The notes under the pieces are model-generated. The model searched no databases and had not been told where the DNA came from. It was given only the letters and a program-made list of their open reading frames with translations. From Oerskovia enterophila (GTDB taxonomy: Bacteria > Actinomycetota > Actinomycetes > Actinomycetales > Cellulomonadaceae), in contig NZ_MAQA01000040.1 of assembly GCF_001692445.1 (NCBI RefSeq), positions 1-43,880 on the forward strand: a stretch of 43,880 nucleotides of DNA. Direction: 5' to 3'. Shown piece after piece: positions 1 through 43,880 of the stretch. Both the position numbers and the translations under genes were made by a program. Within the stretch, counting starts at the first letter, position 1, and every line of letters begins with the position of its first letter.

Positions 1-1
1 G

Positions 2-220
2 GAGATCCTGGACGCCCTGGCGGACCTGGTCGTCGTCGAGCACGGGTGGGCGATCGAGGCGCACCTGCCCCTGGAGGAGGCGCTGGTCGAGGTGCACCGC
101 ACGAACATGGCCAAGCTCGGCCCCGACAGGCTCCCGATCCTTCGCGCGGGCGACAACAAGATCCTCAAGCCTGCCGGCTGGACCCCGCCGGACCTGGCCC
201 GGGTCATCGCGCGCGCCTGA
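2..220 (+). CDS. MazG-like nucleotide pyrophosphohydrolase, C-terminal part
   Basis: Only the last 72 residues are inside the window; the start lies to the left. The visible part has the pattern of the all-alpha NTP pyrophosphohydrolase (MazG / phosphoribosyl-ATP pyrophosphohydrolase-like) family: an E-x2-D-x2-AD metal-binding helix (EILDALADL), then a helix with EALVEVHRTNMAKLG and the closing LKPAGWTPPDL, which in this family precedes the C-terminus. Family members hydrolyse nucleoside triphosphates to monophosphate and pyrophosphate, commonly for house-cleaning or phage nucleotide metabolism. A dNMP kinase is encoded at 15.96 kb in the same element, so the element may manage its own nucleotide pool (inference). 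The family call rests on motifs only. Confidence 0.75.
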   Translation, partial: EILDALADLVVVEHGWAIEAHLPLEEALVEVHRTNMAKLGPDRLPILRAGDNKILKPAGWTPPDLARVIARA

Positions 221-228
221 CCCCCACG

Positions 229-256
229 GGGACCTTCCTGCCCGCGCGCCCCACGA
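229..256 (+). promoter_or_regulatory. Candidate ECF-like promoter, GGGAC-N17-CCACGA
   Basis: GGGAC at 229-233 and CCACGA at 251-256 are separated by 17 nt. The same pair with the same spacing occurs at 17332, 23068 and 24795. It precedes the gene at 293 by about 36 nt, leaving room for a short leader with a GGAG ribosome site. A GTGGG repeat pairs with CCCAC just after it. Confidence 0.5.
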
Positions 257-292
257 GGTGGGTGTCAGCACGGACCGACCTTGGAGCCCGCC

Positions 293-613
293 ATGTTCAT
301 CGCCACCATCAACGTCCCCGGCTACCTGCCCGACGGCGACCAGTCCCCTGCCGTCTTCGACACGGCGGCCGAGGCGTGGGCGTACCTGGCCGAGGAGCGC
401 GAGCTCGCCCTGAACCTCGCCGACATGGTCCTGGCCGAGGCGGACCTGGCACCCGCGCCCGGCGATGCCCCCGACCTTGCCCTGGGCGAGCTGCGCCGGT
501 TCGCGAACGTCGACCTGCCGGGCACCGTCTACGCGTCGAACTCGCTGAGCGGGGCAACCCACGACCTGGGCATGGCCTACTCCGTGGTGATCGCCGAGGA
601 CGGTGGCCTGTGA
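293..613 (+). CDS. Hypothetical acidic small protein
   Basis: The protein has 106 residues, begins MFIATINVPGYLPDG and is rich in Ala, Glu and Asp. No transmembrane segment or known catalytic motif is visible. The ATG at 293 was chosen because TTGGAG lies 7 nt upstream, although the frame stays open to a TTG at 281. The opening resembles small phage or plasmid proteins that begin with a beta strand and carry an S/G-x-T-H-D-L-G-M-A-Y-S-V-V-I segment near the end. The next gene starts inside its stop codon (GTGA overlap), so the two are probably co-translated. It is preceded by a GGGAC-N17-CCACGA promoter candidate. Function unknown. Confidence 0.75.
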   Translation: MFIATINVPGYLPDGDQSPAVFDTAAEAWAYLAEERELALNLADMVLAEADLAPAPGDAPDLALGELRRFANVDLPGTVYASNSLSGATHDLGMAYSVVIAEDGGL

Positions 614-780
614 TCGCGCGCCGCAAGGCCGGGTCGCACGCCCCGGTCGCCAAACCGGACCTGGCCCGAGCGATGCACGGGCTCCGTTCGTCCTCCGCGG
701 CCTCCCCGCACGTCCCCGGCCCGCGCAAGGGCGCCCGCCGCTCCAACGCCCGCCGCGAGATCCGCGAGCAGCTGCGGTGA
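610..780 (+). CDS. Small basic hypothetical protein
   Basis: This is a 56-residue, strongly basic protein (VIARRKAGSHAPV... ending RREIREQLR). It starts at a GTG overlapping the previous stop by four bases, and its own stop overlaps the next GTG in the same way. The two GTGA junctions in a row, and the change of reading frame at each, argue that this is a real member of a coupled three-gene run rather than a chance ORF. The charge pattern would suit nucleic-acid binding, but no domain is recognisable. Confidence 0.6.
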   Translation: MIARRKAGSHAPVAKPDLARAMHGLRSSSAASPHVPGPRKGARRSNARREIREQLR

Positions 781-1154
781 TCGCCGGTGCCAAGGCTGCG
801 GCAGAGGCCGAGGGCCTGAGCCTGCGGTTCGTCGGCGGGCCCAGCGGTGATCGCTGGCGCCTGACCCCGGCTGGTGACGACGGCGCCTGGCTGCTGTTCG
901 ACGACGCGGGCACCGCACCGCACGTCGTGGAGATCATCAACGCGACCGGGGTGCGCGGCTGGGGCTCGCGCATGGTCCGCACCCTGGCCGGGCTCTTCCC
1001 CACCACGAACCGGTGGACCTCCACCGACGTCCTGGACACCGGCGTCCTGTTCTGGTCCGCGATGCAGACCGAGCTCGGCGTCACCTTGTTCACCGCCAGC
1101 GGGGTGCCCGCGCTCAGCACCCGGCGCGCGATCGTCGCCCGCCTGCTCGCCTGA
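777..1154 (+). CDS. Hypothetical protein, third gene of coupled run
   Basis: The protein has 125 residues and starts at a GTG that overlaps the upstream stop (GTGA). The sequence is mixed alpha/beta with a hydrophobic middle (GAWLLFDDAG, HVVEIINATG) and a C-terminal DTGVLFWSAMQTELGVTLF segment. No motif was recognised; a remote acyltransferase-like fold is conceivable but unsupported. With 293-613 and 610-780 it forms a tightly coupled unit, so the three products are probably made in fixed ratio. Confidence 0.65.
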   Translation: MIAGAKAAAEAEGLSLRFVGGPSGDRWRLTPAGDDGAWLLFDDAGTAPHVVEIINATGVRGWGSRMVRTLAGLFPTTNRWTSTDVLDTGVLFWSAMQTELGVTLFTASGVPALSTRRAIVARLLA

Positions 1155-1155
1155 C

Positions 1156-1165
1156 CCCCGTCAAC
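1156..1165 (+). promoter_or_regulatory. CCCCGTCAAC motif upstream of a DGKFATK gene
   Basis: This 10-mer recurs upstream of all three genes whose products carry the DGKFATK tag (here, 9483-9492, and 25993-26002 on the minus strand). At the other two it is followed by a further conserved ACGGG just before the ATG. Here the GTG is 38 nt downstream, with a GAGAGG ribosome site. Confidence 0.4.
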
Positions 1166-1203
1166 AACCAGGTACGACCACGCGCCGACGAGAGGCACCT
1201 CCT

Positions 1204-1530
1204 GTGAACGACCACGACGAGTCCCTGCACCCGCGCGCCACCTTGGAGCACCGCGCGAAGCGCGGCGCACTGAACGCCTCAACGGCGCAGCCGAGGATGC
1301 GTGACGGGAAGTTCGCCACCAAGGCGGTGACGGACGCCGACGGCGGCATGAGCGCCCTGGCGACCGCCGCCCCCGAGGTGCCGCTGGTCTCCGCCATGAC
1401 CGAGAAGTTCGGCCCGGTGTCCGTCGTCGACGCCCCCTCGGGGTACGTCTGCGGCTCCCACGCCGACCGAGCGGTGCAGATCACCACCGACCCGGACAGG
1501 ACCGGGACGGAGGTCGAGGCAACCTGCTGA
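1204..1530 (+). CDS. DGKFATK-tag protein, possibly truncated paralog of the 9501 gene
   Basis: The protein has 108 residues from GTG with GAGAGG upstream. Residues 21-40 (GALNASTAQPRM..DGKFATK) are nearly identical in amino acids and DNA to residues 21-40 of the protein encoded at 9501, and the tag also occurs in the minus-strand protein at 25984. After the tag the two proteins diverge. This one ends abruptly (EVEATC) and a second short ORF starts on top of its stop. The DNA becomes visibly less GC-rich about 65 nt later, where the RHS toxin locus begins, so the original 3' end may have been lost or frameshifted when that locus arrived (inference). Function unknown. Confidence 0.6.
   Translation: MNDHDESLHPRATLEHRAKRGALNASTAQPRMRDGKFATKAVTDADGGMSALATAAPEVPLVSAMTEKFGPVSVVDAPSGYVCGSHADRAVQITTDPDRTGTEVEATC
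1255..1332 (+). repeat. Left copy of an approximately 78-bp imperfect direct repeat flanking the RHS locus
   Basis: Bases 1255-1332 match 9556-9633 with a minority of substitutions. Identical blocks include GCGGCGCACTGAACGCCTCA and AAGTTCGCCACCAAGG. Both copies are coding and encode the shared N-terminal module. The two copies bracket the toxin-immunity locus about 8.3 kb apart in the same orientation. Confidence 0.7.
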
Positions 1531-1688
1531 TGTCCGGCGAGTCGGTCGTGGAGGCGACCATCACCGCGTACTGGCCGCTTGTGTGGCATGGTCTAGAGGT
1601 GCGCCAAAAAAGGACAACAGCTGCGAACACTCAGTCCCGCGACCCACTACTACTCAGTACTACTCAGGCGAGCAAGCTGAAACTCTAG
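1530..1688 (+). CDS. Short ORF overlapping the preceding stop, possible frameshifted tail
   Basis: An ATG overlaps the stop of the upstream gene (TGATG) and opens a 52-codon frame starting MSGESVVEATITAYWPLVW. The first 25 codons have typical high-GC codon use; after about base 1595 the composition changes and the frame looks random. Either it is a short coupled gene cut by the boundary of the RHS locus, or it is the frameshifted continuation of the 1204 gene (an upstream read in this frame gives DRDGGRGNLLMSGESVV). The two cannot be told apart without homologs. Confidence 0.3.
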   Translation: MSGESVVEATITAYWPLVWHGLEVRQKRTTAANTQSRDPLLLSTTQASKLKL

Positions 1689-1883
1689 TGACCAATCTGG
1701 CGGCCGCTCGCGCGGGTCTGACCACTCGGCTCCTGAGGCAAGCCATTCTCGTCGCCTCATGTCTGCGTGACCTGCTGGCACGTCGTCAACCCCAGACTCT
1801 GATCCACAGCAAGGACAAATGACGTAGAGCGGAACACCTTCCTGCCAGAATACATCGCCAGACCATCCGCAAACTCTACACAT
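1650..1883 (-). CDS. CPCC-type cysteine-rich protein, probable immunity protein for the RHS toxin
   Basis: The protein has 77 residues. It begins MCRVCGWSGDVFWQEG and contains CRVCG followed by ICPCCGSESGVDD, then a WLASGAEW..PP.W tail. This is the arrangement of the cysteine-rich CPCC family (Cys_rich_CPCC), whose members often sit directly downstream of polymorphic toxins. The start codon lies only 7 nt after the stop of the RHS gene on the same strand, the classic position of an immunity gene. The DNA is less GC-rich than the backbone, as expected for an exchanged toxin-immunity tip. The four cysteines probably bind zinc (family knowledge). The immunity role is inferred from position and family, not shown. 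Confidence 0.75.
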   Translation of the reverse strand: MCRVCGWSGDVFWQEGVPLYVICPCCGSESGVDDVPAGHADMRRREWLASGAEWSDPRERPPDWSLEFQLARLSSTE

Positions 1884-1890
1884 TCCACAC

Positions 1891-4800
1891 TCACCTCATA
1901 AACTGTCGAAAGCCCACAACCCGCGAAGTCGGCTTGAAGAACGTTCGGGGTGCGCGATTCGCCGCACGCACCCCGAAGGTGTTCGTGAAAGGATTGTACT
2001 TCACCACGTCGCCATTGGAACGAGTGCGCGATAAGGTCCCGAATGAGTTCCTATTAGTGAAACGACTCGCCGCCTGCACGTAGCGTCTAAGCGTGACGTT
2101 TGCACCGAACTCCTTCCCATGCTTGCCAAAGTGCTTCACCGCATTTGCAATCGGGCTCAGTTTCTTCGTTTCACTCCAAATCGGAGCTGCACGAAGTAAC
2201 TTCTCAGCTGCTCGAGCCTTTTGCCCCGCCTTCACCGCCACAGAGGCTATTTTCAGCCCTACCAGGACCCCCGCTCCCGCTCCTACGAGTTGAAGTGCCG
2301 CTGTGGCGCTCATCGCAAGCGCTTTGCCCTTGTTGCCGGAGGCGGCGTACGCGACGGCCGAGACGCCGGCTGCTGCTGCACCGACAGGGCCGGGGATCCA
2401 GGCGGCAACTTCGCCGACCTTGGCGATGCCCTTGACGAGGCCCTTCCAGGTGAAGGTTCCGGCGAGGTCGGTGCAGTTGACGGGGTCGGCGTTGCAGTAG
2501 TCGTAGGTGTTGGCTGAGCCTCCGGCGACTTGGTCTGGTTGGAGGAAGCGGCCGGTGGCGGGGTGGTAGAGGCGGACGCCCATGAGGATGACGCCGGTGG
2601 GGGTGTCGGCGTTGCGTTGTGCGGCGCCGAGCCATCCGTAGCGGGCGGGTGGGGCGTTGCTCGTCGCCCCGCTCGTCATGGGTTGGGGGATGCCGAACTC
2701 GTCGAAGGACGTAAAGCGCAGCTCGGTGAAGGTGGCCGTGGTGGCGCCGTCGGCGATGGGGAGGGTGGCGGTGATGTCGCCGTGGAGGTCGACGAGCTGC
2801 AGGACACGCTCACCGGTCTTGCCGGTCTGGACGGCCAGTGCGCCGTCCATGCCTTCGACATACCGGGTGAGGTTGTCTGGCAGGGTCGCGTCGTTGACGA
2901 TCCAGGAGGGTTCGTCGCTGTCGCCGTCGTAGTGGTTGATGGTCTCGGTGGAGTTGGCCCAGGCGTTGTTGACCCATTCAAAGGTGTCCTGGGTGTCGAA
3001 GCGCATGAGCGGGTCCAGGCCCCACTGGGTGCGCTTGGTCCCGGGGACTTCCTGGGTCGCGACGAGGTCGTTGACGAAGTAGGACGTGGTCGCGGTCTTG
3101 GTGCCGTTCTCGGTGGGCATCTTGGTGATGCGCCCGAGCTGGTCGTAGGCCCACGTGTTGCCGCCGGGCTCGGTGGTGGAGACCAGGCGGTCTGCGGTGT
3201 CGTAGGTGGAGGTGATCGTGGTGGCGCCGGTGGTCCCGGGGCATGCACCGCCGGCCGTGGCGGTGGCCGTGGTGAAGGAGGTGCGGTTGGTGTGGTTGTC
3301 GAACCCGTAGGTGCGGGTCGTGCACTGGTTGGTCGCACCGGACGTGTCGTTGACCGAGGTCAGGCGTCCGAGGCGGTCGTAGGAGTAGTTGCGGATGCTG
3401 GTGGGAGTGGTGTGGGTGATCCATTGGCCGCGGTGGTTCTCCACGACCGAGTCCGCTGCGATTACCGTTCCGTCGCTGGTGCGGGTGTAGCTGCGGGCGA
3501 CCGGGACCCGTGCGGTGTCGTAGGTCATGGTGAGGGTGACCCCGCCGGGCAGGGTCTGGGATTCGAGCTGTCCGTCGGCTCCCCAGGTCGGGGTGATGGT
3601 TCCGGCGACCGAGTCGGTGAGCTTGGTGACGTACCCACGCGGGTCAGCGGCCCGGTCATACTCGTAGGACCGGGTGGTCCCGATCGAGTCAGTGACCTTG
3701 GTGGGTTGGCCGTACCGGTCGTACTCAGACTTCGTCCACCCGCCGTTGGCGTCGGTGTACTTGATCAGACGACCGAGGCGGTCGTACTCCTTGACCACGC
3801 TCGCGGTCTCGGCCCCCGAAGCGTTGACCGAGGCGTTCTTGACGATGTCACCCGTCGGGCCGTCATACGTCGTGGTCGTCTTTGCGATCGTGGCCCCGGC
3901 CGCCGCGGTGCTACCCGCGATCTGTACCCCGGTGACGCGGTCGGCCGCGTCGTAGGTAGTGGTCGTGGTCCGCGTGACCAGGCCAGCATCAGCACCGGTG
4001 CTCTCGCTGATCACCGTCGGGGACCCGAACCCGTTGTAGGCCTCGGTGCGCTTGACCGTCAGATCCGCCGACATGCGGGCCGGGTCGTGCCCGGTGACCG
4101 CTCCCCCGGCAAACGTCAGACACGGCTGCCCCGCCCACTCGGGCTTGTTCTGGCACCGTGCGTCGGGAGCCTCGGTCCCCGCAGAGTAGAAGATCGACTT
4201 CACGGTCGCAGCATCGTTGCCCGTCGAGCCGGGCTTGCGGGACTCGATTGCTCGTCCGCGGGCGTCGTACAGGACGACCGAGGTCAGGGCGGTGGGTTGT
4301 CCGGCGTCGACGGTGATCGACGTGGCACCCTTGTGCACCCAGCCCGATGTTGCACCGAGTGCGGCCGCACCGTCAACCGGGCTGAATGTCGTCTTGGTTA
4401 CGATCGGGTCGACCTTGTCCCCTGTGTCCGGATCCAGCCCCGAGGTCGTCTCAGTCGTGACGAGGTGGTAGGCGGCGCCATCAGGTTTGCCCTCGTCGTA
4501 CTTGTAGTCCGTGTGCGGGCGTAGCAAGCGCACGTCACCGGGGTCGTTCGCGACGGCGAGCTGTTGCGCGGGCCCGATCTCGGACAAAACCTCTAGTCCG
4601 TCGGCGGAGTAGACCGAGCGAGAGTCGAACATTGTCGCCAGGTCGATGGAAGTGCGGTCCTGCAAGCCCCAGTCGATGAGCATCTGGTCCGCGTTCGCCA
4701 GCTTGCGCAAGGCCAGGAGCCGGTTGGTCGCGTCAAGTGAACGCACGACCTTACCTGTGCGGTCGTACTCAGCGGTGTCGATGAATCCCTCAGCGGGCGC

Positions 4801-7800
4801 GTCACTGCCCGCAGGTGTCGCCGCGTTGACCTCAAGTCCTGCGGCGTTGAGGTAGTGCACAGTAGCCGGACCGTAGCCGTCAGCGCCAGGCTTGGCTGCG
4901 GTCGCAGTCGTCACTCCCGGGAGGTCTTGCGGGCCGAAGACCGCAGTCGCATCTGTGGGGCCGTCGGATTGCGCCCACGTCTCCAGCGCACCCGCGTCCA
5001 GGTTGTAGGGCCCCCCCTTGGCGCGCGTGAGTGGCACGTCGTACACGACAGTTGTCGTGTTCACCGGCCCAAGTTCTATCTTCGACCCAGGCAGTAGTGA
5101 GGCGCGGGAGACGGTGAGTAGTCGTCCGAGCGAGGGGTCGACAAAGTCACCAGCACCGGTCTTGGATGCGCCGCCCGCGCCGTAGCTGAATGTGTAGGGC
5201 TCCTCACCGGGCGCGGTGACGCTCACGAGACGACCATCAGCGTCGTATTGGTACTGGGTCACCAACGCAGGAGCACCGGCCGCGACTATGCGTGGGTCTT
5301 CGACCTCGACCAGGCGTCCCGTTGTGTCGTACCGGTAGTGGGCGACGTCGACCTTCTTCATTGTCGAGGTGGCACCATTCCATGCCCACACCGAAGCGCC
5401 CGAGACCTGTCCCGTGAACGTGCCGGGCGCGTTCACGGTCGCGGTAGTTGAGGAGGCGTAGGCAAGTTCCATCACTTCGCATCCACGTGCGGGCGTGGCG
5501 GTGGTGCACGCAGCGTTGTTGGCCGGCCAGTCGTCTACTCCCGTCTCGATCGGGGCGATCACTCTGGTCAATCGCTGAACACCGTTGACGATCGTGTAGA
5601 TGTGTCGGGCCTGCCCGGTGGCGACGGGCGGTGCTGTGATCTGCACGTCGAAGTCGCCTGTCGATCTCGTCCGGGCGAAATCGGTGATCGTGCCGTCGAT
5701 CTCCGTCAGACGCCATGCGTTCGCGTTCGTGCGCACGAGCTTGAGATCTTCAGCGCCTGGCTCAGGGAACCACTTGGTGCGGTCACCCGTGCTGAACCAC
5801 ACTTGCGCACCGCCGGCCAGGTGGACCGCCGCGACGTCGTCGTAGGGCATCGAAATGCGCGTGTACGCGGTGCCTGCGGCGGCATCGGCGGTGCCGGTCT
5901 CCCATGCCTTGCCAAACGGTGCCCAGATCTGTCGGACCGAGACGTCGTCGAAGTACACCGGCTTGCCGGTCCCGGCGTCTTGCCCGTTGTACAGCCGGAT
6001 GAACGCCTCGGTCGCATCTGTGGGAATCGTGGTGTCGAACGTGAGGTGCTGCCACGTGTCAACCTTGGTCGGAGCGTTCGACATGGCACCCGTTGCCGTC
6101 GGGTGCGGGTACACGCCGCCCGATTTCCAGAGCATGGTGATCCGGTTGCCCAGCGGGCTCGGCGCCGTCAATCCCGTACCTGCGGGGACGAAGATCCAAC
6201 CCGAGACGCGGTAGGTCCCCCCAGGCTTGAGGCCCAGACGCATCCCGCCGCCGAGGTCGCCTACGAGCGAGCCGTAGGTGTTACTGGTGCCTGTTGTACC
6301 TGGTGTGACGCGGATGCTCTGGGTTCCTGAGTTGAAACGGGTGCTGTCCATCGCGACCGTCGCGTACCCACCAGACTCCCCGGCCGCGGCCCGCACGTTC
6401 GAGAACTCTGCTCCCTCAGCCGCTGGCCTGACGAGGTCGTCTTGTAGCTGGTATCCCGAATCGGTGTCCCGTGAGGAAGTCGTTCGGACCAGCGAGATGC
6501 CGAACTCTTCCACGTCCGTCACGGAAAGGTTATGGTCACCGGTGAGCAGGTTCACCGATCCGGGGCCGATCGTCGTGAACGCGGCACCGCTTGCGCTTGG
6601 GTCAACGATGAGGGTCACCCACTGGGTGTTCGCCGCGCCCGCCCCGGAGGCGCTCGTTGCGAGAACTGCCCGTACTTGTACTGGTCCTCCGGCGAACCCG
6701 AGCGTCATCCCCGCATCCCACGACACGTAGTCGTCAGAGTCGGGGGCTGGTTGCCAACCCGCGCCCCATGCGTCACCGTCCGATGCTGTCAGCGCGCCCC
6801 CGGCGATATCGGTGATGGTCGTCGAGTCCGGTCCTCGGCGCCATTGATACTTGACGTGCGTCATGGTCGTGTCATTGGTGCCGAGCTCTAGCCGGGCCCG
6901 GCGCACCACCCGTGCGCCCTCTTCAGGAGTGAGCAATCCCGCCCTGCCGACGAGGAACGTGTACTTGCTGATCTGCGCCGAGACGTTGCCCGCCCGATCG
7001 ACGGTTTGCACCTGGACCGTGTGCTTGCCGACAGTGGTCGGCTTGATGTTCGCGGTACCGGCGGCGCCGCCAGCAACAGCGACCAATGTCGCTGGAGCCT
7101 TGTCTAGACCCCACTTGTAGCCGGTGACCGAGGTGTCGGCTGATGCCAGCCTGAACGAGAACGTCCCAGCCTCGTTGGCGTCCTTGTGCCATGTGTTGTC
7201 CGCCGGGTAGTCGGTTGAGGACACCACCGGAGCACCAGGTGCTGTCTTGTCTACCGCGAAGGCCAGGACTGGAGACCAGGCGCCATTCCACAACTGTCCA
7301 TCGAACGTCGCGACCCGGGCCGTATAAGCCGTCCCTTCGACCAACACACCAGCGGGCACCTTGTACTGGGCAACGGTGCCGCTGGCGACGCTGACCTCCG
7401 CACTGTGCTTGATCGTCCCACCCTGCAACACCTGGAACGTCGCCTTCACCGTACCGCCGTCCGGATCGCTCACAGTCGACGTCAGCGTGGGTGTGAGGGT
7501 GTTCGTCCACGTCACGCCGGAAACCGATGAGCCTTTCGGCGATACACCTACCGCACCGCCAACGTTCGGCTTGCTGTTGTAGCTCACCCAGATGAACGGC
7601 GCCCCAGCAGTGTTGTTCGCCGATAGGAACCTCTTCCATCCGTAGGTGTCAGCCTCGTTCTCCGCCCTGACGCCCAGCGTAATGCCGGCATGGGTTTGTG
7701 CTGCCGTCCACGTCATTGGCGATTTCGCATCGACCGACACCCAGCCTTGCGCGCACGCGGTCGAGTATCCTCTGGTCTGCGATGAGATCGCCTGCGGGTT

Positions 7801-9222
7801 GAACCAGGTGGGCTGGTTGCTCCACCGCGTAGAGGTATTTGCGCCATCGGTGTGCCACAACACCCAGTTCCTCGCCGAGCACGAGTAGGAGTGAATCCCG
7901 TACAGATAGAGTGTGGACGCCAAGACCGTCTTGCCCAAGATCGGACGAACGTCGAATGCCATGAACGAGCGGGCGATGACACCGCCACCGTTGTAGGATC
8001 CCAACCGAAGTTCTGCGCTACCTGACTGATCAACGCTGGAATCTGACTGCACCCAGGTGTCGAAGGTCGTCTTCATCTCCAGTTCTGGATCGATCACTAC
8101 CGGGAATTGAGTCGACGGCGCCGTCAAGAACCCCTGATCAGGCTGGAGATCGACACGAGCCCGGGAGTCATCGACTAGTTCGATCGTGCGCTCGACCTCG
8201 ACTTGGTCATCACTGGCAGGCTCCACGGGCATCTTGGACGTTGCCGACTCTGGCGCCGAAGTGCGAGCTCCGGTCGGCGCTGAAGCAGGCCCCGCACTCG
8301 CTTCCTCCCACCCAGGCATCGGTGGCCTCGCGGAAACGACCTCGGCCGGAGACCACTCCTCGGTTACCGGATGTACACGATCCGCGTCGGCAACCGCATC
8401 CCACATCATGGGGACGGACGACGATGCCACCACCTCGCCGGAGCCATTCATCGCGCTCAGTTCGCCAGTGTCCTCTTCGACGATGGCACCTTCATCCGTC
8501 GAGAGGTATAGCGGCAGGCTGAGCTGCCCGTTGCCCACCTCTTCATTGACGACGAAGAACTGCTCGAACCCTGTTGTGTGTACATCGACCACGATGTCGA
8601 TCCCCGGCCGTACGGATTCGTACACGGCGCGAGATCCTTCTAGGCGCGGGGTGGGCAGACTCCCTTCCCACTCCATCACTTGCCGAGACCCACCGTCACC
8701 ACTCAACGACCCCAATTCGACCGGCACGCCCCCTTCGAACGGCTCGCCACCCGAGAGAGCAATATCACCGGGATGCGCCTTCGCGTGAACCAGTCCGTCC
8801 TCACCAAAAGCAAGGGTGGTGTCGACTTCTGACCAGTCCTGCGATGATGTCCCATCGCCACCCTGTCGCACCCACACGGGCCCAGATGCCGCACCCAACA
8901 TCATGGTGCCGTCAGGCATCGCGAACACCGAACCTGATTCGTACCTCTCACCTACAACTTCAACGGGTTCATCCTCAAGTCGTGCGATCGCCCGCGCAGT
9001 CACCGCATCCGGCGCAGAAAGGTAACCCTGACTCGTGCGCTCCGGCGCTGGCTCAGACACGGCCGGTGCCGCAGGTGCCGTGGCAGGTACGGCACTCTGA
9101 GCCGGGAGCGACGACAGCCCCACAGAACCCACCGCAAGAGCGACGGTCGCCGCGACCGTCGCGACACCAGATCGCCAAGCACCAGGAACACCAGAGAACG
9201 AGACAAGAATGGCCACGGCCAC
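1891..9222 (-). CDS. Secreted RHS-repeat polymorphic toxin
   Basis: A 2443-residue WapA/RHS-type exported toxin. An N-terminal hydrophobic segment (about residues 15-45, ending near SLPAQSA) fits a signal peptide. A DNRLRE-type beta domain follows at about 384-550, then Ig/fibronectin-like modules to about 880 and a carbohydrate-binding-like segment near 990-1110. Many YD/RHS repeats (YxYDxxGRL, YDTADRLVS) run to about 2190, and the RHS core signature (RYGWLGAAQRN... GRFLQPD... NTYDYCNADPVN) lies near 2194-2254. The last 188 residues are the variable tip: a Gly/Ala-rich hydrophobic stretch and a terminal module with KHFGKHGKEFG, RSNGDVVKYNP and NTFGV, resembling small RNase-type toxin tips (BECR-like; tentative). 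The shell encapsulates and delivers the tip to neighbouring cells. The GTG start has GGAG 5 nt upstream. It is followed by a CPCC immunity gene. Confidence 0.93.
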   Translation of the reverse strand: MAVAILVSFSGVPGAWRSGVATVAATVALAVGSVGLSSLPAQSAVPATAPAAPAVSEPAPERTSQGYLSAPDAVTARAIARLEDEPVEVVGERYESGSVFAMPDGTMMLGAASGPVWVRQGGDGTSSQDWSEVDTTLAFGEDGLVHAKAHPGDIALSGGEPFEGGVPVELGSLSGDGGSRQVMEWEGSLPTPRLEGSRAVYESVRPGIDIVVDVHTTGFEQFFVVNEEVGNGQLSLPLYLSTDEGAIVEEDTGELSAMNGSGEVVASSSVPMMWDAVADADRVHPVTEEWSPAEVVSARPPMPGWEEASAGPASAPTGARTSAPESATSKMPVEPASDDQVEVERTIELVDDSRARVDLQPDQGFLTAPSTQFPVVIDPELEMKTTFDTWVQSDSSVDQSGSAELRLGSYNGGGVIARSFMAFDVRPILGKTVLASTLYLYGIHSYSCSARNWVLWHTDGANTSTRWSNQPTWFNPQAISSQTRGYSTACAQGWVSVDAKSPMTWTAAQTHAGITLGVRAENEADTYGWKRFLSANNTAGAPFIWVSYNSKPNVGGAVGVSPKGSSVSGVTWTNTLTPTLTSTVSDPDGGTVKATFQVLQGGTIKHSAEVSVASGTVAQYKVPAGVLVEGTAYTARVATFDGQLWNGAWSPVLAFAVDKTAPGAPVVSSTDYPADNTWHKDANEAGTFSFRLASADTSVTGYKWGLDKAPATLVAVAGGAAGTANIKPTTVGKHTVQVQTVDRAGNVSAQISKYTFLVGRAGLLTPEEGARVVRRARLELGTNDTTMTHVKYQWRRGPDSTTITDIAGGALTASDGDAWGAGWQPAPDSDDYVSWDAGMTLGFAGGPVQVRAVLATSASGAGAANTQWVTLIVDPSASGAAFTTIGPGSVNLLTGDHNLSVTDVEEFGISLVRTTSSRDTDSGYQLQDDLVRPAAEGAEFSNVRAAAGESGGYATVAMDSTRFNSGTQSIRVTPGTTGTSNTYGSLVGDLGGGMRLGLKPGGTYRVSGWIFVPAGTGLTAPSPLGNRITMLWKSGGVYPHPTATGAMSNAPTKVDTWQHLTFDTTIPTDATEAFIRLYNGQDAGTGKPVYFDDVSVRQIWAPFGKAWETGTADAAAGTAYTRISMPYDDVAAVHLAGGAQVWFSTGDRTKWFPEPGAEDLKLVRTNANAWRLTEIDGTITDFARTRSTGDFDVQITAPPVATGQARHIYTIVNGVQRLTRVIAPIETGVDDWPANNAACTTATPARGCEVMELAYASSTTATVNAPGTFTGQVSGASVWAWNGATSTMKKVDVAHYRYDTTGRLVEVEDPRIVAAGAPALVTQYQYDADGRLVSVTAPGEEPYTFSYGAGGASKTGAGDFVDPSLGRLLTVSRASLLPGSKIELGPVNTTTVVYDVPLTRAKGGPYNLDAGALETWAQSDGPTDATAVFGPQDLPGVTTATAAKPGADGYGPATVHYLNAAGLEVNAATPAGSDAPAEGFIDTAEYDRTGKVVRSLDATNRLLALRKLANADQMLIDWGLQDRTSIDLATMFDSRSVYSADGLEVLSEIGPAQQLAVANDPGDVRLLRPHTDYKYDEGKPDGAAYHLVTTETTSGLDPDTGDKVDPIVTKTTFSPVDGAAALGATSGWVHKGATSITVDAGQPTALTSVVLYDARGRAIESRKPGSTGNDAATVKSIFYSAGTEAPDARCQNKPEWAGQPCLTFAGGAVTGHDPARMSADLTVKRTEAYNGFGSPTVISESTGADAGLVTRTTTTTYDAADRVTGVQIAGSTAAAGATIAKTTTTYDGPTGDIVKNASVNASGAETASVVKEYDRLGRLIKYTDANGGWTKSEYDRYGQPTKVTDSIGTTRSYEYDRAADPRGYVTKLTDSVAGTITPTWGADGQLESQTLPGGVTLTMTYDTARVPVARSYTRTSDGTVIAADSVVENHRGQWITHTTPTSIRNYSYDRLGRLTSVNDTSGATNQCTTRTYGFDNHTNRTSFTTATATAGGACPGTTGATTITSTYDTADRLVSTTEPGGNTWAYDQLGRITKMPTENGTKTATTSYFVNDLVATQEVPGTKRTQWGLDPLMRFDTQDTFEWVNNAWANSTETINHYDGDSDEPSWIVNDATLPDNLTRYVEGMDGALAVQTGKTGERVLQLVDLHGDITATLPIADGATTATFTELRFTSFDEFGIPQPMTSGATSNAPPARYGWLGAAQRNADTPTGVILMGVRLYHPATGRFLQPDQVAGGSANTYDYCNADPVNCTDLAGTFTWKGLVKGIAKVGEVAAWIPGPVGAAAAGVSAVAYAASGNKGKALAMSATAALQLVGAGAGVLVGLKIASVAVKAGQKARAAEKLLRAAPIWSETKKLSPIANAVKHFGKHGKEFGANVTLRRYVQAASRFTNRNSFGTLSRTRSNGDVVKYNPFTNTFGVRAANRAPRTFFKPTSRVVGFRQFMR

Positions 9223-9482
9223 CGCTCCAACTGTGCGGCCACCAGCAACACTGCCAGCGGCACATCAGAACCCACACCCCCTACGGGCAGGCCCCAACCT
9301 GGCTCACAGCACGCTCACAGCCCACGATGGTGACTGGAAACTAGCACTCCCAGGCAACGATCAGCCGACACCCCGGATTCTCACGGCCGTCAATTCCGCC
9401 CAAACCGCTCAACGGCTCTCCCGGTTCGGCGACAGAAGTGAGCCACCTCACACTTCAGGGTTGTCGCGCCGGCCCGGACCGG
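9223..9482. other. Divergent intergenic region between the RHS toxin and the 9501 gene
   Basis: No gene is supported here. On the minus strand it must carry the toxin promoter; TTGACG near 9380 is a possible -35 but I cannot pair it convincingly. A near-palindrome GAAGTGAG / CTCACACTTC lies at about 9434-9456 and could be an operator. The DNA is less GC-rich up to about 9460 and then returns to backbone composition. Confidence 0.4.
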
Positions 9483-9500
9483 CCCCGTCAACGTACGGGC
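9483..9500 (+). promoter_or_regulatory. CCCCGTCAAC-N2-ACGGG leaderless-type promoter block
   Basis: CCCCGTCAAC ends 8 nt before the ATG at 9501 and is followed by a conserved ACGGG. The identical arrangement and spacing occurs before the paralogous tag gene at 25984 (minus strand). No ribosome site is visible, so translation may be leaderless. Confidence 0.5.
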
Positions 9501-10682
9501 ATGAGCACCCACGACGAGATCCCGCGCCCCCGCGCCACCTCACAGCACCACATGCTGCGCGGCGCACTGAACGCCTCAGCGACGCAGCCGAGGATGCATG
9601 ATGGAAAGTTCGCCACCAAGGACGTGACTGAGGCCGTGGGCGGGCTGGGCGCCTTGGGCCCCGAGCTTCCCCAGTGCCCGCGCTGCGACGGACCGTGGGG
9701 CACCGACCAGACCTGCCAGAACTGCTGCGCCCCGGACGGACAGATGCGTCTGCCGATCGGGCAGGACCACGACCTGGGGCCGGGCGCGCAGGACCCCGAC
9801 GCCGCACGGCCGCTGGCCGAGGAGCTCGGCGGCGGCGACGAGGCCCAGATCGGCACCTTCGAGCACGGCCACGACGCCCTCGGGGCGATCAGCCTCTCCC
9901 GCAACGAGGACGGCACCTTCCACGCCGAGTCCTCGATCGTTCTCGGCATCCGCGAGGGGCTGGGCGACCTCGTCCCGGGCGTGAGCACCAAGGGCGGGGA
10001 CGTGATGAGCGAGGAGGACGCCGAGAAGGTCGACGCCTGGCTCGACGAGCACTCCCCGGCGATCAACGCCTGGATGGCGGACGAGTACGGCGTCGAGCGG
10101 CTCGACGGCGACGACTGGGACTGGCAGCAGGCCACGGTGTCCACCGACCTGCCGGCCGACGCCTCGACGCAGGACCTGACCTCGGCGCTGGAGTCCGGCA
10201 CCAAGGCCATCGCGCTCTACAACGAGTCCGACCCCGGGACGTACGGGTCGCGCGACATGTGGCGCGAGCTGCGCGACCACCTGGCCGAGCACGACGAGCG
10301 GGTCGAGAACGCCTCGCAGCAGTACCTGGACACCGCGCTGTGGTCGTCCTCGGACGAGCTGGTGGAGCAGGGGCTGGCCAACCCGCGCGAGGTGATGTGG
10401 GAGGACCTTCCCGCCCAGACGCAGACCAAGATCCGTGAGGACGTCGAGCGGTTCCTGATCGGTCAGCGTCACGTCCTGAAGGCCACCGGTAGCCCGGACT
10501 ACTTCGGCTGCGAGGACGCGACCCAGGTCGGCCACGACCTGTACCTCTCGCGCAACGGTCACGGCGCCGGCTTCTTCGACCGGGGCCTGGGTGAGCACGG
10601 AGAACGTCTCCAGGACGTGGCCCGTGCGCTGAACGAGTCGAGCCCGATCGTCGGGGACGACGGCAACATCTACTTCGAGTAG
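9501..10682 (+). CDS. DGKFATK-tag protein with zinc ribbon and conserved phage-type C-terminal block
   Basis: The protein has 393 residues. Residues 21-40 are the shared module (GALNASATQPRM..DGKFATK). A likely zinc ribbon follows: C59-x2-C62-x9-C72-x2-C75. The middle is acidic and helical. The C-terminal segment (GHDLYLSRNGHGAGFFDRG ... GDDGNIYFE) closely resembles a domain repeatedly found in actinophage and plasmid hypothetical proteins with the same GHDxxLxRNGHGAGFxDR signature, of unknown function. The ATG at 9501 was chosen because the conserved CCCCGTCAAC block ends 8 nt upstream. It faces away from the toxin gene and is followed by a CATAGG promoter for the next gene, so it is probably monocistronic. 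Confidence 0.85.
   Translation: MSTHDEIPRPRATSQHHMLRGALNASATQPRMHDGKFATKDVTEAVGGLGALGPELPQCPRCDGPWGTDQTCQNCCAPDGQMRLPIGQDHDLGPGAQDPDAARPLAEELGGGDEAQIGTFEHGHDALGAISLSRNEDGTFHAESSIVLGIREGLGDLVPGVSTKGGDVMSEEDAEKVDAWLDEHSPAINAWMADEYGVERLDGDDWDWQQATVSTDLPADASTQDLTSALESGTKAIALYNESDPGTYGSRDMWRELRDHLAEHDERVENASQQYLDTALWSSSDELVEQGLANPREVMWEDLPAQTQTKIREDVERFLIGQRHVLKATGSPDYFGCEDATQVGHDLYLSRNGHGAGFFDRGLGEHGERLQDVARALNESSPIVGDDGNIYFE
9556..9633 (+). repeat. Right copy of the imperfect direct repeat flanking the RHS locus
   Basis: This matches bases 1255-1332 in the same orientation and lies within the coding sequence of the shared tag module. See the left copy for the identical blocks. Confidence 0.7.
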
Positions 10683-10704
10683 GCACCAGGTTCCGGGTCG
10701 GGTC

Positions 10705-10721
10705 TGCGCATAGGGGCGTGC
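10705..10721 (+). promoter_or_regulatory. CATAGG leaderless promoter, site 1
   Basis: TCTGCGCATAGG ends at 10714, exactly 7 nt before the GTG at 10722, with no separate ribosome site. This is one of eight CGCATAGG sites between 10.7 and 24.5 kb. The spacing is that of a -10 element for a transcript starting at the initiation codon. Confidence 0.65.
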
Positions 10722-11996
10722 GTGGACCCGACTCGCCCCCTGCCCCGCAACCCGATCACCGCCGTCCTGGCCCTGGGCCTGATCGCGGTGATGTTGTTCT
10801 TCCCTGACCCCGCCACCGTGGTCGCGGAGGCCTCGCCCGAGCAAGACGCCGGCCAGGAGACGACTGAGGCACCCGCACCTCAGGTCGTGGTTCCCGACGA
10901 CGTCACCCAGCTCGCACCCGACCCACCGGTCACCGTCGTCCCGGCCCCGACCCCCGAGCCGGTCCCCGCCACCAGCACCGCCACCGGCACGACGGGCGGC
11001 TCCGTCTCCGGAACGTCCAGTGCGCCGCGGTCCACCGGCGTGGCGTCCGAGTCGCCGGCCGGTCCTGGACCCACCGTCACCGTCTTCATGGCTCCGGGCG
11101 CTGCGGACTCCGGCGACGGGCTCAGTCCTGGCACCGCGGTCGGGTCGTTCGCTCGCGCCCAGCAGGTGGCGAAGTCCGCGGGCGGGGCCGGGGCGAACAT
11201 CGACGTGCGCATCGCCGCAGGCACGTACCGCCTCACGCCCAGCACGTGGTCCCTGGCCTCCCCCGGCCACCGCATCCGCTTCCTCCCCCAGGACTACGTC
11301 GAGGGCCAGGCGCTGCCCGTGGCCCAGGTCCCGGTCTTCGACGGGTCCGGGCTCGGTGGGACGTACTGGCTCGACATCCTCGCCCCTGGCGCCGAGACGA
11401 CGTATGACGTTCGGTCCCTGACCGTCACGGGGTACTCGAACGGGCTGCGGATCTCCGGCGGGTACTCCTACAAGGGTGGCCCGGCGGAGCGCGCGAGCGG
11501 CGAAGGACGCCCCCTGCCCCGCCCCACGGTCACCGGCATGACGTTCGAGCGGATCGGCTCAGCCCACTCCGCCAAGACGGGGTACGCCGCCATCCACGTG
11601 CAGAACACCGACGGCGCCCGCGTCGTGGCCAACACGCTGCACCGCATCGAGAACTCGGGCGCCCAGGCCGGGCTCGTGCACGGGATCTACGCCGTCCTGT
11701 CCACCGGCCTGGACGTGCGGGGCAACACGATCTCGAAGGTCTCCGGGGATGCGGTGCGCACCCGCAACGCCAGCTCGGGCTCGGTCACCGGCAACACGAT
11801 CGAGGCATCTGGGGTGCACGCCGCGGTCTCCGACTGGTTCTGCGACCAGGCGTGCGCGGCCAAGAACGTCCAGTCCTTCGAGTGCCCCTCGGGCCCGGTC
11901 GACGTCGCCAACAACGTCGGGACCCGCTACGCCGGGGGCCAGCTCAAGGCGTACGAGGTCACGGTCTCCCCGTCCGGTGCGAGCTCGGGCTGCTGA
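10722..11996 (+). CDS. Exported right-handed beta-helix protein
   Basis: The protein has 424 residues. A membrane or signal segment lies at residues 12-28 (ITAVLALGLIAVMLFF), followed by a Pro/Thr/Ala/Glu-rich linker to about 110. The domain from about 115 to the end has the rhythm of a parallel beta-helix (GDGLSPGTAVGSFARAQ near its start, then repeats such as VVANTLHRI, VRGNTISKV, VTGNTIEAS). Such folds bind or cleave polysaccharides or serve as surface spikes; catalytic residues cannot be assigned. Cysteines near the C-terminus (FCDQAC, FEC, SGC) could form disulfides. The GTG start is fixed by the 7-nt spacing to CATAGG. Expected on the cell surface; its role on a mobile element (contact or attachment) is inference. 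Confidence 0.8.
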   Translation: MDPTRPLPRNPITAVLALGLIAVMLFFPDPATVVAEASPEQDAGQETTEAPAPQVVVPDDVTQLAPDPPVTVVPAPTPEPVPATSTATGTTGGSVSGTSSAPRSTGVASESPAGPGPTVTVFMAPGAADSGDGLSPGTAVGSFARAQQVAKSAGGAGANIDVRIAAGTYRLTPSTWSLASPGHRIRFLPQDYVEGQALPVAQVPVFDGSGLGGTYWLDILAPGAETTYDVRSLTVTGYSNGLRISGGYSYKGGPAERASGEGRPLPRPTVTGMTFERIGSAHSAKTGYAAIHVQNTDGARVVANTLHRIENSGAQAGLVHGIYAVLSTGLDVRGNTISKVSGDAVRTRNASSGSVTGNTIEASGVHAAVSDWFCDQACAAKNVQSFECPSGPVDVANNVGTRYAGGQLKAYEVTVSPSGASSGC

Positions 11997-11997
11997 C

Positions 11998-12327
11998 TCA
12001 GTCCCCGCACGTCTGGCACAGGCAGAACCGGTGCGGGACGGGCATCGCGATGTCGTCCAGGTCCAGTCCGCTGTTGGCTGCGACGGTCGCCGTGCGCAGG
12101 ACGTCACGCACCACCGAGCGTCGCTCGATGCGGCCCGAGCCGCGGCGCGAGTGCGGCTGCCGGGACGCCCAGCGTGCTGCTACCGGGAAGCACCGAGCCT
12201 CGGGCGACAGGCACGAGACCTGGCGCAGCGGCAGGACGCGCCAGTGGCGGTGCTTCGTCTCCACAGCGGTGAACGGCAGGCGGGCGATCTCGACATCGTC
12301 GGGGACGTGGGCATCGGTGCGGGACAT
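11998..12327 (-). CDS. Hypothetical protein with C-terminal CxxC
   Basis: The protein has 109 residues (MSRTDAHVPDDVEIARLPF ... FCLCQTCGD). It is convergent with the beta-helix gene, with stop codons one base apart. Start at 12327 chosen for GGAG 8 nt upstream; an in-frame ATG at 12339 is the alternative. Arg-rich centre and a terminal C-L-C-Q-T-C cluster suggest a metal- or nucleic-acid-binding protein, but no family is recognised. A minus-strand CATAGG site at 12365-12370 places transcription start about 30 nt upstream of the start codon. Confidence 0.65.
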   Translation of the reverse strand: MSRTDAHVPDDVEIARLPFTAVETKHRHWRVLPLRQVSCLSPEARCFPVAARWASRQPHSRRGSGRIERRSVVRDVLRTATVAANSGLDLDDIAMPVPHRFCLCQTCGD

Positions 12328-12364
12328 GTCGGGCTCCATCCTGTGCGTGGATCGGTCACATGCA

Positions 12365-12374
12365 CCTATGCGCA
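12365..12374 (-). promoter_or_regulatory. CATAGG promoter, site 2 (minus strand)
   Basis: CTGCGCATAGG reads on the minus strand with CATAGG at 12370-12365. It points at the gene 11998-12327 and lies back to back with the plus-strand site at 12408, so the two promoters share an approximately 40-bp control region. Confidence 0.55.
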
Positions 12375-12405
12375 GGGGCGAGCCCAGACCTGACCGCACG
12401 GCCCC

Positions 12406-12413
12406 CGCATAGG
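12406..12413 (+). promoter_or_regulatory. CATAGG promoter, site 3, for a short terminated transcript
   Basis: CGCATAGG ends at 12413. By analogy with the leaderless sites the transcript should begin near 12420-12421. It meets a strong terminator at 12482-12533, before the FtsK gene. Confidence 0.55.
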
Positions 12414-12419
12414 TGACGG

Positions 12420-12533
12420 GTGTTGGACGGTTCCGGCGACGGAACCCGATCCGGCGGTCTGTGTGTTCGTGCGCTGTGTCCTCCTCATGGGCCTGGCACC
12501 GGTCTCGGTCGGTGCCAGGCCTGAGGACTTTTT
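12420..12533 (+). ncRNA. Candidate structured small RNA of about 113 nt
   Basis: The segment runs from a CATAGG promoter to an intrinsic terminator and contains a perfect 6-bp hairpin (GGTTCC 12429-12434 with GGAACC 12441-12446). A 34-codon GTG frame at 12420 runs through the terminator stem and is unlikely to be a conventional protein. Because it lies directly in front of the FtsK-type gene, it may be a leader or attenuator controlling read-through into that gene, or a free small RNA such as a copy-control or antisense RNA (inference). Confidence 0.45.
12482..12533 (+). terminator. Strong intrinsic terminator before the FtsK gene
   Basis: TCCTCA (12482-12487) pairs with TGAGGA (12522-12527), and GGCCTGGCACCG (12490-12501) pairs perfectly with CGGTGCCAGGCC (12510-12521). 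The loop is 8 nt and there is a 2-nt bulge. A CTTTTT tract follows immediately (12528-12533), the rare case here of a textbook U-tract. Confidence 0.85.
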
Positions 12534-12584
12534 GCGCATGGACCCCAGAGACGCAGTCCAGGACCACGACACGGAGGCCAAGCG

Positions 12585-15500
12585 GTGGCGATCGAACGCA
12601 TGACGGCGGACCTGCCGGGGGGCTTCGACCCCTCCAAGCACGCCCAGGCGCTGGTCGCGATGGTCGTGGCCAAGCACGGCGAAGGGTGGGAGCTGGAGTC
12701 CATCGACCCGGCCGACTCCACCGCGACGCTGACCCGTCAGGTCGCACTGACCGAGGTCACCGCCGCCCAGCCGACGTCGCGCAAGAAGAGCGCCCCGATG
12801 AAGCAGGTCAACCTGCCGCGAGGGACCAAGCCGTCCGACGGCGACGAGATCTCCGCGCGGTTCGAGGACCAGCACCCCGGGTTCTACCTGACGAGCTTCG
12901 AGCCGTTCCTGGGCCGGGCCGAGCTGACCAAGCTCTCTGACGAGGTGGCCCGGTGCCGCGGCGCCCTGGCCTTGGCCTTGTCGGTCAAGCCGTGGGAGGT
13001 GCAGGTCGGCGAGCGACCCGACGGCGGGTTCCACGTCGCCCTGCCGCACACCTACGTCCCGTCCAAGCACAACGACAAGATGGACGAGGTCGCCACGGTC
13101 GTCGTCGGGCAGGAGGGCTGGTACGTCGACATCGACACCCGGGCCCTGACCGCGGAGATCATCCCCTCGGACCCGCCGACGTTCCCCGCCGTGATCCCGT
13201 ACCCGTTCACCGCACCGAAGTCCGAGAAGGCCTACTGGGAGATCCCCGTGGGGCGCGAACTCGGCCACAACGGAGCCGAGGGCGAGGACCTGGTCCTCGA
13301 CTTCGACGCGACCCCCGGGGCCCTGATCGTGGGCACTGCGGGAGCGGGGAAGGCGCAACCGCTCGACACTCCCATCCCCGTTCCAGTCTCGGACAGGTTC
13401 CCCGACGGCTGGGCAACCATGGGCACCTTGGAGTTGGGAGACCAGGTCTTCACCGGCGGCGGCGAGGTCGCGCTGGTCGACTACCTCTCCCCCATCTCGG
13501 AGCGCGAGGTTCTCATCGTGAAGTTCTCGGACGGCCAGGAAGTGGAGGCCGACGCGGAGCACATGTGGGTCGTCTCCGACGTCGCGAGCAGGATCGCCCA
13601 CGGCGCCAGGGGTGTGAACAAGCGGGCTGCGACGCGCGAGCGCCTCTCGGAACGACTGGATCGCATCTCTCTCCTCGCAGAGGATGCGTGCAAGGTCGCC
13701 GCAGGCGCCAGCCCGCAGGCACTGGGGAGGATGTTTGGACTGAACGAGCAGAAGGTTCGCGTCATCGCGCAGAACGCCGGCCTGCCGTTCATCTTGGCGT
13801 CAGGGTCTGGGTCTGCGCGCATCTACCCGGTGGATGAGTTCGCGCTGGCGTACCGCGATCACGAGACAGCGAAGACCAACGGACAGTCGGCGCGGGCGCG
13901 TCGGCTTCCGGAGACGAGGATCGTCACCACGACCGAGCTCCTGGCAGAACAGACCGGCGCGGGAGAGCGCAATGAGTTCGCGGTGCGGGTCGCCCCGGCC
14001 ATCGACACCAAGGAAGCAGATCTCCCCATCGACCCGTACCTGCTAGGTGCGTGGCTCGGGGACGGCACCGCCCGCAACGGCGGCGTAACGGTGGGCGACG
14101 CTGACCTCGTTGAGATGCGGGCGCTGCTTTCGCAGGCGTGGGGCCCGTCTCGCGTTCGCGTCGAGACCCGAGGCGGCTCCTCCGCCGTCTCCCTGCATTT
14201 TGGACGCCCCGACGTCACTGCCTGCCTGAACGGCCACTACGACTGGGTCCCTGTCGAAGGTCACTCGCCGTACTGCCGCACCTGCCGGGTCACGCGTTCC
14301 AGCTCGACGAGGTTCGCGCGCAACGCGACCTTCTCGATGCATCTGCGAGACGCGGGGCTCTACCGCAACAAGCACATCCCGGCGCTCTATCTACGTGCAT
14401 CCCGCGAGCAGCGCCTCGCCCTGCTTCAAGGCCTCATGGACACTGACGGCACGGTCAACAAGGCCGGACAGTGCGAGTTCGCCGTCTGTGACGAGCGCCT
14501 CGCCCGCCACGCACTCCAGCTCGTGCGCTCACTGGGCATCAAGGCCTCGATCACGATGAACGACGCCGCTCTCACTGAGCCTGACCCGACCAGACCGGGC
14601 TCGAAGCGGCGCCGTGTCGTCGGCGTGCGGCACCGAGTGAAGTTCACGACGGACGAGGTCGTGTTCCGACTCCCACGCAAGCGTGCCCGTCTCCACTCCA
14701 AAGGTTCGATGCGCCCAACGTCGCGATGGAACTACGTCGTGGGGGTCGAACGGGTCGGCGTGAAGGAGGTCAGGTGCCTGCGCGTGAACCACCCAGAACA
14801 CACCTACCTGACGGGCGAGTTCATCCCTACCCACAACACCGTTGCCATCAACGCGCTCATCGCTGGCGCCCTGGCCCGAGGCTGGGAGCTGTGCCTGGGC
14901 GACGTCCCGCACAAGGCCTTGGACTTCACCTGGGCGAAGAACTACTGCCGCCCCGGGGGGTGGGGATGCGACTCCCCCGAGGCGACCCTGACGATGCTCA
15001 AGCTCGTCTACCAGGAGAAGGACGTGCGCTCGGCCCTGCTCGCCAAGCACGGTGCCCAGAAGCTCCAGGACCTGCCCGAGCACGTACGGCCCAAGCCGAT
15101 CCTGATTGTGCTCGACGAGGTCACCGGGATGTTCGCGTTGGAGCCCGTGCCCAAGGGCGTCCCGAAGGACCACCCGCTCGTCCAGGAACCGCTGGCGAAG
15201 AACCTCATCATCCAGTCGACCGTCGCTACGGTCGCGAAGATCCCCGCCGAGCTGCGGTTCGTGGGGATCAGGGTCATCATCGCGACCCAGATGGCCCAGC
15301 AGAACACCGGCATCGGGGTGCCGCTCAAGACGAACCTGGCGAACCGGATGCTGTTGGGCGCCAACCCGAACGAGCAGGCCCGGGGCCACGCGTTCCTCGA
15401 CCCGCGCTCGGCGCCGCTGGTGCCGGACAACATCAAGGCTGACCGCGCCGCGTCGCGTGGTGTGGGCGTCGCGGAGTTCGAGGGGCGTCCGGCCTCGGTC

Positions 15501-15788
15501 TTCAAGTCGTACTTCGCGACCACCGAGCAGTATTGCGACTACCTGGTGCGCCTGCGCATCTCCACCACACCCAACCCTGCGCCGACCCCGGCGCAGATCG
15601 CGAAGCACACCCCGTCCCTGGACGACTACATGAACGACGAGCGCCCGCCCTCGCGCCTGGACTCCGGCGGCTTCGGGGCGGGCGACGGCCGGGACTCACC
15701 GGACGTCCGGCTGCACGGGGCCGCGGCTGCCGCGCACCAGCTCGCGGTCGAGGCCGCGGAGGCCAAGCGAGGCGAGCAGGCGAAGTGA
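12585..15788 (+). CDS. FtsK/SpoIIIE-type DNA translocase interrupted by an intein
   Basis: The precursor has 1067 residues; the spliced product would be 572. The P-loop is split: GTAGAGK ends at residue 256 and the other half, TVAINALIAG, begins at 752, so excision restores GTAGAGKT. Walker B follows as ILIVLDEV (near base 15,100), then a segment IIATQMAQ typical of FtsK/HerA pumps, and a C-terminal tail rich in Asp, Ser and Ala. The N-terminal 250 residues have no membrane helices, unlike chromosomal FtsK. That fits a mobile-element transfer or partition ATPase of the actinomycete TraB/FtsK type (family knowledge); the precise role is inferred. The GTG start has GGAGG 7 nt upstream. A small terminated transcript ends just before the gene. 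Confidence 0.88.
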   Translation: MAIERMTADLPGGFDPSKHAQALVAMVVAKHGEGWELESIDPADSTATLTRQVALTEVTAAQPTSRKKSAPMKQVNLPRGTKPSDGDEISARFEDQHPGFYLTSFEPFLGRAELTKLSDEVARCRGALALALSVKPWEVQVGERPDGGFHVALPHTYVPSKHNDKMDEVATVVVGQEGWYVDIDTRALTAEIIPSDPPTFPAVIPYPFTAPKSEKAYWEIPVGRELGHNGAEGEDLVLDFDATPGALIVGTAGAGKAQPLDTPIPVPVSDRFPDGWATMGTLELGDQVFTGGGEVALVDYLSPISEREVLIVKFSDGQEVEADAEHMWVVSDVASRIAHGARGVNKRAATRERLSERLDRISLLAEDACKVAAGASPQALGRMFGLNEQKVRVIAQNAGLPFILASGSGSARIYPVDEFALAYRDHETAKTNGQSARARRLPETRIVTTTELLAEQTGAGERNEFAVRVAPAIDTKEADLPIDPYLLGAWLGDGTARNGGVTVGDADLVEMRALLSQAWGPSRVRVETRGGSSAVSLHFGRPDVTACLNGHYDWVPVEGHSPYCRTCRVTRSSSTRFARNATFSMHLRDAGLYRNKHIPALYLRASREQRLALLQGLMDTDGTVNKAGQCEFAVCDERLARHALQLVRSLGIKASITMNDAALTEPDPTRPGSKRRRVVGVRHRVKFTTDEVVFRLPRKRARLHSKGSMRPTSRWNYVVGVERVGVKEVRCLRVNHPEHTYLTGEFIPTHNTVAINALIAGALARGWELCLGDVPHKALDFTWAKNYCRPGGWGCDSPEATLTMLKLVYQEKDVRSALLAKHGAQKLQDLPEHVRPKPILIVLDEVTGMFALEPVPKGVPKDHPLVQEPLAKNLIIQSTVATVAKIPAELRFVGIRVIIATQMAQQNTGIGVPLKTNLANRMLLGANPNEQARGHAFLDPRSAPLVPDNIKADRAASRGVGVAEFEGRPASVFKSYFATTEQYCDYLVRLRISTTPNPAPTPAQIAKHTPSLDDYMNDERPPSRLDSGGFGAGDGRDSPDVRLHGAAAAAHQLAVEAAEAKRGEQAK
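13353..14837 (+). other. Class 3-type intein with LAGLIDADG endonuclease, inserted in the FtsK P-loop
   Basis: The intein spans 495 residues (257-751). It begins with Ala, not Cys/Ser, in AQPLDTPIPVP, and ends FIPTHN followed by Thr752. The residues defining class 3 inteins are present: Trp328 in the block B HMWV, Cys731 in VRCLRV (block F) and Thr749 in THN (block G). A LAGLIDADG homing endonuclease is visible: LLGAWLGDG (about residue 485) and LLQGLMDTDG (about 613). Between them lies a Cys/His cluster (C-x3-H ... C-x2-C, near residues 546-566) that may bind zinc. The nearest point of insertion is directly after the P-loop lysine, the most conserved position of the host gene, as is usual for inteins. 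Confidence 0.9.
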
Positions 15789-15941
15789 CAAACCCCCGCA
15801 TTGGGGTCGACCAAACCGCGAGCGAACTGAGACACTCGTCTTGATCCGGCCGGGGTGCCGGCAGGACCACGTGCTGGGCTGGGGCGCCGCGTTTGTCGTG
15901 GACACGGTGCCCTTCCCCTTGCCCGCTGTGAGGCCCGTTGC

Positions 15942-15956
15942 CGCATAGGTGCGGGC
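15942..15956 (+). promoter_or_regulatory. CATAGG leaderless promoter, site 4
   Basis: CCGCATAGG ends at 15949, exactly 7 nt before the ATG at 15957. No ribosome site is otherwise apparent. Confidence 0.6.
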
Positions 15957-16775
15957 ATGAACCTTGCACCGGACCCGACTCGCCCCGCCGTACGTGCCCG
16001 ACCCGTCATCGGCGTCGGATGGCTGGCCCGCGCCGGCAAGGACTCGGTCGCCTCCATCCTCGTGCGCGACTTCGGGTTCTCCCGGTACGCGTTCGCCGAC
16101 CAGATGAAGGAAGCCCTGGCCGGCCTGGACCCGTTCCTGGACGGGACCACGACGGTCTCTACCGCGGGCGGGATCGACGTGGCCTCCCGCGGGCGCACCA
16201 CCGGCGCCGAGGTCGAACGGCTGCGCGAGTCGCTCTCGACGCTGGTGCTGCCTGACTGGCTCGGGTTCCCCGACGTCGACGCCGCGACCGTCGACGCCAT
16301 CATCACGTCGCTGGACCCGCGCCTGGACGGCACCTCGACCCTCTCGGACCGGATCGACGCCGACGGGTGGGAGGGTGCCAAGAAGCACCGCGTCTACGCC
16401 AGCGAGGTCCGCGGTCTCATGCAGCGCTTCGGGACGGACGCGATCCGCGGACACCTCGGGGATGACGTGTGGGTCCGGGCGCTGGAACGCGCACTGGTCC
16501 AGGACGAGTCCCTCGGCGGGGTGTACCCGGTCGTGATCTCGGACGTGCGTGCGCGGGTCGAGGCCCAGTGGGTCCACGCCCAGGCAGGCACTGTGTGGGA
16601 GGTGCGCCGTCCCGGCATCGTCGCGGTCAACGCCCACTCCTCCGAGTTCGGTCTGCCGAGCTCGATGGTCGACGGCGTGATCGAGAACTCGGGCACCCTC
16701 GACGACCTGGCCCAGACCGTCGCGACCCTGGTCAACGCGACCTTCGGTGCCTCCCCCGCTCGCGCCGCGGCCTGA
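15957..16775 (+). CDS. Deoxynucleoside monophosphate kinase-like protein
   Basis: The protein has 272 residues. The opening VIGVGWLARAGKDSVASIL is a P-loop of the form G-x5-GKDS followed by FADQMKEAL, the pattern of phage T4 gp1-type dNMP kinases (FADxxK after the first strand). A later VVISDVRARVEAQWV segment matches the family's D-V-R motif and is followed by VWEVRRPG. These enzymes phosphorylate dNMPs to dNDPs with ATP. The protein is longer than a minimal kinase because of an insertion around residues 75-135. The start is fixed by the CATAGG spacing; the frame is open further upstream but without a ribosome site. Cytosolic; would support element replication (inference). Confidence 0.78.
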   Translation: MNLAPDPTRPAVRARPVIGVGWLARAGKDSVASILVRDFGFSRYAFADQMKEALAGLDPFLDGTTTVSTAGGIDVASRGRTTGAEVERLRESLSTLVLPDWLGFPDVDAATVDAIITSLDPRLDGTSTLSDRIDADGWEGAKKHRVYASEVRGLMQRFGTDAIRGHLGDDVWVRALERALVQDESLGGVYPVVISDVRARVEAQWVHAQAGTVWEVRRPGIVAVNAHSSEFGLPSSMVDGVIENSGTLDDLAQTVATLVNATFGASPARAAA

Positions 16776-16814
16776 GCGCACACCACCCCCGAACCTCACC
16801 GCACAGGAGCGATC

Positions 16815-17327
16815 ATGCAGATCACCTTCGACCCCGCCCAGTCCGCAGCCCCTGCACGTCCCAGCGGCGGCGCCTGGCCCTTCAGCCTGGTCACCGCGAC
16901 CACCACCATCGTGGCCGAGTCCATCACCGAGCTCGTCGCGCACCTGGTCGGCGAGACGTACGTCGGGCTCGACGACGACCAGGCGCTGCTGGCCCGCTAC
17001 GACGCGGCCTGCACGATCGCGGGCATGACCCAGGCGCTGTACTGCGAGACCGCGCTGGACCCCGCGGCCGAGACCGAGGAGACCCTGACGCCCCTACTCA
17101 GCGACCGCGGCCAGGGCGCCGTCGAGTTGCAGTGGCCGTGGACCCACGAGATCCCGCTGGTGCTGGTGCGGACCGACTACGAGCCGTTCACCGAGACGAG
17201 CGCCCCCGGGGGCAACGTCGTCTTCGTCGACCCGTCGCATGAGCGCGTGTTCCTGGAGTCGCTGGACCGCTTCGGCTTCGTCTCGTTCCTGGTCCACCAG
17301 CCACTTAGCAAGGGGTTCAGCGGGTGA
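16815..17327 (+). CDS. Hypothetical protein
   Basis: The protein has 170 residues (MQITFDPAQSAAPARPSGG ...), with the ATG preceded by AGGAGC at good spacing. It is mixed alpha/beta with an acidic middle and an aromatic C-terminal half (VELQWPWTHEIPLVLVRTDY, NVVFVDPSHERVFLESLDRFGF). There is no signal peptide, membrane helix or recognised motif. It lies 39 nt downstream of the dNMP kinase and is probably transcribed with it from the CATAGG promoter at 15944. Function unknown. Confidence 0.72.
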   Translation: MQITFDPAQSAAPARPSGGAWPFSLVTATTTIVAESITELVAHLVGETYVGLDDDQALLARYDAACTIAGMTQALYCETALDPAAETEETLTPLLSDRGQGAVELQWPWTHEIPLVLVRTDYEPFTETSAPGGNVVFVDPSHERVFLESLDRFGFVSFLVHQPLSKGFSG

Positions 17328-17331
17328 CTTT

Positions 17332-17359
17332 GGGACGTTCCCAGCAGGTTCACCCACGA
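17332..17359 (+). promoter_or_regulatory. Candidate ECF-like promoter, GGGAC-N17-CCACGA
   Basis: GGGAC 17332-17336 and CCACGA 17354-17359 are separated by 17 nt, as at 229 and 24795. The predicted start near 17366 leaves a leader of about 54 nt before the ATG at 17420. Confidence 0.5.
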
Positions 17360-17419
17360 ACTATGCATGCAGACGAGGAGTCCGCAAAGAGACTGACTAC
17401 AACTCACGAGGAGCACACC

Positions 17420-18448
17420 ATGAGCACGGACACTGACACGACCGAGACCGTCGAGCTTTCAGCCGTCGCGGCCAAGCCCCGCCGGCGCACGCGCGCCTTC
17501 ATCGCGATCGGCGTCGCGGCGACCCTCATCGCGGGCGGATTCACCATCACCCAGGTGGCCAGCGCCCGTGAGGCTGCCGCCGTCGAGTTCGCGCAGGCCG
17601 AGAAGACCTACGACGAGCTGGCTTCGGTCGCCTCGGCCCAGGTCCGCACCGCCGAGCGCTTCGGAGTCGACACCTCAGCGGTGACCAAGCTCCTGGCGCA
17701 GGGCTCCTCGCTGGACGCGACGGCCGAGTTTCGCGCTGCGATCACCGCCCTGACAGCAGCTCGTTCTGCGCTGGCGACCGAGATCGGCCTGGCCCGTGTC
17801 GAAGCCTCCGCGCTGGCGGAGGCTGTGGCTGCCCACCAGGGCGCCAAGGCTGAGCTGGACGCCCTGATCGCCTCGGCCCAGGGTGCGCTCGACGGTGCGC
17901 CGAACGCTGAGGCGGGCCTTCGTGACGCGCTGGCGGCGGGGATCACCGCAGCCTCGCAGGCGTCCGCTGTCGAGGTCGCCGGCGTCTCCACCGACGTCGG
18001 CGCCCAGAGCGCGGCCATCGTGGCGGCGCGTGACGCGCTCGCTCCCCTGGTCGAGCCGGTGACCGCATCGCAGGGTGCGTGGCAGGCGGCGGAGGACCAG
18101 CGGGTCGCGGCCGAGCAGGCTGCGGCAGCTGAGCAGGAGGCGGCTCGTCAGCGGGCGGCCGCCTCGACCGGTGGCTCCACCGCGAAGTCGGGCACCAGCA
18201 CCAAGTCGGGTACGACCGGTGGCTCGACAGCGAAGTCAGGCGGCAGCGGCACCAAGTCCGGTACGTCCGGCGGTACGTCCGGCGGTACGTCGAGCGGGTC
18301 GGGTTCGGGTACGAAGAAGCCGACCGTGCCGGTCACCCCGCCCAAGGGCGGCGGCAGCACCGGTGGTGGAAGCAGCGGTGGTGGCGGCGACATCAGCGTC
18401 GACACCTGCTTCGGCGGTGGCGGCTCGGGCGACTCCAACCAGTGCTGA
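17420..18448 (+). CDS. Membrane-anchored Ala-rich coiled-coil protein with Gly/Ser/Thr-rich tail
   Basis: The protein has 342 residues, with the ATG preceded by GAGGAG. A basic cytoplasmic N-terminus (KPRRRTR) precedes one membrane helix (FIAIGVAATLIAGGFTITQV, about residues 32-51). A long Ala/Glu-rich helical region follows to about 255, then a low-complexity region of repeated G-S-T-A-K-S-G and T-S-G-G units, and a Cys-containing end (DTCFGG ... DSNQC). This design (anchor, stalk, flexible tail) suits an extracellular spacer or wall-spanning protein. The repeated GGTACGT-type codons in the tail are a likely site of length variation. It sits directly upstream of the thioester adhesin and ends at a strong terminator. 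Confidence 0.8.
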   Translation: MSTDTDTTETVELSAVAAKPRRRTRAFIAIGVAATLIAGGFTITQVASAREAAAVEFAQAEKTYDELASVASAQVRTAERFGVDTSAVTKLLAQGSSLDATAEFRAAITALTAARSALATEIGLARVEASALAEAVAAHQGAKAELDALIASAQGALDGAPNAEAGLRDALAAGITAASQASAVEVAGVSTDVGAQSAAIVAARDALAPLVEPVTASQGAWQAAEDQRVAAEQAAAAEQEAARQRAAASTGGSTAKSGTSTKSGTTGGSTAKSGGSGTKSGTSGGTSGGTSSGSGSGTKKPTVPVTPPKGGGSTGGGSSGGGGDISVDTCFGGGGSGDSNQC

Positions 18449-18500
18449 CCACCTGAGCTGCGCGACGGCCAACCGGCCGCACACCCGCTAGGCACGAGCA

Positions 18501-18543
18501 ACGAGACGGCCCGGACCTCCACAGGTTCGGGCCTTCTCTCGTG
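18501..18543 (+). terminator. Intrinsic terminator after the 17420 gene
   Basis: The nested stem consists of ACGAGA with TCTCGT on the outside, GGCCCG with CGGGCC inside, and ACCT with AGGT around a CCAC loop. It has no long U-tract, as is common in actinobacteria. Confidence 0.75.
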
Positions 18544-18570
18544 CCCGCCCGAAATCAGGTGTTCGAGGTT

Positions 18571-18640
18571 TCTGCGCATAGGTGCCGGGGAGGGACCGTG
18601 TGGCCTCCGCTCGTGCTCAAGCACGTGAGCCACATGCCCC
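18571..18640 (+). promoter_or_regulatory. CATAGG promoter plus hairpin leader, first tandem copy (site 5)
   Basis: CTGCGCATAGG (CATAGG 18577-18582) is followed by AGGGACC, CCGCTCGTGC and a CGTGC-TCAA-GCACG hairpin. The block is an imperfect duplicate of 18728-18795, 157 bp downstream. No start codon stands at the leaderless spacing, so its transcript probably reads on through the second copy. Confidence 0.5.
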
Positions 18641-18727
18641 CCGGGCCGTGGTTGGTCTCGGTGCGCGGGTTGCGTCCACCGCCCGCTCACAGGTTCACCC
18701 GGTCTCCGGCCGGGAGCTGCCCGGTTT

Positions 18728-18795
18728 TCTCCGCATAGGGGATGGGTAGGGACCTCGCGGCTTCCGCTCGTGCAACGGCACGAAGGTCGCGCCCC
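18728..18795 (+). promoter_or_regulatory. CATAGG promoter plus hairpin leader, second tandem copy (site 6)
   Basis: CTCCGCATAGG (CATAGG 18734-18739) is followed by the same AGGGACC and CCGCTCGTGC elements and a CGTGC-AACG-GCACG hairpin. The stem is identical to the first copy while the loop differs, which favours a selected RNA structure. The adhesin ATG follows at 18817 with its own AGAAGGA ribosome site, giving a leader of about 70 nt. Confidence 0.55.
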
Positions 18796-18816
18796 GGACC
18801 CAGGAAGAAGGAATCC

Positions 18817-21591
18817 ATGTCTGAGAGGACCGCAAGGCCGCGTGGCGGCCCCGAGAAGCGCCGCCGCGGGGAGAAGATCCTCGCCGGTGTGACGGCAAGC
18901 ACCCTGCTCGGTACTGGCCTGATCGCGGGCCTGGTACCTACGGCTGCTGCTGGCCCAGGTGGAGGCATCAACATCGACCTTCCCTACACGAGCAACCAGG
19001 CCGTCCTCGGTCAGGCCTGGGCTCCGGAGGGCACCCCCGCCGGCACGGCCGTCTACTGCATCCAGGTGACGGAGTACAACCAGCCTGGTGCCGGTGGCGC
19101 GGGCACGATCGGTGCCACCGAGAGCGTCGAGCACCCGACGATGGCGTTCATCTACGCCAACTTCTCGGGCTCCGCTGACCAGGTCACGCAGGCCGCGATC
19201 AGCTACCTCACGCACACGACGTTCGAGCGTGACGGGGCGTACTACGGCGGTGCCGCGAACGCAAAGGCGCAGATCGAGGCGAACACCCCGCAGAACATCA
19301 AGGACCGTGCGGCCGAGCTCGTGGACTCCGCGACCAAGTTCGGCGGCCCGTACACGATGACGGACGCCAGCACCTCGACGGACGACCGCCGCGTGGGCGC
19401 CGTCAACAACGTCGGCGTGCGCGGAGCGTCCGGCAACACGTACATCCCCGGCCTGGACCTGACGGTCACGATGACCGGCCCGGCCGTCTTCGACACCAAC
19501 GGCAACGGCTTCCCCGACGCGGGCGAGACCAACGTCTGGACCGGCAAGAGCACCGATGGCCCACAGTCCCTCCAGTGGGTCTCCACCGGCAACGGTGACG
19601 TCCGGTGGCAGCAGCGCTCCACGGGCTCGCTCCCCAAGACGGTGCTCCTGGCTGCGGCCGGCGCTGGACGTCAGGACGTGGCGTTCCTCGGTCCCCACGA
19701 CCCGTTCTCCATCGTCAGCCCGGAGAAGACCTTCTCGGTCATCTACGACTTCACGCCGACCATCTCCAGCCTCGTCCCGAACAAGTTCACGCCCCGCGGC
19801 ACCGCGCTCACGGACACCGTGACCGTCGGCGCACAGGCGCCGGACCCGTGGATCACTCACGACAGCGCGAAGACCGACCCGGTCGACGTCACCGTCGAGG
19901 GCACGCTCTACGGCCCGTTCACCGAGCCGCAGGATGCCTCGGACGAGGTCCCTGCCGGGGCTCCCGTCGTTGCGACGCGCACCCTGACGTTCGACGGTGC
20001 TGGCACCCAGACCGTCGGCGAGGACATCAACGCCGACGACTCGGGCTACTACACCTGGGTCTGGACCTACGCCCGCGCGAACCAGACGACTGCCGACCAG
20101 CAGTTCCTGCGTCCCGGCAACCAGCCGGGCGGCGCGGACTTCATCACCGACGGGTTCTTCACCGAGGGTGAGGTCATCGTGGGCCAGATGGAGGTCGAGC
20201 TCGCATCCGAGCGCGACAACCAGTTCGTCCTGCCCGACTCCGCCAAGGGCACTCCGATGCTCGCGGCCCAGGCTGACCCGTGGGGTGGCCTCGGCGACTC
20301 CTTGACCGTCACCCTCCCCGAGGGCCAGGTCTGGCTGAAGAACGAGCTCGGCGACCCCGTCGAGTTCCACGCTGACGGCACCCTGTACGGTCCGTTCGAC
20401 GTCCCGACCGCTCCCGGTGAGACCCCCGCCGGCGCACCCGTCGTCGCGACGGAGCGCCTGTCGTTCACCGAGCCCGGCACCAAGCACACCCAGGCCGAGC
20501 ATCAGGCGTTCGCCGAGGGCTTCTACACCTGGGTCTGGACGATCGACAAGGACGCTCAGGACCCCGAGGACAAGGACTTCCTCAAGGAGTCCGTCTCGGA
20601 CATGTTCATGACCGAGCTGGAGACCACCTCGGCCCTGCACACCCTGGAGCACTCCTCGCTCTCGCGTGAGTACAACGTCCACATCGGTGGGCGCGCCTTC
20701 GACACCGTCGACATCGACGGCTTCCCCGCAACCCACACCGAGTTCGAGGGTGAGGGCGGCTGGATCGCCGACGTCGACACCGCCACGGTGAAGGTCTACG
20801 GTCCGTTCGCGGACGAGTTGGTCTTCGACTCGGCTGAGGTGCCTGCTGGCGCCCCGGTCCTGACCGAGCAGGTCATCGACGCCGTCGACGGCACGTTCCG
20901 CATCGGGTGGGGCGAGGGCAACGAGGTCATCCCGACCAAGCCTGGCTACTACGTGTTCGTCTATGAGTTCGAGGGCGACGCCCGCGTGCAGGCGTTCAGC
21001 TCGCCGTTCAACGACGAGATGGAGCGCTTCTTCGTCCCGGGTACGCCCGTGACGCCGGAGGTCCCCAGGACTCCTGAAGAGGTCAAGGTCGTCACGCAGG
21101 CCACCCCCGAGGTCAAGGTCGGCGAGAACTTCGACGACACCGCCAAGGTCACCGGCGACGTCCCCGAGGGCGCCGAGCTCGTCTTCCGCGCCTACGGCCC
21201 CCAGGAGTCGGGCGCGACCCCGGTCTGCACCGGCGAGCCGGTGTTCACCTCCGCGGAGATCCCGGTCACCGGTGAGGGCGACTACAAGTCGGGCACGACC
21301 AAGGTCGACTCGGTCGGCAAGGTCTACTGGGTCGAGACCCTGTACGACGAGTCCGGCGAGGTCCTGCACGAGGGCGAGTGCGGTCTGCCGAACGAGACGA
21401 CGAACGTCGTCGACGGCGGCGGCAACCAGGCTGCGAACACGACCGGCGCGAAGGACCTGGCCAAGACCGGTACCCAGGCGGGTATCGTCGCGGCCCTGGC
21501 CCTGGCGCTGACCGCTGGCGGCATCGCACTGGCCGTCGCTTCCAAGCGTCGCCGCGCGGCGGCTTCTGCCGGTAGCGACCTGGAGGCGTGA
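18817..21591 (+). CDS. Sortase-anchored thioester adhesin with repeated Ig-like domains
   Basis: The protein has 924 residues. The signal peptide is at 1-45 (basic KRRRGEK, then hydrophobic to PTAAA). The N-terminal domain resembles a thioester domain: Cys81 in AVYCIQ and Gln125 in VTQAAISYLTH are the pair that forms an internal Cys-Gln bond in such adhesins and binds host or surface amines covalently (family knowledge). Three or four related Ig-like repeats follow, marked by LYGPF..VPAGAPVVA and YYTWVWTY-type strands (near 365, 525, 670 and 790). The C-terminus is a sorting signal: LAKTGT, hydrophobic helix, then KRRR, the LAxTG class used by actinobacterial sortase E. Transcribed from tandem CATAGG promoters. 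The presence of such an adhesin on a mobile element suggests mating or surface contact (inference). Confidence 0.88.
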   Translation: MSERTARPRGGPEKRRRGEKILAGVTASTLLGTGLIAGLVPTAAAGPGGGINIDLPYTSNQAVLGQAWAPEGTPAGTAVYCIQVTEYNQPGAGGAGTIGATESVEHPTMAFIYANFSGSADQVTQAAISYLTHTTFERDGAYYGGAANAKAQIEANTPQNIKDRAAELVDSATKFGGPYTMTDASTSTDDRRVGAVNNVGVRGASGNTYIPGLDLTVTMTGPAVFDTNGNGFPDAGETNVWTGKSTDGPQSLQWVSTGNGDVRWQQRSTGSLPKTVLLAAAGAGRQDVAFLGPHDPFSIVSPEKTFSVIYDFTPTISSLVPNKFTPRGTALTDTVTVGAQAPDPWITHDSAKTDPVDVTVEGTLYGPFTEPQDASDEVPAGAPVVATRTLTFDGAGTQTVGEDINADDSGYYTWVWTYARANQTTADQQFLRPGNQPGGADFITDGFFTEGEVIVGQMEVELASERDNQFVLPDSAKGTPMLAAQADPWGGLGDSLTVTLPEGQVWLKNELGDPVEFHADGTLYGPFDVPTAPGETPAGAPVVATERLSFTEPGTKHTQAEHQAFAEGFYTWVWTIDKDAQDPEDKDFLKESVSDMFMTELETTSALHTLEHSSLSREYNVHIGGRAFDTVDIDGFPATHTEFEGEGGWIADVDTATVKVYGPFADELVFDSAEVPAGAPVLTEQVIDAVDGTFRIGWGEGNEVIPTKPGYYVFVYEFEGDARVQAFSSPFNDEMERFFVPGTPVTPEVPRTPEEVKVVTQATPEVKVGENFDDTAKVTGDVPEGAELVFRAYGPQESGATPVCTGEPVFTSAEIPVTGEGDYKSGTTKVDSVGKVYWVETLYDESGEVLHEGECGLPNETTNVVDGGGNQAANTTGAKDLAKTGTQAGIVAALALALTAGGIALAVASKRRRAAASAGSDLEA

Positions 21592-21637
21592 GTCTCGTCA
21601 GGTAGGTGCCCGCAGGACTGGGGCGCCTGACCAAGAA

Positions 21638-21672
21638 CCGGGGTGCTGGGCCGAGATGGCCTGGCACCCCGG
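21638..21672 (+). terminator. Intrinsic terminator after the adhesin gene
   Basis: CCGGGGTGC at 21638-21646 pairs with GCACCCCGG ending at 21672. The stem continues through GGCC/GGCC pairing with two G-U pairs and a 5-nt loop, followed by CTCTTT. Confidence 0.75.
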
Positions 21673-21700
21673 CTCTTTGCGTACCCGGGCCCGCGTTCAG

Positions 21701-21715
21701 CGCATAGGTGAGTGC
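21701..21715 (+). promoter_or_regulatory. CATAGG leaderless promoter, site 7
   Basis: CGCATAGG ends at 21708, exactly 7 nt before the ATG at 21716. Confidence 0.65.
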
Positions 21716-23050
21716 ATGAGCCCGAAGGCGCGAGAGTTCACCATGCCCGCTGACGCGGCGGTCGACCTGAGCACGCCACAAGCAGCTCAGGCCGAGACCG
21801 TCCCTGCCCCCACCACCCGGGCAGAGGCCAAGGCCCGTCAGGCCCAGGCGCAGACCGCGGTCCGGCGACGCCCACAGGTGCGCAGGTCCGCGTCGGGGCG
21901 CAGCCCGTCCCACCGTGCCCGCCGCTCGATCCCTGCGCGCCGCGGTGCGGCGTTCGGGGTGAGCCTAGTCATGGTCACCACGCTGGTCGGCGGCGGCTCC
22001 GTGGCCACGCTGGCCGGGGGCGAGGGCTCCCCGAACCCCACGCCGCTCGCGGCGACCCTGGTGCTCGGGGAGGATGCCGCCCAGGGGCAGGCTGACCGCG
22101 ACGAGCGGGTCTGGCTCGATGAGCAGGACCGGGTCGTGGACGCTGCGCAGTCGGTGGCGGTGCGCGGGCAGGCCCTGCGGACCGAGCAGGAGGTGCGCTC
22201 AGACCTTGCGGCACGTGTCGCCGCCGTCGAGTCCTCCGTCATGCAGGCCTCCGCCGCCGCAGACACCCCCGTCCCGCTGGCCCCAGCCTCCCAGGCAGCG
22301 ATCGTGGACGCCGTGGAGGTCGTGACCCCCGTGCAGGTGATCCCGGCCGACCCTGGGCCCCTGCACGACCAGGAACGCCTGGTGCAGGTCGCCGAGCAGG
22401 TCGTGGTCGCCTCGGTGGCCGTGGACGAGCTGCCGATCGAGGACGCGATCGCCGTCGTCGCCTCCATCGAGCTCGCCGAGACCGAACGGCTGGGCGCCGA
22501 GGTCGAGCTGCAACGCCTGGCCGAGGAGGAAGCGGCCCGGGTCGAGGCGGCACGCGTCGAAGCCGAACGGCTCCAGGCCCAGCGCGAGGCCGAGGCCAAG
22601 GCCAAGAAGGACGCGTCCGCCACCACGCCGGCCACAACCTCCCTCCCGACCATCTCGGGCGCCAACGGTCGCCTGAGCCCCAGCCAGCTGTGCCCGATCA
22701 GCTGGGCGCCGAGCTCGCAGATAGCCTGCGCCGCCAGCCAGAGCCTGGACTCGCTCAACGCAGCGTTCGTCGGCGCGTTCGGGCGCAACCTGACGATCTC
22801 CGGCGGATACCGATCCTTCTCCGAGCAGGTCTCGACCAAGGCCATCCGCGGCAAGTGGGCGGCGACCCCCGGCACCTCGAACCACGGCTGGGGTCTGGCC
22901 GTGGATCTCCGCGGCGGCATCAACTCCTTCTCGTCCCCCGAGTACCGGTGGATGAAGGCGAACGCTGCCCGGTTCGGGTTCGTCCACCCGGAGTGGGCCG
23001 AGCCCGGCGGGTCCCTGCCCGAGCCGTGGCACTGGGAGTTCGTGGGCTGA
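21716..23050 (+). CDS. Exported M15-family (VanY-like) D,D-carboxypeptidase / peptidoglycan peptidase
   Basis: The protein has 444 residues. A basic, Arg/Ala-rich N-terminus of about 80 residues precedes one membrane helix (GAAFGVSLVMVTTLVGGGSV). The middle to about 310 is Ala/Glu/Val-rich and probably coiled coil. The C-terminal 120 residues are an M15B domain: YRSFSEQ, then His390 and Asp397 in HGWGLAVDL, and His439 in EPWHWE are the zinc ligands and catalytic site of VanY/DacB-type enzymes. It should cut peptidoglycan stem peptides outside the membrane. In a mobile element this is the expected wall-opening enzyme for DNA transfer or secretion (inference). The start is fixed by CATAGG spacing. 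Confidence 0.87.
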   Translation: MSPKAREFTMPADAAVDLSTPQAAQAETVPAPTTRAEAKARQAQAQTAVRRRPQVRRSASGRSPSHRARRSIPARRGAAFGVSLVMVTTLVGGGSVATLAGGEGSPNPTPLAATLVLGEDAAQGQADRDERVWLDEQDRVVDAAQSVAVRGQALRTEQEVRSDLAARVAAVESSVMQASAAADTPVPLAPASQAAIVDAVEVVTPVQVIPADPGPLHDQERLVQVAEQVVVASVAVDELPIEDAIAVVASIELAETERLGAEVELQRLAEEEAARVEAARVEAERLQAQREAEAKAKKDASATTPATTSLPTISGANGRLSPSQLCPISWAPSSQIACAASQSLDSLNAAFVGAFGRNLTISGGYRSFSEQVSTKAIRGKWAATPGTSNHGWGLAVDLRGGINSFSSPEYRWMKANAARFGFVHPEWAEPGGSLPEPWHWEFVG

Positions 23051-23067
23051 GGTCGCCCGTTCGCCCT

Positions 23068-23102
23068 GGGACTTACCTGGAGCAGCGCCCCACTCTGAGG
23101 TC
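23068..23102 (+). promoter_or_regulatory. Candidate ECF-like promoter, GGGAC-N17-CCACTC
   Basis: GGGAC 23068-23072 and CCACTC 23090-23095 are 17 nt apart. CCACTC ends 7 nt before the ATG at 23103, the same leaderless geometry as the CATAGG sites. Confidence 0.5.
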
Positions 23103-24224
23103 ATGACGACCACGGCGAGCGCACCGATCGAGACCTTCACCGCACACTGGTGCCCGCAGGACGAGAAGATCGTCGAGCCGGTCGTCGTGTACGAGTGCTC
23201 GCGCTGCGGTGAGCGGTCCGACGAGCGCCGCTGCCCGACCGACAACATCTTCGCCGCTCGCGTCGAGTCCCCCGGCTGCTCCGAGTGCTTCGACGACGTC
23301 GAGGAGATCGAGGCCGTCACCGATCACGACGGCGAGACCGTCCGCGTCGAGGACTATGACCCGCAGGGCGCCTCCCTCGTCGAGCGCGACGCTGTGGCTC
23401 GCGCCCAGGCCTCCGCCGCCCAGGCTGAGCGGGTCGCTGAGAAGACCCGCGAGCTGGACGGGCGCGCGGTGACCAAGGCGTGGAGCGAGGTCCGCCCCGG
23501 CGACGAGATCCTCGTCCCATCCAACATCGGCTCCCTGCCCCCCGACGAACTGGGCGTCTACGCGGTCGAGGTCGCAGGTCCCGGCGCCCTGGGCGTCGAG
23601 CCCGGGTCCGTGATCGCGTTGCTCGACCGGTACGGGCTGCGCGTCGAGGTGCACGCACCCGACGACCAGGCGCGCGTCATCGTCGAGCCGATGGACCCCC
23701 AGAACCCCGAACTGTCCCCCGTCTCCGAGCGCATCACCGTCGGCCCCGCCATGGTGCACGGCTCCTCCGGGCACCGGCACATCATGCTGCGCCTGGGCAA
23801 GGGTGAGCGCACGACGTACGGCCGCGCCCCGGTCGCCGTCCTGTACGGCTCGTCCTCCCCCACCTCCAATGGGATGGGGAACCTGGGCGCCTTCATCGAC
23901 CCCCGCGAGGCTCGCGCCTACGCGGACGCTGCCCGCGTCGCGGCCGAGCACCTGGCCCTCGACGGCGGTCGCCGCGACTACGACGACGACGTCAGCACGG
24001 AGGTCTCCGACGAGGCGTACATGACCGCCAACCTCTCGCGCTGGGTGCGGTTCGCCCTCGGGACCGACATGGACCAGGACACCACCCAGATCATCCTGGA
24101 GCAGGAGAAGGGGCGCGGCTCGTACTCGGCCTGCATCAAGGACAAGGCGGCGATGCTCGCGCTCGTCGACCTGGCCGAGCAAGCCGCAACCTGGCTCGAA
24201 GAGCAGGTCGGGGTCCGAGCCTGA
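23103..24224 (+). CDS. Hypothetical protein with N-terminal Cys-rich zinc-binding region
   Basis: The protein has 373 residues. The first 65 contain CPQDEK, CSRCG, RRCP and CSECF, compatible with one or two zinc-binding knuckles. A predicted beta-rich domain follows (RPGDEILVPSNIG, DELGVYAVEVAGPG) and then a segment resembling conserved mobile-element proteins (HRHIMLRLGKG, VAVLYGS, GAFIDPREARAYADAARVAAEHLA). Its stop codon overlaps the ATG of the next gene (TGATG), so the two are coupled. The ATG is 7 nt after CCACTC. It could be a DNA- or protein-binding factor of the element. Function unknown. Confidence 0.78.
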   Translation: MTTTASAPIETFTAHWCPQDEKIVEPVVVYECSRCGERSDERRCPTDNIFAARVESPGCSECFDDVEEIEAVTDHDGETVRVEDYDPQGASLVERDAVARAQASAAQAERVAEKTRELDGRAVTKAWSEVRPGDEILVPSNIGSLPPDELGVYAVEVAGPGALGVEPGSVIALLDRYGLRVEVHAPDDQARVIVEPMDPQNPELSPVSERITVGPAMVHGSSGHRHIMLRLGKGERTTYGRAPVAVLYGSSSPTSNGMGNLGAFIDPREARAYADAARVAAEHLALDGGRRDYDDDVSTEVSDEAYMTANLSRWVRFALGTDMDQDTTQIILEQEKGRGSYSACIKDKAAMLALVDLAEQAATWLEEQVGVRA

Positions 24225-24505
24225 TGCGCTGCGCCGAGTGCAAGAAGCGGACCGAGCGCCTGGTCCGCGTGGCCAAGTTCGGCGGCGGAAGCTACAACCG
24301 TCCCGGCCGCTGGTACGACCGGAGCATCTGCGAGGGCTGCCTCGACGACGGACTCCGGTTCGCCGACACCGAGATCGAGCGCATCTGGCGCGAGCCGAAC
24401 CGCTTCGCCGGCATGAGCGTGTCGAGCCTGCGCAGGGCCAAGGCGACGCTCCTGGCCCGCCAGAGGCCCAACGAGCCGGCCGACGGAGCCTCGCGGGCTC
24501 CTTGA
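24224..24505 (+). CDS. Small CxxC-CxxC zinc-ribbon protein
   Basis: The protein has 93 residues (MRCAECKKRTERLVRVAK ...). CAEC at residues 3-6 and CEGC near residue 36 form a likely zinc ribbon. The remainder is basic and helical (IERIWREPNRFAGM, LRRAKATLLARQR). It is translationally coupled to the upstream gene by the TGATG overlap. Such small zinc-ribbon proteins often act as transcription or DNA-binding accessories; no specific family was recognised. Confidence 0.72.
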   Translation: MRCAECKKRTERLVRVAKFGGGSYNRPGRWYDRSICEGCLDDGLRFADTEIERIWREPNRFAGMSVSSLRRAKATLLARQRPNEPADGASRAP

Positions 24506-24521
24506 CGCTCTCGGGCGCCTG

Positions 24522-24538
24522 CGCGCATAGGTGCAGTC
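24522..24538 (+). promoter_or_regulatory. CATAGG leaderless promoter, site 8, with TTGACG
   Basis: CGCATAGG ends at 24531, exactly 7 nt before the ATG at 24539. TTGACG lies 18 nt upstream of CATAGG, the only one of the eight sites with a good housekeeping-type -35. Confidence 0.65.
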
Positions 24539-24751
24539 ATGGCCCGAACCACGCGCAAGCGAGCGACCCTGCGGTCCGTCCCGTCGATGTACGACCCGGA
24601 CGTCGATTCGGCGCTGACGCACACCGCGGACCTGTTCGGGATCTGCCCCACCTGCTCGGCACGTGCCGGGAGCACCGTGCACTGGCCGTGCCCCAAGTCG
24701 CTGACCCTCGCCGGGCACGAGCCCACCCCCGAGCCGCCGACCGCCGCATGA
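24539..24751 (+). CDS. Small hypothetical protein with CxxC motif
   Basis: The protein has 70 residues (MARTTRKRATLRSVPSMYDP ...), with a basic start, then LFGICPTCSARAG and WPCPK: three cysteines that might bind a metal. There is no membrane helix. The leaderless CATAGG promoter fits the start exactly, which supports this short frame as a real gene despite its size. Function unknown. Confidence 0.65.
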   Translation: MARTTRKRATLRSVPSMYDPDVDSALTHTADLFGICPTCSARAGSTVHWPCPKSLTLAGHEPTPEPPTAA

Positions 24752-24794
24752 CCCCGCCAGCGCCCGGTCGTCCGGGCCCGAACTGAACCCGTCG

Positions 24795-24822
24795 GGGACT
24801 TTCCTCGCGACCCGCCCCACGA
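24795..24822 (+). promoter_or_regulatory. Candidate ECF-like promoter, GGGAC-N17-CCACGA
   Basis: GGGAC 24795-24799 and CCACGA 24817-24822 have the invariant 17-nt spacing. The predicted start is about 24829, just before a leader hairpin. Confidence 0.5.
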
Positions 24823-24833
24823 GCCGGGCGCAA

Positions 24834-24856
24834 CGACCTCGGGCTGGCCGAGGTCG
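24834..24856 (+). promoter_or_regulatory. Leader hairpin before the DUF4192 gene
   Basis: CGACCTCGG pairs perfectly with CCGAGGTCG around a 5-nt loop, about 10 nt upstream of the GGAAGG ribosome site of the gene at 24879. It could shield the ribosome site or stabilise the transcript. Confidence 0.45.
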
Positions 24857-24878
24857 GCCGTGACGGAAGGCTCCGATC

Positions 24879-25352
24879 GTGACCACTACCTCAGTCATCG
24901 ACCCCCGCGAAGTGCTGACCCTGATCCCGTACCAGCTCGGGTTCGCCCCCGACCACTCGATGGTCGTGATGTCGCTGACCAGCGACGAGAGCGGTCGCAC
25001 GAGCTCGGGCACGATCCGCCGCATCGACCTGCCCCCGACCGTGGACCTGGTGTCCCTGGCGGGCTGGGCCGCGACCGAGACCGAGCAGGCTGACGGGGTC
25101 CTGGCCGTGATCTACCTCGACGACACCGCCCGGGCGGCGCAGGCTGCCCAGATGCTGCGCCTGCGCCTGGACAACCTGCGGGCCGTGCTCGTGGTCACCG
25201 CCGACGGCTGGTTCGACGCCGAGGCCGACGTCCCGGACATCAAGCCCCTGCCGCAGGACGCCACCACCCGCATCGGTGCGGCCATGATCCTGCGCGAGGA
25301 GTTCTACGCCCCGACCCGCGAGACGATGATGGGCCAGCCCGAGATCGACTGA
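24879..25352 (+). CDS. Short DUF4192-family protein
   Basis: The protein has 157 residues, from a GTG with GGAAGG upstream. The opening DPREVLTLIPYQLGFAPDHSMVVMSL followed by an IDLPP strand is the hallmark of DUF4192, a family common in actinobacteria with no established function. Usual members are more than 250 residues, so this is a shortened form that lacks the second half, yet it ends with a clean stop. VLAVIYLDDTARAAQAAQML and VLVVTADGWFD complete an alpha/beta core. It is preceded by a GGGAC-N17-CCACGA site and a leader hairpin, and is convergent with the 25427 gene. Confidence 0.78.
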   Translation: MTTTSVIDPREVLTLIPYQLGFAPDHSMVVMSLTSDESGRTSSGTIRRIDLPPTVDLVSLAGWAATETEQADGVLAVIYLDDTARAAQAAQMLRLRLDNLRAVLVVTADGWFDAEADVPDIKPLPQDATTRIGAAMILREEFYAPTRETMMGQPEID

Positions 25353-25426
25353 CCCAGCCCGCGGGCGCCGCCTCTGCTGCGACCGCCCACGACGCCAGCC
25401 ACCACGACGCGGATCACCGCCGGGAT

Positions 25427-25984
25427 TCACGCACCGGTTGTGGTTCGCGTCGTCTCGCGTTGCGCCACCGCTAGGGCCCGCGCGGCCCCGCGCAGTTCCT
25501 CGCGCCACGCCTGGGCCAGGTCGTCGTTCATCGCCGAGTAGTCGTACCCGCCGTAGTCGCCCTCCCCGGGCCGGTCGCCGGCGTTGACCCCGAAGTAGTC
25601 CTCGATCTCGACGAGGGAGTTCGCGACGGCCTCCTCCTGGCTGGCCAGGTCCGGGTCGTCCTCGAAGCGCCGCGCGAGCTCGTAGGCCTGCTCGACCTTG
25701 CCCCAGTGCTCGCCGAACGCCTGCTCCTCGACGTCGGGCGCCAGCGCGCGCACCTGCTCGCGGGCCTGGGCCTTCCACTCCTGACCGGGTGCGGCGAGCT
25801 CGACGGCCTCCACGAGGTCCTCGATGTCGCGTCCGGCGCGGTCCTCGGGCGAGAGCTCGAACGTCGCGTACCGCCCCACGTTCGATCCGCCGAGGGAGTT
25901 CAGTCCCCCAGGCGCCTCGTCGACGGGCTTGGTCGCGAACTTGCCGTCGCTGGTGCGCGGGTGGTCGGCCTCGGTGTAGTCCAT
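25427..25984 (-). CDS. DGKFATK-tag acidic protein
   Basis: The protein has 185 residues (MDYTEADHPRTSDGKFATKPV ...). The tag DGKFATK is at residues 13-19, as in the proteins at 1204 and 9501. The rest is acidic and mostly helical (DIEDLVEAVELAAPG, FGEHWGKVEQAYELARRFED) with a Tyr/Gly/Asp-rich loop (GEGDYGGYDYSAMNDD). The frame is open upstream to 26101, but the ATG at 25984 is chosen because it stands 8 nt after CCCCGTCAAC, exactly as at 9501. No known domain; the tag may be a shared recruitment signal (inference). Confidence 0.75.
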   Translation of the reverse strand: MDYTEADHPRTSDGKFATKPVDEAPGGLNSLGGSNVGRYATFELSPEDRAGRDIEDLVEAVELAAPGQEWKAQAREQVRALAPDVEEQAFGEHWGKVEQAYELARRFEDDPDLASQEEAVANSLVEIEDYFGVNAGDRPGEGDYGGYDYSAMNDDLAQAWREELRGAARALAVAQRETTRTTTGA

Positions 25985-26002
25985 ACCCGTGTGTTGACGG
26001 GG
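25985..26002 (-). promoter_or_regulatory. CCCCGTCAAC-N2-ACGGG leaderless-type block (minus strand)
   Basis: CCCCGTCAAC occupies 26002-25993 on the minus strand, followed by ACGGG and the ATG 8 nt after the 10-mer. Same layout as 9483-9500. Confidence 0.5.
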
Positions 26003-26133
26003 ACCGCCCGATGGGGCGCTGACCTGGCCGGTTGCCCGGTGCGCGCGGGCCATCGCGTTTTCGGACCTGGTGTCAGGGGGGCAGCAGCAAGGCTCCGACA
26101 ATGTAGGTTATGCGACCCAGGATTCGAGGCGGG

Positions 26134-26337
26134 TTAGTCGGTGACCGGCATCCACTCGCGGGCGAGGAACGTCTCGAATGCTGGCGTCAGCGGTCCCCAT
26201 CCGCCCCACTGCTCGAGTGCCGTGCGCTCGTGCTCGTCGGATGTACGACCGTCGAGGGCCCGCAGAGTTGTCAGTGCGTTCAGGCCCCAGCGGGCGATAC
26301 TCAAGTTCATACCTCGCACATTTGCGGCAGGGACCAC
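26134..26337 (-). pseudogene. Remnant of a large helicase/DNA-methylase-type gene, N-terminal fragment
   Basis: The fragment encodes about 67 residues. NLSIARWGLNALTTLRAL followed by LEQWGGWGPLTPAFE resembles the start of the very large helicase/methyltransferase proteins of actinobacterial plasmids and phages, where L-x-R-[WY]-x-GWG-x-[LV]-P-x-x-F is followed by thousands of residues. Here the frame stops 10 codons after the motif, so only the tip remains. The neighbouring DNA on both sides has no coding signal of its own. The family match is from memory of the motif. Confidence 0.45.
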
Positions 26338-26521
26338 CAGTGTCGCCTGTCATCCGGGCTTCATGTGTGCGCCGGCAGCGTTCTGCCCCCTGGCAAAAGC
26401 GCGCCTTGCGCTCAGGAGGCGCGCGATTCGTTGAGTCGGCCGCAGGCCTGAGTGGAGGCCTCTGCCAAGCATCTTGTCCTCGACGACATCGACGTGCTGC
26501 CCGTCCAGGGACACACAACAT
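26338..26521. other. Non-coding stretch upstream of the TetR gene
   Basis: Apart from chance ORFs I see no gene between the remnant and the operator at 26522. The composition is slightly less GC-rich than the backbone. Confidence 0.4.
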
Positions 26522-26549
26522 CACCTCTGTACGTACTAGGTGTTACAGT
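26522..26549 (+). promoter_or_regulatory. Operator/promoter of the TetR-gap operon
   Basis: CACCT (26522-26526) and AGGTG (26538-26542) flank a GTACGTAC palindrome (26529-26536), an imperfect TetR-type operator. TACAGT (26544-26549) is a -10-like element 6 nt before the ATG at 26556, so the operator would cover the -35 region. This geometry predicts autorepression and a leaderless transcript. Confidence 0.6.
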
Positions 26550-26555
26550 CAGATC

Positions 26556-27161
26556 ATGGCAGTACACGAACGACTCGCCCCGCGTCCCGGATCACGAGAG
26601 CGCCTCACCGAGGCGATGGCCGAGCTCCTCTGGGAACGCGGTTACGCCGCGACGAGCCCCCGGGATGTGATGGCCCGCGCCGACGTGGGCCAGGGCAGCA
26701 TGTACCACCACTTCGACGGCAAGCACGGCCTTGCCTTGGAGACGCTCGGTGCCGTCGCGGAGCATCTCATGGCCGAGGCCGTCGAGAGTGAGGGGGAGGG
26801 AACCGCGATCGAGCGGCTCCGCCGCCGGTTCTCGTACCCGCGGCCGGGCCTCCTCGGGTGCCGGCTCGGGCGGATGACCCAAGACCCCCAGGTCGTCGAG
26901 GACCCTGACCTCCTGAAGATCGTCAGCGACGCGTTCGAGACCGCCGCCGCCCAGTGGGCGGCGCTCGTCGCCGAGGCTGTCGCCGACGGCGACCTGCCCG
27001 CGACCACAGACCCCGACGAGCTGGCGAGCACGCTCGCCGCCGTCGTCCAGGGCGGCTACGTGCTCGCCCGGGCCCAGGGCTCGCAGGAGCCCATGGACGC
27101 CGCCGTCCGCGGTGCGCTCGCGCTGCTCGAGGCCGCCCGCCCCCGACCTGTGCAGGGCTGA
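26556..27161 (+). CDS. TetR/AcrR-family repressor with a single cysteine (NemR/YxaF-like)
   Basis: The protein has 201 residues. The DNA-binding helix-turn-helix spans about residues 12-60 (RLTEAMAELLWERGYAATS ... VGQGSMYHHFDGKHGLALETL, the TetR signature with YHHF). The ligand domain contains GLLGCRLGRM around Cys102, the only cysteine. This matches the position of the conserved GC-x-LG segment of the NemR/YxaF-type branch; in E. coli NemR the equivalent cysteine senses electrophiles and bleach (family knowledge). A palindromic operator overlaps its own promoter. It lies 76 nt upstream of a GAPDH gene on the same strand and probably controls it. Sensing of an oxidant, electrophile or antibiotic is inference. 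Confidence 0.88.
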   Translation: MAVHERLAPRPGSRERLTEAMAELLWERGYAATSPRDVMARADVGQGSMYHHFDGKHGLALETLGAVAEHLMAEAVESEGEGTAIERLRRRFSYPRPGLLGCRLGRMTQDPQVVEDPDLLKIVSDAFETAAAQWAALVAEAVADGDLPATTDPDELASTLAAVVQGGYVLARAQGSQEPMDAAVRGALALLEAARPRPVQG

Positions 27162-27237
27162 CCGCCCGCACACCGCGCAGGGCAGGGCAGCAGCCTCGCG
27201 CTCCCCCACCACCACCACACCCACCTGGAGGACGCTC

Positions 27238-28233
27238 ATGACAGTACGCATCGGCATCAACGGATTCGGTCGGATCGGGCGCAGCTACCTGCGCGCGGCG
27301 CTGAGCAGCGCCGCGGACGTCGAGGTGGTCGCGATCAACGACATCACCGACGCGCGGACCCTCGCCACGCTCCTCGAGTGGGACTCGGTCTCCGGGCACC
27401 TCGACGGCGTGAGCACCGACGGCTCCACGCTCACCGTCGCCGGCTCGACCATCCGGGTGTTCGCCGAGCGCGAGCCCGCCCGCATCCCGTGGTCGGAGGT
27501 CGGCGTCGACGTCGTCATCGAGGCGACAGGGTTCTTCACCGACGCGGCCAGCGCTCGCCAGCACCTCGAGGGCGGTGCCCGCAAGGTGATCATCTCCGCA
27601 CCGGCCAAGGGCGAGGTCCCGGCCGTCGTGCTCGGCGTGAACAGCGACGCGCTCGACCTCACGCAGGACGTGTTCTCGAACGGCTCGTGCACCACCAACT
27701 GCCTGGCCCCGATGGTCAAGGTGCTCCACGACGCGTTCGGCGTCGAGTCCGGCATCATGACGACGGTCCACGCCTACACGAGCGACCAGCGCCTGCACGA
27801 CGCCCCGCACAGCGACCTGCGCCGTGCCCGGGCCGCCGCGCTGTCGACCATCCCGACGTCCTCGGGTGCCGCCGCCACGATCGGCAAGATCATCCCTGAG
27901 CTCGAGGGCCGGCTCACCGGGCTCTCGCTGCGCGTGCCGGTCCCGGTCGGGTCGATCACCGACCTCACGGCGGTCCTCTCGCGACCAGCCACGGCCGCCG
28001 AGGTGAACGAGGCGTTCCGGGCCGCCGCGCAGACGTCAGGGCTGTCTCCGTACCTGCAGTACTCCGAGGCGCCGCTCGTCTCGGCCGACATCGTCGGCAA
28101 CCCGGCGTCGGCGATCTTCGACGCGCCGCTCACCGAGAGCCTCGGCACGCAGGTGAAGATCTTCGCCTGGTACGACAACGAGTGGGGCTTCTCGAACCGG
28201 CTCGTCGAGCTATCCCAGCTCGTCGCGGGCTGA
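27238..28233 (+). CDS. gap: Glyceraldehyde-3-phosphate dehydrogenase, accessory isozyme
   Basis: The protein has 331 residues, standard length. The NAD-binding start is VRIGINGFGRIGRSYLRAAL. The catalytic segment reads FSNGSCTTNCLAP with Cys151; nearly all GAPDHs have Ala where this one has Gly two residues before the cysteine. His follows in TTVHAYTSDQ, the Pi-site loop is TIPTSSGAA, RVPVPVGSITDL resembles actinobacterial GAPDHs, and the C-terminus has AWYDNEWGFSNRL. It catalyses the NAD-dependent oxidation and phosphorylation of glyceraldehyde 3-phosphate in glycolysis. It is not beside pgk/tpi as a housekeeping gap usually is, but in an operon with a TetR regulator on a mobile element. This suggests an inducible, inhibitor- or oxidant-tolerant copy (inference). 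A strong hairpin follows. Confidence 0.95.
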   Translation: MTVRIGINGFGRIGRSYLRAALSSAADVEVVAINDITDARTLATLLEWDSVSGHLDGVSTDGSTLTVAGSTIRVFAEREPARIPWSEVGVDVVIEATGFFTDAASARQHLEGGARKVIISAPAKGEVPAVVLGVNSDALDLTQDVFSNGSCTTNCLAPMVKVLHDAFGVESGIMTTVHAYTSDQRLHDAPHSDLRRARAAALSTIPTSSGAAATIGKIIPELEGRLTGLSLRVPVPVGSITDLTAVLSRPATAAEVNEAFRAAAQTSGLSPYLQYSEAPLVSADIVGNPASAIFDAPLTESLGTQVKIFAWYDNEWGFSNRLVELSQLVAG

Positions 28234-28267
28234 CCGACCCGCCGGCTAGCCGTCCTACGCGGTGACA

Positions 28268-28307
28268 TCTACGAGGTGCTCGTCGACCCAGGCGAGCACC
28301 TCGTAGA
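28268..28307 (+). terminator. Terminator after gap, perfect 15-bp stem
   Basis: Bases 28268-28282 are perfectly complementary to 28293-28307, with a 10-nt loop. The hairpin lies 35 nt after the gap stop codon. No U-tract follows. Confidence 0.75.
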
Positions 28308-28734
28308 CGCACCGGGACAGGGCCGGCCCGGCGGGACAGGGCAAAGTCGTGCGCCCGCCGGGCACCAGGACGAGCGCGACATCCCGGCCCCTGCGTGGTG
28401 CCAGCCCCGCACGGATCGTGGAAGGCGACGCGGACCAGGCCCGGCGCATCCTCGAGCAGATGGCCGAGAACGACGACCGCCGCGACATGGACGATGCCGA
28501 CCGCGCCGCCGACGTCAACCACCGCACTTGGACCGGCCTCGACAACGACGGCCCGTGCTCAACCTCGCTGCGGGATTTGCTGCGCCGCACCTCGACGGGC
28601 TCCTCGCCGAGCAACGTGAACGCCTCGGCGATGCTCAGCCCTCACGGGCGCTCACCGTCCTCGACCAGGCGGCGGACCGCGTGCCAGACCGCAGCGTGCC
28701 AGCGTGCTCGACGCGACAGGAATCGGCATGTCAG
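28308..28734. other. Degenerate region without an intact gene
   Basis: Protein-like pieces appear in changing frames (for example RIVEGDADQARRILEQMAEN near 28,415-28,475 on the plus strand), but no frame is continuous and no ribosome site fits. I read this as decayed genes; the pieces cannot be assigned to families. Confidence 0.4.
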
Positions 28735-28890
28735 TGGGCGGTCCCATCTCCGGGGCACCGAGTACGTCCGGAGACCATCTGCCAGGCCCTCTACGTCAAA
28801 GCAGACGGTCGTCTCGAACGCGAGGTCGCTGCGGGGCTCGACCAGACTCAAGGCACGGGGCAACGAATAGCGAGAGGCTCAGCCCAATAG
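28735..28890 (+). pseudogene. Fragment of an IS30-family-like transposase
   Basis: The plus-strand frame reads VRPETICQALYVKADGRLE followed by REVAAGLDQTQ. This resembles the conserved S-x-ETIYQ-x-[LI]-Y-x-Q-x-x-G-x-L-x-RE-L segment of IS30-family transposases, but it is a fragment of about 45 residues without the DDE core. It ends at a stop at 28888-28890. No inverted repeats were found around it. Confidence 0.45.
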
Positions 28891-29068
28891 CATCGCGATG
28901 CCATCGCCGCCAGCCCACAGGTCGTCATGGACGCCCAGCCTCACCAGCACTACTTCGTGAAGCAGGTCCCCGAGTCGCAGGGAGTCCGCTTGCGCATCGC
29001 GAAGTTGATGCAGTAGCCGCCGGGCACCTTGCCGCCACTCGCACCGAAACGGACCGCCATCGCGAGGA
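28891..29068. other. Short stretch with a possible gene tail
   Basis: A 29-codon ATG frame at 28927-29016 (MDAQPHQHYFVKQVPESQG ...) looks protein-like but has no ribosome site and is probably the tail of a lost gene. Nothing else is supported before the convergent gene that ends at 29069. Confidence 0.3.
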
Positions 29069-29953
29069 TCAGGCGAACGAAAGGGAGTGAGAGGTGGTCT
29101 CCTCGTCCCCGAACTCGGACGTCCACGTCAGAGTCGCTTCGTACTCCCTGGCGACCCCCATCATGAGGATGAGCGGATAGCTCGACGTGCCCCCGTTCGG
29201 CGCGATGTCACGAGGACGCTCCCACCCATCCATGCGCGCTGGCAGGGCACCTCCATCTACAGGCTCCAGCGACAAGCGCACCTCTCGGGCGACCGCGTTG
29301 CCGCTGTTGATGACCACGACGCGTGTGCCTACGGTGCGGTACTTCATTCTGCCTTTCGAGTCCTGGTACTGCTTGCGCCTCGACTCGTACGTTGCGCGCA
29401 ACGCGGGCTTCTCGTCTTCCCGTGCGGGCGCTGCAGGAGTCGAGAGGTTCAGTTCAGCCAGGTCGTGCTCAAGGGCAGAGCGGACCTTCATCTTGAGCTC
29501 GTCGATCGACGCGAACTCCCCGTACAGCGCACGGATGCGCAGGTCGGCCTTGACGTCCTTGAGGTGCGTCAGCTGCCCGATGTCGATCTGGTTGATCGGC
29601 ACGTCGGCCGACGAGAAGTACACGTGGACGGGCTTGCCGACCTCGTTCGCCTCGATGATCTCCTCGACCGTGCCCGACGGGTAACGCTTGGTTGCCTGGC
29701 CCAGGCGGGCGAAGAACACTCCGATGACGATGTCCGCTCGGTCCAGCAGCTGTTTGTTGATCGCCCCCTGGGGCGTGTCGGACATCACCGGCACCGCGTT
29801 CACCTCCCACCGCAGTGGCATTAGCACAACGCCCTGGCGTTCTGCGCGATCGGCGTTCCACTGGTGGATCGCCTGCTCGACCGCATCCCGCTCCGCAGCG
29901 GTATCGCTCGGCGAAGCGATCAGGACGCTAACAACGTTCGCTGCGAAGGTCAT
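29069..29953 (-). CDS. DUF4062-domain protein, candidate defence/effector protein
   Basis: The protein has 294 residues. Residues 5-120 fit DUF4062: VSVLIASPSDTAAERDAVE (the S-P-S-D-x3-ER signature), PLRWE, a Q-x2-I-x2-Q-like segment, ADIVIGVFFARLG and SGTVEEIIEANEVGKPVHVYF. This domain is TIR-like in layout and is usually fused to NTPases, repeats or other modules in immune-type proteins (family knowledge). Here it is joined through a Lys/Arg-rich helical linker (about 170-205) to a C-terminal beta domain (RTVGTRVVVINSGNAVAREV ... EATLTWTSEFGDEE) resembling an immunoglobulin-like or nucleotide-sensing fold. It stands alone next to the integrase genes, where element cargo is often inserted. 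Defence function is inference. Confidence 0.75.
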   Translation of the reverse strand: MTFAANVVSVLIASPSDTAAERDAVEQAIHQWNADRAERQGVVLMPLRWEVNAVPVMSDTPQGAINKQLLDRADIVIGVFFARLGQATKRYPSGTVEEIIEANEVGKPVHVYFSSADVPINQIDIGQLTHLKDVKADLRIRALYGEFASIDELKMKVRSALEHDLAELNLSTPAAPAREDEKPALRATYESRRKQYQDSKGRMKYRTVGTRVVVINSGNAVAREVRLSLEPVDGGALPARMDGWERPRDIAPNGGTSSYPLILMMGVAREYEATLTWTSEFGDEETTSHSLSFA

Positions 29954-30031
29954 GGCCAGATCCTAGAGCCAAGGCCTCGTGGGGGCCGCCAGTCGCCGGG
30001 CCGCGATTCATGCCGGGTGGGAGGCGATGGC

Positions 30032-30043
30032 TAGATTCGAGGT
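30032..30043 (+). promoter_or_regulatory. Leaderless promoter of the recombinase gene
   Basis: TAGATT (30032-30037) is a good -10 element 6 nt before the GTG at 30044. No ribosome site is present at the usual distance for this start. Confidence 0.5.
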
Positions 30044-31168
30044 GTGGACCCCCAGGACGGCGCACTGATCGCCCACCCCAGCGCGCACAGGCCGGTCGAG
30101 ACGATGGCCGTGAGCGCCGAGGCGATCGTCTACGCCCAGGGGGCCTTGGCGCCGAGCACGTGGGCCGCGTACACCGCGGACTGGGCGCGCTTCACCCGCT
30201 GGTGCCAGGACCAGGGCGTGGACCCGCTGCCGGTCGGTCCGGCCGCGCTCGTGGAGTACATCGCCTCGCACGCCAAGCTCGTCGACGTCGACGGGCGCCC
30301 GACGTACTCCCCCGCCACGATCAGCCGCTGGATCTCCTCGATCAACGCCGTGCACTCTCGCGAGGGCATGGCTGCCCCCGGTGCCCACCCTCAGGTGAAG
30401 GTCGTCCTGGCCGGGGTGCGGCGCCTGTCGGGTGCGGCCCGCCCGACCCGGCGCGTGGCGCCCCTGATGCGTGACGACCTGGCCCACGTGCTCGAGGTGG
30501 CGCGCGAGGGCACCTACCCGGGCGGGGTCCACGCCGCCCGCGACGCGTGCCTGCTGCTCTTCGGCTTCGTCGGGGCGTTCCGCCGCGAGGAGCTGTCCCG
30601 GCTGCGGGTCGCTGACGTCACGCGCCACCGCGACGACGGGCTGCACGTCAAGGTCCGCCGGTCCAAGACGGACCAGGAGAGCCGCGGTGCGGTCAAGGCG
30701 CTGCCGTACGGCCAGCGGCCCATCACGTGCGCTCCGTGCGCGTTCGTCCGCTGGGTCCACGTGCTCGACGCCGGGCACGACCGCGCGCAGGTCATGGCCG
30801 CGGTGTTCGAGGTCGCGGGCGGGGCGGGGCACGTGTGCCGCGCCCCGGAGTTCGAGGCGCACTCGCTCGACGGCGACCGCCCGCTGTTCCCCGTCGTGCA
30901 CCGGTCGGGCCGAGTGCAGCCGGACGCCATGGGCGGGCACGGCGTGAACCTGGTGGTCAAGCGTCGGACCATGGCCGCGGGGCTGGACGCCTCCCGATTC
31001 GGGGGCCACTCGATGCGGGCGGGCTTCGTGACGCAGGCGGTCCGTGCGGGCGCGTCCTCGCTGGAGGTCATGCGCCAGACCCAGCACACGAACCCGGCGA
31101 CCGTCGCGGTGTACTCGCGCGACAACGACCCCCTGGCCGGCAACGCCGTGACCAGGCTCGGCCTGTGA
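30044..31168 (+). CDS. Tyrosine recombinase / integrase
   Basis: The protein has 374 residues. The N-terminal SAM-like core-binding domain runs to about residue 125 (STWAAYTADWARFTRWCQDQG). The catalytic domain contains all expected residues: the first Arg in GAFRREELSRL (Arg180/181), His322-x-x-Arg325 in HSMRAGF, His348 in QTQHTN and the nucleophile Tyr357 in VAVYSRDN. It cuts and rejoins DNA at attachment sites for integration and excision of the element. An insertion with Cys residues (ITCAPCAFVRW) precedes the HxxR segment. The stop overlaps the start of a degenerate partner gene. An attachment-like sequence follows about 1 kb downstream. Confidence 0.93.
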   Translation: MDPQDGALIAHPSAHRPVETMAVSAEAIVYAQGALAPSTWAAYTADWARFTRWCQDQGVDPLPVGPAALVEYIASHAKLVDVDGRPTYSPATISRWISSINAVHSREGMAAPGAHPQVKVVLAGVRRLSGAARPTRRVAPLMRDDLAHVLEVAREGTYPGGVHAARDACLLLFGFVGAFRREELSRLRVADVTRHRDDGLHVKVRRSKTDQESRGAVKALPYGQRPITCAPCAFVRWVHVLDAGHDRAQVMAAVFEVAGGAGHVCRAPEFEAHSLDGDRPLFPVVHRSGRVQPDAMGGHGVNLVVKRRTMAAGLDASRFGGHSMRAGFVTQAVRAGASSLEVMRQTQHTNPATVAVYSRDNDPLAGNAVTRLGL

Positions 31169-31977
31169 CTCGGGCCGACCCCGGCGCCTGGGCGCTTTTC
31201 GTGGACTGGTGCACCGCAACCGGGCGCCGTCCGCTCCCGGCCCGGCCCGCGGACATCTCGGCCTTCCTTGCCCAGGTCCCCTCCGCGCCCAGCACGACGC
31301 TGGGCCGGGTGCGCGCGATCCGTGCGGAGCACGAGCGCGCCGGGCTGGTCCCACCGCTACCTGCGACCCACGACGTCCCGCCGCCGGGCCCCTCGCGGGC
31401 GGGGTCCGGGTGGCTGGACCCGGCCGAGGCCATCGCGCGCTGCTCCCCCGGTTCGATCCGGGACCGCCGTGATGCGGTGATCGTGATGGCGCACCAGATG
31501 CTCGGGCTGACCGCCCGTCAGGTCGCCTCGGCGCGCACGACCCCGGCCGCGTGGGAGGTGGCCGGGGTGCCCCTGACGTCCGGGCAGGACGTGTGCCCCC
31601 AGTGCGTGCTCGCGCGCTGGCTGGTCGTCCACCGCGAGCTCGTCCCGCACGGTTCGCGGGGTGGGGCGCAGCACGTGGTGCGTCACGCCGGCGAGGGGCA
31701 CGTGTGCCAGGGACCGGTGCCCGCCGTCGAGCCGGGCGCCCCGCTCCTGGTCGCCCTGGACCGTCACGGTCTGCCGGGCCAGGTTCCGATCTCGGCTCGC
31801 ACCGTGGCCCGTGTGTGCGCCGCCCGGATGTCCTTGGACGCACCGGCCGCGCGCACCCGGCCCCTGGTCCCGTTCGACCGCGAGCAGGTGGGGCGTGAGC
31901 TCGACGAGCTGCTCGCCAGGCTCGACGAGGCGGTCGCGCTCATGGAGGCCTCGGTCGGCGCACACGAGGTGAGGTAG
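31165..31977 (+). CDS. Catalytically degenerate recombinase paralog, coupled to the integrase
   Basis: The protein has 270 residues, starting at a GTG that overlaps the integrase stop (GTGA). The N-terminus (DPGAWALFVDWCTATGRRPLPARPADISAFLA) aligns with the integrase core-binding domain. RDRRDAVIVMAHQMLGLTARQVASA aligns with the integrase region that carries the first catalytic Arg, but has LTARQV instead of FRREEL. CPQCVLARW aligns with CAPCAFVRW. The HxxR and Tyr segments are missing, and the C-terminus is a Leu/Glu coiled coil. It therefore probably binds the same DNA or the integrase without cutting, acting as an accessory or directionality factor (inference). Confidence 0.8.
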   Translation: MTRADPGAWALFVDWCTATGRRPLPARPADISAFLAQVPSAPSTTLGRVRAIRAEHERAGLVPPLPATHDVPPPGPSRAGSGWLDPAEAIARCSPGSIRDRRDAVIVMAHQMLGLTARQVASARTTPAAWEVAGVPLTSGQDVCPQCVLARWLVVHRELVPHGSRGGAQHVVRHAGEGHVCQGPVPAVEPGAPLLVALDRHGLPGQVPISARTVARVCAARMSLDAPAARTRPLVPFDREQVGRELDELLARLDEAVALMEASVGAHEVR

Positions 31978-31984
31978 TGCGGCG

Positions 31985-32008
31985 CCCATGCGTCTACCCA
32001 TGCGTCTA
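31985..32008 (+). repeat. Tandem 12-bp repeat next to the integrase genes
   Basis: CCCATGCGTCTA occurs twice head to tail (31985-31996 and 31997-32008). Its place between the recombinase genes and the attachment-like site suggests a recombinase or excision-factor binding site (inference). Confidence 0.55.
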
Positions 32009-32102
32009 CGGAGTTGATTCTGGACGTATCAGGATGCACGATCGGCACATGCACCCACCCCGAAGTCGTTGGAATCTCGCCGATTTTGGAGTCAGGACGA
32101 TC

Positions 32103-32149
32103 GTGGGTGCACCCACTCGGGTGGGAGTTCGAATCCCACCCGGGGCACC
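32103..32149 (+). other. tRNA-3'-end-like sequence, candidate attachment site
   Basis: GTGGGTGCACCCAC (32103-32116) is a perfect palindrome like the long variable arm of a class II tRNA. It is followed by GGGTGGGA-GTTCGAA-TCCCACCC and GGGGCACC, like a T-arm and acceptor end. No 5' half of a tRNA lies upstream, and the T-stem register is imperfect (A-C and G-A mismatches in the canonical pairing), so this is not an intact tRNA. A tRNA 3'-end duplicate left at the end of an integrated element would look like this. Confidence 0.45.
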
Positions 32150-32482
32150 TCTACGTCAGGCCCGTGACCTGCGGAAGCACTCCATCTCGCCCCTCTCAGA
32201 GCGGCCAGATGTGACGACCGTTTCACGTAGGCATCCAGAAGCACCTCGAAACGGCCAGGTGCTGTACGACACATCCCAGAGGCGCCTGGACATCAGCGGC
32301 TCTGCGCGCCTGAGGCGACCGCGGCACGGCCCCGTCGCGCCGGGCCGGCGTGGTTCGTCGAGCGACCGGATGGGTACCAGTGCCCATCGCCCGTTGGTGC
32401 TGCCGGGTGCGAAGATCCTCGAAGCCCACCGTCACGATCGACCGTCGCGTCCAGCTCGAAGCGCGACGACGAAGGAGCCGTC

Positions 32483-32872
32483 TTGAGAACTCGACGAATC
32501 GCCGCAGCGGTCTTCACGGCCTGCGCACTGCTGCTCGCGACGGCAAGCGGTGCCTCCGCGGGCACGTCGGGCACTGTCTACAGTGCGGGCAGCTACGCGA
32601 AGGCGACCTTCGCCCCCAACGACCCGGGGTATCACAGCGCATACGTCAAGGTCATCGACAACCGCAAGGACGGCGCCAGCGCCGTCGCGCAGGTGACGTT
32701 CGACGGGACCACCAAGACCTACAGGGCGAGCGACGGTGTGGGCTCGAGCATCACGTGGTTCCCCGGTGGCATCTCACGGGGCGAGTCAGTCTCCGTGCGC
32801 GCGTGCCGACAGGACGTCTCGGCCGGCGGCCCGATCAAGGACTGCGGTGCATGGAGGACGTTCATCGGCTAG
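32483..32872 (+). CDS. Small secreted protein
   Basis: The protein has 129 residues, from a TTG start with GAAGGAG upstream. A clear signal peptide (MRTRRIAAAVFTACALLLAT, cleavage near ASGASA) is followed by a beta-rich domain (TVYSAGSYAKATFAPNDPGYHSAYVKV ... SVSVRACRQDV ... IKDCGAW) with two cysteines that could form a disulfide. It resembles short exported actinobacterial proteins of unknown role. This is the first supported gene to the right of the attachment-like site and probably chromosomal. A strong terminator follows. Confidence 0.75.
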   Translation: MRTRRIAAAVFTACALLLATASGASAGTSGTVYSAGSYAKATFAPNDPGYHSAYVKVIDNRKDGASAVAQVTFDGTTKTYRASDGVGSSITWFPGGISRGESVSVRACRQDVSAGGPIKDCGAWRTFIG

Positions 32873-32881
32873 GCCACGCAC

Positions 32882-32926
32882 GACAAGGCAGGGCGTCGCG
32901 CGGAGTGCGCGGCGCCCCGCCTTGTC
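32882..32926 (+). terminator. Long terminator hairpin
   Basis: GACAAGGC at 32882-32889 pairs with GCCTTGTC at 32919-32926, and the stem continues inward through about 20 bp with two mismatches. It lies 10 nt after the stop of the 32483 gene. Confidence 0.75.
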
Positions 32927-33013
32927 GGGGGGCGAGCCGTGGGTGGTGCGCGGCGCCTGCCTGGTGACGGTGGCGAGCCCTGCTAGTTCCTACGAATCAC
33001 GTGCAGGAGAACC

Positions 33014-33505
33014 ATGGCTCTGCCCCCCGACCCCCGCGCGACCGGGGGTCTCGCACCATCGCTCGCCAGCTCGGCTCGTCGCCGACGGCGATGGCTGGTC
33101 CCACTCGCGGTATCGCTCGTGCTGGTTCTCATCGCCGTCGCCGCGCTCGTCGTGCACGTCGCGATACGCCCAGATCGTGAACGCCGCGCGAACATCCGTG
33201 CGGTGACGACGGCGTTCGACGGCTGCGACCTGGGCCTCGTGGGCGCGAGCATCGACCGTGACGACGGGTTCGTCGACTTCGGGGAGGTGGGGGCGGTCGT
33301 GGGCCCCTCCTGGGGGGACGTGGCGTGTCTTGCCGACGCGCTCGAGATGCCGCGGGAGTACCTCACGGAGCTACAGGCCCCCGGGGACGGTCTCGACCAG
33401 GAGGAGTACCGGTGGGACGCGTACATGGCGCTGCGCATGCGGACCGGCAGCGAAACCCACGTCTCCGTCTATCACGACTGGTGGGCGAAGCCCTACGAGC
33501 GCTGA
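33014..33505 (+). CDS. Hypothetical single-pass membrane protein
   Basis: The protein has 163 residues, with the ATG preceded by AGGAGA. A basic stretch (ARRRRRW) leads into one membrane helix (LVPLAVSLVLVLIAVAALVVHV, about 27-49). The outside part is small and acidic (AFDGCDLGLVGASIDRDDGFVDFGEVG, ending YHDWWAKPYER) with two cysteines. No family was recognised. It lies in a run of small exported or membrane genes on the plus strand (32483, 33014, 33572, 34314), perhaps related lineage-specific envelope proteins. Confidence 0.72.
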   Translation: MALPPDPRATGGLAPSLASSARRRRRWLVPLAVSLVLVLIAVAALVVHVAIRPDRERRANIRAVTTAFDGCDLGLVGASIDRDDGFVDFGEVGAVVGPSWGDVACLADALEMPREYLTELQAPGDGLDQEEYRWDAYMALRMRTGSETHVSVYHDWWAKPYER

Positions 33506-33571
33506 GCACACAGCCTGGAGCTGACTCACCCCGGCCGCAGCCATCCGCGACACGACTGGAGCCCACCTCGC

Positions 33572-34180
33572 ATGAAGATCACCCGACGACGCGCCCTGAC
33601 ATCCGTCGTCGCCCTCACCATCGCGCTCTCGGGGTGCAGCTCAAGCCCGCCGAGCCCCGGAGAGCCGCAGAGCGCTGCGGAGACGATTCCGCACGATGCG
33701 GAGACCGGACAGACTCTCGACGAGGCTCGAGCGTCCATCGAAGCGATCTCGGGTATCGCTGTCACCGAGTTCACCGGTGGTGGTAGACCCAACGTCAAGG
33801 GGAACACCGGCTACACGGTCGCCCTCACCATCGAGCCCGGCTACGTCGTGGACTACGGCGACCTGCTGGTCGACTTCGTCGTCTGGTCGGTCTGGTCGGT
33901 CGGCGAGGGGTACATGCCGAACACGCAGATCGAGATCAGGACCAGCACCGGCGACGGCGAGCCGTACTTCGACCTGTCCGCGAGCGGCGCCGGTGCTGGG
34001 TGGACGTACGGGCCGGTCCGGGAGAGCGCCCAGCACAACACCCTCGTCGTCCCCCTGTCCGAGGACAGCCCCGAGGGCGCCCTCAACCTCAAGAGGCTTG
34101 CCCGCGAGGGTGACTGGCCGGGCGCGGTCCCGGACGCGCTTCCAGACGACGTCACCAGGACCGCCGGCCACGACGGATGA
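33572..34180 (+). CDS. Putative lipoprotein
   Basis: The protein has 202 residues. The signal MKITRRRALTSVVALTIALSGC has a lipobox with Cys22, after which SSSPPSPGEP forms a linker; the twin Arg and the short hydrophobic core fit export and lipid attachment. The mature part is a mixed domain (VVDYGDLLVDFVVWSVWSVGEGY, TQIEIRTSTGDGEP). No enzymatic motif was recognised. It may be co-transcribed with the preceding membrane-protein gene (66 nt gap). Confidence 0.75.
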   Translation: MKITRRRALTSVVALTIALSGCSSSPPSPGEPQSAAETIPHDAETGQTLDEARASIEAISGIAVTEFTGGGRPNVKGNTGYTVALTIEPGYVVDYGDLLVDFVVWSVWSVGEGYMPNTQIEIRTSTGDGEPYFDLSASGAGAGWTYGPVRESAQHNTLVVPLSEDSPEGALNLKRLAREGDWPGAVPDALPDDVTRTAGHDG

Positions 34181-34313
34181 TGACCCCCGGTGTGCTGCCC
34201 GAGCGAAGGCCACGGAGCACCGAGGCCGCTGAAGGCGGTTCGTCTGCGCACCCGCCGGGAACACACCACGGGGCCCGCTACGGGCCGGCCCAGGTCGAGA
34301 TCAGGAGAGAACC

Positions 34314-34742
34314 ATGACGAAACCACCCGTCCACCCCGTTCCGGCGGACCCGTCGACGGGGCCCGTTCCCCTCGGCTACCCCTACACCGGTGCCCCGTAC
34401 CCGAGCTACCCGCCAAGGCCAGCGATCCCGCCTGCGGCGTTCACGCGTGGGTACCGGCGAACGGCGTTGGCGCTGGTCTGGATACCGGTCGCGCTGATGG
34501 TCGCGGCGGGGGTGCTGAGCGTTGCCCTGCTCGCGTACGCAGACAGCGATCCCACGAGCAACTCCGGCGCAGGCTACCTCGCGCTCTTCGTGTGGGGCGT
34601 GATGCTCGTCGGTGGCCCGGTCCTGCTCGGCGCGTTCGTCCCGGGGTGCATCATGCTCTCCCGCTCCGGACAGGCTCGTGCCGTCAGGAGAGCCGCGGGC
34701 TGCCAGCCGCCCCCGGTCACGTCGGTCAGACCAGGATCGTGA
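34314..34742 (+). CDS. Proline-rich two-helix membrane protein
   Basis: The protein has 142 residues, with the ATG preceded by AGGAGAG. The N-terminal 40 residues are Pro/Tyr-rich and cytoplasmic in style, followed by two membrane helices (LALVWIPVALMVAAGVLSVALLAY and LALFVWGVMLVGGPVLLGAFV). This layout is common in small actinobacterial DUF4190/DUF4064-like proteins, but no firm family match was made. Its 3' end overlaps the convergent gene 34726-35346 by 17 bp. Confidence 0.7.
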   Translation: MTKPPVHPVPADPSTGPVPLGYPYTGAPYPSYPPRPAIPPAAFTRGYRRTALALVWIPVALMVAAGVLSVALLAYADSDPTSNSGAGYLALFVWGVMLVGGPVLLGAFVPGCIMLSRSGQARAVRRAAGCQPPPVTSVRPGS

Positions 34743-35346
34743 CCACGACGACGAACACCGCGACGAGGACGAGGAGCACGCCGAGCACGACCAGCAGGCT
34801 GAGGGCCACGGGGTGGGCCTGGCGCCAGGGAACGAGGCGGGGATCGAGCCTGCGCAGCTGTGCGGGAGTGACCGGCTGGTGGATCGGTGTGAGCGGGACG
34901 CCGCGGTGCGCGAGGTCGAGCGCCAGGGCCGAGAGCTGCTCGCGGTCCCACATCTGCCCGACGAGCAGGAGCAGGCGCTTTCGCGGCCCGACCACGACGA
35001 GATGATGGGTCGGAGCGGTGCCCATGAATCCCATCTGGTCGATGGTGACCACACGTTCCACGTCGGCGACCGTGAACCTCTTCGGCCGCCCCCAACCCTG
35101 CATGGTGACGGAGCCGTCACCGAACGTGACCCGTGACCGGTCAGCCATACGGCGCGCGAGAAGGTACACCATCGGGACCATGGCGAGCACGAGGCACAGA
35201 TAGCCGAGGGCCAGCCAGACGTTGCGCGTCGTGATCATGGTCGTGAGCGCGTTCAGCCCGAGAAGCGGGACCAGTATCGCGGTCAGGGTCAGGTTGGAGC
35301 GCACCACCTGGCGCTTCGCGGCGTCGTGCAGGGTCAGCTCGGTCAT
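34726..35346 (-). CDS. Membrane protein with PH-like domain
   Basis: The protein has 206 residues from ATG 35346 (MTELTLHDAAKRQVVRSN ...). Two adjacent helices lie near the N-terminus (LTLTAILVPLLGLNALTT and VWLALGYLCLVLAMVPMVYLLA). A beta-rich soluble part follows that resembles a bacterial PH-type domain (SRVTFGDGSVTMQGWGRPKRFTVADVERV), and a C-terminal helix (ALSLLVVLGVLLVLVAVFVVVV). The frame extends upstream but lacks a ribosome site there. Function unknown. It is convergent with and overlaps the 34314 gene. Confidence 0.65.
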   Translation of the reverse strand: MTELTLHDAAKRQVVRSNLTLTAILVPLLGLNALTTMITTRNVWLALGYLCLVLAMVPMVYLLARRMADRSRVTFGDGSVTMQGWGRPKRFTVADVERVVTIDQMGFMGTAPTHHLVVVGPRKRLLLLVGQMWDREQLSALALDLAHRGVPLTPIHQPVTPAQLRRLDPRLVPWRQAHPVALSLLVVLGVLLVLVAVFVVVVTILV

Positions 35347-35546
35347 GAGACACATCGTCCCATCATCAGCACGGTCACCTACCGCGCTGGGGAGGGTGCC
35401 CGCCGTCGTTCTGCTGCACGGCTCGACCGCCGCTGCTGGGCACGCCGAGTGGTCCCCCTGCCGATCGACACAGCGTCTCGGTGCTACGTCGACCGAGCAT
35501 GGCTGGTGTACGTTCCCCCCGTCGGTTCGACGATCAGGGGGAACAC

Positions 35547-35834
35547 ATGTCCGAGGCGGTGCGTCATCCACGACGCGAGATCCCGTGGGGACCGATCGCG
35601 ATCGTGGCCGCCGGTCTCGCGTTCGTCGCCGTCGGGGTGTTCCTCTCCTTCGGCTCCGACGGCGGGTTCATGTACGACTCCGTCTGGTACTACGCCGACC
35701 AGGACGGCGAAGACCTGGCATGGACCACCGAGGCGATCAGGGCCAACCGCGCGATCCTCACTTATGCGAGTACCTTCACGATCTTCGGCCTCGCCCTGGT
35801 CGCGCTGGGGTTCCTCCTGCCCCGCGCCGAGTAG
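35547..35834 (+). CDS. Small two-helix membrane protein
   Basis: The protein has 95 residues, with the ATG preceded by AGGGGG. Helix 1 (IAIVAAGLAFVAVGVFLSF) and helix 2 (FTIFGLALVALGFLLP) flank an extracytoplasmic loop with SVWYYADQDGEDLAW. No family was recognised. It stands alone between a divergent membrane protein gene and the PAS-ANTAR gene. Confidence 0.7.
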   Translation: MSEAVRHPRREIPWGPIAIVAAGLAFVAVGVFLSFGSDGGFMYDSVWYYADQDGEDLAWTTEAIRANRAILTYASTFTIFGLALVALGFLLPRAE

Positions 35835-36071
35835 CGTTCCTCGTCCCAGCGGACCAGGGCAACCCGAGGCGATCGCGGACCCGACGATCGCTTCGACGGA
35901 GGCGCCGACGACGAGACCCGCGGCGCGTACTGCACCTGCGGTACGGCGACGCGCAAGATCACGACCTCCGGTCGAGGTGCCCGATCGCCGGACGCGGGAT
36001 CCTCGACGGGTGAGGGGCACGAGGTGGTGCCGAGCACCGAGATGAGCCCGCACCCGAAGGAGCCCCGCATC

Positions 36072-36752
36072 ATGACCATCGCCCCCTCCCGGCACGAGCC
36101 GGTCACGGCGTCACGCTCCGGCGACGCCGTCGCCACTCCCCCGGTCGGCCAGTTCCGCTACGACCTGGCGTCCGGGTGCTGGTGGTGGTCGCGCCAGACG
36201 TACGCCCTGCACGGCTTCGAGCCCAGCGACGTCACCCCCACCATCGAGCTGTTCCTGGCCCACCGTCATCCCGACGACCGTCCCGACGTCGAGGAGGCAC
36301 TTCGATGCGCCGGTGAGAACGGCGAACCCTTCACGAGCGTGCACCGCATCGTGACCGCCCGTGGACGTGAGCGGACGGTGTGCCTCGTAGGGCAGGGACG
36401 CAGGGATCGCACGACCCATCGGGTCGTCGAGGTGATGGGCTACCTGACCGACCTGACCGCCCCCCTCGCTCACCGGGCAGGAGCGCTGGCCCAGGACCAG
36501 ATCCGGGCGGTCGTCGAGCACCGTGCCACGATCGAGCAGGCGAAAGGCATCGTGGCCCTCACGTGCGACGTCAGCGCGGACGACGCCTTCAGCGTCCTGC
36601 GCGCAGCGTCGAACGACCACAACGTGGCCCTGCGCAGGCTCGCGGGCTGGGTCGTCGCGCTGGCCGAGCAGCTGCCGCCGACCGAGGACTGCCGCCGCTC
36701 GGTCAGCGAGCTCCTCGAGCACCCGCACGCGCCGCACCCCGGGCGAGGGTGA
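36072..36752 (+). CDS. PAS-ANTAR RNA-binding regulator
   Basis: The protein has 226 residues, with the ATG at 36072 preceded by AAGGAG. A PAS domain of the PAS_3 type runs over about residues 20-130 (FRYDLASGCWWWSRQTYALHGF, HPDDRPDVEEAL). It is followed by an ANTAR domain at about 155-210 (IEQAKGIVALTCDVSADDAFSVLRAAS with the typical hydrophobic spacing). PAS-ANTAR proteins sense small molecules or redox and bind paired RNA hairpins to prevent transcription termination (family knowledge). Targets are not evident; a large hairpin lies immediately downstream but serves as the shared terminator. Chromosomal and abundant in actinobacteria. Confidence 0.88.
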   Translation: MTIAPSRHEPVTASRSGDAVATPPVGQFRYDLASGCWWWSRQTYALHGFEPSDVTPTIELFLAHRHPDDRPDVEEALRCAGENGEPFTSVHRIVTARGRERTVCLVGQGRRDRTTHRVVEVMGYLTDLTAPLAHRAGALAQDQIRAVVEHRATIEQAKGIVALTCDVSADDAFSVLRAASNDHNVALRRLAGWVVALAEQLPPTEDCRRSVSELLEHPHAPHPGRG

Positions 36753-36765
36753 CCGGGAGCAGGAA

Positions 36766-36825
36766 GACCTTCGCCCCCTCCTGAGCAGCTGGAGGGGGTC
36801 GGCTGCTCAGAAGGGGGCGAAGGTC
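36766..36825. terminator. Bidirectional terminator between convergent genes
   Basis: GACCTTCGCCCCCT pairs perfectly with AGGGGGCGAAGGTC, and inside it CTGAGCAGC pairs with GCTGCTCAG. It sits between the stops of the PAS-ANTAR gene (plus) and the GH3 gene (minus), and can serve both strands. Confidence 0.85.
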
Positions 36826-36830
36826 GGCTG

Positions 36831-39821
36831 TCAGACGTCAGCGCCGACGGGGGTCCGCTCTGACGTGGAGACGGACGAGTCCGCCTTCCGGTGCCGCAGG
36901 ACGCGGCGGGTCACCATGAACCCGCCGGCCAGGACGAGCAGACCGATCAGCACCGTCGCGCCGATCTGGATGTAGACCCAGGTCGGAGGCGTGTAGCTGA
37001 CGGTCGCGCCGGGCGCGAGCCCGTTCATGGCGTTGGAGTTCGCGACCGTGAACAGGATGTTGTGGGTCGCTTCCCGGATGTCGCTGACCGCCTTCGCCGA
37101 CGTGGTGTCCACGAAGGACTTCGACGGCTGGAACGTCAGGGTGAGGTCGGTGCCCGCACTGATGCCCTGGTTCGGGCTCATGTACGGGTACAGGTTGAAG
37201 TCCGAGATCGCGAAGCCCTCGAAGCCCCACTCGCTGCGCAGCACGTCCGTCATGAGCGCCTCCGAGCCGCCGGCCCAGGTGGCGCCGATGCGGTTGAACG
37301 AGCTCATGATGCCGCCTGCACCGATCGTCGTCTCCGAGATCGTGCCGTCCGCGTCGGACACGTACTGCACGTCCATGGAGATGTTCTTCACGGCCATCTC
37401 GAACGGCTTGAGGTAGATCTCGCGGATCGTCTGCTCGGTCGCCCAGGTGGCGATGCCGTTGTTGACGCGGTTGGTCTCCTGCTCGTTGAGCGCGAAGTGC
37501 TTGAGCGTGGTGTACATGCCCTTGCTCGCTGCCCCGTTGGCCACCGAGGTCGCCATCGCGCCGGAGAGGAACGGGTCCTCCGAGTAGTACTCGAAGTTAC
37601 GACCACCGAACGGTGAGCGGTGCAGGTTGATCGCCGGGGCGTACCAGCCGTTGATGTCCTTGAACATCGCCTCGTTGCCGAGCATCTCGCCCATCGCCGC
37701 ACCGAGCTCGACGTCCCACGTCTGCGCGATGAGGAACTCGGACGGGTAGGCGACACCGTTGATCGAGGAGTTGATGAACGAGGAGAACCCGGCCGGACCG
37801 TCGGGCTCGACGGTCTGCGGCTTGGCGATCGAGCCGATCGCGGCCGTCTGGTAGGCACCGTTGAGCAGCATGCTCGTCATGTCGCCGACGGCGATCGAGT
37901 CGAGCAGCTCGTCCCACTTCGGGTCGTCCTTCGCGAGGCCACGCATGTCGACGAGCGTCAGGTCGGTCTCGGCGCTGGTCGCGGGCATCTCCCCCTCGAA
38001 CGCGGCGGCCGCAGCCTCGTCGTCCCAGGGCTCGAAGCCCTCCTGGACTGCCTCGTCGGCGACGAGCATGTCCGCGGTCGGGGCCTTCGGGAACGTCCCC
38101 GCGAAGTCCGCGCGGGACATCATGAGGATCTTGCCGTCGGTCGGCTCGGCGCTGAACTGCTCCGAGACGTCGTCGAACTGGTTGGTCACCTCGGCGAGGT
38201 CCGTCGAGCGGTGGTTGTCACCGGAGTACACGACGTCGGAGTCCACCGTGTACGTGATCGGCTCCGTGCCCGGAGCGACCGTGTGCGAGTCTGTGCGCAG
38301 CGTGATGGCGTAGTCGCCCGCCTCGAGGACGTACGCGGCGTTGTCGAGGTGGTCGTAGGAGGCCATCTCCTCGACCGCGAGGTCGATCGTGACGGTCTCG
38401 CTCGCGCCGGGCTCGAGCAGACCGGTCTTGGTGAAGCCGCCGAGCACGACCTCCGACTTCTCGATGCCGCCGGCCGTGTAGGGCGCGCTGTAGTAGAGCT
38501 CGACGACGTCCTTGCCCGCGGTCGTGCCGGTGTTCGTGACCTCGACCGTCACGGAGATCTTCCCGTCGACCTCGCCGGCCTCGGTGCTGACGACCTTCCA
38601 GGCGAAGTCGGAGTAGCTCAGGCCGTACCCGAAGGGGTAGACGACGGCCTCGTCGTAGTCGATGAAGCCCTCGGCCGCGGCGGTCTCGTAGTAGCGGTAG
38701 CCGAAGTAGATGCCCTCGGCGTAGTTCACGAACGGGGCGTCGGACGTGAGCGTGGCGTTGGAGGTGGCCTTCTCGATCGCGGGGACCGGGAAGGACGCCT
38801 CGATGTTGTCGTAGACGAACTCACCGAAGTTGGCGAACGTCGGGTCGGCCGTGAAGTCGGCCGCCCAGAGGTCCGCGGTACGGCCGGACGGGTTCACGTC
38901 GCCCGCCAGGATGCGGCCCAGGGCGCTGAGGCCCGTGGCGCCCGGCGACCCGGCCAGCAGGATCGAGTCGATCTCAGGGTCGTCCTGGAGGGCGCCCATC
39001 TCGATGGTCGTGGAGGAGTTGACCACGACGACCACGTTCTCGAAGCTCGACTTCGCGAGCTCGATCATGTCCTTCTCGTCCTGGTTCAGCTCGAGCTGGT
39101 GCTGACCGGGCTCGGCGTTGTCGTCCCAGCCGGTCATGTCCTGCGTGAGGTCGCCGCCCTCACCACCGGGCCGGCCGACGAACACGACGGCGGCGTCGGA
39201 GTAGTCGGCGAACGACGCGGACTGCGCCTCGTACTCGCCCACCGGGAGTTCACCGATGTAATAGGTGGAGATGTCGGGGCGGTCCATCTCGATGTACCCC
39301 CGGGGGTTCTCCGCAGCGAACGCCTCGATCGTGGTGAAGACCTGGTCGTTCACCTCGAAGCCGGCGTTCTCCAGCCCGGCGCGGGCGGTGACGGCCGAGT
39401 TCGTGTCGACCGAGCCGGAGCCCGAACCCCCGAACACCGGGTCCGCGGCCGCGCGACCCAGCATCGTCACGCGCGAGCTCGTCGCCAGGGGTAGCGTGCC
39501 CGCCTCGTTCTTCGCCAGGACGATGCCGCCTGCGGCGATCTCCTCGACGAGAGTCTTGGCCGCCTCGTCGACCTCCTCGATGCTGCCGAAGTCGGACGTG
39601 TAGTACTCGGTGTCCCAGCCTGCAGACTCGGGCGCGTTCGTGAACTCGTACGTACCGGAGCCGAACTGGGACGCGACCCAGCCGCCCGCGACGTTGAGGC
39701 CCACGTTCGCGACGACTGTCACGACGGTCACCGTGGCGAGCACGGGGGCCCAGATCCACAGGTACTTCTTGTTCGACATCGGCTTCTTCTGCCGGTCGGC
39801 GTTGTTCGCCTTGGCGTTCAC
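36831..39821 (-). CDS. Membrane-anchored GH3 glycosidase with inverted domain order
   Basis: The protein has 996 residues, from a GTG with GGAGG 6 nt upstream. One membrane helix lies near each end (YLWIWAPVLATVTVVTVVANVG and VYIQIGATVLIGLLVLAGGF). The order is that of the GH3 group in which the alpha/beta-sandwich domain comes first (about 85-430, with FGGSGSGSVDT and SPGATGLSALGRIL). A fibronectin-III-like part follows (430-560), and the TIM barrel comes last (about 660-925), with KHFALNEQE and the nucleophile Asp874 in GFEGFAISDFN. Such enzymes are beta-glucosidases or beta-xylosidases cleaving short glycans. Active site on the outer face is predicted from the anchors. It is third in a minus-strand cluster with another GH3. 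Confidence 0.9.
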   Translation of the reverse strand: MNAKANNADRQKKPMSNKKYLWIWAPVLATVTVVTVVANVGLNVAGGWVASQFGSGTYEFTNAPESAGWDTEYYTSDFGSIEEVDEAAKTLVEEIAAGGIVLAKNEAGTLPLATSSRVTMLGRAAADPVFGGSGSGSVDTNSAVTARAGLENAGFEVNDQVFTTIEAFAAENPRGYIEMDRPDISTYYIGELPVGEYEAQSASFADYSDAAVVFVGRPGGEGGDLTQDMTGWDDNAEPGQHQLELNQDEKDMIELAKSSFENVVVVVNSSTTIEMGALQDDPEIDSILLAGSPGATGLSALGRILAGDVNPSGRTADLWAADFTADPTFANFGEFVYDNIEASFPVPAIEKATSNATLTSDAPFVNYAEGIYFGYRYYETAAAEGFIDYDEAVVYPFGYGLSYSDFAWKVVSTEAGEVDGKISVTVEVTNTGTTAGKDVVELYYSAPYTAGGIEKSEVVLGGFTKTGLLEPGASETVTIDLAVEEMASYDHLDNAAYVLEAGDYAITLRTDSHTVAPGTEPITYTVDSDVVYSGDNHRSTDLAEVTNQFDDVSEQFSAEPTDGKILMMSRADFAGTFPKAPTADMLVADEAVQEGFEPWDDEAAAAAFEGEMPATSAETDLTLVDMRGLAKDDPKWDELLDSIAVGDMTSMLLNGAYQTAAIGSIAKPQTVEPDGPAGFSSFINSSINGVAYPSEFLIAQTWDVELGAAMGEMLGNEAMFKDINGWYAPAINLHRSPFGGRNFEYYSEDPFLSGAMATSVANGAASKGMYTTLKHFALNEQETNRVNNGIATWATEQTIREIYLKPFEMAVKNISMDVQYVSDADGTISETTIGAGGIMSSFNRIGATWAGGSEALMTDVLRSEWGFEGFAISDFNLYPYMSPNQGISAGTDLTLTFQPSKSFVDTTSAKAVSDIREATHNILFTVANSNAMNGLAPGATVSYTPPTWVYIQIGATVLIGLLVLAGGFMVTRRVLRHRKADSSVSTSERTPVGADV

Positions 39822-39922
39822 TGCATTCCTCCTCGAGTGCGGGCAGCGATCAGGTCATGGGGATCGCCGGCTTGCGCAGCGGACGTGACGCACTGCCAGC
39901 GTCTCGTCGTGATTGGTCGACG

Positions 39923-39959
39923 GCCCGGTCCGCGGACGTCGTCTGGCCAGGGACCGGGC
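39923..39959 (-). terminator. Hairpin between lipoprotein and GH3 genes
   Basis: GCCCGGTCC (39923-39931) pairs with GGACCGGGC (39951-39959) around a 19-nt loop, just after the lipoprotein stop on the minus strand. It may partly terminate or only protect the 3' end. Confidence 0.5.
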
Positions 39960-39973
39960 GGTGCTCCGTAGAG

Positions 39974-40387
39974 CTACTCCGACACCTCGGAGATCTTTCC
40001 GTTCTGGTCGATCTGCCACGTCTGGCCGGTGGCGGCCGAGTCACCCTCGATCGTGAACTTGCCGTCCTTGATGTCGACCGTGCCCTGCACGCGCGACGCT
40101 GCGTCCGAGGCCGTGAAGGGCACCACGAGGAGGCCGTACTTGACGGTCGGGGCCTTGACGTCGCTGGCAAGCATGATCTGGGCCCAGGAGTCGTCCTCGG
40201 CCAGGGCGTCCGTCACGGCCGTCTTGGCGTTCTCGAGGTCGTCCTTGATGTCGACATCGGCTGCCTGCTCCGCGGAGGCGTTCGCGCCGGAGTCGCTGTC
40301 GCCGCTGCCGCAGGCGGTGAGCCCGAAGAGCCCGGTCAGGCCCAGCACGACGCCGAGGCCGGTGGTCAGCACCTTGTTCTGCTTCAC
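39974..40387 (-). CDS. Small secreted lipoprotein between two GH3 genes
   Basis: The protein has 137 residues, from a GTG at 40387 with AAGGAG upstream. The signal is VKQNKVLTTGLGVVLGLTGL with a lipobox LTAC (Cys26), then a Ser/Asp/Gly linker. The mature part (DIKDDLENAKTAVTDALAED, VKYGLLVVPFTASDAASRVQG, GKFTIEG ... GQTWQIDQNGKI) resembles the globular head of a type IV pilin-like or minor-pilin protein, but no prepilin motif is present. Position between two glycosidases suggests a surface accessory for glycan use (inference). Confidence 0.72.
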   Translation of the reverse strand: MKQNKVLTTGLGVVLGLTGLFGLTACGSGDSDSGANASAEQAADVDIKDDLENAKTAVTDALAEDDSWAQIMLASDVKAPTVKYGLLVVPFTASDAASRVQGTVDIKDGKFTIEGDSAATGQTWQIDQNGKISEVSE

Positions 40388-40429
40388 TTCTGCTCCTTGA
40401 TGAGATCCGGCCACGAGCACACCCCGCGG

Positions 40430-40468
40430 CCCGGGCATCGGCGCGTCCATGGACACGCCGACGCCCGG
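40430..40468 (-). terminator. Long near-perfect inverted repeat between GH3 and lipoprotein genes
   Basis: The arms 40430-40448 and 40450-40468 are complementary except at two pairs and meet almost without a loop at GTCCATGGAC. It lies between the first GH3 gene and the lipoprotein gene and could be a terminator or a regulator-binding palindrome. Confidence 0.5.
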
Positions 40469-40487
40469 GTGACCGCCAGCTCGCGCC

Positions 40488-40512
40488 GACGGCCACCCGG
40501 TGCGTGGCCGTC
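40488..40512 (-). terminator. Terminator overlapping the end of the GH3 lipoprotein gene
   Basis: GACGGCCAC (40488-40496) pairs perfectly with GTGGCCGTC (40504-40512). It reaches into the stop codon of the minus-strand gene 40511-42919. Confidence 0.55.
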
Positions 40513-42919
40513 AGTCGGTGATCGGCCCCGAGTAGTTCAGGCCGAAGCCGTAGTCGTACGCGTTGCCCGCGGCGTCCGTGTAGGGCGTCATGTCCTTGGC
40601 CACGTCCTCGAGCTGTGCCTCGACCGTGTCCATGTCCTTCGGGAACTGCATCGGCAGGCGGCCCTGCGGCTCGTAGAGACCGAGAGCGACCTCGATGAGC
40701 GCCTTGTCGCTCGTGCCGAAGCCCACGACGATCGCGTCGGACCGGCTCTCGAACTCGGCCGGGACGACCGGGTTGATGGCCTTGAGCACGGTGACCACCG
40801 GGATGTCCTGGCCGCTGGCCTCGATCGCAGCGACGGCACGGTCGAACGCGTCGAGGTCGGACTCGTTCGCGATGCGCGACGTCTTGCCGAAGTACGAACG
40901 GTTCTCCCGGCTCCCGTCGGCAAGGATGTCACCTGAGATGGACGTCTGGCGAACGTTCGCGCCGTCGGCGGTGTAGGGGCGGTACTGCAGGGACAGGGGG
41001 TACCACTCACCGGTCGTGGCGTCGCGGCCGGCCTTGGTGAAGTTGCTGCCGCTGTCCGGGCTGTCCATCCCGACCAGGACGAGGTCGACCTCGGACAGGT
41101 CGGGAGCGGTGTAGCTCGTGACCTTGCCGTCGGCGTCGGTCACGGCCTCGTCGGTCACGACCTCTGCGAAGAACTCCTTCGCGACCTCGACGTCGATCCC
41201 CTCGCCCTCGACGTACTCACCAGGACCGAACGCTCCGTCGAAGCCCGTGTTGTAGTTGCGCGGGATGTAGACGGTCTTGTCCTTCCACGCCGCGGCGTCG
41301 GAGGCCGAGATCGTCTCGCCGTCGTTCTTCAGCATGACGACCGAGTCGAGCTGGGCCGAGTAGCCGGCCTCGATCTTGTCGTCGGAGGCGAGGACCTTCT
41401 TGGACTCGTCGAGGTCCAGGTAGGCGTTCTCGTACAGGCCCGGGTTGAAGAACATCGTGAGGATGCGCGCACCGGACTCGCGGAACCGGGAGTCGGCGTC
41501 GATCTCGTTGACGCCCGCCTCGAAGTCCGCCTGCCACAACGCGTGCGCTGCGAGCACGGGTTCGATCGCATTGTTGCCGCCGAACATGTCGTGCCCGGTC
41601 TTGAGGATCTCGTAGTGTCGCTGGTCCACCGTCAGGTCGCCCGCGCCCCAGGCGGTGCCGAGCTTCGCGTCGGGGTCGGTCACGGACGTCGTGACGCTCC
41701 AGTCGGTGACGACGACACCCTGGTAGTTGTTGTCCTTGCGGAGCAGGTTCATGCGCGCGTCGTCGTAGGCCGTGCCGACGCGCTCGCCGAACAGCGGCTC
41801 ACCGTTGCCGTCGAGAGCGATCGAGTACGCGGTCATGACCGCGGCCGAGTCGAGCGAACCGAGGAACGCCTTGGTGTGGGCGTCGAAGTTGTCGCCCGGG
41901 TACACGCCGTACTTGCCGACGTCCGTGTGCGACTCGCGGCCGCCCTCGCCCGGACCGTCACCGGCCCAGTGCTTGATCATCGAGTTGACCGACTCCGGCC
42001 CCCAGCCGTCCTGGCCCGTCGTGCCCTGGTAGCCCTTGACGTAGGACGCCGCGAGCTCGGTGTTCTGGTCGACGTCCTCGCCGAACGTGCCGCCGACACG
42101 CAGCCAGCGCGGCTCGGTCGCCAGGTCGATCTGCGGGCTCAGGGCCGTCGTGATGCCCAGTGCGCGGTACTCCGCGGACGACATCTCGGCGAACGCATCC
42201 ATGTGCTGGGTGTCGAACGTCGCGGCGAGACCCAGGTTGGAGGGCCAGCGCGAGATGTCCGCGCCCTCGGCGTTGTAGCCGCCGCTGCCTGCCGTCGAAC
42301 GGGGGTCGGAGGCGAAGTTCACGGGGATGTACGGCTCGTCGGCGGTGGCCAGCGACTCGGTGTACGCCTGCATCGCGTTCGCCCACGTGACCGTAGCCTG
42401 GACGTCGCTCGGGCCGGCGTGCAGCACGTTGCGCAGGCGGGAGTCCTTCAGGTACTCCTTCTGGGCGTCGGTGAGCCCGTCCGCCTGGGAACGCTCGTGC
42501 GAGCTGAACAGCATGAGACCGGCGATCTGCTCGACCGTGAGCTCCTCGCTCAGGGCCGCCGCGCGGTCCTGAGCGGTCTCGCGCCAGTCCTCCCAGGTGT
42601 CGAGGGAGCCGTTGGCGTTCATGTCCTTGAACGCCAGCTTCTTGCCGTCGACCTCCTCGGTCAGGAGCTCGATACCGCTGTCCGCGCCGTAGGAGAGGAC
42701 CGGTCCGTCACCGGGGTTCGTGACGACCACGAACTCGGTCTTGCCGTCCGTGACCTCACGTGTGGTGAAGGCGCTCGAGTCGTTCGTCTCGTTCTCGTCG
42801 GGGGTGCCGCTGGTGCATCCCGCAACCGCGATCAGGGCGATCGCCGAGAGCGCCGCCGCTCCCTTTGCCCCTCTGGTCATCTTCTGGCCTCGTCGTGCCG
42901 CCGTAGTCTTCATCGACAT
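40511..42919 (-). CDS. GH3 glycosidase lipoprotein
   Basis: The protein has 802 residues from ATG 42919 (an ATG two codons later is possible). The signal sequence ends in a lipobox AVAGC (Cys35), so it is lipid-anchored outside. The TIM barrel comes first (EQIAGLMLFSSH, RWPSNLGLAATFD, SMIKHWAGDGPGEGGRESH with the KH-WAG motif). The nucleophile is Asp406 in GVVVTDWS. It is followed by the alpha/beta domain (SVVMLKNDGETI ... LPMQFP) and an end resembling YDYGFGLNY. This conventional GH3 order contrasts with the neighbouring gene. It resembles exo-acting beta-glucosidases or exo-1,3-1,4-glucanases (family knowledge). First gene of the cluster. Confidence 0.9.
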   Translation of the reverse strand: MSMKTTAARRGQKMTRGAKGAAALSAIALIAVAGCTSGTPDENETNDSSAFTTREVTDGKTEFVVVTNPGDGPVLSYGADSGIELLTEEVDGKKLAFKDMNANGSLDTWEDWRETAQDRAAALSEELTVEQIAGLMLFSSHERSQADGLTDAQKEYLKDSRLRNVLHAGPSDVQATVTWANAMQAYTESLATADEPYIPVNFASDPRSTAGSGGYNAEGADISRWPSNLGLAATFDTQHMDAFAEMSSAEYRALGITTALSPQIDLATEPRWLRVGGTFGEDVDQNTELAASYVKGYQGTTGQDGWGPESVNSMIKHWAGDGPGEGGRESHTDVGKYGVYPGDNFDAHTKAFLGSLDSAAVMTAYSIALDGNGEPLFGERVGTAYDDARMNLLRKDNNYQGVVVTDWSVTTSVTDPDAKLGTAWGAGDLTVDQRHYEILKTGHDMFGGNNAIEPVLAAHALWQADFEAGVNEIDADSRFRESGARILTMFFNPGLYENAYLDLDESKKVLASDDKIEAGYSAQLDSVVMLKNDGETISASDAAAWKDKTVYIPRNYNTGFDGAFGPGEYVEGEGIDVEVAKEFFAEVVTDEAVTDADGKVTSYTAPDLSEVDLVLVGMDSPDSGSNFTKAGRDATTGEWYPLSLQYRPYTADGANVRQTSISGDILADGSRENRSYFGKTSRIANESDLDAFDRAVAAIEASGQDIPVVTVLKAINPVVPAEFESRSDAIVVGFGTSDKALIEVALGLYEPQGRLPMQFPKDMDTVEAQLEDVAKDMTPYTDAAGNAYDYGFGLNYSGPITD

Positions 42920-43577
42920 CCCATTTCGTCGCGCTTGCGGGTGTACACGTGTGTGTCTCCTTCGACTCTTCAAGTGCTGCCGCGCTCTAGATGCCCCCTC
43001 GTGGCAACATCGATCGCGTGGACCTGGGCGACGTCCCCGTCGTTCCTGGTCCGTGCGAAGCTGCGGTTCCTCTGGCACACCTCGTGTCCCATCACCGGAG
43101 CCCAGCGCACCCATCACAGCGCGCCCGGCGGCACGCTCCGGCCCGTTCTGCACAACCTGTCGATTTCAGCGCACAAACTGTCGACGGCTCCGAGATCGGG
43201 CACGGCGAAGAGGCGCGCTGTCAGTGGCGGAGGGCTTGTCACGCGTCGTCGGCGCCCGCCGTTCCACGGCGCGACGCTGTCGGGGAGCAGGGCGACTCTC
43301 GGGGAGCGGGGGCGTGCCAGCCGTCAGACGGCGCTGCGGGACGGACGACCGCGCGCCGCGAAGGCGACCGGGGAAGCAACGGACTTCGAGGGAGCCGTGA
43401 CAACGGTCTCGCGCGCGATCGGGCTGGCCTCGCCGGGCCCGGGCAGATGCGCGCGGGCAACCGAACACCAGCCCCTGGGTGCGTGCTCTGATCCCGGCCC
43501 GGAGCACTGGAGGTTCTGTCCAGCGAGTACGGGGCGGGGTGCCGCGGGTGCCGGGGTCTCCTCGCCCGAGGGGAGGT
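42920..43577. other. Gene-poor region upstream of the GH3 cluster
   Basis: No reliable gene. It must hold the GH3 cluster promoter on the minus strand. CTGTCGA occurs twice in CACAA-x-CTGTCGA context (near 43,153-43,187), and CTCTAGA lies near 42,987; both could be regulator sites. The long ORFs here lack ribosome sites and have random-looking Arg/Pro-rich products. Confidence 0.4.
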
Positions 43578-43627
43578 TCGTGTGTGCGCGTAGCCACCAC
43601 GATGGTGGTGGCTACGCGCACACACGA
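43578..43627. repeat. Perfect 50-nt inverted repeat
   Basis: Arms of 23 nt (43578-43600 and 43605-43627) are exactly complementary around a 4-nt GATG loop. It contains CGCGTAGCCACCAC and its complement. It may be a bidirectional terminator or a protein-binding palindrome. Confidence 0.85.
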
Positions 43628-43709
43628 GCTGGGGACCCTGCTGTGTTCGCCGGGCAGAGGGCTCGGCGCGGGCCGGGGTCATGGCCGGCGAAGGAGCCGT
43701 GCGGTGGCC

Positions 43710-43880
43710 GTGAGCAAGGGAAAAGGGGCGGGGCCGGGCCCAGGTGCTCGTGCGGCTACGGTGCCGGCCAAGGTCGCGAGCGGACTGGTGCCGGGCAGCG
43801 GACGTGGCGCGAGCCGGGGTTGCGGGGCGAGCGATGGGGCCCGGTACGAGGGCCATCGCATGCCGGCCGGGGGCGTGGGT
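43710..43880 (+). CDS. Possible start of a basic Gly/Ala-rich protein, partial
   Basis: A GTG-started frame runs open to the window edge (VSKGKGAGPGPGARAATVPAK ...). GGAG lies about 12 nt upstream, which is long. Composition alone cannot separate this from a chance open frame in GC-rich DNA. Listed only because it continues outside the window. Confidence 0.2.
   Translation, partial: MSKGKGAGPGPGARAATVPAKVASGLVPGSGRGASRGCGASDGARYEGHRMPAGGVG

Follow-up and report, generated by a model that had tools for sequence, protein, structure and literature searches.

Among described systems, SigN (ZpdN) of the Bacillus subtilis plasmid pBS32 is a sigma factor encoded on a mobile replicon with a dedicated promoter set there. 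Genes for DNA polymerase III and nucleotide synthesis are among its targets, and it also activates its own gene (PMC6751061). Chromosomally inserted elements have been described in actinobacteria: BreLI, an integrative and conjugative element of Brevibacterium of 96-100 kb, inserts in a ribonucleotide reductase gene (PMC6579920), and RUSTI of Glutamicibacter lies at a tRNA-Leu 3' end and carries single-strand-type conjugation genes (PMC5526665). In the leaderless genes of Mycobacterium tuberculosis, the start codon is the transcription start and a -10 motif is centred 7-12 bp upstream (PMC3898074). How do large actinobacterial elements stay silent and then express about 100 genes jointly? This is poorly known. 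Here, we analyze a 43,880-nucleotide stretch of the Oerskovia enterophila genome (contig NZ_MAQA01000040.1; the window) and propose that it contains part of an element in which a private sigma factor probably controls a regulon made up largely of leaderless genes.

Judged by its edges, an integrative element inserted at a tRNA-Leu 3' end has its right-hand portion in the window. The element comprises at least 190 kb, made up of window positions 1 to about 32.17 kb and contig C3 from 26.99 kb, and is bounded by a repeat of the tRNA 3' end. The tRNA-Leu(CAA) gene lies at C3:26920-26995; its 3' end and the following bases (C3:26967-27026) recur as an attachment-site-like copy at window positions 32121-32180 on the plus strand, with 56 of 60 positions identical, and this copy marks the right edge. 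Such a repeat at a tRNA 3' end is characteristic of integrative and conjugative elements. With mobility read from edges and gene content alone, the element is probably conjugative. An AAA_10 match over its cut-off (3.4e-10) lies in C3:84714-89000, and two matches to conjugal-transfer ATPases fall far below their cut-offs. Megablast of window positions 9400-26000 against plasmid and phage collections returned no similar DNA. A viral origin was considered and dropped, the strict form of the motif described below occurring in 36 viral-contig stretches with one strict match each, which we read as chance. These stretches held one to three CGCATAGG matches each in the part examined, and many came from genomes of quite different composition; one 112-kb record that had two was likewise read as chance. 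PHROG terminase matches of the intein-bearing ATPases coincide with the LAGLIDADG stretch or lie close to it, and we did not count them as a sign of a phage.

The motif CGCATAGG occurs eight times in the window, against a mean of 0.57 and a maximum of 3 in 100 dinucleotide shuffles, none of which reached eight copies. Its hexamer CATAGG is by itself ordinary (8 found, 4.6 expected), and every CATAGG in the window lies inside a CGCATAGG. Genome-wide, 33 of 53 copies are concentrated in the one integrative element, or about 4% of the genome: 33 in about 191 kb versus 20 in the remaining 4.46 Mb, a roughly 39-fold difference in density. Since the 20 outside copies do not exceed the 26 matches of a reversed-pattern control over the whole genome, no visible host regulon uses CGCATAGG. 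Of the 20, the one at C11:157-164 nearly duplicates the site where contig C3 ends and could likewise be part of the element. A 238-kb chromosome sample contained zero CGCATAGG, a result that is not independent because nearly all of its contigs were already site-free in the genome count. The strict form CGCATAGGTNCNGGNATG was present in two of 149 searched genomes, the host (G000) and its congener G001. The original prediction had placed the motif at eight spots, and all are occupied (10707+, 12372-, 12406+, 15942+, 18575+, 18732+, 21701+ and 24524+); the genome-wide search asked for at that time shows that the chromosome does not carry the motif equally often, and the 10.7-24.5 kb stretch to which the system had been assigned proved more than tenfold too small.

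What do these sites precede? Each element site is either clear of called genes or overlaps only the last bases of one. Genes were called with our own codon-usage script and no standard annotator, and the starts at 21716, 24539 and C3:116437 were set from their distance to the motif. The site at 10707..10714 (+) stands 7 nt upstream of the GTG of a 424-aa right-handed beta-helix protein predicted to be leaderless (10722..11996, +; Pfam Beta_helix 4.6e-05, below cut-off). Two divergent sites follow. The one at 12406..12413 (+) is leadered, with 171 nt to a 1067-aa intein-containing ATPase-like protein (12585..15788, +; LAGLIDADG_3) that has homologues in G114, G384 and G430; the one at 12365..12372 (-) is 25 nt from the next called minus-strand ORF. 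That ORF, starting at 12339, is weakly supported and has no Shine-Dalgarno match. The site at 15942..15949 (+) is 7 nt from the ATG of a deoxynucleotide monophosphate kinase, predicted leaderless (15957..16775, +; Pfam DNMK 1.3e-20). Exactly 7 nt before the next ATG, the near-match CGCACAGG (16800..16807, +) is a probable ninth promoter in the window; it precedes a 170-aa protein with no function assigned (16815..17327, +) and weak homologues in G114 and G384 (2.5e-5 and 1e-5). A tandem pair, distal at 18575..18582 (+) and proximal at 18732..18739 (+), lies ahead of the called ORF of a 924-aa protein (18817..21591, +), whose ATG is 77 nt from the proximal site and is preceded by AAGGA; termed an adhesin earlier, this protein had no match in Pfam or PHROG. 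Sites at 21701..21708 (+) and 24524..24531 (+) each lie 7 nt before an ATG, that of a 444-aa VanY-type D,D-carboxypeptidase (21716..23050, +; Pfam VanY 2.2e-14) and that of a 70-aa small protein (24539..24751, +; 70 open codons), both predicted leaderless. Sequence homologous to the latter region, with the same site, is found on contig C21 of G001. An Rfam search of the window gave no match.

Across the element, the start codon follows CGCATAGG by 7 nt at 16 of 33 sites and by 8 nt at another 4; at 19 of these 20, the frame stays open for 50 codons or more. At 12 of the 13 others, the next called gene is 25-677 nt away, and the remaining site sits where a contig ends; a Shine-Dalgarno match of at least 4 nt precedes the next gene at 10 of the 13. 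Both leadered and leaderless genes are thus predicted downstream of the motif. The 7-nt gap to GTG or ATG originally noted at 10707, 15942, 21701 and 24524 is exact, but "invariant" was too strong a word, a gap of 7-8 nt being found at only 20 of the 33 sites. A weak -35 box, about RAGCYG, lies 13 nt upstream of the motif (columns -19 to -14) and scores 2.22 bits, where the best of 2000 random sets reached 1.23; an expectation-maximization search upstream had mixed two signals, this box and TTCTG immediately before the motif. Relative to the start codon, the box lies at about -34 to -29, and its position 13 nt upstream of the motif therefore places the predicted +1 on the start codon, the geometry of a leaderless promoter. 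The motif is not TANNNT: with TA at columns 4-5, none of the 33 sites has T as its sixth base.

Relatives of the element carry analogous two-part promoters, CGAC[TA]-N14/15-CGCATAG in genus g31 and GTCC-N17-GCCCACT in Brachybacterium, where the fixed-spacing motif was found 61 times versus 6 in reversed sequence over 12 stretches. Promoter matches cluster in these genomes too, with 41 of 44 genome-wide matches within 160 kb in G300 and 6 of 10 within 36 kb in G384; the counts in G466 and G413 lessen our confidence very slightly. Homologues of a 1033-aa protein of the element (C3:111724-114825) were found in 11 of 395 further genomes of the order that were searched. CGCATAG[GA] lies 6-7 nt before the in-frame ATG of its gene in C3, G001, G211, G114, G384 and G288, and GCCCACT[TG] lies 8 nt before that of its homologue in G430, G377, G466 and G300. 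A look for aligned spacing in related elements was among the checks first suggested; in ten genomes, the host included, the motif stands 6-8 nt ahead of this gene's in-frame start, and the promoter-gene pair is kept at 32-36% protein identity. A Brachybacterium ParA-like gene with a GTG 7 nt after GCCCACTG was dropped as a further case, that GTG being out of frame with the ORF.

Which protein reads the motif? Pfam Sigma70_r2 found no match on C3 or C40 and 19 elsewhere in the host, and because this search yielded no element sigma, a candidate was sought among shared genes. A divergent protein at C3:120751-121596 is common to most relatives with analogous promoters. Of 11 genomes showing some trace of the element, 8 have it, as do 8 of 38 Brachybacterium and 3 of 57 g31 genomes; among 394 genomes of the class it was found in G000 only, and the viral contigs searched yielded none. 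G001 keeps motif sites, and no sigma-like gene was detected there. When the AlphaFold model of one homologue was searched against the PDB, the first 39 rows, and 47 of the best 50, were sigma chains; for a second homologue, all of the best 50 rows were. These are sigma70-family chains from RNA polymerase complexes or models, judged by title, chain letter, length or protein code, some rows being counted by a code that we take to denote a sigma factor; fold scores were middling. Sigma70_r3 was detected in one of 12 family members (residues 228-260) at 19.6 bits, against a cut-off of 25.3, and in a 143-aa G211 fragment at 15.2 bits. Because no curated Sigma70 region model matches the family over its cut-off, we call the protein, on predicted fold, sigma70-like rather than a member of the sigma70 family. 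A search for a multi-subunit-type RNA polymerase (DxDGD) gave four open-frame matches in C3 and zero in the window, none convincing. From the site at C3:116422 it is 7 nt to an ATG that opens a frame of 550 codons, and this gene heads a row ending in the sigma-like gene, with a similar arrangement in G114 and G384; the row is probably one operon.

Could the host transcription machinery suffice? The motif might be an element-specific promoter part read by sigmaA or another host sigma with an element activator, for instance the WhiB-like protein at C3:111098-111481 (Pfam Whib 9.3e-14), whose gene follows a CGCATAGG site. The 19 host Sigma70_r2 matches would supply the sigma factor, and G001, with sites and no sigma-like gene found, fits this reading. 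We nevertheless regard it as unlikely. The sigmaA -10 form is absent, its expected T never occurring at the sixth base; among the matches listed for the stretches of G430, G211, G114 and G384 there is no WhiB gene, while the sigma-like gene is present in three of the four; and a host sigma is difficult to reconcile with an outside-element count no higher than the reversed control. That the motif is instead an operator, at which an element-encoded repressor or master regulator acts over ordinary promoters, seems distinctly improbable. A short, conserved, element-specific sequence near start sites is what an operator would also provide, but this one is non-palindromic, keeps one orientation and a near-fixed start distance at most sites, and has a -35-like partner, and in Brachybacterium its counterpart consists of two parts held rigidly 17 nt apart.

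Still less credence goes to the view that the motif acts in translation, as a variant Shine-Dalgarno sequence built around AGG, even though AGG at 7 nt from ATG is spaced as a Shine-Dalgarno sequence normally is and, in some sites, all 5 nt of AGGTG match the anti-Shine-Dalgarno. It leaves the invariant CGCAT and the -35 box unexplained, the 13 sites lacking a start at 7-8 nt mostly have a separate Shine-Dalgarno-like sequence, and GCCCACT bears no Shine-Dalgarno resemblance. Chance or codon bias in GC-rich sequence has a negligible claim. Codon usage does over-represent many 8-mers in these contigs and swamped an unbiased 8-mer enrichment; the shuffles, the location of sites outside genes or at their last bases, the clustering in one element and the conserved promoter-gene pair already refute such an artefact.

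A private sigma-factor regulon accommodates these observations, and the dedicated -10-type element with a variant sigma factor first proposed from the window gains support from the element specificity, the -35 partner and the shared sigma70-like protein. CGCATAGGTNCNGG would combine the -10 and the discriminator of a dedicated promoter whose weak -35 box lies 13 nt upstream. At most units, transcription would begin on the start codon; at the remainder, slightly upstream of the Shine-Dalgarno sequence. The reader is most likely host RNA polymerase with the element-made sigma-like protein, and the CGCATAGG site leading its probable operon would create positive feedback. On a presumed trigger, replication, nucleotide-metabolism, transfer-like, cell-wall-cutting and surface genes could switch on together, and the element may run its own genes separately from the host. 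More broadly, the evidence is evenly balanced for a private system general to actinobacterial elements of about 160-190 kb, in which an undescribed divergent sigma family would use two-part leaderless promoters needing no ribosome site, and lineage-specific sigma-promoter pairs (CGCATAGG; CGAC-CGCATAG; GTCC-GCCCACT) would avoid cross-activating co-resident elements or the host. If an element sigma with so rigid a promoter exists, the whole regulon becomes readable from sequence, and genes that look promoterless in standard consensus scans are explained. The element would also offer leaderless genes in bulk, and the sigma-promoter pairs may be a natural, mutually orthogonal set. Such a sigma would also suggest that current family models fail to reach some sigma factors.

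How does this system compare with those already described? It would resemble SigN in having a sigma factor encoded on a mobile replicon and dedicated promoters there, and the positive feedback suggested here is a candidate counterpart of SigN's self-activation. SigN is weakly ECF-like, belongs to a Firmicute plasmid, has AT-rich promoters and is under LexA control (PMC6751061), whereas here the element is actinobacterial and chromosomally integrated, the factor is sigma70-like by predicted fold only, and its GC-rich promoters are for the most part predicted to be leaderless. The M. tuberculosis -10 is TANNNT without a conserved -35 (PMC3898074); here, CGCATAGGT is joined by a -35 box and confined to one element. 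None of the stretches searched contained the 12-bp repeat of BreLI, and the main text on BreLI describes no dedicated sigma factor, the word "sigma" being absent; the likeness lies in its being a large element of an actinobacterium that encodes DNA polymerase III alpha, SSB, helicases and partition functions of its own, together with conjugation genes, for which the present element has candidates (PMC6579920). RUSTI carries iron uptake genes and "sigma" is likewise absent from its main text, and it resembles the present locus as an actinobacterial element inserted at a tRNA-Leu 3' end (PMC5526665).

The original prediction held that eight CGCATAGG sites lie between 10.7 and 24.5 kb of the window and that a start codon follows exactly 7 nt after four of them. 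All eight sites were found where it placed them, and all four spacings are correct. Only 0.57 sites are expected in the window, none of 100 shuffles reaches eight, and every CATAGG in the window belongs to the motif. The draft assembly of the Oerskovia enterophila genome (G000; 4.65 Mb, 114 contigs) holds 53 CGCATAGG sites versus 26 matches of the reversed pattern; 25 are on contig C3, eight in the window and 20 elsewhere. A 238-kb chromosome sample contains zero, with single-mismatch forms present both there and in the element; the sample consists mostly of contigs already known to be site-free, which leaves the near-match comparison as its sole informative part. The motif is positioned outside called genes or over the final bases of the upstream gene. 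Its strict form, CGCATAGGTNCNGGNATG, occurs in two of 149 related genomes, G000 and its congener G001.

The context of the C3 sites is highly regular, approximately CGCATAGG T N C N G G C ATG. In the combined set of 33 sites (C3 plus window), T directly follows the motif in 25, C occupies column 10 in 27 and G occupies column 13 in 29. Sixteen of these sites have a start codon 7 nt downstream and four have one 8 nt downstream, followed in 19 of the 20 by at least 50 open codons; among the 20 sites outside the element, such a start is found at 8 nt in three and at 7 nt in none. Of the 13 element sites lacking a 7-8-nt start, some are followed by GTG at 5 nt; ahead of the next called gene, a Shine-Dalgarno match spanning at least 4 nt (weak evidence taken singly) occurs in 10 and is missing in three. 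Upstream, columns -19 to -14 carry 2.22 bits over six columns (2000 random sets, each of 33, never exceed 1.23). With the start codon taken as +1, this box falls near -34 to -29, the expected place of a -35 box. Is this the usual TANNNT motif published in PMC3898074? That identity is ruled out because the base expected as T is T in 0 of 33 sites. The same paper (PMC3898074) finds approximately a quarter of the Mycobacterium tuberculosis genes that have a primary start site to be leaderless, and such genes are therefore commonplace among actinobacteria. Two near-matches also fit the promoter pattern. At window 16800, CGCACAGG lies 7 nt upstream of the ATG of a gene that has weak homologues in relatives; the C3 76423-79983 helicase gene begins with a GTG 7 nt after CGCATAGA.

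One 39-kb contig of G001 links the homologue of window 23.3-32.3 kb to that of C3 92-115 kb, and the window and C3 therefore carry parts of one kind of element. A tRNA-Leu(CAA) gene lies at C3 26920-26995, and a copy of its 3' end with the following bases (56 of 60 identical) at window 32121-32180. Since C3 holds one element edge and the window holds the opposite one, with agreeing orientations, we read them as a single integrative element spread over contigs. C3 would contribute 158.6 kb and the window approximately 32.2 kb, for a total of at least 190 kb, if C3 and the window contig, C40, join as we infer. Motif-bearing sequence is common to the contig ends at C3:185398 and C11:157-164; C11 may continue the element or carry a second copy of the C3-end stretch. 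In G001, past the right-edge repeat (C21, approximately 9.57-9.67 kb), what seems to be a decayed version of the first gene at the element's left end, its promoter motif altered, suggests an earlier tandem insertion.

The element encodes a DNA polymerase III alpha and a VanY peptidase on C3; a dNMP kinase, a VanY peptidase and a beta-helix protein in the window; and an SSB, RNase H, pyridine-nucleotide oxidoreductase, WhiB-like protein, ParA-like ATPase and AAA_10 ATPase, the last with weak conjugal-transfer matches. Three of its ATPases/helicases (window 12585-15788, C3 84714-89000 and C3 76423-79983) contain LAGLIDADG domains, which are probably inteins. Many different small C3 proteins share an N-terminal tag of type HPRATDGKFATKPVDEAAGGLS (approximately 38.4, 54.5, 59.5, 62.7, 69.1, 94.9-97.9, 99.5-104.3 and 107.5-110 kb) resembling a signal for sorting or co-transfer. 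At the DNA level the tag consists of dispersed repeats of approximately 100 bp, with matches in the window at approximately 1.2, 9.5 and 25.9 kb. The 43 kb at C3:122-165 kb contain zero CGCATAGG sites and are perhaps cargo run by host promoters. Within window 18591-18816, the leaders after tandem sites 18575 and 18732 could form a similar hairpin from different paired bases (GUGUGGC/GCCACAU and CGCGGC/GUCGCG), with folding energies no better than those of shuffles (z -1.1 and 0.0).

What might read these sites? The candidate is a divergent sigma-like gene (C3:120751-121596), the last in a row that begins with the ParA-like gene and continues through two genes for conserved proteins. The CGCATAGG site at C3:116422 is followed after 7 nt by the ATG of the ParA-like frame, which runs for 550 codons; the arrangement recurs in relatives G114 and G384, where a GTG stands 6 nt after CGCATAGA. 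We infer that the row is one operon, with a gap of approximately 1 kb after its first gene. The sigma-like protein would activate its own promoter, and such positive feedback would constitute a switch: once enough sigma had accumulated, all CGCATAGG units would fire together. The main loose end is G001, where the sigma-like gene was not found and six intact CGCATAGG sites remain on one contig: the gene may have been lost, the assembly may be incomplete, or another factor may read the sites.

The 1033-aa protein encoded at C3:111724-114825 travels to more genomes than the strict motif: 12 of the 396 searched in the order match it, G000 and G001 included; full-length matches outside G001 are approximately 34-36% identical to it. 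Upstream stretches were compared in 10 of the 12, G413 and G258 having fragments only. CGCATAG[GA] precedes the in-frame ATG by 6-7 nt on C3 and in G001, G211, G114, G384 and G288, and GCCCACT[TG] precedes it by 8 nt in G430, G377, G466 and G300. Further sites in G384 and G114 have the form CGAC[TA]-N14/15-CGCATAG, found genome-wide 10 times in G384 (six in C23:13-49 kb), eight times in G114 (four on the element contig) and eight times in G288. The counts are 0-3 in each of five comparison genomes of genus g31 and likewise 0-3 per genome for the reversed control, and the form is absent genome-wide from G000 and G001.

The Brachybacterium form is GTCC-N17-GCCCACT, its second box searched as [GC]CCCAC[TC]. 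Twelve Brachybacterium stretches yielded 61 matches versus 6 reversed, with zero in that of G178. Genome-wide matches and reversed controls number 27 and 13 in G430, 21 and 7 in G377, 44 and 8 in G300, and 51 and 9 in G825, but only 5 and 7 in G466 and 11 and 10 in G413. The matches cluster, 41 of the 44 in G300 within 822-982 kb and 23 of the 25 listed for G430 within 523-711 kb. Brachybacterium genomes without the sigma-like gene give 4 and 2 (G100), 2 and 8 (G204) and 1 and 7 (G348). The sigma-like gene is present in two copies, approximately 81-182 kb apart, in G430, G377 and G300; in G430 and G300 both lie within or beside the same motif-rich stretch. In Brachybacterium squillarum (L201 8952-10600) it is truncated and adjoins a transposase-like gene, presumably of IS30 type.

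How does this compare with known systems? In the open-access journal papers searched, we found no description of a dedicated sigma factor in any integrative element of actinobacteria; the word sigma is absent from the main texts on BreLI of Brevibacterium (PMC6579920) and RUSTI of Glutamicibacter (PMC5526665). A sigma factor borne by a mobile replicon already has a precedent in SigN of the Bacillus subtilis plasmid pBS32, which LexA represses and which activates its own gene (PMC6751061). LexA control of SigN, not a finding here, could by analogy serve as a model for the trigger of the element switch.
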